Assembly (NCBI GenBank): GCA_013299115.1
Contig: JAAFKA010000038.1
Location: forward strand, 1 to 45,148
Length of the DNA stretch: 45,148 bases
Direction of reading: 5' to 3'
Source of the DNA: Cytophagales bacterium
GTDB lineage: Bacteria; Bacteroidota; Bacteroidia; Cytophagales; Thermoflexibacteraceae
The position numbers and the translations under genes were made by a program. The first letter of the stretch is position 1. Each line of letters begins with the position of its first letter. Below the pieces are notes generated by a model, which saw only the letters and a list, made by a program, of their open reading frames with translations, searched no databases and was not told the DNA's origin. Below are positions 1 to 45,148 of the stretch, in pieces.

Positions 1-682
1 CCCTTTCATCTTCCTCTCTGATGTAAATGGCATCATACGCATCGAGTTCTTCCTTCGACCAAGTGTATTGATTGGCATTTTCGTAGGCAGATTTCAGTCC
101 TTCATCTTGCACATCATCAGGTATGAAGGTCATGTTTTCGGCATTTTTGATAAAATATACCCACTTCTCAAATAAATTTTGCAATTTATTGAGTTTTTTC
201 TTGAATTTGGGCAACTCTATCAGCGTAAATTCTACATCTTTGAAAGTTTGCTCCCCTGTTTCTACATCTACTACTTGGCTGCGACTGATGTAGTTTTTGC
301 CTTGTGTATAGTCAAAATTCAAAATGCCGATAAAATACACAGGTTTCAGCTTGCGGTACTGGTCACCGCGTTTAATTTGGTTGCTGTAGGCTTTTGCAAA
401 ATAGTACAATACTCTCTTACCAAACCCATCTTTGTCAGCCACTTGCATTTCCACAATATATGACCTGCCCGATTGGTCGGTTGCTTTTACGTCCACAATG
501 GTAGCTTTTCCACTTTTCAACTTCGGCAGTTGATAAGGGTTTACAATAGCCACTTCTTTAATCCGTTGTTCTCCTTCAAATTGTAAGGTGGCATTGAGGA
601 AAGAAATTAGGCTTTCTTTCCTATCCTCGCTGCCAAATATCTTGTGGAAAGCAACGTCATTTTTTATGTCTGCAAATTTCAT
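1..682 (-). CDS. Rpn family nuclease / PDDEXK_2 transposase-like protein, 3' end outside window
   Basis: Reading the minus strand from an ATG at 682 gives an open frame of 227 codons to the window edge, beginning MKFADIKNDVAFHKIFG and continuing without a stop. The start matches the family pattern of an F-K/H-K-I/L-F-G motif near residue 14. Asp64 and the IVEMQ motif (Glu78, Gln80) have the same D-x13-ExQ spacing as the four Rpn genes at 19.3-22.8 kb and are the probable PD-(D/E)XK metal site. Known members (RpnA-E of E. coli) are DNA endonucleases that promote RecA-independent recombination. The N-terminus differs strongly from the tandem copies, so this is a distant paralogue rather than a recent duplicate. 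A TATTTTTG box lies at 707-714. The C-terminus is not visible. Confidence 0.85.
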   Translation of the reverse strand, partial: MKFADIKNDVAFHKIFGSEDRKESLISFLNATLQFEGEQRIKEVAIVNPYQLPKLKSGKATIVDVKATDQSGRSYIVEMQVADKDGFGKRVLYYFAKAYSNQIKRGDQYRKLKPVYFIGILNFDYTQGKNYISRSQVVDVETGEQTFKDVEFTLIELPKFKKKLNKLQNLFEKWVYFIKNAENMTFIPDDVQDEGLKSAYENANQYTWSKEELDAYDAIYIREEDER

Positions 683-706
683 CTGGTTTGTCAATTTTGC
701 TTACTA

Positions 707-714
707 CAAAAATA
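707..714 (-). promoter_or_regulatory. -7 promoter box (TATTTTTG) of the Rpn gene
   Basis: The minus strand reads TATTTTTG, an exact match to the Bacteroidota -7 consensus TAnnTTTG, 24 nt upstream of the ATG at 682. No TTG is found at the usual 17-23 nt upstream, so only the -7 half is supported. Confidence 0.35.
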
Positions 715-816
715 AACAAATTCTAATTTATTTTTTATCTTTCTTTTGCAAATCTACCTATTTTTTTACATTGTAGTTTGTTTACTCATTATTTTACCAA
801 TTAACCTTATTTTTTT

Positions 817-3800
817 ATGCAAAAACATATTCATTTGTTACAAAAAGCCTTGTGCTTGACCTTTTTTTCGGTGGCTACCCTCCAAAGTTCGGCACAAACC
901 TACCTCCGTCAAGACTTTGAGGCACCGTTTACAGGCACAACTACGCTAACGACTGCCATGGCTCCTTCGGGGTCGGCTACTACCATTCCCGCAAACCAAA
1001 ATTGGACACAGCACCGCACCATTATTCGCCATGACGGGTTTCCCGATGGGCTAAATTCGGGTACAGGCAACGACCAAGATTGGGAGAGAAACGTGAACAC
1101 AGGCACAACAGCGTGGACTCTTGCCCCCACAAGTGCAGGTACAAGACCTGATGCTGCGGTTTCGGGAACAGGCGTATTATGGTTCAACAACCTCAATGCA
1201 GGTTCTATTGCAGGGGAGTATATGCGGACTTTGCTCTCGCCAACCTTAGACTTGACTACTTCCACAAGCCCTTATGCTCGTTTTTGGTTGTTTTCGGCGG
1301 GTAATCCTGCCTTAGTGCCTGTTCGTGTGGTTGCCTCCAAAGACAACGGAGCAACTTGGAAGTCTATTATGATTATTCCATCGGGCTTTGCCAATACATC
1401 TTCGCCTATTTCCTCCTCGCCTTGGCAACAGGTCAATGTAATTATTCCCGCAGAATTTCGGGCTGCCAACGTAAAAATTGGTTTGGAGGCTTCGCCTGAT
1501 GGACAAGTTTCTAACATTTGGATAGACGACTTTACAGTCGAGGAATTTACCCCAACTACCATTACTTCGGCAGCAACAGGAGATTGGAACACCGCAGCCA
1601 CGTGGACAGGCGGCGTTGTTCCCAATGCAAACAACCACGTTGTGATTGCCCATGCTGTAACGACAAACAACTTAGCAGCCATGACTCGTTGCCAAAATCT
1701 AACCATTCAGGCAACAGGCACTTTGACTATGACCACCACTACTTTTGCTCAACTTATGCACGTCATGGGAGATTTGACTGTTGATGCAGGAGGGAATGGC
1801 AATTTTAGAGGTACTGCCACCACAGGAAAATTGTTATATATTGGAGGCAATGCAGTCAATAATGGAAACCTCGACTTTGGTATTCCGCCTACTGCCACTA
1901 CGCAAAGCCAAGCAGGATTGTATTTTTGTGGTGGCTCACCCGCCACGTATAGCGGAACAGGTACAGTAGGCATTGCTGCTAACCGCACAATCCCCGCTAT
2001 CATGCACAACAACGCATCAGGCGTAACCTACAACGCACCTTTGGTGGTTAGTTCAAATTGTATTTTGTATGATGGGGCTGTCAATCCAAACGGAAACCTC
2101 ACTTTTGGGCAAAATATAGCAGCTTTTGACTTCACAGTACAACGCAGCAGTGGTACTTTGACCGCAAGACCTATTTGGGGGACTTTGACTGCCCCACGGG
2201 TTTTCAACTTGCGATATGCCTCTACCAACGAAGCCAGATTGAGCAAACAACTCATTCAAACAGGGCATGAAGTCCGTTTTGATGGCACAGCCTACACTGT
2301 TACAGGGTCTTTGTTTGTTTCTACTTTTGACAACATAGAATTGACTTTTCCTATGTCTGTTGGGTCAGGCATCACCACAGGAGGTTTTTGGACTATGTCG
2401 AGGGGAATTATTTACAGTACACCGACCAACTTATTGACTATCAATGCTTTGTCTAATGCAGCCATGACCAATGGCAGTTCCCAGAGTGTATATAGTTCGG
2501 GTGCTGTCAATAATCACGGCTCTTATGTCATAGGTACGTTGCGTGTCAATTTTGGTACAGGTTTTTCGGTTTCTCGTCAATTTCCAATGGGTTTGGGTGG
2601 CAATTTTTGCACACCAAGCCGCAATAACAATGCCTTGAAATTGGTAACATTTACCAACTCTGCAAACTGGGCAAACCAAAGTGTGTTGGTTTCCTTAGAG
2701 GCAAACCCACCGACAGGCAACGTCAATATGCCTTTGTTGGCATTGGCAAGTACTATTTCATACAGAGTGCAAGACATTGGGGCTACGCCACTTACGCCAA
2801 CCACCTCAAACATCAGTTTTGTAGGCGTAAACACTGATTTTGCACCCAATAGTAACAATTTACAAGGCGACGGGGCAAACTTGCGAATAGCACAATCTTT
2901 GGTAAATACAGCAGGTACATGGACAAACCGCAGCACTTCGGGCAGTACAGCAGGGGCTATTGTCAATAACACAAATTACACTGTAAACACCGCAGCAAGT
3001 GGACATTTGCCCATAGCCACCAATGGTGAATTTTTTACCTTTGCCAGCATTTCCCCCGCCTGCACAGGCACCCCTACACCTGCAAACACATTGGCAACAG
3101 CCACCACCATTGGCGTTGGAGGCAGTGTAAGGCTTTCTTTACAAAATGCAACTGCAGGAATTGGGGTAAGCTACCAATGGCAAAGTTCTACGGACAATGG
3201 CGTGAATTTCAACAACGTAACAGGCGAAATTGGTGCTACTTATTTGGCTACCAACATCACCCAAAGCACCCAATACAGGTGTGTTGTAACTTGCACAGCC
3301 AGCAACCAAAACGCAACTTCCAATCCTGTAACAGTCAATTTGATAGCAGCCCCCGCAGGCACAAATGGCACAGGTTGTGGCTCACCCACCAATCCCACCA
3401 CCATACAACTCAACGCCACAGGTACAGGTTTGCAATGGTTTGCAACTGCCAATAGCACAACAGTTTTGGGAACAGGCTCACCTTTTGCAGCCACCAACAT
3501 TGGTGCTACCACCAACTTTTTTGTTTCCAATTTAGCACCTTCGGCAGCTTCGGGCATTGGTTTGGCAGACAATACAGTCGGCACTTTTGCAGCAGCCCCC
3601 ACCAAAGGACAGGCTTTGTTGTTCACGACTTTGGGCAGTGGCACACTCAATTCTGTTGCAGTTTATCCCGCAGCAGCAGGCACAAGCACCATTCAACTCT
3701 ACAATTCCACAGGTGCAAATGCGTTGGGTGCAGCCGTAGTTGCCACTTTTACCGCAGCCCAAATAGGTACAAAAGTTACAGTACCCTTGAACATTGCCAT

Positions 3801-5901
3801 TCCTTCAGCAGGTAGCTACCGTTTGGTAAACGAAAATGTTGGTGCAGACGTAGCACTGGGGCAAATTTCTTTGTTAGCCCCCACAACTACCTATCCGTTT
3901 TTAAGTTCCAATGGTTTGGTCAGTATTTTTGCCTCTGCCACCACGCCAACAGGTGCAGCCAATTTTAATATTTATAATTCGTTTTTCGACCTCAATATCA
4001 GCACCTTAGCTTTGTCCCCTCGCACCAGCGTAACAGCTACTATTTCTTGCTCTGCACCTCCGCCACCACCAGCCCCAGCTTCGCAAACCATCACTTTCGA
4101 TGCCTTGCCCGACCGTATTTTCAGCACCGTACCATTTACTTTGGTGGCTACTGCAAGTTCAGGTTTGCCGGTTTCGTTTACAGTCGTGAGTGGCAATTTG
4201 GCTGTTGGTGGCAACACTGCAAGCATGACAGGTTTGGGTGAAGTAGTGGTAGAAGCTACGCAAAGTGGCAATTTTGCTTTCTTAGCAGCTACGCCTGTTC
4301 GCCGCACTTTCCGTATTTTGCCTGCACCGCAAAGCATAGTAGGTTTCGACAGCATACCTGATAGGGCATGGAACAGTGGCAATTTCTTTGTCAATGCACG
4401 CAGTTCTTCGGGCTTGCCTGTGGTTTATACAATTACAGCAGGACAAAATATTGCAAGTATTTTACCTGCTCAACCTAATTTGGTAGTTCTCAATACGACT
4501 ACTCCTGCGGTTGGCAGAGTTACCATCACTGCAACAGTGCCTGCGGGTGGCAACTTTGCTGCTGCAACTACCCTTACGCGTAGTTTCAATGTAGTGAAAG
4601 CAAACCAAAGTATTGGCAATATTATTGCCCCTTTCAATGGCGTGTTTGGACAACTGACTACTGCCACAGTTTCGGCATCGGCAACTTCCAATTTGCCTGT
4701 AACAACAACCGTAACAGGAAACGCAACCATAGTTGGCAATACCTTGACTATCAACGGGGCTGGTAACATCTCTTTGACTTTTGCCCAAGCTGGCAATGAT
4801 TTGTGGAATGCAGCCACCAATGTAGTTCGTACTTTTGAGGTTGCAAAAGCAAACCAAACTATCAGGTTTACGCAGCCTATTAATCCTTTGCTCAATACAG
4901 CAATTAATTTGGGTGCAGTAGCAAGTTCCAATTTGCCTGTTTCCATACGCATTGTGAGTGGCACAGGAACTGTTAATCAAGCAGCAGGAACTGTAAATAT
5001 GACCGCAGGCGGCGAAACAGTGTTAGAATTGACCCAAGCAGGTAACGACAACTTCAATGCAGCAGTGCCTGTTCAGGTTCGTTTCATAGCTGTTCCGAAC
5101 ATTATTTTGACAAGTTTGTCAGCAGCAAGGTTCTGCGGTGGGGCTAACATTACCATAAACTACACCACAGACGGCACTTTCCCTGCGGGCAACATCATGG
5201 CGGCTTACATCTCTGATGCCAACGGAAACTTTGCCAATGCAATCAGTTTGGGTAATTTTCCTTTGACTACTTCGGGCAGTGTGCAAGGAACTATTCCTGC
5301 CTCTGTACCAAGTGGCACAGGCTACCGAGTGCAGATAAGAGGTATTATTTATGGTGTGGTCAGCAATGCAAGTCCTGCGATTGCCATAGACAGATTGCCC
5401 GATAATCCGTTTATCAACTATGCAGCCAACGGAGATTTGCAAGTGGTAAACCCAGCAGCAGGTTTAACCTTCCAATGGGTGCAGGTGAATGCGAATGGTA
5501 CAACGACCAATGTAGGCACAGGCAACACCTTCAAACCAACAGCCAACGGCAACTACCAAGTAGGGGCAACGGCTAATGGTTGTACGGTATTCTCCAATGT
5601 TTTGACTTTCAGCTTGCCTGTTGTTACAGCAGCCGAAGACTTGACATTGAGCCAAGCTACACAGGTCTATCCAAACCCTCACGAAGGCGAAGTGATGATT
5701 AAAACGACGTTGGCAAAAGCTGGCTTAGTGAAAATCTCTGTAACAGACGTGGTGGGCAAAGAGGTGTACCAATTCACTGAAACAGCTACCGCAGGTGCTT
5801 ACGAACACAAATTGCATTTGCAGCACGTAGCCGCAGGGGTCTATGTTATCAGTCTAAGCACTGATGGCAAAACGGCTACGAAGAAAACGGTGAAACAGTA
5901 A
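817..5901 (+). CDS. T9SS type A sorting domain-containing secreted repeat protein, 1694 aa
   Basis: A large cell-surface or secreted protein. Residues 1-27 form a signal peptide (hydrophobic FFSVATLQ core, cleavage after SAQ). From about 250 comes a GDWNTAATW segment typical of G8/beta-helix-like regions in secreted Bacteroidota proteins. An Ig-like segment lies near 783-830 (SYQWQSSTDNG, YRCVVTC). A short proline run near 1077 leads into four related repeats starting near 1089, 1171, 1262 and 1346, each 83-91 residues with a QTI/QSI start, SSGLPV and TQAGN/QSGNF motifs, resembling MBG-type stalk repeats. A second PKD/Ig-like segment is at about 1535-1595. Residues 1615-1694 are a type IX sorting domain (VYPNP start, GxYVISL, KKTVKQ end). 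The protein is therefore expected to cross the outer membrane by T9SS. Substrate unknown; an adhesin or surface-layer role is inference. Long reverse-strand frames inside are codon shadows. Confidence 0.93.
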   Translation: MQKHIHLLQKALCLTFFSVATLQSSAQTYLRQDFEAPFTGTTTLTTAMAPSGSATTIPANQNWTQHRTIIRHDGFPDGLNSGTGNDQDWERNVNTGTTAWTLAPTSAGTRPDAAVSGTGVLWFNNLNAGSIAGEYMRTLLSPTLDLTTSTSPYARFWLFSAGNPALVPVRVVASKDNGATWKSIMIIPSGFANTSSPISSSPWQQVNVIIPAEFRAANVKIGLEASPDGQVSNIWIDDFTVEEFTPTTITSAATGDWNTAATWTGGVVPNANNHVVIAHAVTTNNLAAMTRCQNLTIQATGTLTMTTTTFAQLMHVMGDLTVDAGGNGNFRGTATTGKLLYIGGNAVNNGNLDFGIPPTATTQSQAGLYFCGGSPATYSGTGTVGIAANRTIPAIMHNNASGVTYNAPLVVSSNCILYDGAVNPNGNLTFGQNIAAFDFTVQRSSGTLTARPIWGTLTAPRVFNLRYASTNEARLSKQLIQTGHEVRFDGTAYTVTGSLFVSTFDNIELTFPMSVGSGITTGGFWTMSRGIIYSTPTNLLTINALSNAAMTNGSSQSVYSSGAVNNHGSYVIGTLRVNFGTGFSVSRQFPMGLGGNFCTPSRNNNALKLVTFTNSANWANQSVLVSLEANPPTGNVNMPLLALASTISYRVQDIGATPLTPTTSNISFVGVNTDFAPNSNNLQGDGANLRIAQSLVNTAGTWTNRSTSGSTAGAIVNNTNYTVNTAASGHLPIATNGEFFTFASISPACTGTPTPANTLATATTIGVGGSVRLSLQNATAGIGVSYQWQSSTDNGVNFNNVTGEIGATYLATNITQSTQYRCVVTCTASNQNATSNPVTVNLIAAPAGTNGTGCGSPTNPTTIQLNATGTGLQWFATANSTTVLGTGSPFAATNIGATTNFFVSNLAPSAASGIGLADNTVGTFAAAPTKGQALLFTTLGSGTLNSVAVYPAAAGTSTIQLYNSTGANALGAAVVATFTAAQIGTKVTVPLNIAIPSAGSYRLVNENVGADVALGQISLLAPTTTYPFLSSNGLVSIFASATTPTGAANFNIYNSFFDLNISTLALSPRTSVTATISCSAPPPPPAPASQTITFDALPDRIFSTVPFTLVATASSGLPVSFTVVSGNLAVGGNTASMTGLGEVVVEATQSGNFAFLAATPVRRTFRILPAPQSIVGFDSIPDRAWNSGNFFVNARSSSGLPVVYTITAGQNIASILPAQPNLVVLNTTTPAVGRVTITATVPAGGNFAAATTLTRSFNVVKANQSIGNIIAPFNGVFGQLTTATVSASATSNLPVTTTVTGNATIVGNTLTINGAGNISLTFAQAGNDLWNAATNVVRTFEVAKANQTIRFTQPINPLLNTAINLGAVASSNLPVSIRIVSGTGTVNQAAGTVNMTAGGETVLELTQAGNDNFNAAVPVQVRFIAVPNIILTSLSAARFCGGANITINYTTDGTFPAGNIMAAYISDANGNFANAISLGNFPLTTSGSVQGTIPASVPSGTGYRVQIRGIIYGVVSNASPAIAIDRLPDNPFINYAANGDLQVVNPAAGLTFQWVQVNANGTTTNVGTGNTFKPTANGNYQVGATANGCTVFSNVLTFSLPVVTAAEDLTLSQATQVYPNPHEGEVMIKTTLAKAGLVKISVTDVVGKEVYQFTETATAGAYEHKLHLQHVAAGVYVISLSTDGKTATKKTVKQ

Positions 5902-5902
5902 A

Positions 5903-5926
5903 TGAATTAGTGGATGAATTAGTGGA
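5903..5926. repeat. Tandem 12-bp direct repeat
   Basis: TGAATTAGTGGA occurs twice head to tail just after the stop codon of the T9SS gene. No function is evident. Confidence 0.6.
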
Positions 5927-5946
5927 GTGCCACCCAGTAAATTTTT

Positions 5947-5987
5947 AATTACGAATTACGAAAGTATTTTTTTCGTAATTCGTAATT
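5947..5987. repeat. Perfect 17-bp inverted repeat, 7-nt loop
   Basis: The arm AATTACGAATTACGAAA (5947-5963) is followed after GTATTTT by its exact reverse complement (5971-5987). The arms themselves contain the internal repeat AATTACG. It sits between convergent genes and could form a hairpin in either transcript; it has no GC-rich stem, so it may be a dispersed palindrome rather than a terminator. Confidence 0.75.
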
Positions 5988-6001
5988 GAAAATTCATAAT
6001 T

Positions 6002-6049
6002 AAAAAAACGGCATCTTGTTTCGTGGAGAAATGGGGTGCTGTTTTTTTT
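6002..6049. terminator. Probable bidirectional terminator between the T9SS and fucosyltransferase genes
   Basis: An A7 run leads into ACGGCATC (6008-6015), which pairs with GGTGCTGT (6035-6042, two G-U pairs), followed by a T8 run. The flanking A and T runs extend the stem and provide a U-tract on both strands, as expected between convergent genes. Confidence 0.55.
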
Positions 6050-6092
6050 GCTGGTTTTTTTTAGGTTAGTGTAAAGTTTCTGATATTCAAAC

Positions 6093-7010
6093 TTAAATTC
6101 TTGTCCATTCCTCTGGAATAAGGTCTTGGCAGTTCATTTGGTTGTTAGCAAACCATTTTTTGGGTGAAATGACTATTTTTTTGGGGTAAGTAGCCAACCA
6201 TGCAGCCCACCACGCAAAAGTGCTGTTGGGTATCACAAAATGCTTGCAGAGAGTCATTAATTGTAAATAATCCTTAAATTTTTCGCCTGCGTATTCGTGA
6301 GTAACATACACAGTAGGGTAGGAGAGGGGCAAGTTTTCTACACACCATTGCGGTTCGTCTGAAAACACAAAAAAGTGAGGGTTTTCTACTTTTTGCAACA
6401 TTTCCACTATTCCATTTTGCAGATAATCTAAACCAATAAACCCCAAAAGTTGGCTGGTTTTGGTACTATTTACAAAATCTCCACGCCTTACATTGAGGCA
6501 AATACTGTTGGTCTGTTTGATTTGCGTAGCCAATCCTTCGCAATGCGGTGGCAAAGGCTGACGAAATGTCAATTCTTGTCTTAAAAGATGAGCAATAGGT
6601 TCAAAATACTTTGCACTCTGCCAATAGCCGTTGAGGTATAGCGGGGCTTGTTGTTTGTAAAATTGTTCGTCATAATGAAAATGGGGTTCTTTGTATAACC
6701 TTTTTTCATAGTTCACACCTTTAACTGCTGTATTAAATTTTCTTTTGATTCGTTGCCAAAGGGTAGGGGAGAGGCTACTGCTACCTATCAAATCAAACAC
6801 CATAGCAGGGATAGCAAAATTTTCTTGCGTATTAAAAATTCCCAAATCATAATCCCGATACACAAAACCTTCTTCTTTGTTTGGGCTACGGTCGAGCAAG
6901 GTAGCAAGGTCTAAATACAAAGGCTGGTTGCGTTGCATAGCCAAACATCTGCCTGCTGCATATTGAAAAAGTTGGTTGCCCATGCCCCCCATAAGTTCTA
7001 CTATAATCAT
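6093..7010 (-). CDS. Glycosyltransferase family 11 (alpha-1,2-fucosyltransferase-like)
   Basis: The 305-residue protein starts MIIVELMGGMGNQLFQYAAG, the GGxGNQxFQYA motif of GT11, followed by NVRRGDF near residues 173-179, the HxRRxD-type motif that binds GDP-fucose in this fold, and a C-terminal IPNSTFAWWAAWL segment, also conserved in GT11. The length is normal for the family. Known members transfer fucose from GDP-fucose to galactose in LPS O-antigen or capsular glycans. The gene stands alone with its own promoter (7037-7066) and no neighbouring sugar-nucleotide genes, so the acceptor cannot be inferred. Confidence 0.9.
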   Translation of the reverse strand: MIIVELMGGMGNQLFQYAAGRCLAMQRNQPLYLDLATLLDRSPNKEEGFVYRDYDLGIFNTQENFAIPAMVFDLIGSSSLSPTLWQRIKRKFNTAVKGVNYEKRLYKEPHFHYDEQFYKQQAPLYLNGYWQSAKYFEPIAHLLRQELTFRQPLPPHCEGLATQIKQTNSICLNVRRGDFVNSTKTSQLLGFIGLDYLQNGIVEMLQKVENPHFFVFSDEPQWCVENLPLSYPTVYVTHEYAGEKFKDYLQLMTLCKHFVIPNSTFAWWAAWLATYPKKIVISPKKWFANNQMNCQDLIPEEWTRI

Positions 7011-7036
7011 TTTGCCTTTATTGACTTTCTATATAA

Positions 7037-7066
7037 CAAAAATAAATAAGTTTTCTTACTTTGCAA
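7037..7066 (-). promoter_or_regulatory. Promoter of the GT11 gene
   Basis: On the minus strand TTG (7066-7064), a 19-nt spacer and TATTTTTG (7044-7037) match the Bacteroidota pattern TTG-N17-23-TAnnTTTG. The box ends 26 nt before the ATG. Confidence 0.55.
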
Positions 7067-7197
7067 GCCAAAATAATTTAAAACCTTTTATGTTGGACTT
7101 TATTTCGTGTTGTGTCCTCACAAACAACTTTTCGACCAGTGCCATATTTTTCCCTATGAAACCTATTTTTTTGACGACCAAAATAAACCTTTTTATT

Positions 7198-7227
7198 TTG
7201 ATATAATGATTACTTTTTACATTTTTG
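7198..7227 (+). promoter_or_regulatory. Possible promoter of the TonB-dependent receptor
   Basis: TTG (7198-7200), 19 nt, then CATTTTTG (7220-7227), one base off TAnnTTTG. It ends 19 nt before the ATG at 7247. Confidence 0.35.
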
Positions 7228-7246
7228 TATAGCTAAACGACTTCAA

Positions 7247-9310
7247 ATGAAAAAAATATTACGATTGAACAGCTACCTGATTTTCAGTCTGTTGTTCTGT
7301 ACTTTTGTTGCCACTGCCCAAGAAAAAGATACATTGAGCAATACCATTTTGCAACTTGGCTTAGACAAAATGGACAAAAGCACCCAAAAAGTTAGTATGC
7401 TTGCACAAACTACCTCCACTGCCTCCAAAGCAGAGGAAAAAACCTCCGAAGCCCCCGCCATTGTGCAGGTGGTCAGTCGGGAGGAAATTATAGCTTTTGG
7501 TGGCAATACCATTGGAGATGTACTCAACCGTTTGACTAACTTCTATTTGGCAAGTCCTACGCACTTGTTCAATAACATGACTTCTTTGCGTGGCGACCTC
7601 ACCCGCAACTATTCTTCTCACGTTTTGCTCTTGCTCAACGGCAGACCTGTTCGAGAAAGTTTGTTTGGGGGCGTGGACATGGCTTTTCTCAACGGATTGG
7701 CAATAGAGGACATAGAAAAAATAGAAATTATTAGAGGACCTGGTTCGGTGCTGTATGGTTCGGGTGCATACACAGGCGTTATCAATTTCATTATGCGAAA
7801 CGAAAAGGAAACAGGAACCAGTGTGCAAACCAGATTTGGGGCTGCGGGAACAAGGGGCGTAATTTTTACGCAATCCTATAATAAAGAAAACTTCACTTTT
7901 CACGCATCAGCACGTTATTATGGGCAGGAAGGCTGGGAAAGTACCTATTTTGACAGGGACAGTGTGCAGAGAACTATGAAGGGAGCTAACGAAAACTTTG
8001 GAGTCTATTTGAGCGCAGAAGGCAAAAAATTTACCCTGCGGGGCTATTATGGAGGCATAAGAGCAAATGTGATGAACAACGAATCGGAATGGTCGCAAAA
8101 CGCAGGCAATTATGACGTTACTACGTCCAGACGAGGCTTTGTAGATGTAGGTTTTCGCCATTCTTTTTCCAAAAATTGGAACATGACTATCAACAATACA
8201 GTAAATACACATAACATACACTTTACTTTTTTTGACGACAACAGCACAAGGTTTAACACCTTAGACAACCTGACTGAAGTTACGCATTTCATTAGACCTA
8301 TCAAAAACCTAAATATAGTGGTGGGGGCTTTGTATAATATCAATAGCAACAACTCCAAAGGTTCATTAGACGAAAATTTTAAGCCTATTAAATTATTGCC
8401 CGACACCACAGGCTTTGAAAGCAACTATGCTTTTTATTCCCAAGTTGATTATAGATTACTCAAATATTTCAAAATTACAGGTGGGGCACAGGTCAATAAA
8501 ACTTCGCATTCGTCTATGGATATTGCCCCACGCATAGGTTTGACAGGTTTGTTGCCCTTTGGTTTGGGTGCAAAATTATTATATGGCAAGGCATTTCGGA
8601 GTGCTGCTCATCTTGATGTAGATTATCAAAACAAGGAATTTGTAAACCCCGAAGAACTGCTACCTGAAACTGTTCATACAACAGATATTCAGCTATTTTA
8701 CGAAAAACCCAAATTCTATGCAGCCCTGACCTACTATAACTCTCGTCAGTTTAATGTGATAGAAAAAGAAGTTATCAACGACGAAAAATATACCTTTGCC
8801 AACAACCACAACCTCACTTTTGAGGGTATAGAAGCCGAAGGTAGGTTTTCGCCTTCGCCACAACTGCTGATAACAGGCAACTATTCTTTTTATTATAGCA
8901 AAGACAACGAAGGAAAAGAATATACCAGTGCTGTGCCAGCCATTACCACTTGTGCGGGCATTGCCTATTTTACCAAAAACAAGGCTTTTAGTGTAGGTTT
9001 ATACAATGTCTTTTTTTCCAAACCGCCAAGTGTAGATAATGCTTATGACCCTGACCATGGTGGAGAGAAAAGCAGGAAAGTAAACCCCGAACCAGCAGCT
9101 TTTGATATGATAAGTTTCAATATCAGTGGAGATATTGCCACGCTGTTTCGCATAAAAAATATGCCCAAAACCCAACTTACGCTGTATGCCGAAAATTTAT
9201 TAGACTCTGAAGTTTGGCAACCCGAATATTTTAGACGTAGCCTTAATTCTGTTCCCTATCAAGGCATTGGAGGCAGAGCTTTTTATATTACCTTGGGGGT
9301 AAAGTTTTAG
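7247..9310 (+). CDS. TonB-dependent receptor
   Basis: An outer-membrane gated channel of 687 residues. Residues 1-25 are a signal peptide ending in ATAQ. The plug domain spans about 65-190: SEAPAIVQVVSREEI, LRGD, LLLLNGRPVRE, IEKIEIIRGPGSVLYGSGA and GVINFIMRN are classic plug motifs. The rest is a 22-strand beta-barrel with many aromatic-ended strands, and the protein ends with FYITLGVKF, an outer-membrane C-terminal strand ending in Phe. The protein lacks the N-terminal carboxypeptidase-like domain and the SusD partner of SusC-type polysaccharide importers, so it more resembles colicin I/vitamin B12/siderophore-type receptors. The substrate cannot be read from sequence. A strong terminator follows. 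Confidence 0.93.
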   Translation: MKKILRLNSYLIFSLLFCTFVATAQEKDTLSNTILQLGLDKMDKSTQKVSMLAQTTSTASKAEEKTSEAPAIVQVVSREEIIAFGGNTIGDVLNRLTNFYLASPTHLFNNMTSLRGDLTRNYSSHVLLLLNGRPVRESLFGGVDMAFLNGLAIEDIEKIEIIRGPGSVLYGSGAYTGVINFIMRNEKETGTSVQTRFGAAGTRGVIFTQSYNKENFTFHASARYYGQEGWESTYFDRDSVQRTMKGANENFGVYLSAEGKKFTLRGYYGGIRANVMNNESEWSQNAGNYDVTTSRRGFVDVGFRHSFSKNWNMTINNTVNTHNIHFTFFDDNSTRFNTLDNLTEVTHFIRPIKNLNIVVGALYNINSNNSKGSLDENFKPIKLLPDTTGFESNYAFYSQVDYRLLKYFKITGGAQVNKTSHSSMDIAPRIGLTGLLPFGLGAKLLYGKAFRSAAHLDVDYQNKEFVNPEELLPETVHTTDIQLFYEKPKFYAALTYYNSRQFNVIEKEVINDEKYTFANNHNLTFEGIEAEGRFSPSPQLLITGNYSFYYSKDNEGKEYTSAVPAITTCAGIAYFTKNKAFSVGLYNVFFSKPPSVDNAYDPDHGGEKSRKVNPEPAAFDMISFNISGDIATLFRIKNMPKTQLTLYAENLLDSEVWQPEYFRRSLNSVPYQGIGGRAFYITLGVKF

Positions 9311-9330
9311 TAGCTTTGCTTTCTCGCACC

Positions 9331-9368
9331 AACCCCACAAGGGCTTGAAGCCTTTGTGGGGTTATTTT
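9331..9368. terminator. Rho-independent terminator (bidirectional)
   Basis: AACCCCACAAGGGC (9331-9344) pairs with GCCTTTGTGGGGTT (9350-9363) with one G-U pair, loop TTGAA, then TTATTTTTA. It lies between convergent genes, 20 nt after the receptor stop. Confidence 0.8.
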
Positions 9369-9378
9369 TAGGTGCTTG

Positions 9379-10056
9379 TTAATCTTTTGGTATTAAACCC
9401 AATTCTTGTTCTATCTGTTTTTTTTGCTCTTTTAATAGACAAACAATTTTTTGTAAGTTATCAGCAATCGTAACATCATACACCAAACTTACACCATATT
9501 CATTGCCTGCTAAAACCACAAAATACCAAGCACTACCCAACACATAACAACCATAAATAGCTTTGCCATTCTTATTAAGCACTTTAGCTGCCAACATAGC
9601 TATCAATAATTGCCCCAGTGGGTCGTTATTACGTTTTAAAGACTGTTTAAATTCTTGTAAGAAAAAAAAAGGTTTTTTAGGATTTTGCTGACCTGTTGCC
9701 ACCACTAACTCAACAATTCCTGCAACAGTAATTGGTTGATTATCAACTGTTTGTGTACTAAATTCCATGTGCCTTTGTGTAAAGGCTCGATAAGTTTCTG
9801 TTTTGAATTTGACTAATCGCAAAATATCACCAATAAAGAAAAACTTTAGCTCATCTTCGTTATAGAGGTCTAAATCATTTTGCAAACCTTTGTGCAACTC
9901 GGCTAAAAAATCTAACTCTTTTTCTGTAAGTTGATAATTGGTATTAATCCAATTTTTTAGAATAGCTAAATCATTATTTCTCTTAATACCAAAAGTATCT
10001 TGCACTTCTTCGCGAGTCCAATTTTCAAAAGATTTTGCTTTGTGTGGCTTTTCCAT
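9379..10056 (-). CDS. Hypothetical protein with PD-(D/E)XK nuclease-like core
   Basis: The 225-residue protein has an N-terminal helical half and a core containing GIVELVVATG (113-122), PFFFLQEFK (129-137) and GCYVLGSAWYFVVLAG. The Glu116 ... Glu135-x-Lys137 arrangement fits a PD-(D/E)XK active site, and the phrase FLxEFK-x8-DPxxQLLxAM is one I associate with hypothetical proteins common in Bacteroidota and cyanobacteria. The role is unknown; a nuclease or restriction-related function is inference. It stands next to an AbiC-like membrane gene, but on the opposite strand. Confidence 0.6.
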   Translation of the reverse strand: MEKPHKAKSFENWTREEVQDTFGIKRNNDLAILKNWINTNYQLTEKELDFLAELHKGLQNDLDLYNEDELKFFFIGDILRLVKFKTETYRAFTQRHMEFSTQTVDNQPITVAGIVELVVATGQQNPKKPFFFLQEFKQSLKRNNDPLGQLLIAMLAAKVLNKNGKAIYGCYVLGSAWYFVVLAGNEYGVSLVYDVTIADNLQKIVCLLKEQKKQIEQELGLIPKD

Positions 10057-10197
10057 AGTTTTATTTTGATAGTTACGTTGTAAAGATACGAATATTGCAC
10101 AAAAAAATTAAATTTTATTGCTATTTCTTGCAATAATTTGCAAATAATTTTTCATATTGTCAAACTATACCAACTTAGTAACAGTAAGCCTATTCTG

Positions 10198-11409
10198 ATG
10201 CGAAACCGCAAGCAACTCAACAGCAATACAACGGTGGTACAAACCACTTCGTTTATAGAAAAGCACGTAGCCAATTTATCCGTTTTTGTAGTGATTTTGG
10301 GGGCTATTTGTGCTTTTGGCTTGCCTTATGTTTTGCCTCTTACCTATTATTTTGGTATCACTGCCCCTAACGAAATAGGCGATGCTTTTGGGGGCATAGC
10401 CAATCCTGTCATTGGTTTTATTGGGGTTTGCTTAACTTTTTTGGCTTTTTATATTCAATACAAGTCAAACGAAAGGCAAAATTATGAGTTGGAAGTGCAG
10501 AAAAAAGAAAATGCTTACCGTTTTATTAGAGAGTCTATTCGAGATTTGAAGGACGACATCAAGGCGTTGCGTTATACCAAAGAAAGGGTAGTTTTTCACT
10601 ATTCAGAAGCTATTTGGCATTTTATGCTCGACAATATGCTGGAAAATGAGGCGGAGAAAGACAACAACAAAATAGTGATGAACCCCTTGTTTTACCAAAT
10701 AGCCTATATTTTGACTTTGTTTGAGCCTATTATTTCGGATATAGACCATGCAGATTTGGAGAAAAAAGAAAAATATCAACTCATTGTTAATTTGGAAGGA
10801 CTGTTTGAGGCTTCTTTTGAATTTGTGTTGAAAGTGCAACAACAAATGATAAAAGAAGGCAAAGAAAAATCTATCAAAGAATTTGTACGCCACAAGGTAA
10901 TCATTCCTTCCAAAAAAATTAAGATAGAGATGCAAGAGGTGCTTGACCGTTATAAAGAATCGGAGAAAGAACAATTTGCAAAAGCCCTGACCAAAATCAA
11001 GGGGGCAGCCTACGTCAAGTCGCACCGCTGCACAAGTGGCAAAGCTACTGTACAGTTTTTTGCAGACTTTGCAGAGTACAAAACCCAAAATCCTGCTACT
11101 TCGCTGACCGAAGCCCAATACAACGACTATTTCAGCAAAGACGACAACATTAGCAAGATTTTGCTCAACGAATCTATCAGACTGTTGGTTAAGTTAGAGT
11201 TTTTAGACAAAGTTACGTTTCAGTTGCCTTTTGATGGCAAAACGTACAATATGGCAATCAGCAGAAAAACAGCCGAAGAATATTTTGACCTCGATTTGGT
11301 GGAACTCAACATAGACAAAGACCTCTGGCGTGATGAGTTTGTAGGCAAATATGTTTATAATCAAAAAGAAAGGCTGCGGTTTATGAATACTTTTGTGAAA
11401 ATAAACTAA
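10198..11409 (+). CDS. Two-TM membrane protein resembling putative phage abortive-infection (AbiC-type) proteins
   Basis: A longer frame begins at a TTG at 10138, but the first ATG is at 10198 and gives a compact 403-residue protein MRNRKQLNSN..., preferred here. Two N-terminal membrane helices (NLSVFVVILGAICAFGL and NPVIGFIGVCLTFLAFYIQ) surround an FGGIANP loop, followed by a charged coiled-coil-like segment and a large cytoplasmic domain. The arrangement of FGG-x-NP plus second helix plus polar coil is typical of proteins annotated as putative phage abortive infection (PF16872-like). The C-terminal half (FFADFAEYK ... KILLNESIRLLVKLEFLDKV) is not recognised. It lies 9 nt before a methyltransferase gene and is probably co-transcribed. 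Confidence 0.6.
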   Translation: MRNRKQLNSNTTVVQTTSFIEKHVANLSVFVVILGAICAFGLPYVLPLTYYFGITAPNEIGDAFGGIANPVIGFIGVCLTFLAFYIQYKSNERQNYELEVQKKENAYRFIRESIRDLKDDIKALRYTKERVVFHYSEAIWHFMLDNMLENEAEKDNNKIVMNPLFYQIAYILTLFEPIISDIDHADLEKKEKYQLIVNLEGLFEASFEFVLKVQQQMIKEGKEKSIKEFVRHKVIIPSKKIKIEMQEVLDRYKESEKEQFAKALTKIKGAAYVKSHRCTSGKATVQFFADFAEYKTQNPATSLTEAQYNDYFSKDDNISKILLNESIRLLVKLEFLDKVTFQLPFDGKTYNMAISRKTAEEYFDLDLVELNIDKDLWRDEFVGKYVYNQKERLRFMNTFVKIN

Positions 11410-11418
11410 AAATAAATT

Positions 11419-12075
11419 ATGCAAACACCACTACAAGGCTACAATGATAAAAACATAGATTTTTATCGACATATCAAAATGGAAACTTTCCAACATTTGG
11501 CAGGGGTTATTGGGTTTCACACCGATGTAGATGTGGACATTTTGTTCCCTATCGTAAAAGAGGCAAAAGTGCTGGTCGAATTAGGGGCAGGTTATGGTCG
11601 GGTGGTTAAAGCCTTGTTGCAAAAAGGTTTTGCGGGCAAAATCATAGCTGTAGAAAGAATAGAGGAGTTTATTGCTTACCTCAAACAACACATTCCTGAA
11701 ATTGTCGTCTTGCAACAGCAAGATATCAAGCACCTCCAACTCACAGAGCAGGTAGATGCTATTACATGGCTTTGGTCAGGTATTTTGGAATTGTCGAAAG
11801 AAGAGCAAGCTCAATCAGTGAAACATTTGTATCATTTGCTCAATAAAAACGGCGTGCTGTTATTAGAAATTCCTCGTAAAGTGAAATACGTAGGTGTACA
11901 CATAGGCGACCAAAAAATAAAAGTAGAAACCGAATGGGGAACTTTAGATGCCTACCTGCCCCGCCACGAAGAAATGGAACAATACGGCAAAGATGCAGGC
12001 TTCTCCTCTGTTCAACTCATTGAGTACCAGACAACTACGCAGTTAGACAGGTCTTTGTATGTATTTAGGAAATGA
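11419..12075 (+). CDS. Class I SAM-dependent methyltransferase
   Basis: The 218-residue protein has a VLVELGAGYGRVVKALLQKG motif I near residue 51, an acidic end of the second strand (IIAVERIEEF), QQDIKHL as the third-strand motif and LLNKNGVLLLEIP as a post-II motif, i.e. the full Rossmann methyltransferase fold. The N-terminal region (FYRHIKMETFQHL) may form the substrate cap. The substrate is unknown. Nine bases separate it from the membrane protein upstream, suggesting an operon. Confidence 0.75.
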   Translation: MQTPLQGYNDKNIDFYRHIKMETFQHLAGVIGFHTDVDVDILFPIVKEAKVLVELGAGYGRVVKALLQKGFAGKIIAVERIEEFIAYLKQHIPEIVVLQQQDIKHLQLTEQVDAITWLWSGILELSKEEQAQSVKHLYHLLNKNGVLLLEIPRKVKYVGVHIGDQKIKVETEWGTLDAYLPRHEEMEQYGKDAGFSSVQLIEYQTTTQLDRSLYVFRK

Positions 12076-12105
12076 GAACCCATTTTTATTTCTTTGCCAC
12101 CACTT

Positions 12106-12186
12106 ATGTCCAAATTAAAGCAGAAACTTTATAAGTTTTTGAGGAATTTTTACGACCCCTCTTTTCATATTTTTGGAAAAAATTAA
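12106..12186 (+). CDS. Possible 26-residue small ORF
   Basis: An ATG-TAA frame encodes MSKLKQKLYKFLRNFYDPSF followed by six residues: a basic amphipathic N-terminus and aromatic C-terminus. It lies 30 nt after the methyltransferase stop. No homologue is known to me and chance is a real possibility in this AT-rich gap. Confidence 0.15.
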   Translation: MSKLKQKLYKFLRNFYDPSFHIFGKN

Positions 12187-12241
12187 ATGAAAATAAATGG
12201 AAAAAATGCAGCGTTGTCTTTTATTATTTTATTTAATTGTT

Positions 12242-12249
12242 TAAATTTG
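12242..12249 (+). promoter_or_regulatory. -7 promoter box of ruvB
   Basis: TAAATTTG matches TAnnTTTG exactly. The nearest TTG upstream (12214-12216) is 25 nt away, slightly outside the usual 17-23 nt, so the -33 half is uncertain. The leader would be about 48 nt. Confidence 0.35.
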
Positions 12250-12302
12250 TACTTAAATAAAAAAATTAGAAGCTATGCAATTCGCAGCCATAAAAAACGA
12301 CC

Positions 12303-13322
12303 ATGCGTAAAGATTATTTAAAAGGAGAACCTGAAACTACAAGTTCGGCAGAGAAAGAAATAGAAAAAGCCCTAAGACCTCTATCCTTTGAGGACTTTGC
12401 AGGACAAGATAAAATTGTAGAAAACTTGCGTGTATTTGTGCAGGCAGCCAGCAAAAGAGGAGAAGCCTTAGACCATGTACTCCTCCATGGACCTCCTGGA
12501 CTTGGCAAAACTACTTTGTCTAATATTATTTCCAATGAATTGAAGGCAAATATCAAAATTACTTCGGGTCCTGTGCTGGACAAGCCCAGTGATTTGGCTG
12601 GTTTATTAACTAATTTAGAGGCAAAAGATGTGTTATTTATCGATGAAATCCACCGCCTAAATCCTATTGTTGAGGAATATTTGTACTCTGCAATGGAAGA
12701 CTACAAAATAGACATCATGCTCGACTCTGGTGCCAATGCAAGGTCTATCCAGATTGCACTCAATCCTTTTACTCTCATCGGGGCAACCACAAGGTCTGGC
12801 TTACTTACAGCACCTTTGCGGGCAAGATTTGGAATTACGGCAAGATTGGAATATTACGACTCGAAATTGCTGACTCAAATCGTCAAGAGGTCTTGTGAAA
12901 TTTTGCAAACTCCCATAGCAGACGAGGCAGCTTTTGAAATAGCACGCAGAAGCAGAGGTACACCACGCATAGCCAATAATTTGCTCAGACGAACCAGAGA
13001 TTTTGCGCAAGTAAAAGGTGATGGCACTATTTCTGTAGAAATTGCCAAAATTGCCCTCACCGCCCTCGAAGTAGATGAACATGGTTTAGACGACATGGAC
13101 AATCGTATTTTGCTCACAATCATCGAAAAATTTAAAGGAGGTCCTGTAGGTATTTCCACCATTGCCACTGCCGTAGGCGAAGAAGCTGAAACCATAGAGG
13201 AAGTCTACGAACCTTTTTTGATACAAGAGGGCTACCTTAAACGGACTTCACGCGGCAGAGAAGCTACTGAATTGGCTTACAAACACCTGAAAATGGAAAT
13301 TCCGCCTTTGCTGTTTCTGTAA
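12303..13322 (+). CDS. ruvB: Holliday junction branch-migration DNA helicase RuvB
   Basis: A 339-residue AAA+ ATPase, the normal RuvB length. The N-terminal [13 protein letters not shown] motif, Walker [10 protein letters not shown] (63-71), Walker B FIDEIHR (112-118), the sensor/arginine-finger region [18 protein letters not shown] and the C-terminal winged helix with [14 protein letters not shown] are all present. RuvB hexamers drive branch migration of Holliday junctions with RuvA before RuvC cleavage. ruvA and ruvC are not in the window. A TAAATTTG box lies 53 nt upstream and a degenerate CTCA-loop hairpin follows the stop. Confidence 0.98.
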
Positions 13323-13352
13323 TTTTTTATAACTATTTAGTAGGTTATCTGA

Positions 13353-13374
13353 TTTCGGTTTCTCAAAATCAAAA
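13353..13374 (+). repeat. Degenerate copy of CTCA-loop hairpin, 3' of ruvB
   Basis: TTTCGGTTT-CTCA-AAATCAAAA preserves the loop and most of the stem (one G-U and one mismatch) of the hairpin family seen at 16313, 24056, 24088, 38412 and 43244. It lies 31 nt after the ruvB stop with the loop CTCA in the ruvB sense. Confidence 0.4.
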
Positions 13375-13575
13375 TAGGTTGTTGAAGAGGTACGAAAATT
13401 TTGTAAAGAGTTGTAAATGAGCAAATTAATAATTAAGAACTATAAAAATCAAACCTAAGTAGAATATAGTAAAAAAAAAATGAAAAATTTTTACCCTTTT
13501 TGAACTTTCTATATAAAAAAATTATTAACTTAGTATTAGAAACAACTTAGAATTAAATTAAATTTTTCTAATAGC

Positions 13576-13583
13576 TAAATTTG
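13576..13583 (+). promoter_or_regulatory. -7 promoter box with near-leaderless start
   Basis: TAAATTTG ends only seven nt before the ATG at 13591. With the usual spacing of this box to the transcript start, the mRNA would have no or only a few leader bases. No TTG -33 half is seen. Confidence 0.4.
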
Positions 13584-13590
13584 TAATACT

Positions 13591-13866
13591 ATGGAAACAC
13601 TAAGCAAACGAAAACAGAAAGCAAAGGCAAGACTGAGGAAAATACAAAACAAAAACAGGGCTATCAAACTGCTTATTGTGTTTGGACCTGTTATTTGTTT
13701 CTTATTTGCTTATTTTATTGCGAGCATTTATTTTGCTTACGCAACCAAACAGCATAACCGTTTAGACCATTCCAAAAACATTGGTGGCTTGTTCGAGAAG
13801 GTTAAGCAAAAAGTCTTGAACGAAGAACCTAAAAAACAGAGAGTTGAGAATACTGTGCAAGATTAA
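13591..13866 (+). CDS. Small single-pass membrane protein, unknown function
   Basis: The 91-residue protein has a highly basic N-terminus (SKRKQKAKARLRKIQNKNRA, residues 5-24), one strong membrane helix at about 27-54 (LLIVFGPVICFLFAYFIA) and a polar, lysine-rich tail. Positive charge before the helix predicts the N-terminus inside. I recognise no family. It has its own promoter box and is flanked by ruvB and a convergent small membrane-protein gene. Confidence 0.65.
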   Translation: METLSKRKQKAKARLRKIQNKNRAIKLLIVFGPVICFLFAYFIASIYFAYATKQHNRLDHSKNIGGLFEKVKQKVLNEEPKKQRVENTVQD

Positions 13867-13909
13867 CTTGTGTAGTTGCTCTCTTTGTCTGTTGGTTGGC
13901 TCAATTTAT

Positions 13910-13941
13910 AAAAAAGATGGCATCTTATTCAAAGATGCCAT
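13910..13941 (-). terminator. Terminator of the 123-aa membrane protein gene
   Basis: ATGGCATCTT (13917-13926) and AAGATGCCAT (13932-13941) form a perfect 10-bp stem. Read on the minus strand the hairpin is followed by CTTTTTTATA, a U-tract, so it ends the leftward gene. Confidence 0.75.
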
Positions 13942-13977
13942 ATCTTGTTAGTAGCTTTTGGGTAGTTACCAAATATG

Positions 13978-14349
13978 TTACAATTTTTTACTAATTCTGA
14001 AAGTGGTCAACATTCTAAACGTGGGAAAGCCGTCTTCGTCTTCTCCTGTTACCATTTGCGTATCTTCTGTAACCTCATATAATTTGTAGGCTTCTTTGGT
14101 TTCTCCTTTTTTGAGGCTCGACAAAATAGAGTTCACTGTTTGGGCTTCCTCATATTGTTCCTCTTGTACGAGCTGCTGCTTATAAACCTCAAAAGCTTGT
14201 ACCAAATCACCCGATGGTTTGGCTTTCTTGCGTTTTTTGTAAATTTTCATACCAACAAATGCCAACAGAGCCAATAAACCTGCTGCGGTCAGAAAACCGA
14301 AAACAAAGAAAAAACCACCAAAAAAGGCTTTTAATATTTCTTGTAGCAT
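13978..14349 (-). CDS. Small N-terminally anchored membrane protein, unknown function
   Basis: The 123-residue protein has one membrane segment at about 8-36 (FFGGFFFVFGFLTAAGLLALLAFVG in part), then a basic KIYKKRKKAKP stop-transfer stretch and a soluble domain (SGDLVQAFEVYKQQLVQEEQ) ending FRISKKL. The cytoplasmic part looks helical then beta-rich (EDEDGFPTFRMLTTFRI). No family recognised. It is 78 nt downstream of asnB's stop on the opposite reading side: the two genes share the strand, with asnB upstream in position but its stop facing this gene's start, so co-transcription is possible. Confidence 0.6.
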   Translation of the reverse strand: MLQEILKAFFGGFFFVFGFLTAAGLLALLAFVGMKIYKKRKKAKPSGDLVQAFEVYKQQLVQEEQYEEAQTVNSILSSLKKGETKEAYKLYEVTEDTQMVTGEDEDGFPTFRMLTTFRISKKL

Positions 14350-14427
14350 AAGAATATAAAGTTAGGTAAGTGATGTAGAATTTGTCGCAATTAGATTAAC
14401 GCAAGAACTTATTAAAAAGTTTTAGGT

Positions 14428-16287
14428 TTACAGATTTTTTTGCCACCAAGCAAAGTGAACTGGAGCCCAAAACAACCAAGCATAATCCCATTGCGGATTA
14501 TTAGATTTGGTAAACTGCTCAAAATCTGCTTGTATTTTCTTTCCATCGAAGTAATTACTTTGCAAAAAAGCTGTCGAGTTCATTTGGTCTGCCATCCACG
14601 TTTTTAGGTTGCCTGTAAACCACTCTACTATGGGGGCATTGAAACCTATTTTTCTTTTGCGAAGACGAGTTTCATCGGGCAGAATTCCTTGCATTGCTTC
14701 ACGCAAAACTCTTTTGGTGTAGCCCCCGCCAACTTTGGAGGTAGTAGGCAAAGAAAAGACAAACTCCACCACCCGATAATCCATAAACGGCATACGGCAC
14801 TCTACACCACTTGCCATCGATGCCCTGTCGTATTGGTTGAGAATGGAGGGCAAAGGTGACTGAAAAAATTGTTTGTATAAAGACCTGTCTAATTCATTCC
14901 ATTCAGGGCGAAGTTGCTGGCGAAGGGGAACTAAATCGGAATGATAAGGTGCAATAATTGTTGGCTTGCCTACCAATCTTTTGAGTTCTGTTTTTACTAC
15001 GTCTTTGAAGGCTGCGTAGGTATTGGCTTTGGAACTGACCCCTGCAAACTCACCTGCTTGGGCATAAGTTTGGTAAATATCTATAAACCAATTCAATTTT
15101 TTTTCTTGCAAGGCTGCTTTCAATCCTTCACGTACAGGCGAATAGCCACCCAATAGTTCATCGGGTCCTTGTCCATCGAGAGTTACTGTAATGCCTTGAT
15201 TTTTAATGTATTGGTAGAGTTTCCAAATAGGATAAAAAGCTAAGGCGTGCATAAAACCATCGCAACTTTGCATGGCGGTTTCCAATTCTGTGCCACTGGG
15301 CGGTGTGATTTGTACCACGTCTAACCGACTGCCTAATTGCTTAGACAAATAGGCTGCTTCTTGGCTTTCGTCTATCGTGGAGTTGGGGAAGGCTGCACAA
15401 AAACCTCTGTGCGTATAGTGTGCAAAACGGCTTCCTTCGGGCTTTAATTGGCTGATGATAGCCGTAATGCTGCCACTGTCCAGCCCACCCGAAAGGCAAG
15501 TACCAATAGGCACATCACTCCGCAAACGGAGTTTACAAGCATCGATGCACAAAGTACGCAAAATTTCGGCTTGTTCGACTAAGGAGGCTGGCACTTGCAC
15601 CTGTGGCAAGTTGTACCAAGTTTGTATGGTAGCTTTGCTATTTTTTACTACCAAACTTTGCCCACCACCCAAAGCATAAACGTCTTGCAAATAGGTTTGG
15701 GCTGTGCCATGGAAGTAAGACTTGCCACGCAATAAATCTGCTACAACTACCTGATTGAGAGGGTGTTGCTTGCCCAAAATTTTGTGAATAGCCTGTATTT
15801 CAGACGAAAAAATTAGTTGTTTCTCGGAGAGATAATAGTACAAAGGTTTTACGCCAAATCTATCACGTGCCAAAAACAATTCGTTGGTTTGGGTGTCGTA
15901 AATAGCAAAAGCCCACATTCCGTTGAATGTATGCAGCATTTCCTGACCCCATGCGTGATAGGCAGCTAAGATAACTTCGGTGTCCGATTCGGTGTGAAAT
16001 TGGTAGCCTTTTTGAGCCAATTCTTGCCTGATTTCCAAGAAGTTATAAATTTCACCATTGAAAGTTATCCAATACCTACCTGTTTGGTCGGGCATGGGTT
16101 GCTTGCCCGCATCAGAAAGGTCTAAGATAGACAAACGGCGTTGCCCCAAAGCCACTGTTTGGGTAGCTAACAACCAAGTGCCTCGCCCATCGGGACCCCG
16201 ATGGGCTACGGCATCAGTCAATCTGTTAATGCTTTCTTCGCTGATGGGGTCTTGCGAAAAATGAAAAATACCTGCAATTCCGCACAT
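14428..16287 (-). CDS. asnB: Asparagine synthase (glutamine-hydrolysing)
   Basis: A 619-residue class II amidotransferase. Met-Cys-Gly-Ile at the N-terminus exposes the catalytic Cys2; RRLSILDLSDAGKQPM, NGEIYNF and SDTEVIL are glutaminase motifs. The synthetase domain holds the PP-loop SGGLDSGS near residue 264 and a later DGQGPDELLGGY motif. The C-terminal ECRMPFMDYRVVEF and RKRKIGFNAP segments are conserved. It makes asparagine from aspartate, glutamine and ATP; long bacterial AsnB of this type also occurs in surface-polysaccharide clusters, but none is seen here. Confidence 0.93.
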   Translation of the reverse strand: MCGIAGIFHFSQDPISEESINRLTDAVAHRGPDGRGTWLLATQTVALGQRRLSILDLSDAGKQPMPDQTGRYWITFNGEIYNFLEIRQELAQKGYQFHTESDTEVILAAYHAWGQEMLHTFNGMWAFAIYDTQTNELFLARDRFGVKPLYYYLSEKQLIFSSEIQAIHKILGKQHPLNQVVVADLLRGKSYFHGTAQTYLQDVYALGGGQSLVVKNSKATIQTWYNLPQVQVPASLVEQAEILRTLCIDACKLRLRSDVPIGTCLSGGLDSGSITAIISQLKPEGSRFAHYTHRGFCAAFPNSTIDESQEAAYLSKQLGSRLDVVQITPPSGTELETAMQSCDGFMHALAFYPIWKLYQYIKNQGITVTLDGQGPDELLGGYSPVREGLKAALQEKKLNWFIDIYQTYAQAGEFAGVSSKANTYAAFKDVVKTELKRLVGKPTIIAPYHSDLVPLRQQLRPEWNELDRSLYKQFFQSPLPSILNQYDRASMASGVECRMPFMDYRVVEFVFSLPTTSKVGGGYTKRVLREAMQGILPDETRLRKRKIGFNAPIVEWFTGNLKTWMADQMNSTAFLQSNYFDGKKIQADFEQFTKSNNPQWDYAWLFWAPVHFAWWQKNL

Positions 16288-16312
16288 GGTCAGTTCTTAC
16301 TGTGTGTTAAAA

Positions 16313-16336
16313 CTTTGGGTTTTGAGAAACCCAAAG
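16313..16336 (-). repeat. CTCA-loop hairpin, 3' of yebC-like gene
   Basis: The minus strand reads CTTTGGGTTT-CTCA-AAACCCAAAG, a perfect 10-bp stem, starting 10 nt after the stop of the gene at 16346 and followed by TTTTAAC. It differs from the commonest copies by C-to-G in the stem with the partner base changed too. Confidence 0.75.
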
Positions 16337-16345
16337 CACTAAAAA

Positions 16346-17062
16346 TTAGACTTCTTTCATATTGTGAAACACAGCCGTAACGTCATCGTCATCTTCAAAT
16401 TTTTCTATGAGATTGGAGATTTCCTCTGCTTGTTCGTCTGTTAGTTCTACAGTATTAAGGGGAATACGCTGCAAATCTGCACTTAGTACCTCTATTTTTT
16501 GAGTTTCCAATGCTTTTTGCATAGCCCCAAAATCACTGAAAGCCGTATAAAGCACCAATTCATTGTCCTCGTTGAGTTCAAATTTCTCTGCTCCGAAGTC
16601 TATCAATTCTAATTCGAGTTCCTCTACGTTTACGCCTTCGGCTTTGAGTTTGAAGATACCTTTTCTTTCGAACAAGAAATTTAACGAGCCGCTGGTGCCT
16701 AACGAGCCGCCAGACCTTGTGAAGTAGCTGCGGACACTTGCCACAGTCCGCACAGGATTGTCGGTAGCCGTTTCTACTACGATGGCAATGCCATGTGGTG
16801 CATAGCCCTCATAAACCACTTCTTCGTAGTCTTTTTCGTCTTTTGAAGATGCTTTTTTGATAGCATTTTCAATACGGTCTTTGGGCATATTGGCTGCCTT
16901 TGCGTTTTGGATAAACATACGCAAAGACGAGTTGGATTCGGGGTCGGCTCCGCCAGCTTTTACCGACATGGCTATTTGGCGACCTAATTTGGTAAAGGTT
17001 TTAGACATATTTGCCCACCTTTTCATTTTGCGGGCTTTTCTAAACTCAAATGCTCTTCCCAT
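16346..17062 (-). CDS. YebC/PmpR family (TACO1-like) regulatory protein
   Basis: The 238-residue protein starts MGRAFEFRKARKMKRWANMS, has KTFTKLGRQI, GGADPESNSSLR, NMPKDRIENAIKKAS and EGYAPHGIAIVVE motifs, and the three-domain layout of YebC/PmpR proteins. Members act as DNA-binding transcription regulators and, as shown for TACO1/YebC, as translation factors that relieve ribosome stalling on proline-rich or otherwise hard sequences. An acidic stretch (FEDDDDVTAVFHN) near the C-terminus is normal. It is divergent from the DUF4255 gene. Confidence 0.93.
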   Translation of the reverse strand: MGRAFEFRKARKMKRWANMSKTFTKLGRQIAMSVKAGGADPESNSSLRMFIQNAKAANMPKDRIENAIKKASSKDEKDYEEVVYEGYAPHGIAIVVETATDNPVRTVASVRSYFTRSGGSLGTSGSLNFLFERKGIFKLKAEGVNVEELELELIDFGAEKFELNEDNELVLYTAFSDFGAMQKALETQKIEVLSADLQRIPLNTVELTDEQAEEISNLIEKFEDDDDVTAVFHNMKEV

Positions 17063-17164
17063 AAGATAAAACTTGTAGTATTTTTAGAATTTCAAAGGTC
17101 GTATTTAAAATCGAGTTTTAAAAGAAAAACCTGAAAAAGTGAAAAAGAAACCACTAATTCTCTC

Positions 17165-17172
17165 TATCTTTG
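17165..17172 (+). promoter_or_regulatory. -7 promoter box of the DUF4255 gene
   Basis: TATCTTTG, an exact and common form of the box, ends 22 nt before the ATG at 17195. No TTG at the expected distance. Confidence 0.45.
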
Positions 17173-17194
17173 CCAAGCTAACTAATTTGCTGCT

Positions 17195-17758
17195 ATGATT
17201 CACAGTGTTTGCAACTTGCTTACCCATAAACTGAACCAATATTTTAAAAGCCGTTTTGGGCAAACGGAGGATATTGTGTTGCTCTCCAACTTGATAGACC
17301 AAGAGGGCAAAATTGCGTTTGCAGAAGAAAATAGGTTGGTGGTTTCTTTGCTCACTATGGAACAAGAAACGGCAGCAGGTAGTCCGCGTAAAGTTGGCAG
17401 TGGCAGTTCTTCCTTTGTTTCACAAATCAACAGACCTTTGTATCTCAATCTCAATTTGTTGATTAGTGTCAATTTTTCGGGCAAACATTATGCTGATGGG
17501 TTGCAATTTTTGTCGGCTTTGCTTGCCTATTTTCAATCTAATCCCTTGATAGATAGGCAAAATACGCCTGAATTAGACCGAAATATAGACAAACTAACCT
17601 TAGAAATGGTAGATGTGCCGACTGAAACGTGGAGTAATATTTGGAGTATGGTAGGGGCAAAACATTTGCCTGCTGTTCTCTACAAGGTGCGTATGCTTAC
17701 CTTCCAAGAAGGGTTGCTTATTGGCGAATTGCCTGTGATTAAGGAAACAAAGTTGTAA
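17195..17758 (+). CDS. DUF4255 (Pvc16/Afp16 N-terminal-like) protein
   Basis: The 187-residue protein shows the family pattern: N-terminal helix (MIHSVCNLLTHKLNQYF), an EENRLVVSLLTMEQETA strand, a central NRPLYLNLNLLISVNF beta segment, YADGLQFLSALLAYFQSNP, and a C-terminal LTLEMVDVPTETWSNIWSMVGAKHLPAVLYKVRML region. In extracellular contractile injection systems this family caps or terminates the inner tube (Afp16/Pvc16). In phage-like systems such genes sit beside sheath, tube and baseplate genes; none is present here, so it is either an orphan or part of a split locus. The assignment rests on remembered family motifs. Confidence 0.75.
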   Translation: MIHSVCNLLTHKLNQYFKSRFGQTEDIVLLSNLIDQEGKIAFAEENRLVVSLLTMEQETAAGSPRKVGSGSSSFVSQINRPLYLNLNLLISVNFSGKHYADGLQFLSALLAYFQSNPLIDRQNTPELDRNIDKLTLEMVDVPTETWSNIWSMVGAKHLPAVLYKVRMLTFQEGLLIGELPVIKETKL

Positions 17759-17788
17759 ATTCACTTTTTATGATGTTTGGAGAAATAT

Positions 17789-17829
17789 AACCACTTTTGA
17801 ATGATAAATATATACATCGGAAAGTGGTT
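17789..17829. repeat. Alternative 9-bp inverted repeat overlapping the 17.8-kb element
   Basis: AACCACTTT (17789-17797) can pair with AAAGTGGTT (17821-17829). The second arm is also part of the left arm of the longer element at 17814-17915, so the two structures exclude each other. Confidence 0.5.
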
Positions 17830-17915
17830 TTAGGATTTGAGCAGTAACAGTTCTTTAAGAACTTACTGCTATGCTGTATTTTTGAAATTAGAATCCCAAA
17901 ACCACTTTCCGATGT
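17814..17915. repeat. 102-bp MITE-like element with 24-bp inverted ends and nested palindrome
   Basis: Positions 17814-17837 and 17892-17915 are reverse complements with a single mismatch (17832 against 17897). Inside, 17840-17870 is a second near-palindrome with outer arms AGCAGTA and TACTGCT and inner arms AGTTCTT and AAGAACT. This fills much of the 376-bp gap between the DUF4255 and GT4 genes (17759-18134); the remainder of the gap shows no gene. Confidence 0.7.
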
Positions 17916-18134
17916 GTCTATTTCTTTCTTATCCGATTTTTTTTCTAATTTATCGACTTTTTTCGGCTTTTCATCTAAAAATTGCGTTTTATCTTAAAAA
18001 ATGTTAAACTTGCAGAAAGTTTGGCTTAAATTTCGCAATTCGTCAAATAACCACACTTCTATTAAGCAACAGCCAATATGATAACATTGCTACACAACAA
18101 ACAGAGTTACAACAATTTAGCTTAATTTACTACT

Positions 18135-19274
18135 ATGCGTATAGGGATTGTGATAAATTCTTCGTGGAATATTTATAACTTTCGTATGAGTTTGATTAAA
18201 TATTTCAAGAGCCAAAACCACGAGGTCATAGCCATTGCACCTGACGACGGCTACGGACAACGGTTGCGTGAGGCTGGTTGCGAATTTTATGAGGTGGATA
18301 TAGACTCCAAAGGCAAAAATCCTTTAAAAGATTTGCGTTTGGTTTATACCTTGCGCGAGGTCTATAAAGCCACTCGTTTGGACATTGTGCTACATTATAC
18401 TGTAAAACCGAATATTTATGGTTCTTTGGCTGCCAAAAGTTTGGGTATTGCCTCTATCAACAACGTAACAGGACTTGGTACACTCTTTATTAGAGATAAT
18501 TTGGTGTCAAAAATTGGCAAATTTATGTATAAAATGGCATTCAAATGCCCACAAGTTGTGTTTTTTCAGAATCAAGATGATAGAAAGTTATTTATAGAAC
18601 AAGGTTTAGTTCAACCCCAAATTACAGATTTATTGCCCGGTTCAGGTATTAATATTGCTGATTTTCAGCCCTCTACCTTTAAACGAAACTCTGTATTTAC
18701 TTTCTTGATGATAGCCAGAGTTCTCTACGACAAAGGCGTAATGGAGTATATAGAGGCAATTCGTATGCTCAAAGCACAAAAGATAGAAGTGCGTTGTCTG
18801 TTATTAGGTAAAATAGAAAATATCAATGGACTGGGTGTGCCACTTGCCCAAGTGCAGGCGTGGGTAGCCGAAGGTTTGATAGAATATTTGGGTACAGTGG
18901 AAGACGTAAGACCTGTTATCAACGAAGCTGATGCCGTTATTTTGCCCTCTTACCGCGAAGGTACGCCACGCACACTCATAGAAGCAGCAAGTTTGGGCAA
19001 GCCCATTATTACCACAGACGTACCAGGGTGCAGAGAAACTGTCAATCACAACTTCAACGGTTTTTTGTGCAACGTGAAAGACCCTCACGATTTGGCAGAC
19101 AAAATGAAGGTCATGATGACCATTGGCGACCATATTCTCAGCAAAATGGGTACAAACAGCCGAACTTTGGCAGTAGAAAAATTTGACGAAACGATTGTGA
19201 TTAAAAAATATGAAAGGGCTATTCGCAAAACAATGGAAGTTGAAACCATTTTAGAACCTGCCTTAAGCTATTAA
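18135..19274 (+). CDS. Glycosyltransferase family 4
   Basis: The 379-residue protein is a GT-B fold enzyme. The N-terminal half (MRIGIVINSSWNIYNFRMSL, HYTVKPNIYGSLAAKSLGI, NNVTGLGTLFI) binds acceptor; the C-terminal half carries FLMIARVLYDKGVMEYIEA, YLGTVEDVRPVINEADAVIL and SYREGTPRTLIEAASLGKP, the GT4 E-x7-E motif near residues 275-283. This subgroup commonly adds N-acetylhexosamines to undecaprenyl-linked glycans, e.g. in O-antigen or protein-glycosylation pathways; the donor and acceptor here are unknown. The stop is 36 nt before the first tandem Rpn gene. Confidence 0.9.
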   Translation: MRIGIVINSSWNIYNFRMSLIKYFKSQNHEVIAIAPDDGYGQRLREAGCEFYEVDIDSKGKNPLKDLRLVYTLREVYKATRLDIVLHYTVKPNIYGSLAAKSLGIASINNVTGLGTLFIRDNLVSKIGKFMYKMAFKCPQVVFFQNQDDRKLFIEQGLVQPQITDLLPGSGINIADFQPSTFKRNSVFTFLMIARVLYDKGVMEYIEAIRMLKAQKIEVRCLLLGKIENINGLGVPLAQVQAWVAEGLIEYLGTVEDVRPVINEADAVILPSYREGTPRTLIEAASLGKPIITTDVPGCRETVNHNFNGFLCNVKDPHDLADKMKVMMTIGDHILSKMGTNSRTLAVEKFDETIVIKKYERAIRKTMEVETILEPALSY

Positions 19275-19310
19275 TTGGTTATTAATTGGTGTCAAAAAAA
19301 TACAACACAA

Positions 19311-20156
19311 ATGGCAACCTACATCAACCCTTATACAGACTTCGGTTTCAAAAAACTTTTTGGCGAGGAAGGCAACAAAGATTTGTTGATAGATTTTCTC
19401 AACCAACTTTTGCCTGCTCATCACCAAATTGCAGATTTGGCTTTTCGCAATGTGCAAAACCTACCCGATTTGCCCGAAGAACGAAAGGCTTTCTTCGATG
19501 TGCATTGTAAGGCTATTTCAGGCGAAAGATTTATTGTAGAGATGCAAAAAGCAAAAGTAAAATACTTCAAAGACCGCAGCTTGTTCTATATTACCTTTCC
19601 CATTCGTGAGCAGTCGCAACGGGGCGAATGGAATTTTAAGCTAGACCCCATTTATTTTGTGGCTGTGCTTGACTTTGAATATGACGAGGCAGAGGAAAAA
19701 CGCAAATTTAGACGTGATATAGCCCTCAAAGACCAAGATGGGGAACTGTTTTACGATAAATTGCACTTTAAGTTTTTGCAAATGCCTTTGTTTACTTTGC
19801 AAGAACACGAATTACAAACGAAGTTTGATAAATGGTGCTATTTTTTGAAAAATCTAAGCAGTTTCGACCATATTCCAACTATTTTGAATGAGCCTATTTT
19901 TCAAAAAGCCTTTGAAACTTCCAGATTAGCCAATTTGACCGAAGAGCAAAGACGAGCTTATGACGAAAACCTGATTCAATATTGGGGTTTCAAAAGTGCA
20001 ATAGAAACGGCAGTGGAGGAAGCATTAGGAGATAAGCAAATTGAAATTGCAAAAATGATGTTAGCAGATAACGAAACAAACGAAAAAATAGCGAAGTACA
20101 CAGGCTTAACCATTGAGCAAATTCAGCAACTGCGTAAAAATTTTGCAAATTTGTAA
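19311..20156 (+). CDS. Rpn family recombination-promoting nuclease, tandem copy A
   Basis: A longer reading starts at TTG 19275, but the ATG at 19311 begins MATYINPYTDFGFKKLFGEE exactly as in copies B-D, so 281 residues is the better model. Asp63 and IVEMQ (Glu77, Gln79) form the PD-(D/E)XK-like site; the C-terminus (EKIAKYTGLTIEQIQQLRKN) looks like a helix-turn-helix. Members are endonucleases known to stimulate horizontal-gene-dependent recombination. Copy A has the LPDLPEERKAFFDVHC N-terminal type shared with copy D. The units repeat at about 889-901 bp and are separated by near-identical 43-bp spacers. Confidence 0.92.
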   Translation: MATYINPYTDFGFKKLFGEEGNKDLLIDFLNQLLPAHHQIADLAFRNVQNLPDLPEERKAFFDVHCKAISGERFIVEMQKAKVKYFKDRSLFYITFPIREQSQRGEWNFKLDPIYFVAVLDFEYDEAEEKRKFRRDIALKDQDGELFYDKLHFKFLQMPLFTLQEHELQTKFDKWCYFLKNLSSFDHIPTILNEPIFQKAFETSRLANLTEEQRRAYDENLIQYWGFKSAIETAVEEALGDKQIEIAKMMLADNETNEKIAKYTGLTIEQIQQLRKNFANL

Positions 20157-20177
20157 CCTAAAAGACAAAAAATAGGT

Positions 20178-20185
20178 TAATTTTG
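20178..20185 (+). promoter_or_regulatory. -7 promoter box in Rpn spacer (copy B)
   Basis: TAATTTTG matches TAnnTTTG and recurs at 21067-21074 and 21968-21975, so each later unit carries its own copy. The ATG is 14 nt downstream. The nearest TTG lies 24 nt upstream, just outside the usual range. Confidence 0.45.
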
Positions 20186-20199
20186 AACAAAATACACAA

Positions 20200-21045
20200 A
20201 TGGCAACCTACATCAACCCTTATACAGACTTCGGTTTCAAAAAACTTTTTGGCGAGGAAGGCAATAAAGATTTGTTGATAGATTTTCTCAATCAACTCTT
20301 GCCGCCCCATCACCAAATTGCAGACCTCAATTTTCGCAACCCCGAAAATTTGGCAGATTTGCCTACGGAACGAAAGGCTATCTTCGACATCAGTTGCAAA
20401 GCTGTTTCAGGCGAAAGATTCATTGTAGAGATGCAAAAGGCAAAAATTAAATATTTCAAAGACCGCAGTTTGTTTTACGCCACGTTTCCCATTCGCGAGC
20501 AAGCACAAAAAGGAGATTGGGATTTTCGGTTGCAACCTGTTTATTTTATAGCTATTTTGGATTTTGTTTATGACGAGGAAACCGACAAGCAAAAATTTCT
20601 TAGAGAAGTAGCCCTGAAAGACCAAGACGGCGAATTATTTTTTGACAAATTGCACTTCAAATTTTTGCAAATGCCTTTGTTTACTTTGCAAGAACACGAA
20701 TTGCAAACAAAGTTTGATAAATGGTGCTATTTTCTGAAAAATCTAAGCAGTTTCGACCATATTCCAACTATTTTGAATGAGCCTATTTTTCAAAAAGCCT
20801 TTGAAACTTCTAAATAGGCAAACTTAACGCCAGAACAACGCAGTGTGTATGACGAAAATCTTATTCATTATTGGGGGCTGAAAAGTGCAATAGAAACCGC
20901 AGTGGAGGAGGCTGTAGGAGGTAAGCAAGTTGAAATTGCAAAAAAAATTATTACTTTGGGTTTAGACAATGAAACCATAGCCCAAGGCACAGGCTTAACA
21001 GTCGAGCAAATAGAACAACTGCGTAAAAATTTTGCAAATTTGTAA
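20200..21045 (+). pseudogene. Rpn family nuclease, tandem copy B, interrupted by an amber codon
   Basis: The frame matches copy C almost base for base, but codon 206 is TAG (20815-20817) where copy C has TTG (Leu) in TCTAAATTGGCAAAC. The frame continues uninterrupted afterwards to TAA at 21045 (fragment starting near 20845 in the same frame). The truncated product of 205 residues keeps the nuclease core (Asp63, Glu77, Gln79) but loses the C-terminal helix-turn-helix. This is either a recent pseudogene or a naturally shortened, core-only protein; suppression cannot be judged. Its remote end (VGGKQVEIAKKIITLGLDNE) differs from copy C. Confidence 0.85.
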
Positions 21046-21066
21046 CCTAAAAGACAAAAAATAGGT

Positions 21067-21074
21067 TAATTTTG
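21067..21074 (+). promoter_or_regulatory. -7 promoter box in Rpn spacer (copy C)
   Basis: TAATTTTG, second member of the duplicated spacer; the ATG of copy C follows 14 nt later. Confidence 0.45.
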
Positions 21075-21088
21075 AACAAAATACACAA

Positions 21089-21946
21089 ATGGCAACCTAC
21101 ATCAACCCTTATACAGACTTCGGTTTCAAAAAACTTTTTGGCGAGGAAGGCAATAAAGATTTGTTGATAGATTTTCTCAATCAACTCTTGCCGCCCCATC
21201 ACCAAATTGCAGACCTCAATTTTCGCAACCCCGAAAATTTGGCAGATTTGCCTACGGAACGAAAGGCTATCTTCGACATCAGTTGCAAAGCTGTTTCAGG
21301 CGAAAGATTCATTGTAGAGATGCAAAAGGCAAAAATTAAATATTTCAAAGACCGCAGTTTGTTTTACGCCACGTTTCCCATTCGCGAGCAAGCACAAAAA
21401 GGAGATTGGGATTTTCGGTTGCAATCTGTTTATTTTATAGCCATTTTGGATTTTGTTTATGACGAGGAAACCGACAAGCAAAAATTTCTTAGAGAAGTAG
21501 CCCTGAAAGACCAAGACGGCGAATTATTTTTTGACAAATTGCACTTTAAGTTTTTGCAAATGCCTTTATTTACTTTGCAAGAACACGAATTGCAAACGAA
21601 GTTTGATAAATGGTGCTATTTTCTGAAAAATCTAAGCAGTTTCGACCATATTCCAACTATTTTGAATGAGCCTATTTTTCAAAAAGCCTTTGAAACCTCT
21701 AAATTGGCAAACTTAACACCAGAACAACGCAGTGTGTATGACGAAAATCTTATTCATTATTGGGGGCTGAAAAGTGCAATAGAAACCGCAGTGGAGGAGG
21801 CTGTACTAAAAGCAACAGAAGGCAATAAAATTGAAATCGCCAAAAGTCTATTGCAAACACCACTATCAAGTGCAGAAATAGCCAAGCATACAGGCTTAAC
21901 TATTGAGCAAATAGAACAACTGCGTAAAAATTTTGCAAATTTGTAA
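21089..21946 (+). CDS. Rpn family recombination-promoting nuclease, tandem copy C
   Basis: 285 residues, same start and catalytic residues (Asp63, Glu77, Gln79) as the other copies. The N-terminal 220 residues are almost identical to copy B (LADLPTERKAIFDISC type), while the tail (SLLQTPLSSAEIAKHTGL) is shared with copy D, so the gene is a mosaic. A four-codon gain around residues 231-238 (LKATEGN) explains the extra length. It is expected to be a functional nuclease. Confidence 0.92.
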   Translation: MATYINPYTDFGFKKLFGEEGNKDLLIDFLNQLLPPHHQIADLNFRNPENLADLPTERKAIFDISCKAVSGERFIVEMQKAKIKYFKDRSLFYATFPIREQAQKGDWDFRLQSVYFIAILDFVYDEETDKQKFLREVALKDQDGELFFDKLHFKFLQMPLFTLQEHELQTKFDKWCYFLKNLSSFDHIPTILNEPIFQKAFETSKLANLTPEQRSVYDENLIHYWGLKSAIETAVEEAVLKATEGNKIEIAKSLLQTPLSSAEIAKHTGLTIEQIEQLRKNFANL

Positions 21947-21967
21947 CCTAAAAGACAAAAAATAGGT

Positions 21968-21975
21968 TAATTTTG
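21968..21975 (+). promoter_or_regulatory. -7 promoter box in Rpn spacer (copy D)
   Basis: TAATTTTG again, with the ATG of copy D 14 nt downstream; one base of the following spacer differs (GAATAA instead of GAACAA). Confidence 0.45.
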
Positions 21976-21989
21976 AATAAAATACACAA

Positions 21990-22823
21990 ATGGCAACCTA
22001 CATCAACCCTTATACAGACTTCGGTTTCAAAAAACTTTTTGGCGAGGAGGGCAATAAAGATTTGTTGATAGATTTTCTCAATCAACTCTTGCCTGCTCAT
22101 CATCAAATTGCAGATTTGGCTTTTCGCAATGTGCAAAACCTACCCGATTTGCCCGAAGAACGAAAGGCTTTTTTTGACGTTCATTGTAAGGCTATTTCAG
22201 GCGAAAGATTTATTGTAGAGATGCAAAAAGCAAAAGTAAAATACTTCAAAGACCGCAGTTTATTTTATATTACGTTTCCCATTCGTGAACAGTCGCAACA
22301 GGGCGAATGGAATTTTAAATTAGACCCCATTTATTTTGTGGCTGTGCTTGACTTTGAATATGACGAGGCAGAGGAAAAACGCAAATTTAGACGTGATATA
22401 GCCCTCAAAGACCAAGATGGGGAACTGTTTTACGATAAATTGCACTTTAAGTTTTTGCAAATGCCTTTGTTTACTTTGAAAGAACACGAATTACAAACGA
22501 AGTTTGATAAATGGTGCTATTTTTTGAAAAATCTAAGCAGTTTCGACCACATTCCAACTATTTTGAATGAACCTATTTTTCAAAAAGCCTTTGAAACTTC
22601 CAGATTAGCCAATTTGACCGAAGAGCAAAGACGAGCTTATGACGAAAACCTGATTCAATATTGGGGTTTCAAAAGTGCTTTGGATACAGCAGTGGAGGAA
22701 AAACAAATTGAAATTGCAAAAAGTCTATTGCAAACACCACTATCAAGTGTAGAAATAGCCAAGCATACAGGCTTAACCATTGAGCAAATAGAAAAACTGC
22801 GTAAAACTTTCTTTCCAAGATGA
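21990..22823 (+). CDS. Rpn family recombination-promoting nuclease, tandem copy D, overlapping dprA
   Basis: 277 residues. The N-terminal part is of the copy A type (LPDLPEERKAFFDVHC) and the tail of the copy C type, with a shortened linker (VEEKQIEIAK). The end differs from the other copies: RKTFFPR instead of RKNFANL, because the stop TGA forms ATGA with the dprA start at 22820. Translational coupling with dprA is therefore likely. This may be the oldest copy, with the others derived by tandem duplication upstream. Confidence 0.92.
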   Translation: MATYINPYTDFGFKKLFGEEGNKDLLIDFLNQLLPAHHQIADLAFRNVQNLPDLPEERKAFFDVHCKAISGERFIVEMQKAKVKYFKDRSLFYITFPIREQSQQGEWNFKLDPIYFVAVLDFEYDEAEEKRKFRRDIALKDQDGELFYDKLHFKFLQMPLFTLKEHELQTKFDKWCYFLKNLSSFDHIPTILNEPIFQKAFETSRLANLTEEQRRAYDENLIQYWGFKSALDTAVEEKQIEIAKSLLQTPLSSVEIAKHTGLTIEQIEKLRKTFFPR

Positions 22824-23908
22824 ATAACCTCCAAGAAATAGCCCTGACTCTTATCCCTGGTATTGGCAATGTTTTGGTCAAGCAACTGTTAAGTTACTGT
22901 GGCTCGGCAGAGCTTGTGTTTAAAACTACCAAAGGGAAACTACTCAAAATACCGGGCATTGGCGAAAAATTGGCAACGGCTATTGTAGAACAAGACGTGA
23001 TGAAAGAGGCTGAAAATCAGCTACAATGGTTAGAAAAAACACAAAGCCAAGCCTTGTTTTATACAGACAAAAACTATCCGCAACGCCTAAAAGTGCTGCA
23101 CGACTCACCTGCTTTGCTTTATGTGCAGGGCAACGTCAATCTGAATCACGAAAAAACTATTGGAATTGTAGGTACTCGCAATGCTTCGGAGTATGGCAAA
23201 AGTGTTACCGAAAAAATAATAGCCGACCTTGTCCTTCATAACCCTCTCATTGTCAGTGGATTGGCTTATGGCATAGACATTACAGCCCACAAAGCTGCCT
23301 TGCACCACCAACTCCCCACGTTGGGTGTAATGGCATCGGGCTTGCAAACTATCTATCCACCTACGCACCAAAAAGTGGCAGAGCAAATGAAAGCAAACGG
23401 TGGCGTAGCCACTGAATATAGTTTTGGTGTGAAACCCGATGCCCCTCGTTTTCCTGAACGTAACCGAATTATTGCAGGTATTTCAGATGTGCTGTTGGTG
23501 ATAGAAACAGGCTTAAAAGGAGGTACTCTTATTACCGTAGATGTAGCAGCAGAATATAAAAAACCAATTTTGGCAGTACCTGGTAACTTGGGTGTACGCA
23601 CTTATGAAGGTTGCAACGACCTTATTCGCAGCCATAAAGCCCTGATTTACACCAATGTAGCCGACTTGGAAAACATAGCAGGCTGGACACGCAAAGTAGC
23701 CAATACCTCTCAACAAGCTATACCCGCCATTGATTTGTCGGCAAATGAGCAAAAAGTCTATGATTTGCTCTGCCAACACAAAGAACTGCACTTAGACCAG
23801 TTGGCTTGGCAGTCGCAAATTCCACTTAACCAACTTGCCAACCTCTTGCTCAATTTAGAGTTTCAGGGTTTGGTTAAGAGCAAAAAAGGTAAGATGTTTG
23901 GGGTGTGA
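22820..23908 (+). CDS. dprA: DNA-processing protein DprA
   Basis: 362 residues, normal for the family. Residues about 12-55 are a helix-hairpin-helix (LLKIPGIGEKLATAIVEQ). The Rossmann-like DNA-binding core spans about 110-290: GIVGTRNASEYG (113-124), IVSGLAYGIDITAHKAAL, GLQTIYPPTH, FPERNRIIAG, SGTG-equivalent GLKGGTLITVDVAAEY and AVPGNLG. A C-terminal winged helix (NEQKVYDLL ... LNLEFQGLVKSKKGKMFGV) follows. DprA binds incoming single-stranded DNA and loads RecA during natural transformation. Its start overlaps the Rpn copy D stop. Confidence 0.97.
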   Translation: MNNLQEIALTLIPGIGNVLVKQLLSYCGSAELVFKTTKGKLLKIPGIGEKLATAIVEQDVMKEAENQLQWLEKTQSQALFYTDKNYPQRLKVLHDSPALLYVQGNVNLNHEKTIGIVGTRNASEYGKSVTEKIIADLVLHNPLIVSGLAYGIDITAHKAALHHQLPTLGVMASGLQTIYPPTHQKVAEQMKANGGVATEYSFGVKPDAPRFPERNRIIAGISDVLLVIETGLKGGTLITVDVAAEYKKPILAVPGNLGVRTYEGCNDLIRSHKALIYTNVADLENIAGWTRKVANTSQQAIPAIDLSANEQKVYDLLCQHKELHLDQLAWQSQIPLNQLANLLLNLEFQGLVKSKKGKMFGV

Positions 23909-24007
23909 GTTTGGTTTGCAATTTTATATACTGCTTTTTATACGTTGGCAATGGTCGAAGACCTTGACAATCGTATAAAAATATGCTGGTACGATTGTTT
24001 CGTATGG

Positions 24008-24034
24008 GTGCTTTTGGTTTCTTAAAAGCAAAAC
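24008..24034 (+). repeat. Degenerate hairpin-family copy in element
   Basis: GTGCTTTTGGTTT-CTTA-AAAGCAAAAC resembles the family hairpin reversed with a GTGC flank; one stem mismatch and loop CTTA for CTCA. In this orientation it lies in the sense of dprA. Confidence 0.4.
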
Positions 24035-24055
24035 GTAATCTTTTGAAACGAATAA

Positions 24056-24079
24056 CTTTCGGTTTTGAGAAACCGAAAG
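24056..24079 (-). repeat. CTCA-loop hairpin, first copy in element
   Basis: Minus strand: CTTTCGGTTT-CTCA-AAACCGAAAG, perfect 10-bp stem, downstream of the aroB stop and in the aroB sense. Confidence 0.75.
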
Positions 24080-24087
24080 CACGAAGA

Positions 24088-24107
24088 TTCGGTTTTGAGA
24101 AACCGAA
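24088..24107 (-). repeat. CTCA-loop hairpin, second copy in element
   Basis: Minus strand: TTCGGTTT-CTCA-AAACCGAA, perfect 8-bp stem, followed (plus strand) by the same AGCAC flank as the first copy 32 bp away. Confidence 0.75.
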
Positions 24108-24166
24108 AGCACAAAAATACGATTGTCAAGGTCTGCGACCATTGCCAACGTAGCTAAATCCAATAA

Positions 24167-25333
24167 CTACAATTTTGCTAACAGATTTTCCAAAACTTTT
24201 TCGGTCATTTCTTTGTCATACACACAATTTCCTATGCCTTGCAAGGCACAAGACCGAATACTTTGGTAGCTATTTTTCTTGTCTTGTTGTGCCAAACTGA
24301 TAATTTTTTGATAGACTTCGGGCAAAATTTTTGGTTTTTCATACAATAAACTTACCAAATGAGCTATTTTTTGGTAATCTTGCTCACTTAACAAGCCTTG
24401 TTGAACAGAAAATAAAGCCTCTGCCACCATGCCCCAAGCCACTGCCTCGCCATGCAAAAGAGGAGAATGGGTAGTCAAAAAATAACTTTCTATGGCGTGT
24501 CCTATCGTATGCCCGAAGTTGAGAGTTTTGCGTAGCCCTTTTTCGGTGGGGTCTGCCGTTGTAATTTGCTCTTTAATGGCAATAGAATGTTTGACTAAAT
24601 TATTCCAATCTAATTCTTTGCTGAACTGACTAAAAAACTCCAAAGGAGAGTAGTTCTGCCCAAGTAATGGTGGAGTTGCATGAGCAGTAACATTTCTTGA
24701 AGAAATGTTACTGCTGAGCATTATTTCTGTGGCACTGCCCAAAGGTGCATAAGTTTGGGAATTGGCAACAAAATTGGTAGCTATTTCATAGATTTCATTC
24801 CATTTCTTAGAGTCGGCTATCAAACAATGCTTTAACACTTCGGCAAAACCCGACCTTAGTTCCTGCAAAGGCAAAGTATTTAAAAAATTGGTATCAATCC
24901 AAACCGCCAAAGGTAGTTGAAACAAACCAATGTGGTTTTTAAATCCCTGAAAATCAATGCCTAACTTGCCTCCCACGCTGGCATCTACCTGTGCGAGCAA
25001 GGTTGTAGGAAGTTGAATAAAATCTATTCCTCGTTTGTAAGTGGCTGCACAAAACCCACCCATGTCGCCAACGACCCCTCCGCCTAAGTTGAGCAGCAAG
25101 GCTTTTCTATCTAACTGATAAGCAGTGAGTTGTTGCCAAATTATCGAGCAAGTTTCAATATTTTTATGCAATTCGCCTGCCCGAATGGTTAGGGTGCGGT
25201 GTGGTGGCAAAAAAGGTGCAAGCAAAGGGTAGCAATGCAACAGGGTATTATCATCTGTCAAAACGACTATTTGTCTATCTGCAAATTGAGCAAAAAACTC
25301 TGCTTGTAATGGTGCTATGTAAATGGAGGACAT
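24167..25333 (-). CDS. aroB: 3-dehydroquinate synthase with an in-frame insertion
   Basis: The 388-residue protein converts DAHP to 3-dehydroquinate, second step of the shikimate pathway. NAD-binding GGGVVGDMGGFCAATYKRG, the LRSGFAEVLKHCL motif with the Zn ligand Glu and the LNFGHTIGHAIESY motif with Zn ligand His are intact, plus DPTEKGLRK. Family members are about 340-360 residues. The distance from GFAEV to GHTIGH is about 110 residues against roughly 63-67 in familiar homologues, so about 45 residues are extra. They include MLSSNISSRNVTAHATPPLL, whose LSSNISSRNVTA part is encoded by a perfect 33-bp palindrome (24683-24715). The insertion avoids the active-site motifs, so activity may be kept. 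Confidence 0.92.
   Translation of the reverse strand: MSSIYIAPLQAEFFAQFADRQIVVLTDDNTLLHCYPLLAPFLPPHRTLTIRAGELHKNIETCSIIWQQLTAYQLDRKALLLNLGGGVVGDMGGFCAATYKRGIDFIQLPTTLLAQVDASVGGKLGIDFQGFKNHIGLFQLPLAVWIDTNFLNTLPLQELRSGFAEVLKHCLIADSKKWNEIYEIATNFVANSQTYAPLGSATEIMLSSNISSRNVTAHATPPLLGQNYSPLEFFSQFSKELDWNNLVKHSIAIKEQITTADPTEKGLRKTLNFGHTIGHAIESYFLTTHSPLLHGEAVAWGMVAEALFSVQQGLLSEQDYQKIAHLVSLLYEKPKILPEVYQKIISLAQQDKKNSYQSIRSCALQGIGNCVYDKEMTEKVLENLLAKL
24683..24715. repeat. Perfect 33-bp palindrome inside aroB
   Basis: AGCAGTAACATTTCTT, one centre base, then its exact reverse complement. It shares the outer AGCAGTAACA and TTCTT-N-AAGAA motif with the palindrome at 17840-17870, but the inner arms differ. 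Both are preceded by TG. On the aroB reading frame it is translated without a stop. Confidence 0.85.
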
Positions 25334-25416
25334 ATTTTTTGGGGTAATAGGTGTTATTACGATAATTTTTGTATAGAAAGATCACCAATTTATGAATTAA
25401 ATATGATGTTAGATGG

Positions 25417-26400
25417 CTAAATAAGAGCCACAAAAGTTCTGTGAGCAACCAAATGGGTTCCCCAGCCTTGTTTCCATTCCAATAAACCTGTATTCATGGT
25501 AAGCGGATGGCGTGTATTGCTAATACCAAAACTAAAATAACTGTAATTTTGCCAATATTTTTCGAGCAAATAAGCAAATAAAAAGTCTATGGCTCCACAA
25601 GATTTTCCTTCTGCGTTAGCAGCTATGTATTGCGCATGCAAGGTTTGACCATAATCAAATAAAACAGTGCCAGCTACCAATGTAGCACTTCGCCAAACAG
25701 TAAAAAGAAAAATTTTAGAGGGAAAAATGGTAGCCAAATTTGCTACTTCCACCCAACTATGGGTAGGTTGTACTCCAAAACGACTTGCCAAATTGCTAGT
25801 TAATAACTCCCAAAATTGTTCGTAAACTGTGTTTGTTAGCTGTATTTCCAATTTTGCATCTATTGCTTTGCGTAAATTGCGGAACTTGCGTTGTTGCCAT
25901 TTATTTTGCAAAGCTACCCACGATTGATTAGCTTGCAAAGGTAGTATAGAGTTAAGGTCTATTTGACAAGTAATTTTGGGTTGTGTTTGCAACAGAAACT
26001 CGTCTGTTGCCGAAGGACAAACTTGGAGAAACGAAGGCACAGTTTTGTAAACTATCTTGCAGATTCCTTGTTCATGGCAATATTGCTGCAAATTCTGCCA
26101 AAGTTGTTGTTGAGTTACAAAAGAACAAGTAGTTTTGGTAATAAAACCACCAAAAGTAAGCCCCTGATGTGTATAAAGGTATTTTTCTTGGTTATTTTGG
26201 ACTAAATTAGCGGGCAAAAGAGCAATTAATTCATTCTTGTGTGTGTAGAAAAGCAAAGAATGGTCTGCAAAACGGTGCTGGTGGTAAGTCATAAACTGCC
26301 TGTGAAAGAGGAACAAAGGCGTATTGCTCTGTAATAAAAAACTATTCCAGATTTCATGTTCAGCAGGCTGATATAATCTAATAATTACTGTTTTTAGCAT
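25417..26400 (-). CDS. GNAT-type (FemAB/BioF2-like) acyltransferase
   Basis: The 327-residue protein has the layout of the acetyltransferase_6/FemAB-like group: an N-terminal half with SNTPLFLFHRQFMTYHQHRF, a middle KFRNLRKAI helix and a C-terminal FSFGISNTRHPLTMNTGLLEWKQGWG motif typical of this group. Members transfer acyl or aminoacyl groups in envelope-glycan or lipid pathways, among other uses. The substrate is unknown. It is divergent from plsC. Confidence 0.7.
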   Translation of the reverse strand: MLKTVIIRLYQPAEHEIWNSFLLQSNTPLFLFHRQFMTYHQHRFADHSLLFYTHKNELIALLPANLVQNNQEKYLYTHQGLTFGGFITKTTCSFVTQQQLWQNLQQYCHEQGICKIVYKTVPSFLQVCPSATDEFLLQTQPKITCQIDLNSILPLQANQSWVALQNKWQQRKFRNLRKAIDAKLEIQLTNTVYEQFWELLTSNLASRFGVQPTHSWVEVANLATIFPSKIFLFTVWRSATLVAGTVLFDYGQTLHAQYIAANAEGKSCGAIDFLFAYLLEKYWQNYSYFSFGISNTRHPLTMNTGLLEWKQGWGTHLVAHRTFVALI

Positions 26401-26459
26401 ATAACATTACTTTTTTTGGCGGTAAGGTTGTAATCTTACACAAAACATTTTTTTATCTT

Positions 26460-26488
26460 TTGAAACTAAGAAAGTATTTTTACCTTTG
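26460..26488 (+). promoter_or_regulatory. Promoter of the PlsC/patatin operon
   Basis: TTG (26460-26462), an 18-nt spacer and TACCTTTG (26481-26488) fit the Bacteroidota consensus exactly. The TTG codon used by the longest reading of the next gene lies inside this box (26486-26488), which shows that the true start is downstream. Confidence 0.65.
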
Positions 26489-26521
26489 CAAAGAAACTCT
26501 GGATTTTCAATCTCTATCAAT

Positions 26522-27292
26522 ATGCAAAAAATCTTAGGTTGGTTGTTTACTCCGCTTTATTTGCTTATTTTTTTGTGGGCAATATGCACTTGTCATGTCC
26601 TCCAATTTTTGGGTAAGCACCTCATTGGCTACAAAGCCCAAAAAAAAGCTGCCGACATTATGGGTTGGTTTATTCTCTATGGTTTGCGGGTCTTAGGCAC
26701 AAGAATTACCATTTCGCCTTTGCCCGACTTGCCAAAAGATAAACCTTTGTTGGTTATTTCCAACCACCAAAGTCTATTTGACATTGGCGTATTGGTTACG
26801 TTGTTTGCACCTCATCACGCCAAATTTGTTTCCAAAATAGAACTTTCAAGGGGCATACCGGGCATTTCTTATAACCTTCGTCATGGTGGCTCGGTGCTGA
26901 TAGACCGCCAAAATCCTCGTCAGGCTTTGCCTGCTTTGCAAGAATTTGCCAAGTTTTTGGCTGCAAATAATTACTGCGGTTGCATCTTCCCCGAAGGCAC
27001 AAGGGCAGTAGATGGCAAAGTTAAACCCTTCAAAGTCAAAGGATTAACTACACTGTTGCAAGAACTTCCTGATGCCACCATTTTACCTCTTGCCTTAGAC
27101 GGACTTTGGGAGTTGGTACAATACGACTACAAACCTATTCCTTTTGGCGTGCATATCAAGGCAAACATTCTTACGCCTATTGACCGAACAGGCAAAACAG
27201 ATGAGGAAATAGTAATGGAGTGTGAACAACAGATTCGCAAGCAACTCGGACAGTTAGACACACCCCCCGCAGGGAGTGAAAAAAAAAACTAA
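26522..27292 (+). CDS. 1-acyl-sn-glycerol-3-phosphate acyltransferase (PlsC family)
   Basis: The ATG at 26522 gives a 256-residue protein (a TTG 36 bases upstream is inside the promoter). An N-terminal hydrophobic segment (LGWLFTPLYLLIFLWAIC) anchors it to the membrane. The acyltransferase motifs are NHQSLFD (His82, Asp87, the HX4D catalytic pair), FVSKIELSRGIPG, FPEGTRA (156-162) and the block near TILPLALDG. It acylates lysophosphatidate in phospholipid synthesis. The end (PPAGSEKKN) reads into an A10 run; a -1 shift there would fuse it to the patatin gene. Confidence 0.92.
   Translation: MQKILGWLFTPLYLLIFLWAICTCHVLQFLGKHLIGYKAQKKAADIMGWFILYGLRVLGTRITISPLPDLPKDKPLLVISNHQSLFDIGVLVTLFAPHHAKFVSKIELSRGIPGISYNLRHGGSVLIDRQNPRQALPALQEFAKFLAANNYCGCIFPEGTRAVDGKVKPFKVKGLTTLLQELPDATILPLALDGLWELVQYDYKPIPFGVHIKANILTPIDRTGKTDEEIVMECEQQIRKQLGQLDTPPAGSEKKN
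27279..27288 (+). other. A10 homopolymer run at the PlsC/patatin junction
   Basis: Ten consecutive A bases precede the PlsC stop (27290-27292). Frame arithmetic shows that adding one base (or a -1 ribosomal shift) joins the PlsC frame to the open frame upstream of the patatin, through KLTEPAEDFTAQNQAFLATK. Confidence 0.6.
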
Positions 27293-27333
27293 CAGAGCCA
27301 GCAGAAGACTTTACGGCTCAAAATCAGGCTTTT

Positions 27334-28140
27334 TTGGCTACCAAAACCATAGGATTAGCCCTTTCGGGTGGCGGGGCAAGAGGCATAGCTCACTTGGGCG
27401 TGTTGCAATTTTTGAATGAACTCAACCTCAAAGCCTCCGTAGTTTCTGGCACCAGTGCAGGGTCTATCGTGGCGTTGCTCTATGCAGCAGGCAGAGAACC
27501 GAAAGACGTTTTGAAATTTTTGATAAAAACCAATTACCTTACTATTTTTCGTTTGGCTACCGACTTCAAAGGGGTGCTAAATATGAAAAGAACCGAAAAG
27601 GTTTTTAAGAAAATTTTGCAAGAAATAGACAGTTTCGAAAGCCTGAAAATTCCCTTGTACGTAGCAGCCACGTGCTTAGAGTCAGGCACGACTACCTATT
27701 TTTCAGATGGCGAATTGATACGGACAGTGCAAGCCTCGTCTTGTATTCCTGTGGTTTTTGCACCCATTATGATTGGGGGCAAACACTATGTAGATGGCGG
27801 TATTCTCAATAATTTGCCCGCCGAAGCCATAAAAGACAAATGCAACTACCTGATTGGCGTTAATATCAACCCACATTTTGAGAAACAAAATATTCGGAAT
27901 GCAAGGGATTTGGTAGAAAGAACAGGTTATTTGGCTATTAGTCCCAATGTAGAAGTTTCCAAACAACTTTGTGATTTGTGTATAGAACCTCCACAACTTT
28001 ACCGTTTTTCGGTTTTCGATATTGGCGAGGCAGAAGAAATGTATCAAATTGGCTATGCGTATGCAAAAGAATTGTTTAGAACTAAAAGGTTGTGTTTGTC
28101 TGACAATTTTTTGTTGAATGAAAACAATGTAGGCTTATGA
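27334..28140 (+). CDS. Patatin-like phospholipase
   Basis: The longest reading begins at TTG 27334 (MATKTIGLALSGGGARG) as no ATG is in frame between the upstream in-frame stop (27277-27279) and the domain. The family motifs are SGGGARG (11-17, oxyanion hole), GTSAGS (catalytic Ser41) and YVDGGILNN (catalytic Asp154), in a 268-residue protein of the normal bacterial lipase size. It hydrolyses acyl esters of phospholipids. It is in the -1 frame relative to PlsC and 41 bases away, so it may be made by re-initiation on TTG or as a PlsC fusion through slippage at A10. A lipid-remodelling pair (acyltransferase plus lipase) is plausible. Confidence 0.9.
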   Translation: MATKTIGLALSGGGARGIAHLGVLQFLNELNLKASVVSGTSAGSIVALLYAAGREPKDVLKFLIKTNYLTIFRLATDFKGVLNMKRTEKVFKKILQEIDSFESLKIPLYVAATCLESGTTTYFSDGELIRTVQASSCIPVVFAPIMIGGKHYVDGGILNNLPAEAIKDKCNYLIGVNINPHFEKQNIRNARDLVERTGYLAISPNVEVSKQLCDLCIEPPQLYRFSVFDIGEAEEMYQIGYAYAKELFRTKRLCLSDNFLLNENNVGL

Positions 28141-28186
28141 TTTATCAAATGCTTTGCCCAAAAGGTCTTTGATAAATCAAAGACCT
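28138..28186. terminator. Two overlapping, mutually exclusive hairpins between convergent genes
   Basis: TGATTTATCAAA (28138-28149, including the patatin stop) is the exact reverse complement of TTTGATAAATCA (28168-28179). In addition AGGTCTTTGAT (28163-28173) pairs with ATCAAAGACCT (28176-28186). The second arm of the first stem lies in the second hairpin, so they compete. Nearby T-runs are weak, so the terminator call is moderate. Confidence 0.5.
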
Positions 28187-28213
28187 ATGTTTCCACAAAA
28201 ATTGTCGGACAAC

Positions 28214-29590
28214 CTATTTTTTTTCTTCTTTTTCTCCTGCATACCCAAAATGCAAATCATCAGGCTTTTGTTCCAGCGTAGGAGGAAAACCATTGAGTTG
28301 CCGCCATACTTCCCAATAGACAGGTACATCATCGAGCATAACCCAACCTCTTACCCCACCGCCTTGCCTCAAAACGTCAGGCCAAGGCTCGTCTGCGTCA
28401 TCGGGTTTTACCAAAATTCTGTACTTACCCTCTTTGCTGTCTATATAATCTATCACAGCTATTTCGCCACCAAAAGTACCTACCGAAACCCTAGGCCAAC
28501 CCGATGCTTGCAAGGCAGGAAAGCCGTCAAATTCTATTCGCACATGACGACCAATGGAGATAAGGGTAATATCCATTGCCTTCACATACATCTCCACAGC
28601 TACTTGCGGTTCACTTGGCATGATGCTTACCACGCCTTCATTTTCTTTGATAATTTCGCCAAGACCAGCTTGCAAGGCTTTGACCACATAGCCATCTTGC
28701 GGTGCTAATAAGCAATACTGGTCGTTGCGAATTTTCATATTCGCATATTCATTGGTCATTTTTGAAAATTCTCCATTTGCCTCTGCCAAAGAACTAATAG
28801 CAGAGCTTTTGTCGGAAGTGGCTTTTGAAATTTTGTCGGTATATTCGGCTCGCAAGGAATTGAGTTCTATTCGAGCATTTAAGATTTCGTTGCGTGCCAT
28901 TAACACCTTATTTTCCAATGAAATAGTCTTGGCGTTAGACTCTTGCACCTTCAAACGGCGGCTTTCGAGGGCTGTTAGAGGAACTAAACCTTTTTGGTAG
29001 AGTTCTTCTTGGCGTTTGAGTTGGGCTTTAGCTATTTGCAACTGCACTTTTTCGGCTTCCCAATCTGTGCTGTCCGAAATCAATTTGAGTTGCGATTGTT
29101 TGAGTTTGTTTCTTGCTTTTTCTATGCTTAACTCCATGCCCTCCGACAAAGCCCCAACTTGGCTGCTCAAAGCAACTATTTTGGATTGGTAGCCCGCAAT
29201 TCCTTCTTTTTTGGCAGTTAATTGTTCGCGAATACGCGTAAGTAGTTCGGGGTCAAAAAACTTGTCTTTTACCTCTGTGAGTATCAAAATGGTATCTCCT
29301 CTGTTTACATATTGCCCTTCGGTTACTTTCCATTCTTTTATTCTGCCCGAAATAGCACTTTCTACTTTCTGTGGTCTATCCTCTGGTCGCAAGGTTGTAA
29401 ATTTGCCTTCTGCCTTGATATTTTGCTGCCAAGGTAAAAACAAGACCACAAAAAACAAGAGTAAGAAACTCAAAAGCCAATAAGTTAATATTTCGGAGGC
29501 TTTTGGAGTTCGCAACACATCTAAGGCATTTAGTTTTTCTTTAAACAAATGATTGTCTAAATGTGATTTTTCACTCGATATTTTTAGCAT
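28214..29590 (-). CDS. HlyD-family membrane fusion protein
   Basis: The 458-residue protein has a cytoplasmic N-terminus, one membrane helix near 34-53 (LTYWLLSFLLLFFVVLFLPW), a barrel-sandwich start (AISGRIKEWKVTEGQYVNRGDTILIL), long coiled coils (about 110-290) and a returning lipoyl half (LLAPQDGYVVKALQAGLGEIIKENEGV in parts). This is the periplasmic adaptor of type I secretion or related ABC exporters. Neither an ABC transporter nor a TolC-like gene is beside it in this window. A short sequence of 124 nt separates it from cobT on the same strand. Confidence 0.9.
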   Translation of the reverse strand: MLKISSEKSHLDNHLFKEKLNALDVLRTPKASEILTYWLLSFLLLFFVVLFLPWQQNIKAEGKFTTLRPEDRPQKVESAISGRIKEWKVTEGQYVNRGDTILILTEVKDKFFDPELLTRIREQLTAKKEGIAGYQSKIVALSSQVGALSEGMELSIEKARNKLKQSQLKLISDSTDWEAEKVQLQIAKAQLKRQEELYQKGLVPLTALESRRLKVQESNAKTISLENKVLMARNEILNARIELNSLRAEYTDKISKATSDKSSAISSLAEANGEFSKMTNEYANMKIRNDQYCLLAPQDGYVVKALQAGLGEIIKENEGVVSIMPSEPQVAVEMYVKAMDITLISIGRHVRIEFDGFPALQASGWPRVSVGTFGGEIAVIDYIDSKEGKYRILVKPDDADEPWPDVLRQGGGVRGWVMLDDVPVYWEVWRQLNGFPPTLEQKPDDLHFGYAGEKEEKK

Positions 29591-29714
29591 AGGAATAAAT
29601 GTGAAGTTGTATATATCAAACTAATTTTTACAATCAAAATTCGGATAAAGGAAAACAGATACTGCAAAATAAACTCAAAGAAATAAAAAATGTTTAGTTC
29701 TTATTTATCTTTCT

Positions 29715-30761
29715 TTACTTACTTACACTTACCCCTGCACTTTCAAAACTTGCCATTTCATTTAAAAATCTCACTGCCGACTCCAATAAAGGGTAAGCAA
29801 CGGCAACACCTGTGCCTTCGCCCAGTCGCATATCGAGTTGTAAAAGAGGTTTTAAGCCCAAATACTCCAACAATTTTTGATGACCCTGTTCAGCAGAAAC
29901 ATGGCAGGCGATGGCATATTGCCGAATAGTAGGCTGAAAAATGGTAGCCACCAAAAAACTTGCAGAAGCTATAAAACCATCGACAAGTACAACCATGTGC
30001 AATTTGGCAGCTTGCAACATTGCACCTGTTAGCATGGCTATTTCGAAACCACCCACCGCAGCCAAAATAGCCAACGGATTCTGTTCTTTTGCCTGTCCAT
30101 TTGTTTGTTCTCCTTTTGTTGATACTTTCAAATGTTTATGCAATTCGTAGGCTTGGTTTAAGACTTGGTGTTTTCGTTGCAATCCTTTTTCATCTACACC
30201 TGTGCCTGTGCCTATGCAAACATTGAGAGGCAAATCTGTAAAAAATGCCATAAGCAGTGAAGCTGCTGAGGTATTGCCAATGCCCATTTCTCCAAAACCA
30301 ATGATATTGCAACCTGTTTGGGCTATTTGACGAACTATTGCCGCCCCTTTGTCCATAGCTTGTTGAGCTTGGTTTTCAGTCATGGCAGTTTGCAAATGAA
30401 AAGGTTGCGTACCTTTTGCTATTTTGGCGTTGATAAGTTGCGGATGAGAGTCAAAATCAAAGTTTACACCTGCGTCTGCTACCTTCAAATTGATTTGGTG
30501 CTGACGACAAAAAACATTGATAGCTGCGCCACCAGCTAAGAAATTCATTACCATTTGCCATGTAACTTCTTGGGGATAGGCACTTACTCCATGCAATGCC
30601 GCACCATGGTCAGCAGCAAAAACGACAAGGTGAGGTTGGCGTAGTTGCGGTTGAGTAGTTTGTTGAATAAGCCCAATTTGTAAAGCAAGGTCTTCCAATC
30701 TACCCAAAGCACCCAAAGGTTTAGTTTTTTGGTCTATTTGGTGTTGTAATAAAGTTTGCAT
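29715..30761 (-). CDS. cobT: Nicotinate-nucleotide-dimethylbenzimidazole phosphoribosyltransferase
   Basis: 348 residues, the usual length. Start HQIDQKTKPLGALGRLEDLA, then VVFAADHGAALHGVSAYPQEV, NFLAGGAAINVFC, GFGEMGIGNTSAASLL, TGVDEKGLQRK and the catalytic Glu in RLGEGTGVAVAYPLL (near residue 317). It activates the lower-ligand base of cobalamin as alpha-ribazole phosphate. No other cobamide genes are in view. The gene follows a DUF1599 gene at 41 nt and may share its transcript. Confidence 0.95.
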   Translation of the reverse strand: MQTLLQHQIDQKTKPLGALGRLEDLALQIGLIQQTTQPQLRQPHLVVFAADHGAALHGVSAYPQEVTWQMVMNFLAGGAAINVFCRQHQINLKVADAGVNFDFDSHPQLINAKIAKGTQPFHLQTAMTENQAQQAMDKGAAIVRQIAQTGCNIIGFGEMGIGNTSAASLLMAFFTDLPLNVCIGTGTGVDEKGLQRKHQVLNQAYELHKHLKVSTKGEQTNGQAKEQNPLAILAAVGGFEIAMLTGAMLQAAKLHMVVLVDGFIASASFLVATIFQPTIRQYAIACHVSAEQGHQKLLEYLGLKPLLQLDMRLGEGTGVAVAYPLLESAVRFLNEMASFESAGVSVSK

Positions 30762-30802
30762 AGTTAATGTTTAGTTTTGAATGTTGAAGGAAAAATTCAA
30801 AA

Positions 30803-31348
30803 TTACTGCTCCTCTCCTAATAAAATAAGGCAAAATACAGCATAATTCAGCATATCTTGGTAGTTTGCAGCTATGCCCTCAGATACTAAGGTTTGCCCTT
30901 GATTATCCTCTATTTGTTTGGTACGGAGAATTTTCATAAGAATAATGTCGGTCATGCTGCTTATTCGCATTAGTCGCCATGCTTCGTCATAATCGTGATT
31001 TTTGTTGGAAAGCAAATCCGTTGTTTGCTGCACTGCCTCATCATACCCTTGCATGACCTTAGCCAAAGGCAGTTCCATTTCGGTTTCCTGCTGCCAATGA
31101 ATTTGCATTTGGGCAATGATACAATAATTGATAATACCAATAAACTCAGTAGGGACATCATCAGCCACTTTTTGCGTACCCTTTTCTTGTATAGACCTAA
31201 TACGGCGGGCTTTGATATAGATTTGGTCGGTTAGTGATGGCAACCGTAAAATTCGCCAAGCAGTGCCATAATCTTGCGTTTTTTTCTCGAACAAACTTCT
31301 GCAAGTAGCTATAACAGCTTGATATTGTGCTAAGGTATTGATTTTCAT
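30803..31348 (-). CDS. DUF1599 (nucleotide-modification-associated) protein
   Basis: The 181-residue protein is built of two related halves of about 80 residues: KKTQDYGTAWRILRLPSLTDQ ... FIGIINYCIIAQM and SNKNHDYDEAWRLMRISSMTD ... YQDMLNYAVFCLI. Members of this family are widespread in Bacteroidota and have been linked by genome context to modified nucleotides in phages; a cellular function is not known to me. The TATCTTTG box at 31395-31402 would drive it and probably cobT. Confidence 0.8.
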   Translation of the reverse strand: MKINTLAQYQAVIATCRSLFEKKTQDYGTAWRILRLPSLTDQIYIKARRIRSIQEKGTQKVADDVPTEFIGIINYCIIAQMQIHWQQETEMELPLAKVMQGYDEAVQQTTDLLSNKNHDYDEAWRLMRISSMTDIILMKILRTKQIEDNQGQTLVSEGIAANYQDMLNYAVFCLILLGEEQ

Positions 31349-31394
31349 TTGCAGTAAAAAAAGACTTCTATTGAATGAATAGAACTATTAGAAA

Positions 31395-31402
31395 CAAAGA
31401 TA
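31395..31402 (-). promoter_or_regulatory. -7 promoter box of the DUF1599 gene
   Basis: Minus strand TATCTTTG, 46 nt upstream of the ATG at 31348. No TTG at 17-23 nt. Confidence 0.4.
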
Positions 31403-31554
31403 AGAGTTTATTTTAAAAAATGTAGGTTGTACAAATTAAAATAGCAAATCTCAATAAATTCACATTTACCTTTACAAGTTTTTTTTCTTTTTTGCGTAGT
31501 TTTCTCCAAAAATATTTACATTTACGCAAAACTTCATTTTACTGTACTTTTGTC

Positions 31555-34500
31555 ATGCTACGCAGTTGCTTGTCTTCCTTCAAATTGCACTTCTTTTTTC
31601 AGTTGTTTTTGTCTTGTTGGGCTGTTGCTTTGCAAGCCCAAGAATACCGAACAGAAATTTACCGAGTAGAGCAAGGGCTGCCTACTAACCTAACCAAAGC
31701 TATTTTGCAAGATAGGCTGGGGTTTGTTTGGGTGAGTACAGATGCAGGTTTGATACGTTTAGACGGCAAACACGCAGTTAATTTTGCAGACAAACTGCCC
31801 AGCAATTATGTAAAACATATTATCAAACGCAAGGGCGGAAATTTGTTAGTTGCCAATGACAAAGGAATTTCCAAAGTTACCAATAACATAGATACCGTTT
31901 TGTTTGAGCCTTTGGTAAAGGCAGACATAGAATTGTCTGATACGACCATTGCCTCGCCCAAATTTTTGTTAGAAGACCACAAGCAACGCCTTTGGATAGG
32001 GCAAGACCAGAATGTAAGCCTGTTGGAAAATGGCAAATTAACTAATTTTCGTTTTGGAACTGAATACCAAACCACAAGCTGGACAAGGGGCTTTTCGGTG
32101 GCTCAAAATGAAAGAGGACACGTTTTTGCTACCTCCCAACGAGGTACTATTTTCCGTTTTGACGAAGCCCAACGCCAATTTGTTAAATTAGGACACCCCA
32201 ATGTGTTTGCCGTTATCAGTGCTTGTTTCCCCTACACACAAGACAGGTTATTGATAGCCACCGAAAATGGTTTAATGGAAATTCAACTCGATGCCAAAGG
32301 CTATTTTGTAAGTTGGAAAACTTTGTTGAACCTACCCAATATTTCTTTTATAGCCAAAGACAGCAAAGAAAAATTTTTGATAGGTACTTGGAATGCAGGA
32401 CTTTACACTTGCAACTTGTTCCAAAAAAACCAACAGTTGAAAAAAATTTCCAAATTGCCTTTCAAAGTTATCAATGATATTTACATAGACAATAAAGACA
32501 ATGCGTGGATAAGTTCTGATGACGGCGTGGCTTTTTTGCACAATTCTTTTTTTGTTCATGCACAAATCCCTACGGAAAGAAACTATTTGATAGCCGCCCA
32601 ACAAGGGCAAGACAGTAGCATTTATGCTACCGAAGGGGCAGTGATTGTAAAGGTAAAAAACGACAGCACTTTTACAGGTAGTTTGGTAGTAGAGGGTGCA
32701 AAATACGGTTTGAAAGATATTTTGAGTGTTGCCCACAACCAACATGGTTTATGGTATGGCACTTCCAATGCAACGGTCTATAAATTGCAAAACAACCGCA
32801 TAGACACCGCCGTTTTGAGCAAAAGTGCCTCGAAAATTATCTATTTGTTGAGTGATAAAAACCATGATATTTGGGCTTGCCAGCACGAAACCAAAGAAAT
32901 AATGCGGATAACACCGCAAATGAAAGTCATCAAATATGGGGCAGACAAAGGAATTGTGAGCAGGGTCTATGCCATAGCCCAAGACCAAGACGGCAAAATT
33001 TATTGTAGTGGCAACAGCCAAGACGCATTGCTCTACGAATATGACGAAAAACAAGACAGGTTTATCAATATCAGCACACCCATTACTGTTACCAACAAGC
33101 AAAATGAATTTAGGATAGACGACCTCGCCATAGACAACCAAAAACAGATTTGGCTCGGTGGCACTTATGGACTGTTTCTTTACGGCAAGGACTCTACAAG
33201 GCACGTCATTTTACCAAAAAATTTGGAGGTTACGGCTGTTACCACAGGCAACGATGGCAGTCTTTGGCTGGGAACTAACGAAGGGCTGATGAAATATTAC
33301 CAAAATGACTTGCTGCATTTTGACGAATTGAATGGGCTACCCTCCAAAACTATTGCACACAGAGGAGTATTTATAGACTATGACAGCCGAATCTGGATTG
33401 CAACGGCAGCAGGGTTGGCTTATTCGCAGGGCTTGCAAGACCAAACCGAAAAAACACCTACGCCTGTTTTCCTTGCTTTGCAAATCAATGGCAAAAGAAT
33501 AGATGTGCAGGAGGATAAAAATTTGACTTTCCAAAATAATTCTTACTTGCAGGCAAGTTTTATTTCTTTGACTTTCCCCTCCGATAAAGTGCTGTACCAA
33601 TACAGATTAGTAGAGAAAGAGCAAAAAACAGCGTGGTCAGAGCCTGTTACCAAATCTGAATTGCTATTGCCCCAACTCCACAAAGGCAATTACCTATTGG
33701 AAATCAGGGCATTGCAACAAGGGGCTTTTTTGTGGAGTAATCCTTTGCGGTTTCAATTTAACATAGAACCTGCGTGGTATCTCCGTTGGTGGGCTTTTTT
33801 GTTGTATGCAGCAGGGTTAGGCTTAGTTATTTACACCATTTTTAATTGGTACACCCAACGCCTGAAAAAAGAAAAAGAAGCCTTAGAAACTTTGGTGCAA
33901 CTCCGCACCCAACAGATACAAGAGCAAAAAGACGACCTCGACAAGCAAAATCAACTGTTGGAACTCCAAAATATCAATATTGTAGCAAGTATTCAGTATG
34001 CAAAACAGATACAAGATGCCATGTTGCCTACGGCTAAGAGAATGGACGAATTGTTCCCCAATAATTTCATCTTTTTTAGACCCAAAGACATTGTATCTGG
34101 CGACTTTTATTGGTGCAACGAAACCAAATTTGCCCTGAGCAGAAAACTTGCCAAGCAGATAGTAGCAGCCGTAGATTGTACGGGGCATGGCGTACCTGGG
34201 GCTTTTATGTCGTTGATTGCCAATAGTTTACTCGACGAAATTTGTGTAATAAAAGGTGTAGAACACACCGATTTTATTTTGAGAGAACTCAACAAAGGTA
34301 TCCAAAAAGCATTGAAACAGCAAGAATCTGAAAACATGGACGGCTTAGACCTTGCCCTCTGCATTATAGACAAAGCAAATCAAATCATAGAATTTTCGGG
34401 GGCAAAACGACCTTTGTTTTATGTGTATCAAGGCGAAATGCACACCATTAAGGGACATCATTACAGCATTGGCGGCTACCATGTGCCGCTGAATACGCTG

Positions 34501-34773
34501 TATCAACGCCACACTATTCCGTTTGAGCAAGAAATTTCGCTGTACCTAACTTCTGATGGCTATCAAGACCAATTTGGCAAGCAAAACAAAAGATTGTCGT
34601 CCCAGAATCTACGCCAACAGCTACTTGCCAACCATACCAAAGATATGGCTACACAAAGACAGCTTTTAGAACAACAATACGAAAGTTGGAAAGGCAACAA
34701 TTTCCAAAATGATGATGTGTTGGTGTTGGGTTTGCGGGTGGTGTTAGAGGGTTTTGCGTTGCCAATAGTCTAA
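31555..34773 (+). CDS. Two-component-regulator propeller sensor with SpoIIE/PP2C phosphatase output
   Basis: The longest frame starts at TTG 31492; the ATG at 31555 gives MLRSCLSSFKLHFFFQLF... ending ALQAQ, a proper signal peptide, and is preferred (1072 residues). From about 30 to 640 repeated blades (e.g. DRLGFVWVSTDAGLIRLDG, NDGSLWLGTNEGLMKY) make two beta-propellers. A Y_Y_Y domain follows, then a membrane helix near 741-766 (YLRWWAFLLYAAGLGLVIYT), a coiled coil and a cytoplasmic SpoIIE/PP2C domain from about 811 with VSGDFYW, DCTGHGVPGAFMS and LDLALCIID motifs. It senses an outside signal and dephosphorylates a cytoplasmic target; no kinase or anti-sigma partner lies next to it. Its stop abuts the convergent Omp85 gene with no spacer. 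Confidence 0.9.
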   Translation: MLRSCLSSFKLHFFFQLFLSCWAVALQAQEYRTEIYRVEQGLPTNLTKAILQDRLGFVWVSTDAGLIRLDGKHAVNFADKLPSNYVKHIIKRKGGNLLVANDKGISKVTNNIDTVLFEPLVKADIELSDTTIASPKFLLEDHKQRLWIGQDQNVSLLENGKLTNFRFGTEYQTTSWTRGFSVAQNERGHVFATSQRGTIFRFDEAQRQFVKLGHPNVFAVISACFPYTQDRLLIATENGLMEIQLDAKGYFVSWKTLLNLPNISFIAKDSKEKFLIGTWNAGLYTCNLFQKNQQLKKISKLPFKVINDIYIDNKDNAWISSDDGVAFLHNSFFVHAQIPTERNYLIAAQQGQDSSIYATEGAVIVKVKNDSTFTGSLVVEGAKYGLKDILSVAHNQHGLWYGTSNATVYKLQNNRIDTAVLSKSASKIIYLLSDKNHDIWACQHETKEIMRITPQMKVIKYGADKGIVSRVYAIAQDQDGKIYCSGNSQDALLYEYDEKQDRFINISTPITVTNKQNEFRIDDLAIDNQKQIWLGGTYGLFLYGKDSTRHVILPKNLEVTAVTTGNDGSLWLGTNEGLMKYYQNDLLHFDELNGLPSKTIAHRGVFIDYDSRIWIATAAGLAYSQGLQDQTEKTPTPVFLALQINGKRIDVQEDKNLTFQNNSYLQASFISLTFPSDKVLYQYRLVEKEQKTAWSEPVTKSELLLPQLHKGNYLLEIRALQQGAFLWSNPLRFQFNIEPAWYLRWWAFLLYAAGLGLVIYTIFNWYTQRLKKEKEALETLVQLRTQQIQEQKDDLDKQNQLLELQNINIVASIQYAKQIQDAMLPTAKRMDELFPNNFIFFRPKDIVSGDFYWCNETKFALSRKLAKQIVAAVDCTGHGVPGAFMSLIANSLLDEICVIKGVEHTDFILRELNKGIQKALKQQESENMDGLDLALCIIDKANQIIEFSGAKRPLFYVYQGEMHTIKGHHYSIGGYHVPLNTLYQRHTIPFEQEISLYLTSDGYQDQFGKQNKRLSSQNLRQQLLANHTKDMATQRQLLEQQYESWKGNNFQNDDVLVLGLRVVLEGFALPIV

Positions 34774-36510
34774 CTAAAATCTTGTCGTCAATCCAAAGTG
34801 AATTTTCATTTGGTTGATACCAATGGCTTGTGTTTCGGACTTGCCCAGAGCAGCCACAAAGCTAAAAATACCTGCCTTTGTACCAAAACTAAATCCGCCA
34901 CCTAAGCCTAATGGAGAATCCCAACGATAGGCTGTGTTTTTTGGCATTTCTATAAAAGCATGGTCTATGAAGGCAAATAAATTGGAGTTTTCGGCAAAAT
35001 AAAGTCGCCATTCTGCGGTTTGTATGGCATAAAAAGGACTAAAAAAAGTCAATTCGTTGAAACCACGCAAAGTTTTGAAACCTCCTAATTGAAACAACTC
35101 ATTGGTAAACAAATTAGAATTGAGCAAAATACCCGAATTGTGGCGAAAAAGCAAAGCCGTATTTTTGCCCGTAGGCACAAAACGACTGACCGAAAAATTA
35201 GCCTGAATTTGGGTGCTTTGCAGTTGCAAATCTTTGTAAATCGGATTATTGAGTTCCCACTGCGGTTTAATCACCTTGTTGCCTGCCGAAGTCAAAAATT
35301 GCAGTTGCCAACCCCTGCGAGGGGCTAATCTGTCGTCTAAGTTCTGAAATTCTAAGCCAATGCCATAGCGTTGGAGTTCGGTAGCAGCCACTTGTTTGTT
35401 GGGTTGATTGATTTGGGCTGAGTCGGCTGTGGTTTGCAAAAACTCTGTAAATGCCAGCAATTTTGCCCCGCCGCCCAACCAATAACCCAACTGCAAAGAC
35501 CAACTAAAATTGACAAAAGAGGTATCTCTTTTATTCAGGTGCAATTTTGCCCCTACGTCTATTCGTGTTTTGAATAAATTGGGGTGTTCGTACTGCACGT
35601 TGAGCAGTTGCGACTGCACACGAGGACTCTGCCAATCTAATTGCAAGTTTTTTCCTGCCTGAAACAAGTTGTATAACTTCAAATTAATTTGCCCTGTAAG
35701 TTGTAATTGGTTGTTATTCAAAGCATTAGGCAACAAACCCACAATGCCATCAAATTGATTAACTTTCAAGGCTTCGGTGTGGAGTAAGACAAAAGCCCTG
35801 TCCCTTTCAAAAACAATTTCAGGCTTACTAAGCAATTTGAGGTAGGGCAAAGTTCGCAATAATTTTTCGGCATCATCTACTTTTTTTTGGCTAAAAGGCT
35901 GCTTGCGATAAAGTTTGAGGTAGTCTGCCAAAAACTTTTTTTTCATTTTCAAGGGGTTTTTGCCCACTATTATCAACGAATCGAAAACTATGGCTGTGCC
36001 TTGTTGATAATGCAAGGTAGCTGAAACTTGCTGGGCTTGTACTTTGACAGAATCTAAGAAAACAGTGGCAAAAGGATAACCTATATTTTGGGCATGAGCC
36101 AATAATTTGGTTTTGAGTTGCAAAAAATCAGTGTAATGCAGTCGTTTTTGGCTAAAATTTTTGGGTTTCCAACCTGCATTTTTCAGCATCTCGTCGGGAA
36201 TGTTGGCTGTTTGCAGTTGCAACCATTGGTAAGGTTCGCCACAATACAGATAAGCAAAAATAGTTTGTTTTTTGATACGCACCGAGTCGAAAGAAGCTGC
36301 CAAATAGCCTGCTTGGTGGAGATTTTGCAACCCTTGTAGCAAAATTCTTTTGCCTACAAGGGTGTCTCCTACTTGGGTGGTGAGGAAATATTTTGCAAAA
36401 ATATCATTCTTATTTTGCTGTGAATCAACTACTTGCAAACTGTATGACTGAGCAAAACAGTTGGAAGTATAGAGCCAAAAAGACAATAAAATAAGGGTTT
36501 TGGCAAACAT
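34774..36510 (-). CDS. Omp85 (BamA/TamA-like) outer-membrane protein
   Basis: The 578-residue protein starts with a signal peptide (MFAKTLILLSFWLYTSNCFAQ). Residues about 20-250 contain POTRA-like modules (e.g. TAIVFDSLIIVGKNPLKMKKK, PFSQKKVDDAEKLLRTLPYLK). The C-terminal barrel contains LGGFKTLRGFNELT, the LRGF equivalent of the VRGF motif, and ends FGLTTRF with terminal Phe. Omp85 proteins insert or export outer-membrane proteins or lipids. It is smaller than housekeeping BamA (about 800), more like TamA/FhaC-type or lipid-handling paralogues. It follows the SDR gene after 5 nt, so it is in that operon. Confidence 0.85.
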   Translation of the reverse strand: MFAKTLILLSFWLYTSNCFAQSYSLQVVDSQQNKNDIFAKYFLTTQVGDTLVGKRILLQGLQNLHQAGYLAASFDSVRIKKQTIFAYLYCGEPYQWLQLQTANIPDEMLKNAGWKPKNFSQKRLHYTDFLQLKTKLLAHAQNIGYPFATVFLDSVKVQAQQVSATLHYQQGTAIVFDSLIIVGKNPLKMKKKFLADYLKLYRKQPFSQKKVDDAEKLLRTLPYLKLLSKPEIVFERDRAFVLLHTEALKVNQFDGIVGLLPNALNNNQLQLTGQINLKLYNLFQAGKNLQLDWQSPRVQSQLLNVQYEHPNLFKTRIDVGAKLHLNKRDTSFVNFSWSLQLGYWLGGGAKLLAFTEFLQTTADSAQINQPNKQVAATELQRYGIGLEFQNLDDRLAPRRGWQLQFLTSAGNKVIKPQWELNNPIYKDLQLQSTQIQANFSVSRFVPTGKNTALLFRHNSGILLNSNLFTNELFQLGGFKTLRGFNELTFFSPFYAIQTAEWRLYFAENSNLFAFIDHAFIEMPKNTAYRWDSPLGLGGGFSFGTKAGIFSFVAALGKSETQAIGINQMKIHFGLTTRF

Positions 36511-36515
36511 ACTGC

Positions 36516-37394
36516 TTACCCTTTTTTATTTGCTCCACGAATAGCCATTTCGAGTACGTCCCACATTTCGTTAGGAATTACTTCGAGGTTGTTCATTTCG
36601 CCTGCACCTTTTAGCCATTCGCCGCCGTCTATGGTTACTACTTCGCCATTCACGTAGCTACTATAATCTGAAACCAAATAGGCTGCTAAATTGGCTAATT
36701 CTTGATGTTCGCCGACTCTGCCCAAAGGTACTTTTTTGGTAATATCCAATTTCTCTTGCAATTCGGCAGGGAATAATCTGTCCCATGCACCTTTGGTGGG
36801 GAAGGGACCAGGTGCTATGGCGTTAGAACGGATACCGTATTTTGCCCACTCTACGGCAAGTGAACGGGTAAGTGCCAACACACCTGCCTTTGCACAAGCC
36901 GAAGGCACTACATAAGCCGAGCCTGTCCACGCATAAGTGGTAACAATGTTGAGCATTGTACCTTTCTGCTTTTTAGTTATCCAATTTTTGCCTGCTGCCA
37001 ACGTAAAATTATAAGTGCCACGCAACACAATGTCTATAATAGTATCGAAACCTTTAGAATTTAGTCTTTCGGTTGGGCTGATAAAATTACCTGCTGCATT
37101 GTTGAGCAGCACATCGAGGCTACCAAAATTGTCTTCTATTGCCTGAATTACTTTTTCCACGTCCTCATAATTGCGAACATCGCAAGCCAAAGCCAATACT
37201 TTGCCTCCTGTTTCTGCCATGAGTTCGTCTGCTGTTTTTTGCAAAACGTCTAATTTACGACTTGCAATGACCAAATTAGCACCGAGTTGCAAAAAATATT
37301 TGCCCATAGACTTGCCCAAGCCTGTGCCACCGCCTGTTACAAGGATGGTTTTGCCTTTGAGAGCATTTTCTTTTAACATTGGTTCGTTATACAT
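36516..37394 (-). CDS. SDR family oxidoreductase, 2,4-dienoyl-CoA reductase-like
   Basis: The 292-residue protein has the NAD(P) motif TGGGTGLGKSMG (20-31), LDVLLNNAAGNF and the C-terminal IDGGEWLKGAG. The canonical YxxxK is not present: the lysine survives in PSACAKAGVLALTRSLAVEW, but the Tyr position is Ser, as in 2,4-dienoyl-CoA reductases (DECR), which use other residues; the preceding GNFISPTERLNSKGF also fits. It would reduce conjugated enoyl-CoA in beta-oxidation of unsaturated fatty acids. An alternative start at Met6 (MLKENALKGK) is possible. It leads an operon with the Omp85 gene. Confidence 0.88.
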   Translation of the reverse strand: MYNEPMLKENALKGKTILVTGGGTGLGKSMGKYFLQLGANLVIASRKLDVLQKTADELMAETGGKVLALACDVRNYEDVEKVIQAIEDNFGSLDVLLNNAAGNFISPTERLNSKGFDTIIDIVLRGTYNFTLAAGKNWITKKQKGTMLNIVTTYAWTGSAYVVPSACAKAGVLALTRSLAVEWAKYGIRSNAIAPGPFPTKGAWDRLFPAELQEKLDITKKVPLGRVGEHQELANLAAYLVSDYSSYVNGEVVTIDGGEWLKGAGEMNNLEVIPNEMWDVLEMAIRGANKKG

Positions 37395-37416
37395 AAAATA
37401 GATTTTAGGTTTTGGT

Positions 37417-37448
37417 CAAAGATAAGTAGAATGGTGGTTAATTAGCAA
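37417..37448 (-). promoter_or_regulatory. Promoter of the SDR/Omp85 operon
   Basis: Minus strand TTG (37448-37446), 21 nt, TATCTTTG (37424-37417): a full match. The box ends 22 nt before the ATG at 37394. Confidence 0.65.
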
Positions 37449-37470
37449 AATAAACAATATATTTTCAGTA

Positions 37471-38211
37471 TTATTGCAATAAATTCAGCCTCTCTATGAT
37501 TTGGTCTTTGAACCTACGGCTAAAAGCTAATTGGATTTCGCCTACTTTTATGCTGTGGTCTTGCAAGTTGATATGGTCTATGTGGTTTGCATTAATAATC
37601 AAATTGCGGTTTACACGCAAAAAATCTTTTGCGGGCAGTTTCATAAGCAGTTCTTTGAGGGGCATTCTCACCACCAATTTTTGGTCTCTGGTATGTAGTT
37701 CTGCATATTTATCTACAATTTCTACATAGAGAATATCTATGATTTTGATTTTTTCTAACTTTTGTCCTATTTTGACAAAAAAAGAATCTTTCACCACAAT
37801 ATCTTTCTGCCAACCTTCATAGAGTTCGTTGTCTAAGCTGGCATTGGCATATTTATACAAAGCTAATTCTATGCTTCGCTGCAAAGTCAATTCATCAAAA
37901 GGCTTGATGATAAAGGCAAACGGATTGGTGTTTTTTGCCCTATCAAAAGTTTCCTTGTCCTGAAAAGAGGTAATAAAAATAACAGGCATTGGGTTTTTGG
38001 AATTGGCTATGCTTTGGGCTACGTCTATACCGTCTTTCATACCCTTCAAATGAATGTCGAGCAACACCAAATCGGGTTTTGTTGCTGCTATCAAGGTAAG
38101 CATTTCCTCCGCATTGTCCACTACTTTAATCAATTCGTAGCCTAATTCTTCTACCAAAATCTCAATGGTATTAGCAAAAATATGGTCGTCTTCGGCAATT
38201 AAAATACGCAT
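37471..38211 (-). CDS. LytTR-family response regulator
   Basis: The start is the ATG at 38211, 18 nt after the promoter box; a frame from TTG 38241 would begin upstream of the expected transcript start. The 246-residue protein has a receiver domain (acidic Asp8/Asp9, phosphoacceptor Asp52 in LVLLDIHL, the Thr in VIFITSF and Lys in IIKPF) and a LytTR DNA-binding domain from about 140 (YVEIVDKYAELHTRDQKLVV, FLRVNRNLIINANHI). It should bind DNA when phosphorylated. No histidine kinase gene is adjacent. Confidence 0.95.
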   Translation of the reverse strand: MRILIAEDDHIFANTIEILVEELGYELIKVVDNAEEMLTLIAATKPDLVLLDIHLKGMKDGIDVAQSIANSKNPMPVIFITSFQDKETFDRAKNTNPFAFIIKPFDELTLQRSIELALYKYANASLDNELYEGWQKDIVVKDSFFVKIGQKLEKIKIIDILYVEIVDKYAELHTRDQKLVVRMPLKELLMKLPAKDFLRVNRNLIINANHIDHINLQDHSIKVGEIQLAFSRRFKDQIIERLNLLQ

Positions 38212-38229
38212 AAGTTCAAAATTGTAGGG

Positions 38230-38261
38230 CAAAAGTAGCAAAAAATCTCAAAGAGATTCAA
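38230..38261 (-). promoter_or_regulatory. Promoter of the LytTR regulator
   Basis: Minus strand TTG (38261-38259), 21 nt, TACTTTTG (38237-38230), full match with the same spacer length as the promoters at 37417 and 42513. Confidence 0.6.
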
Positions 38262-38411
38262 CAGTTTATCAATAAAACCAAAAAAATGGCGTAAGTGGTT
38301 GATTGGTGTGTGTAAACGGTAAAAATAATGGTGTGAGTGGTAAAATTATATAGTTACCTTAGACTAATGTTATTGGGGTTGTTTTAGTGTGCTTTCGACT
38401 TTATTGTCTGT

Positions 38412-38437
38412 GTTTTTGGTTTTGAGAAACCAAAAAC
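38412..38437 (-). repeat. CTCA-loop hairpin, 3' of the 778-aa gene
   Basis: Minus strand GTTTTTGGTTT-CTCA-AAACCAAAAAC, perfect 11-bp stem, 15 nt after the stop at 38453. The upper stem has T-A where other copies have C-G. Confidence 0.75.
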
Positions 38438-38452
38438 AAAACCGAAAGCATT

Positions 38453-40789
38453 TTATTTCAATTCCACCCCGCCAAACTTATCGACTGCTATCACAATTTT
38501 ACCTTTTTGAATACTAAAAGTTACGTTGCCCAGTGTGCTGTTTTCAAACCGCATACGCCCTTGTTCTATAAAAACCTGCCCTCGTTGATTTCTTTCTTGC
38601 AAGGTGCTACCATCGGGTTGCTGAATCCGCAAGTGGTAAGTAAATACGCAAACTTTGTTTTCTTGGGGCTGACTATCGAGGATTTGCAAACCTATTATCA
38701 AATCTTTTTTGCCCTCTGCTGCGTAAGTGCCTGTGTAAATTTGCTTAAACGGCACACATTCCGCATTGGGGGCTGGTGGGTGGAGTTTGTGCTGCACCCA
38801 CGTTTTGGTCGTTGGATAATATTTTGCCCCTGCCCACACCAAAGCCACTATTGCACCTGCCACCAAAGCACCTTTTAAAATAGTTATAAATTTGCCAAAA
38901 GAAAACTTAGTTTTTGGCGGTTTCGGTGTTTCAAAACGCAACTGCTCGATGGCTGCTGCCACTTCTTGCATCGTTTGGTAAGGACTGCCTGAACTTCCTC
39001 CGTTTGTCCTTTGGATAATAGGTTTCCAAAGCAACTGCTTTTCATCAGTCAAAAGTTGCAAAGCCTGCGGAGTGGTTTTGCCTGTGAGAAATTGCAACAA
39101 AATGACCCCAAATTCTTTGATATTTTGCTGTTGTTTGCTGCCAATGTATTGGGCTGCTGCATATTCTACTTTGCTACTTGTTAGCTTAACTTGCTCATTT
39201 TCAATGAATAAGTGCTGGTCATTCAGTTTGGCATGATACCAATGAAATTGGTGCAACTGCTGCAAAGCCGCCGCCAACTGCAAAGCATATTTTTTAATCA
39301 AGTCGTGGCTGGCTGTGGTGTTGGCAAGGGGCAGCGCCAATTTGTTCATCGGTGTTCCGCCCAACCATTCGGTGAGGTAATACAAAGCATTTTCCTCCGC
39401 ACTGCTATACGCCACCGCATTAGCCAACTGCGGGTGTTGCATTTTGGTTTTCAGCCAATCATACTCCACTTTTAGTCGGTTGCGGTACTCTGCATTTTGT
39501 AAATACTTGTCTTTCAGGGCTTTCATCAACACCCAACCATGTTGTTTGTGCTTTGCCTTCACAAAAAAATACAACGTAGTTTCGCCTACGGGTTCAAAAG
39601 CCGTAAAAATAATTTTGGCTGCTTCTTGCATTATCAAGTCCTGCACTGCGGTCAATGATAAGTTATATTTTTTTGCAACTTGCTCTATTTCAGCTTGTTG
39701 TGTTGCTGTCAATTCGCCATTTTGCTCTTGTATCAGGTTTTTTATTTTCTGTTGCAACTGCTGCCAACCTTGTTCTTGCTGTTGCTGTTGCCATTGGTGG
39801 TACAGCTTTTCAAAGATTTGCAGTTGCAGGTCTTGGTCGTTGAGTAGTTGCAACCTTGCCCCGCCTATTTGGGCAGAGAGCAAAGCCACCAGCACCTGAT
39901 TTTGCAACAGATTACCTGCCAAAATAATTTTTTGGAAGTTATGCACAAAATCCAACTGATTTATCTTTTTGACTATCAGGTTGTTGTCTAACTCTACACT
40001 ATCTATTTGCTCTTTACTCAACAGCACTTCGCCTGCATAACCGTCTGAAAACTCTATACGAATTTGGCAAGTGCCACGCTGTTTCACGTCTTCTATCCAA
40101 CGCCTTGCCTCGCCTGTGTAGTGGGCAATGAGTTTGTCTTTTTCTGCCTCGCCACTGTTGGTACTCGAATTTTTTAGGGCTTGTTCCACCACCAATTTTG
40201 CTACTTTTGCTGCCGTTTCTTTTGCTATAATGGGCAAAGTTTGCAGGGTCAAAGGTTTTTCGGGTGTTTGGTGCAAAAAATGCAAAGCCTGTTCGCCAAT
40301 ACTTTGAAGGAGTAAAGTATGGGTAGTCAATAAATTAGCAACAGCATGGGTAGTTTGCAAGATTTTGAAACCTAAATTTTCTTTCAAAAACTTTTGCAAT
40401 CTTTCTATTACTTTGGGAGTTAAATCAAAAGGCAACACCAAAACCACCTGCACCGCAGCCGTTGGGGGCTGTTGGTGGGTTTGCAAATACTTTTCTTTGA
40501 GGTCTTGCAAGGTATCTGTGAGCAAATTGACTATCGGAAAATGATTGCTATGCAACTCAAAATCAGCATTTTGCTCTATGCCTTGCCACAAATTGCCATA
40601 GACCTGCCTACCTTTGGCGTGATGAAACGCAAAAGCCGAAATAGGATAAATGGTAGAGTTTTTGACCTCAAAAAATAGAGGAATTTGCAGAAAACCATCG
40701 GAAGCAAAGGCGGTGAAAGTTGCCTGCTGCCCCTCAAAAGTGCCTGCTACCAAATACTCGTGAGCAAAATATAAAAATAGGGGGGTCAT
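38453..40789 (-). CDS. Hsp70-like/pseudokinase/transmembrane fusion protein
   Basis: A 778-residue membrane protein I read as three parts. Residues about 1-340 have the fold pattern of an Hsp70 ATPase: VQVVLVLPFDLTPKVIERLQ matches the VPAYF segment, then LGFKILQTTHAVANLL and FQKIILAGNLLQNQVL as the later ATPase strands, but the DLGTTNS phosphate motif is missing. Residues about 400-600 look like a protein kinase: FVKAKHKQHGWVLMKALKDK holds the VAIK-like lysine, EYDWLKTKMQHP the helix C, YLTEWLGG the hinge. HRDLKPxN is replaced by YHAKLNDQHL and DFG by TSSKVEY, so the catalytic Asp and metal Asp are lost. A membrane helix (about 634-656) and a beta-rich external C-terminus follow. It is probably a scaffold or sensor; Gln-rich spacer near 340-375. 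Confidence 0.65.
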   Translation of the reverse strand: MTPLFLYFAHEYLVAGTFEGQQATFTAFASDGFLQIPLFFEVKNSTIYPISAFAFHHAKGRQVYGNLWQGIEQNADFELHSNHFPIVNLLTDTLQDLKEKYLQTHQQPPTAAVQVVLVLPFDLTPKVIERLQKFLKENLGFKILQTTHAVANLLTTHTLLLQSIGEQALHFLHQTPEKPLTLQTLPIIAKETAAKVAKLVVEQALKNSSTNSGEAEKDKLIAHYTGEARRWIEDVKQRGTCQIRIEFSDGYAGEVLLSKEQIDSVELDNNLIVKKINQLDFVHNFQKIILAGNLLQNQVLVALLSAQIGGARLQLLNDQDLQLQIFEKLYHQWQQQQQEQGWQQLQQKIKNLIQEQNGELTATQQAEIEQVAKKYNLSLTAVQDLIMQEAAKIIFTAFEPVGETTLYFFVKAKHKQHGWVLMKALKDKYLQNAEYRNRLKVEYDWLKTKMQHPQLANAVAYSSAEENALYYLTEWLGGTPMNKLALPLANTTASHDLIKKYALQLAAALQQLHQFHWYHAKLNDQHLFIENEQVKLTSSKVEYAAAQYIGSKQQQNIKEFGVILLQFLTGKTTPQALQLLTDEKQLLWKPIIQRTNGGSSGSPYQTMQEVAAAIEQLRFETPKPPKTKFSFGKFITILKGALVAGAIVALVWAGAKYYPTTKTWVQHKLHPPAPNAECVPFKQIYTGTYAAEGKKDLIIGLQILDSQPQENKVCVFTYHLRIQQPDGSTLQERNQRGQVFIEQGRMRFENSTLGNVTFSIQKGKIVIAVDKFGGVELK

Positions 40790-40811
40790 TTAAAATTTTA
40801 GTAATGCTGTA

Positions 40812-40831
40812 GTGTGGGCTTCAGCCCGCAC
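40812..40831. repeat. GTGGGCT-TC-AGCCC palindrome
   Basis: GTGTGGGCTTCAGCCCGCAC forms a 9-bp stem with one G-U. A relative (GTAGGCTTTAGCCTGC) lies at 43466-43481, and both are followed by CATTTT. Confidence 0.6.
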
Positions 40832-40859
40832 ATTTTGTTCTTTATATTTTTGCCTATAA

Positions 40860-41447
40860 CTACGCCAATTCCACATACCTATACAAATCCTTCATCTGAA
40901 TTTTTAGGTCTAAACTCCTAATCACTACCTCCTTATCAATCCCTTCAAACAAAGTAGTGTGCCAGCTATTTTTATCAATTATCAAAAAAGATGCTACGCT
41001 ATAAGCATCTTGCCTGAGCAAAATATATTCTTTGAGAGAGGGCAAGGTTCTATAAAAATCAAACTTTTGTCCCCTATCAAAAGCCTCTGTACTGTCTGAT
41101 AGAATTTCAAAAATCACAGTTGGATTGTGCAATATACCATTTTTTTTGTCTATGTCAAGGTCGCCGCAGGCAATGGCAGCATCAGGATAGAAAAAAGAAT
41201 TGCGTTGGGGAATCCAAATTTTGGTGTTGGTTGTAAAAGGTCTGCAAGGAGTCTTTTGCAGCACATTGGCAAATATTCCCATTAAATTGCCTTCAATACT
41301 GTTGTGGTCGCCAGACCCTCCTGCACGAGCAACGACCTCACCCATAAAATAATCATACTTTTCGGGCGAAGTTTCCTCATAAAATAAATATTCTTCGCGA
41401 GTAGCAAAAAATCTTTCCGTACTTTCAGGTTTGTGTAAGGCAGCCAT
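40860..41447 (-). CDS. Uma2 family endonuclease
   Basis: The 195-residue protein belongs to the Uma2/DUF820 nucleases. PEKYDYFMGEVVARAGGSGD, HNSIEGNLMG, FYPDAAIA (Asp89) and TVIFEILSDST (Glu114) are the motif series, with RGQKFDFYRTLPSLKEYILL following. These proteins have a PD-(D/E)XK fold and are thought to be nucleases, often in multi-copy sets in cyanobacteria and Bacteroidota; the target is unknown. The gene is single here, between the pseudokinase and the M28 peptidase. Confidence 0.9.
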   Translation of the reverse strand: MAALHKPESTERFFATREEYLFYEETSPEKYDYFMGEVVARAGGSGDHNSIEGNLMGIFANVLQKTPCRPFTTNTKIWIPQRNSFFYPDAAIACGDLDIDKKNGILHNPTVIFEILSDSTEAFDRGQKFDFYRTLPSLKEYILLRQDAYSVASFLIIDKNSWHTTLFEGIDKEVVIRSLDLKIQMKDLYRYVELA

Positions 41448-41516
41448 GGCACGTGATTTTATGGTTTTTGTATTTCAATGACAAGGTAGGGCTTATTTTT
41501 TTGTAAAGCAATAAAA

Positions 41517-42473
41517 TTACTTTTGTTTCATTTTCATTTTTTCGACCTGAATAGCAGGCAAATTTTCGTCTAAATTAACCACTTGGTCTATAATCATTTC
41601 GGTAGCCTTTATAAAAAAGACTTGGTTTATGGTTTCAAATCTGTCTGTTGGTTGGTGATAGTCTTTGTGGTCTTCCACCCCAAAATAGATGAACGGAATA
41701 CCAGCCCTGTGAAACTCCCCATGGTCGGAGGCAAAAGTCCAATCTTGTTGTCCGCCACTTTTTTCTTCGGGTATGTCATGCCCATATTTGAGCCTGATGT
41801 CGTGTTTTTGGCTGTTTTTCTCCAAATAAGGTTTCAAAAAAGGGTAATGTGTCGTGCCACAAGCATAGAGTTCATTTTTGTCGTTTCGGCTAATCATATC
41901 TAAGTTTATGCACAAGGCAATTTTTTCTTGTGGCACAGGCGGATTGTTTACAAAATGTTTTGCCCCTTTCAACCCTATTTCTTCGGCATCAACAGCCACA
42001 AAAATAATGGTGTGTTTGGGTCTTTTCTTTACAAAATGCTCGGCAAGGGCAAACATACCTGCCACACCAGACCCGTTGTCGTCTGCTCCGTTGTAAATTT
42101 CATTATTTTTGATACCCAAATGGTCGTAATGGGCAACCACCACCAGCACGTTGTCCTTGTTTTCTGATGTGCCTTCTATGTAACCCACGAGATTTGTGCC
42201 GTTAATTTTTGTTCCATTGGAGGTTTCGAAACTAAAAGGCTGTTCATAACCGTCGCCATAAAACATGAGCTTGTAGTCCAGAAACCGTTGAATGATGTAT
42301 TCTTGTGCTTTTTTGCTGCCATTAGTGCCTGTTTTTCTGCCCTGAAAAGCATCGGAGGACAAGATTTTTATATCAGACAAGAGTTGCAAGGCATTCAACC
42401 TTTCTTGGGCTGCTGCCTGTAAAGCAAACAAAGAAAAGAATACAATAGAAAAAAGTCTTGTTAGAGTTGTCAT
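41517..42473 (-). CDS. M28 family zinc aminopeptidase, exported
   Basis: The 318-residue protein starts with a signal peptide (LTRLFSIVFFSLFALQAAAQ). The co-catalytic zinc ligands are visible: AHYDHLG (His, Asp), NGADDNGSG (Asp), DAEEIG (Glu), NLDMI (Asp) and DYHQPTD (His). The group removes N-terminal residues from peptides in the periplasm or outside. It has a complete promoter at 42513-42544 and ends in a Lys/Met-rich tail (KMKMKQK). Confidence 0.93.
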   Translation of the reverse strand: MTTLTRLFSIVFFSLFALQAAAQERLNALQLLSDIKILSSDAFQGRKTGTNGSKKAQEYIIQRFLDYKLMFYGDGYEQPFSFETSNGTKINGTNLVGYIEGTSENKDNVLVVVAHYDHLGIKNNEIYNGADDNGSGVAGMFALAEHFVKKRPKHTIIFVAVDAEEIGLKGAKHFVNNPPVPQEKIALCINLDMISRNDKNELYACGTTHYPFLKPYLEKNSQKHDIRLKYGHDIPEEKSGGQQDWTFASDHGEFHRAGIPFIYFGVEDHKDYHQPTDRFETINQVFFIKATEMIIDQVVNLDENLPAIQVEKMKMKQK

Positions 42474-42512
42474 TTAATTTATGGATTTTAAGAAAAGTAG
42501 TTTCCCAAAAAA

Positions 42513-42544
42513 CAAAGATACACACTATTTTTTAACCTACCCAA
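42513..42544 (-). promoter_or_regulatory. Promoter of the M28 peptidase gene
   Basis: Minus strand TTG (42544-42542), 21 nt, TATCTTTG (42520-42513); the box ends 39 nt before the ATG. Confidence 0.65.
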
Positions 42545-42596
42545 ACACAATAGCATAGTTTTTGCAAACTTTATGTTAGATTAGAAATTTACGACT

Positions 42597-43232
42597 ATGA
42601 GCAACTTTTTATTATCTCAACCGATGACAAAGAAAATAGCAATTTTGGCGGCTTTGGCAGTGTTTTTGGGTCTAAGTCATCTGGCTTTGCATCCTCCCAT
42701 TCTGCAAGAAATAAGTGAAATGACCGACGGCAGAGATGGCACTATTTACAAGACTGTAAAAATAGGGGGCAAATATTGGCTGGCAGAAAACCTGATTTAC
42801 GACACGCCGACAGGCTCTTTTTGGTATAACAACAAAAAAGGAAGTGGCAAAGGCAAATTGTATTCGTGGGAAGCAGCCAAAACAGCTTGCCCCACAGGTT
42901 GGCACCTGCCCACAGACGAGGAATGGCAAAAATTAGAAGTAAATTTGGGTATGGACACGCAGCAAGCCAAAGACATTGGTTTCAGAGGAACAGACCAAGG
43001 CAGGCAACTAAAAGCCAAAGGTAGCAGTGGCATGAACCTACAATTAGGTGGTTTCAGACACTCCGATGGCACGTTTGGAGATTTGGGCGAAAAAGGCTTT
43101 TATTGGACAGCCACTCCACACAGCATCACAGGAACAGCCTTCCGCCGTTCTTTCAATAATAGTTCAGAACAGGTCTATCGGACTAATCACGATACCAATT
43201 ATGCGTATAGTTGCCGTTGTGTAGAAAATTAA
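42597..43232 (+). CDS. FISUMP-domain protein, exported
   Basis: The 211-residue protein (or 202 from the ATG at 42624, MTKKIAILAALAVFLGL) has an N-terminal membrane/signal helix without a lipobox. The rest is a Fibrobacter succinogenes major paralogous domain: YKTVKIGGKYWLAENLIYD, YSWEAAKTACPTGWHLPTDE EWQKLE-type stretch, GGFRHSDGTF, GFYWTATPHS and YSCRCVEN at the end. Cys-Cys pairing in C-P-T-G-W and C-R-C is typical. These secreted domains have no known enzyme activity. Confidence 0.8.
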   Translation: MSNFLLSQPMTKKIAILAALAVFLGLSHLALHPPILQEISEMTDGRDGTIYKTVKIGGKYWLAENLIYDTPTGSFWYNNKKGSGKGKLYSWEAAKTACPTGWHLPTDEEWQKLEVNLGMDTQQAKDIGFRGTDQGRQLKAKGSSGMNLQLGGFRHSDGTFGDLGEKGFYWTATPHSITGTAFRRSFNNSSEQVYRTNHDTNYAYSCRCVEN

Positions 43233-43243
43233 AGGTAGTAGTG

Positions 43244-43267
43244 TTTTCGGTTTCTCAAAACCGAAAA
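43244..43267 (+). repeat. CTCA-loop hairpin, 3' of the FISUMP gene
   Basis: TTTTCGGTTT-CTCA-AAACCGAAAA, perfect 10-bp stem, 12 nt after the stop, with the loop CTCA in the sense of the gene. Confidence 0.75.
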
Positions 43268-43411
43268 AAAAATTAAAATTAGTTTTTTTGCAAAAATTAA
43301 CAAAAAAAGATTGACTTTTGCATACACTTGTCATTAAAAGCAAGTGGTAGTGTATAATAATTTGGTATTCATTTAGTTTTTACTTACCTTTGAGTTTGAA
43401 AACAACCAAAA

Positions 43412-43444
43412 ATTTATTCGACACCTAAAAGGTGTCTGATAAAT
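43412..43444. repeat. Imperfect inverted repeat around GACACC/GGTGTC
   Basis: ATTTATTCGACACC and GGTGTCTGATAAAT pair with two mismatches around a TAAAA loop, upstream of gldJ. Confidence 0.5.
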
Positions 43445-43465
43445 GAGATTTTGAAATTTTGTATC

Positions 43466-43481
43466 GTAGGCTTTAGCCTGC
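43466..43481. repeat. GTAGGCTTTAGCCTGC palindrome
   Basis: A 7-bp stem with one G-U, 42 nt upstream of the gldJ start, related to the copy at 40812-40831; both continue with CATTTT. Confidence 0.5.
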
Positions 43482-43523
43482 ATTTTAAACTATTTTACTT
43501 AGCAACTTATTTCTGTCAAAAAT

Positions 43524-44789
43524 ATGATGAATAAAAGTGCATATCTGATAGGCTGCACCGCACTATTTTTAGGATTAATCCTGAGCAGTTGCAGCAAAGG
43601 GAAGCCGACCAGCATGAAGCCGGGCAAGCAAAGTACAGCCACAGGTTTGAAATACAATACAGGTGGCAAAGCTAAAGAGAAAGAATTTGCAGTTCGCAAG
43701 TTCAAAGGGCAGCCCGATGGACCTAACTTGGTCTATATCGAAGGTGGTCGCCATGTGATGGGTTCGCAAGAGGAAGATTTGCTTACGGCAAGAGATAACA
43801 TAGAAAGGACTGTAACCGTAGCCTCTTTCTATATGGACGAAACCGAAGTAGCAAACATCCACTGGTTAGAGTATTTGCAATTTGCAAAAGACTCTGGCGA
43901 CCAGTATTTGGAGGAAGCCATGCCCGATACCTTAGTGTGGGCAGCAGAGTTGGCTTTCAACGACCCTTATATTGACCACTACCTCCGTTACCCAGGTTTC
44001 CGTTACTTCCCTATCGTGGGTGTAAATTGGAAACAAGCCCAAAACTATGCTGTTTGGCGTACAGAAGCCGTAAACAGAGTATTGGCAATGAAAAAAGGTA
44101 ACAAAGAGGAAAAACAAATGGCAAAAGATGGCGGTGGTCGTATTCCTTTGGAGTCGGGCATCGTGTTGCCAGGTTATCGTCTGCCAACAGAAGCCGAGTG
44201 GGAATATGCTGCAAAAGCTATGGTGGGTACACAATACTTAGACGAAAACAACGACTACCAACGTATTTATCCTTGGGACGGACACTCTTTGCGTAACCCT
44301 TACGGCAAGCAAATGGGTATGTTCTTAGCAAACTTCAAACGTGGTCGTGGCGACTATGCAGGTATTGCGGGCAAATTGAATGACGGAGCTATGATTACCG
44401 AATGGATTTATGCTTATCCGCCTAATGATTTTGGTTTGTATAACATGGCAGGTAACGTAAACGAATGGGTAGAAGATACGTACAGACCTCTATCTTTTGA
44501 GGATATGCAAGACCTCAATCCTGTGCGTACAGATGGTAAATTTATGACCAAAAGTGCTGCCGACCTCAAACGCAAGAAAACAGTGGACTACATGGACGAC
44601 GTGAAAATGTATGACAAAACTAACTTTGCAACCTTGGTTGATAACCATGTAAGGGTTTACAAAGGTGGTTCTTGGAAAGACGTAGCTTATTGGTTAGCCC
44701 CTGGCACCAGACGTTATTTAGAGGAAGACTCTGCTACAGCTACCATTGGTTTCCGTTGTGCGATGATTAGAGCTGGTGCAAATAAATAG
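43524..44789 (+). CDS. gldJ: Gliding motility lipoprotein GldJ (T9SS-associated)
   Basis: The 421-residue protein has a lipoprotein signal with lipobox LSSC (Cys23). The rest is a formylglycine-generating-enzyme/SUMF1-like fold with the GldJ signature order: GPNLVYIEGGRHVMGSQEED, FYMDETEVANIHWLEYL, DTLVWAAELAFNDPYIDHYL, YFPIVGVNWKQAQNYAVWR, YRLPTEAEWEYAA, ANFKRGRGDYAGIAGKLNDG, APNDFGLYNMAGNVNEW-type segment and GGSWKDVAYWLAPGTR. GldK, a paralogue in the T9SS ring, is the main alternative, but the KRGRGDYAGIAG segment and DTLVW favour GldJ. It anchors gliding-motility or T9SS parts at the outer membrane and is needed for SprB-type adhesin motion. It is not in a gld operon here. Confidence 0.85.
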   Translation: MMNKSAYLIGCTALFLGLILSSCSKGKPTSMKPGKQSTATGLKYNTGGKAKEKEFAVRKFKGQPDGPNLVYIEGGRHVMGSQEEDLLTARDNIERTVTVASFYMDETEVANIHWLEYLQFAKDSGDQYLEEAMPDTLVWAAELAFNDPYIDHYLRYPGFRYFPIVGVNWKQAQNYAVWRTEAVNRVLAMKKGNKEEKQMAKDGGGRIPLESGIVLPGYRLPTEAEWEYAAKAMVGTQYLDENNDYQRIYPWDGHSLRNPYGKQMGMFLANFKRGRGDYAGIAGKLNDGAMITEWIYAYPPNDFGLYNMAGNVNEWVEDTYRPLSFEDMQDLNPVRTDGKFMTKSAADLKRKKTVDYMDDVKMYDKTNFATLVDNHVRVYKGGSWKDVAYWLAPGTRRYLEEDSATATIGFRCAMIRAGANK

Positions 44790-44804
44790 TTGATAATTAC
44801 CACA

Positions 44805-44847
44805 TTGGCAATGACTTAGCAGTCCCGTTAAAATCTTGACAATCGTA
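44805..44847. repeat. Partial relative of the 36-bp inverted end
   Basis: TTGGCAATG (44805-44813) and CTTGACAATCGTA (44835-44847) match parts of 23941-23976, but the middle is longer by nine bases and differs. Confidence 0.4.
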
Positions 44848-44860
44848 GAACTTTAAGAGT

Positions 44861-44898
44861 AACCCCCACAAGAATTTCTTTTCTTGTGGGGGTTTTGT
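44861..44898 (+). terminator. Terminator of gldJ
   Basis: AACCCCCACAAGAA (44861-44874) and TTCTTGTGGGGGTT (44881-44894) form a perfect 14-bp stem, followed by TT and GTTA after the stem; 71 nt after the stop. Confidence 0.85.
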
Positions 44899-45028
44899 TA
44901 CTTTATTATCAATAATGAGCACAAATGGTTGCACAAATACTTATAAAAATAATTGCTGTCAAATCGTGTAATTTCTTATGATTGATACCAAAAGCAGATA
45001 ATTTAGAAAAACTTATTAATACGCAGAT

Positions 45029-45148
45029 TCAACTTTGAAATGCAATTTTATTTTTGGTTAAATTTTGTATTGGACTGTCAAATTCTAATGTTTTTCTTGG
45101 TCTATTATTGAGTTTTCTCTGAATTTCTGCAATATTTTCAACAGAATA
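45029..45148 (-). CDS. IS30-family transposase C-terminal end, 5' part outside window
   Basis: The minus strand gives 39 residues before a TGA: IQRKLNNRPRKTLEFDSP and the ending NKIAFQS. LNNRPRK-x-LxF-x-SP is the conserved end of IS30 DDE transposases, following their catalytic Glu. The bulk of the gene lies beyond the window. The 130 bases between it and the terminator (44899-45028) hold nothing I recognise and may include the left inverted repeat of the insertion sequence. Confidence 0.8.
   Translation of the reverse strand, partial: YSVENIAEIQRKLNNRPRKTLEFDSPIQNLTKNKIAFQS

Follow-up and report, generated by a model that had tools for sequence, protein, structure and literature searches.

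Hairpin repeats with a GTG tag and a CTCA loop in a Cytophagales genome are most likely small mobile DNA

Short hairpins with a CTCA loop follow several genes in a 45,148-nt stretch of a Cytophagales genome (the window), which raises the question of whether they are structured ends of messenger RNAs or copies of a REP-like repeat. An earlier note had described such a family in the window, and our searches bore this out. The core GGTTTCTCAAAACC occurs exactly five times, at 16318-16331, 24061-24074, 24091-24104 and 38418-38431 on the minus strand and at 43249-43262 on the plus strand, and two degraded cores on the plus strand carry one mismatch (13357-13370) and two mismatches (24016-24029). 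These seven matches at up to two mismatches compare with 0.66 expected, and none of 100 shuffles reached seven. The five full copies form hairpins of 8 to 12 bp, and none of 200 shuffles was equally stable; for the two degraded copies, folded as DNA, 20 and 7 of 200 shuffles folded at least equally well. A chance palindrome is ruled out by the window shuffles together with the count for the whole source genome (5.5 Mb), which contains 147 exact cores versus 1 for a reversed control.

Full copies with a GTG tag were located at 16313-16339 (minus strand, 50.4 bits in the model, supported by the fold), between two minus-strand genes, at 43241-43267 (plus strand, 47.7 bits), with a 10-bp stem and the CTCA loop, and at 24056-24082 (minus strand, 48.5 bits). 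The last is the second member of a head-to-tail pair, the first being a tagged copy with a shortened 3′ arm at 24088-24112 (minus strand, 32.2 bits). In the copy at 38409-38440 (minus strand, 43.4 bits, fold), the stem folds to 12 bp and the tag is replaced by TTG. On its opposite strand, GTG precedes the stem and the loop reads TGAG, and the copy lies within a larger imperfect palindrome. Of the degraded copies, that at 13348-13379 (plus strand, 29.5 bits, fold) has a broken stem and a retained loop, and that at 24007-24038 (plus strand, 22.9 bits, fold) has a CTTA loop and is inverted relative to the pair at 24056-24112. The degraded copy and the pair are enclosed by a second palindromic repeat family in a composite site (23941-24152, no strand assigned), whose arms, 23941-23976 and 24117-24152, are 36 nt each and 97% complementary.

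Genome-wide, the unit has three parts: a GTG on the 5′ side that is unpaired, a stem of 10 bp with covariation in its outer half, and the CTCA loop. The GTG letters stand at positions -15 to -13 in 84, 90, and 87 of 101 copies, and the excess of stem pairing ends at the tag: -12/+11 pair in 75 of 100 copies versus 46.3 expected, and -13/+12 in 65 versus 67.4. The base after the tag, the first of the stem, is variable (C in 56, G in 25, T in 13, and A in 7 of the 101 copies). Among 79 copies picked by their exact core, a choice that places variation of the loop and inner stem outside these counts, 95.7% of stem cells are paired and 67 cells show two-sided changes, versus 18.0 ± 3.4 after shuffling; the compensating changes first claimed for the window thus extend to the genome. 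The model was built from these 79 of 94 distinct 32-mers, the 15 dropped being mostly near-copies in arrays. As a palindrome of 20 to 40 nt that folds into a hairpin, with a short unpaired end tag, the repeat has the form of REP elements in the wide sense.

The genome-wide model search that the earlier note had proposed returned at least 153 matches in the source genome. In stretch C1 plus the window (365 kb, coding fraction 86%), none of 42 model matches lay inside called genes, these being the ORF calls of this analysis, made without annotation; the equal density in coding regions that would have argued against a gene-end element or REP-like repeat was thus not seen. Over all retrieved stretches of the genome, 4 of 104 copies lay inside called genes, where stretches outside C1 and the window had been chosen for containing a core, which biases density and leaves orientation unbiased. 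High copy number and extragenic placement are again as in REP elements in the wide sense. Copies occur between genes in both orientations, singly, as inverted pairs, and as tandem arrays; the inverted pairs occupy four sites in C1 with one fixed spacing, but they are in the minority, single copies making up 10 of 20 clusters.

An element of mRNA 3′ ends, either an intrinsic terminator or a stability hairpin carried by genes, would suit the placement of copies in the window. Four copies, the full ones at 16313, 38412, and 43244 and the degraded one at 13353, lie 10, 16, 12, and 31 nt past the stop of the upstream gene in our ORF list, as had been claimed, and in the sense of that gene; as RNA, the full copies fold into stable hairpins. 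Genome-wide, 27 of 38 clusters between tandem genes lie within 100 nt past the upstream stop, and 16 of the 38 are as close to the next start. However, nearness to stop codons is likewise reported for known REPs in the relevant passage of PMC3733652 and thus is not specific to an RNA 3′ end. The common orientation holds inside the window only: when copies were compared with gene direction, in a context analysis covering 102 of the 147 exact cores, single copies between tandem genes were divided evenly (14 in the same sense, 14 opposite), and clusters between convergent genes nearly so (5 and 3). Divergent intergenic regions hold 14 of 63 clusters, in proportion to their share of background gaps (50 of 212). 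A T-tract follows the stem in 11 of 92 copies (12.0%), versus 12.7% in the background, and no Rfam family was found in the window at gathering score. Neither the fixed orientation nor the T-tract of an intrinsic terminator or 3′-UTR element was therefore found. Together with the patchy distribution of the repeat and its linkage to the transposase described below, the even orientation and the background-level T-tract led us to reject a 3′-UTR RNA or terminator, which we regard as highly improbable. Of the two readings in the earlier note, a structured 3′ end of RNA and a REP-like repeat, the first is thus the one that was not supported.

The hairpins are most likely small mobile DNA, not messenger RNA ends. 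Specifically, we put at about 80% the probability that these hairpins are units of a REP/REPIN-type family, miniature DNA made for a RAYT-type transposase (HUH, Y1) that acts on single strands. Relatives of the source genome carry RAYT genes bracketed on both sides by CTCA/CTTA hairpins (G011, G039, G009, and G088), or with such a hairpin on one side where the other is cut by a contig end (G156), and CTCA/CTTA hairpins also lie beside Runella and Spirosoma RAYTs. G011, G039, and G009 account for the 3 loci with a flanking hairpin among 25 Y1 loci examined. The palindrome thus flanks a RAYT in relatives (G011, G039, G009, Runella, and Spirosoma), not in the source genome. The occurrence of RAYTs beside hairpins of the same design supports the REP-like half of the earlier reading. 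Positions 43241-43266 of the window (26 nt) are letter-identical to six copies at the Runella limosa RAYT locus L203, of which four lie upstream of the gene and two downstream. The G011 and G039 proteins score 92.5 and 105.8 bits against the NCBIfam REP_Tyr_transpos model (cut-off 80 bits), and the best solved relative, found by a weak match, is TnpArep 4er8 (E 0.0017). Movement of the repeat by the RAYT is what we infer from these sequence comparisons. The enzyme would bind the hairpin as single-stranded DNA, recognizing sequence in the GTG tag and CTCA loop but only duplex form in the outer stem. It would then nick at the tag, and the unit would spread to new intergenic sites, probably during replication. 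Effects on neighboring mRNAs, if any, would be a by-product.

The loop of the hairpin matches the phylogeny of the transposase. In a tree of 38 RAYT rows, all nine CTCA/CTTA rows fall in one clade (support 99/98), comprising the Runella-Spirosoma-Microscillaceae RAYTs. The tree includes 38 of 42 loci, four under 110 aa having been dropped, among them L232, which has a CTCA hairpin; rows containing stops are represented by their longest stop-free piece. The scripted loop label, the commonest tetraloop, left nine rows without a group, two of them inside the clade. The clade rows without a CTCA/CTTA label are L200 (Flavobacterium, loop CCCC, no core) and L208. Other RAYT groups have other loops, TTAC in nine Pedobacter rows and TTTC or TTCC in several others. 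Cores were counted in 25 of the 42 genomes; of the 11 with a RAYT of the clade, 10 contain them, versus 1 of 14 with other RAYTs (Fisher test, p 3e-5); omission of five genomes already in the order sample left 5 of 6 versus 1 of 14 (p 0.002). In the order sample, where at most 10 candidates were scored per genome, a RAYT at E ≤ 1e-30 was found in 3 of 9 genomes having at least five cores. The test at E ≤ 1e-75 included five genomes, with the query rows G011 and G039, first noticed through hairpin-flanked RAYTs; without these two query genomes it gave 3/3 versus 38/286 (p 0.003), and the two Fisher tests overlap in genomes G009, G011, G088, G143, and G156, apparently common to both, as judged by coordinates.

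These observations tentatively suggest, at somewhat less than even odds, that a Bacteroidota RAYT reads the loop as a clade-matched tetranucleotide and recognizes the outer stem, which drifts with compensation, by its duplex form alone, and that the repeats may outlive their transposase. Such a loop code, if true, would set recognition apart from that by the GTAG guide in E. coli-type systems, and populations of the repeat could persist after the enzyme is lost, as apparently in the source genome. The clade match makes recognition directly testable with a few oligonucleotides.

No RAYT of the CTCA/CTTA clade was found in the source genome, an assembly of 74 contigs, where the best E values were 2.9e-7 and 7.7e-8. 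Its seven RAYT-like genes detected with a RAYT query all fall outside the clade and have other palindromes or none as neighbors, and the RAYT-like genes of core-rich genomes G003, G021, and G175 are more distant and also outside it, in a placement from which the long row L235 was left out as well. The broken RAYT-like genes of G067 and G167 were left out of the placement, and none of the RAYT-like loci in these five genomes showed a CTCA/CTTA hairpin. The idea that each core-rich genome has its own RAYT thus failed for the source genome, G003, G021, and G175, which provide cases for the persistence of repeats without the enzyme.

Another possible source of movement within the genome is a Y1 protein of its own acting in trans on a non-autonomous element, for instance the product of the IS200-like gene C35:23112-23453, with a copy at C35:23040-23053 about 60 nt upstream. 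We consider this unlikely, as that gene has a copy on one side only and the sole NCBIfam match of its protein, IS200, reaches 53.7 bits against a cut-off of 55; L106, L079/L108, and L111, RAYT-like genes of the same genome, have other palindromes at their flanks. None of the Y1 genes of the genome (three by Pfam, seven RAYT-query matches) is bracketed by the CTCA hairpin.

In E. coli, BIMEs have been proposed as binding sites for a nucleoid protein or gyrase. A similar DNA-binding site for a host protein, selected after domestication, could explain the good preservation of the core in a genome that yielded no cognate RAYT (of the 42 model matches in C1 plus the window, 27 are exact). However, exact cores number 1 in the same-genus genome G001 and 0 to 7 in the remaining 11 members of the family, so that no conserved host role is visible, and we regard this explanation as quite unlikely; the repeat may have a secondary host role in the source genome.

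As REP/REPIN units, the repeats of this genome are apparently the orphaned family of a Bacteroidota RAYT lineage. The cognate RAYT would have been lost, leaving some 150 copies as an orphaned population, part of which may have multiplied locally through tandem duplication. In an empty-site comparison with G001, the only same-genus genome, the window genes matched scattered contigs only, and a search of a plasmid collection with one window gene gave no match.

Three things are new: the repeat family, the GTG tag that marks it, and the correspondence of loop to transposase clade. No description of the GTG-CTCA repeat was found among the open-licence papers listed, judged by titles and abstract openings, and a search of PMC2817692 for six Bacteroidetes words found none. 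A 2018 survey refers to "atypical secondary structures" beside Bacteroidetes RAYTs (PMC6006769); for a repeat of this kind, the sequence, the copy counts, and the matching RAYT clade are now available. REP populations are also documented in named Cytophagales, with 208 exact cores in R. limosa and 251, the highest count, in R. defluvii.

The repeat shares with REP/BIME/REPIN elements and their RAYTs (TnpA_REP) a short intergenic hairpin, an unpaired 5′ tag, high copy number, inverted pairs, arrays, and, here in relatives, hairpins of the same design beside the RAYT. It differs in that its outer stem changes by compensated substitutions, its CTCA loop is distinctive among hairpins, and the source genome has copies although our searches detected no cognate RAYT there. 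As the tag is GTG followed by a variable base, not GTAG, we do not file the repeat under the main GTAG REP super-family. IS200/IS605 elements likewise have a Y1 HUH transposase and subterminal hairpins read single-stranded, but the G011 and G039 proteins pass the RAYT cut-off, not that of IS200, and the source-genome repeats abound without the gene. The CGTC-tagged REPs of PMC3733652 are also high-copy palindromes tagged at one end; the passage describing them reports no dedicated transposase, whereas here the tag differs and relatives have a RAYT. Similar in protein features are the subclass 2.6 Bacteroidetes TnpA_REPs, for which neither a loop rule nor copy counts appear in the corresponding passages of PMC6006769. 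Both groups are Bacteroidota RAYTs about 180 aa long, and the subclass has the motifs NH[LIV]H and YIH[QN]NP. In five aligned RAYT rows the first motif is present in all, as NHIH or, in one row, NHVH, and the second in three, the others having YIHDNP and YIHHNP. The tryptophan motif, WQ in the table of that survey, is WE in four of our rows and WS in one.

The core of the hairpin repeat (GGTTTCTCAAAACC, flanked in the full element by the outer stem and a 5′ GTG tag) was searched for in the window, yielding five exact copies, one copy with one mismatch and one with two. These seven matches at up to two mismatches compare with 0.66 expected, and none of 100 shuffles reached seven. The search confirmed the positions assigned to the copies in the earlier note, including its claim that those at 16313, 38412, 43244 and 13353 lie 10-31 nt past stop codons. 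A covariance model built from the genome copies recovered the same seven places, with scores from 50.4 to 22.9 bits. The hairpin at 38409-38440 is enclosed by a larger imperfect palindrome (GCTTTCGGTTTTG ... AGTCGAAAGCAC, window 38400-38450), an arrangement that would fit the insertion of one copy into another.

Alignment of 101 distinct copies on the loop revealed GTG at positions -15 to -13 (84, 90 and 87 copies, respectively), followed by a 10-bp stem. Among the five outer stem pairs, three vary together and two are nearly invariant. Pairs -8/+7, -9/+8 and -12/+11 were formed in 89, 95 and 75 of 100 copies, against 50.4, 70.2 and 46.3 expected from column make-up, while pairing one step beyond the stem, at the GTG tag, showed no excess over chance (65 versus 67.4 expected). 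In 79 copies, cells with both sides changed numbered 67 versus 18.0 +/- 3.4 in shuffles, counts that are not independent events as the copies are related, and the covariation score of 0.235 dropped to 0.079 or less when the partner was slid. As copies were picked by the exact core, the covariation figures concern the outer stem and not the inner stem. The covariance-model search also found degraded copies with a CTTA loop.

The exact core occurs 147 times in the genome of the window (76 times on the forward and 71 times on the reverse strand), versus once for the reversed control; 102 exact copies are present in 635 kb of the genome's sequence, and the covariance model has at least 153 matches (150 of 9,839 candidates scored). 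In contig C1 and the window, 23 of the 37 perfect hairpins with arms of at least 8 and four-base loops carry a CTCA loop, all 23 being outside called genes; the 42 model hits in the same 365 kb, whose coding fraction is 85.9%, are likewise all outside. By gene context, 63 clusters were distributed as 38 tandem, 14 divergent, 8 convergent, 2 in called genes and 1 at an edge, the background of gaps of at least 60 bp in C1 and the window being 129 tandem, 50 divergent and 33 convergent. Clusters between tandem genes were within 100 nt of the upstream stop in 27 of 38 cases and within 100 nt of the next start in 16. Proximity to upstream stops is likewise reported for known REPs in PMC3733652.

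The earlier note had suggested an RNA 3′-end element or a REP-like repeat. The former loses its main support because orientation is even, with single copies between tandem genes occurring 14 times in the gene sense and 14 times opposite, and because the T-tract is missing: a run of four T residues within 10 nt past the stem in the gene sense was found in 11 of 92 cases versus a background of 12.7%.

The 42 hits in C1 and the window form 20 clusters, half of them (10/20) single copies. Four inverted pairs show an identical overlap of the model ends (-7), and the three whose sequence was inspected have GTG at both outer ends, like REPINs. Tandem arrays are present at L045:3607-3807, L045:2424-2610, L049:8937-9236, L050:6202-6311 and around 4295-4433 of L140. 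Since their spacers are nearly constant within a locus and different between loci (periods of 34, 36, 39 and 54), the arrays look as though a copy had been duplicated locally once in place.

In seven relatives, 25 match rows were obtained for Y1 transposases, HUH enzymes that include the REP-associated tyrosine transposases (RAYTs). At three of these loci, in genomes G011, G039 and G009, hairpins with CTCA or CTTA loops bracket the gene, which in G009 has internal stops. The G011 and G039 proteins are RAYTs by NCBIfam (92.5 and 105.8 bits, cut-off 80), and the nearest solved structure by sequence, a weak match, is TnpArep 4er8 (E = 0.0017). The RAYT gene of G156 is followed ~90 nt downstream by a 48.9-bit copy of the hairpin of the window's genome, the upstream side being lost to the contig end, and the 26-nt window segment 43241-43266 occurs six times around the Runella limosa RAYT.

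A contig search provided 42 RAYT loci, 40 of which have at least one hairpin with an arm of 7 or more within 350 nt. Groups in this set have different loops: CTCA or CTTA loops were found in Runella, Spirosoma, some Cytophagales MAGs and one Microscillaceae MAG, TTAC in 9/9 Pedobacter loci, and TTTC or TTCC in several others. In a tree of 38 of the 42 proteins, the nine CTCA/CTTA rows form one side of a single branch (support 99/98, 200/200 bootstrap trees), a count that leaves out two rows within the clade, L200 (CCCC) and L208 (label AAAG). The loop labels GTAA, GAAA and GGAA each require three or four changes on this tree. The loop of the repeat follows the transposase clade. Two more distant RAYTs from another family of the order (L118 in G087 and L119 in G032) also have CTCA-loop hairpins, but with a different stem, of the GCTTC/GAAGC type. 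The RAYT of L199 (CAKZMZ010000517.1), from a MAG titled uncultured Thalassobius sp. (Pseudomonadota), was placed inside the Cytophagales clade; the record title or the binning may be wrong.

Core copy numbers, determined in 25 of the 42 RAYT genomes, also follow the clade. Exact cores number 251 in R. defluvii, 208 in R. limosa, 44 in Spirosoma arboris, 37 in S. validum and 24 in a Spirosoma MAG; four Cytophagales/Microscillaceae MAGs have 8, 7, 1 and 1, the MAG titled Thalassobius 2 and Flavobacterium SUN052 none. Taken together, the 14 genomes whose RAYT lies outside the clade contain a single core. The core is thus present in 10/11 clade genomes versus 1/14 others (p = 3e-5), or 5/6 versus 1/14 (p = 0.002) without the five genomes already in a sample of the order. 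In that sample (n = 291), the core is present in all five genomes whose RAYT match reaches E <= 1e-75, versus 38/286 (p = 6e-5), and in 3/3 without the two query genomes (p = 0.003); at E <= 1e-30 the figures are 7/20 versus 36/271 remaining genomes (p = 0.016).

The hairpin repeat is a member of the REP/RAYT systems in the wide sense, outside the GTAG super-family. Its GTG tag does not strictly match either of the two tags, GTAG and CGTC, defined in PMC3733652. In its account of the Bacteroidetes subclass 2.6, PMC6006769 describes RAYTs flanked by "atypical secondary structures" that recur at other genomic sites, the region that recognizes GTAG not being conserved in these proteins. Compared by motif description, the RAYTs studied here have the HUH motif and part of the tyrosine motif in common with that subclass but lack its WQ motif.

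A RAYT of the clade was not found in the window's genome, whose assembly (74 contigs) is an estimated 99.99% complete, the best matches having E values of 2.9e-7 and 7.7e-8. All seven of its RAYT-like genes were placed outside the CTCA/CTTA clade, as were two from G003 and those of G021, G175 and G071 (branch 98/98), some rows in these placements being very long-branched; the broken genes of G067 and G167 were left out. No CTCA/CTTA hairpin with an arm of at least 6 was detected in the sequence examined at these RAYT-like loci, one of which was covered in part. Among the genomes of the order sample with at least five cores, only 3/9 have a RAYT at E <= 1e-30. We interpret this pattern as the enzyme having been lost once the repeats had spread, a course also mentioned for other REPs in PMC3733652. 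Alternatively, the repeats may be mobilized in trans by another Y1 protein.

Three RAYT-like genes of this genome are each flanked by their own palindrome, of the TTGTCCGACACC, ACCTATCGGGTGGC and AAACCTTATAAGGTCTT types at L106 (contig C28), L079/L108 (C11) and L111 (C74), respectively. As these palindromes differ, they suggest that the genome harbors several REP-like systems. An IS200-like transposase gene (L077, C35:23112-23453) has one CTCA hairpin ~60 nt upstream, with short tandem repeats around.

The window contains a second repeat family of roughly 35-47 nt, in which a variable hairpin separates TACGTTGGCAATGG from ACCTTGACAATCGTA. It is found at 23941-23976, 24117-24152 and near 44836, as well as at many places in C1; of the 30 occurrences of its end motif in the full 635 kb, 12 lie in C1 and the window. 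It forms inverted pairs at several places, and at 23941-24152 three CTCA-type hairpin copies lie within it. Finally, window ~33967-34326, within the ORF at 31492-34773, holds a motif common to many loci, as 29 of the 43 matches of stretch 24900-44800 in G001, a genome of the same genus, fall there.
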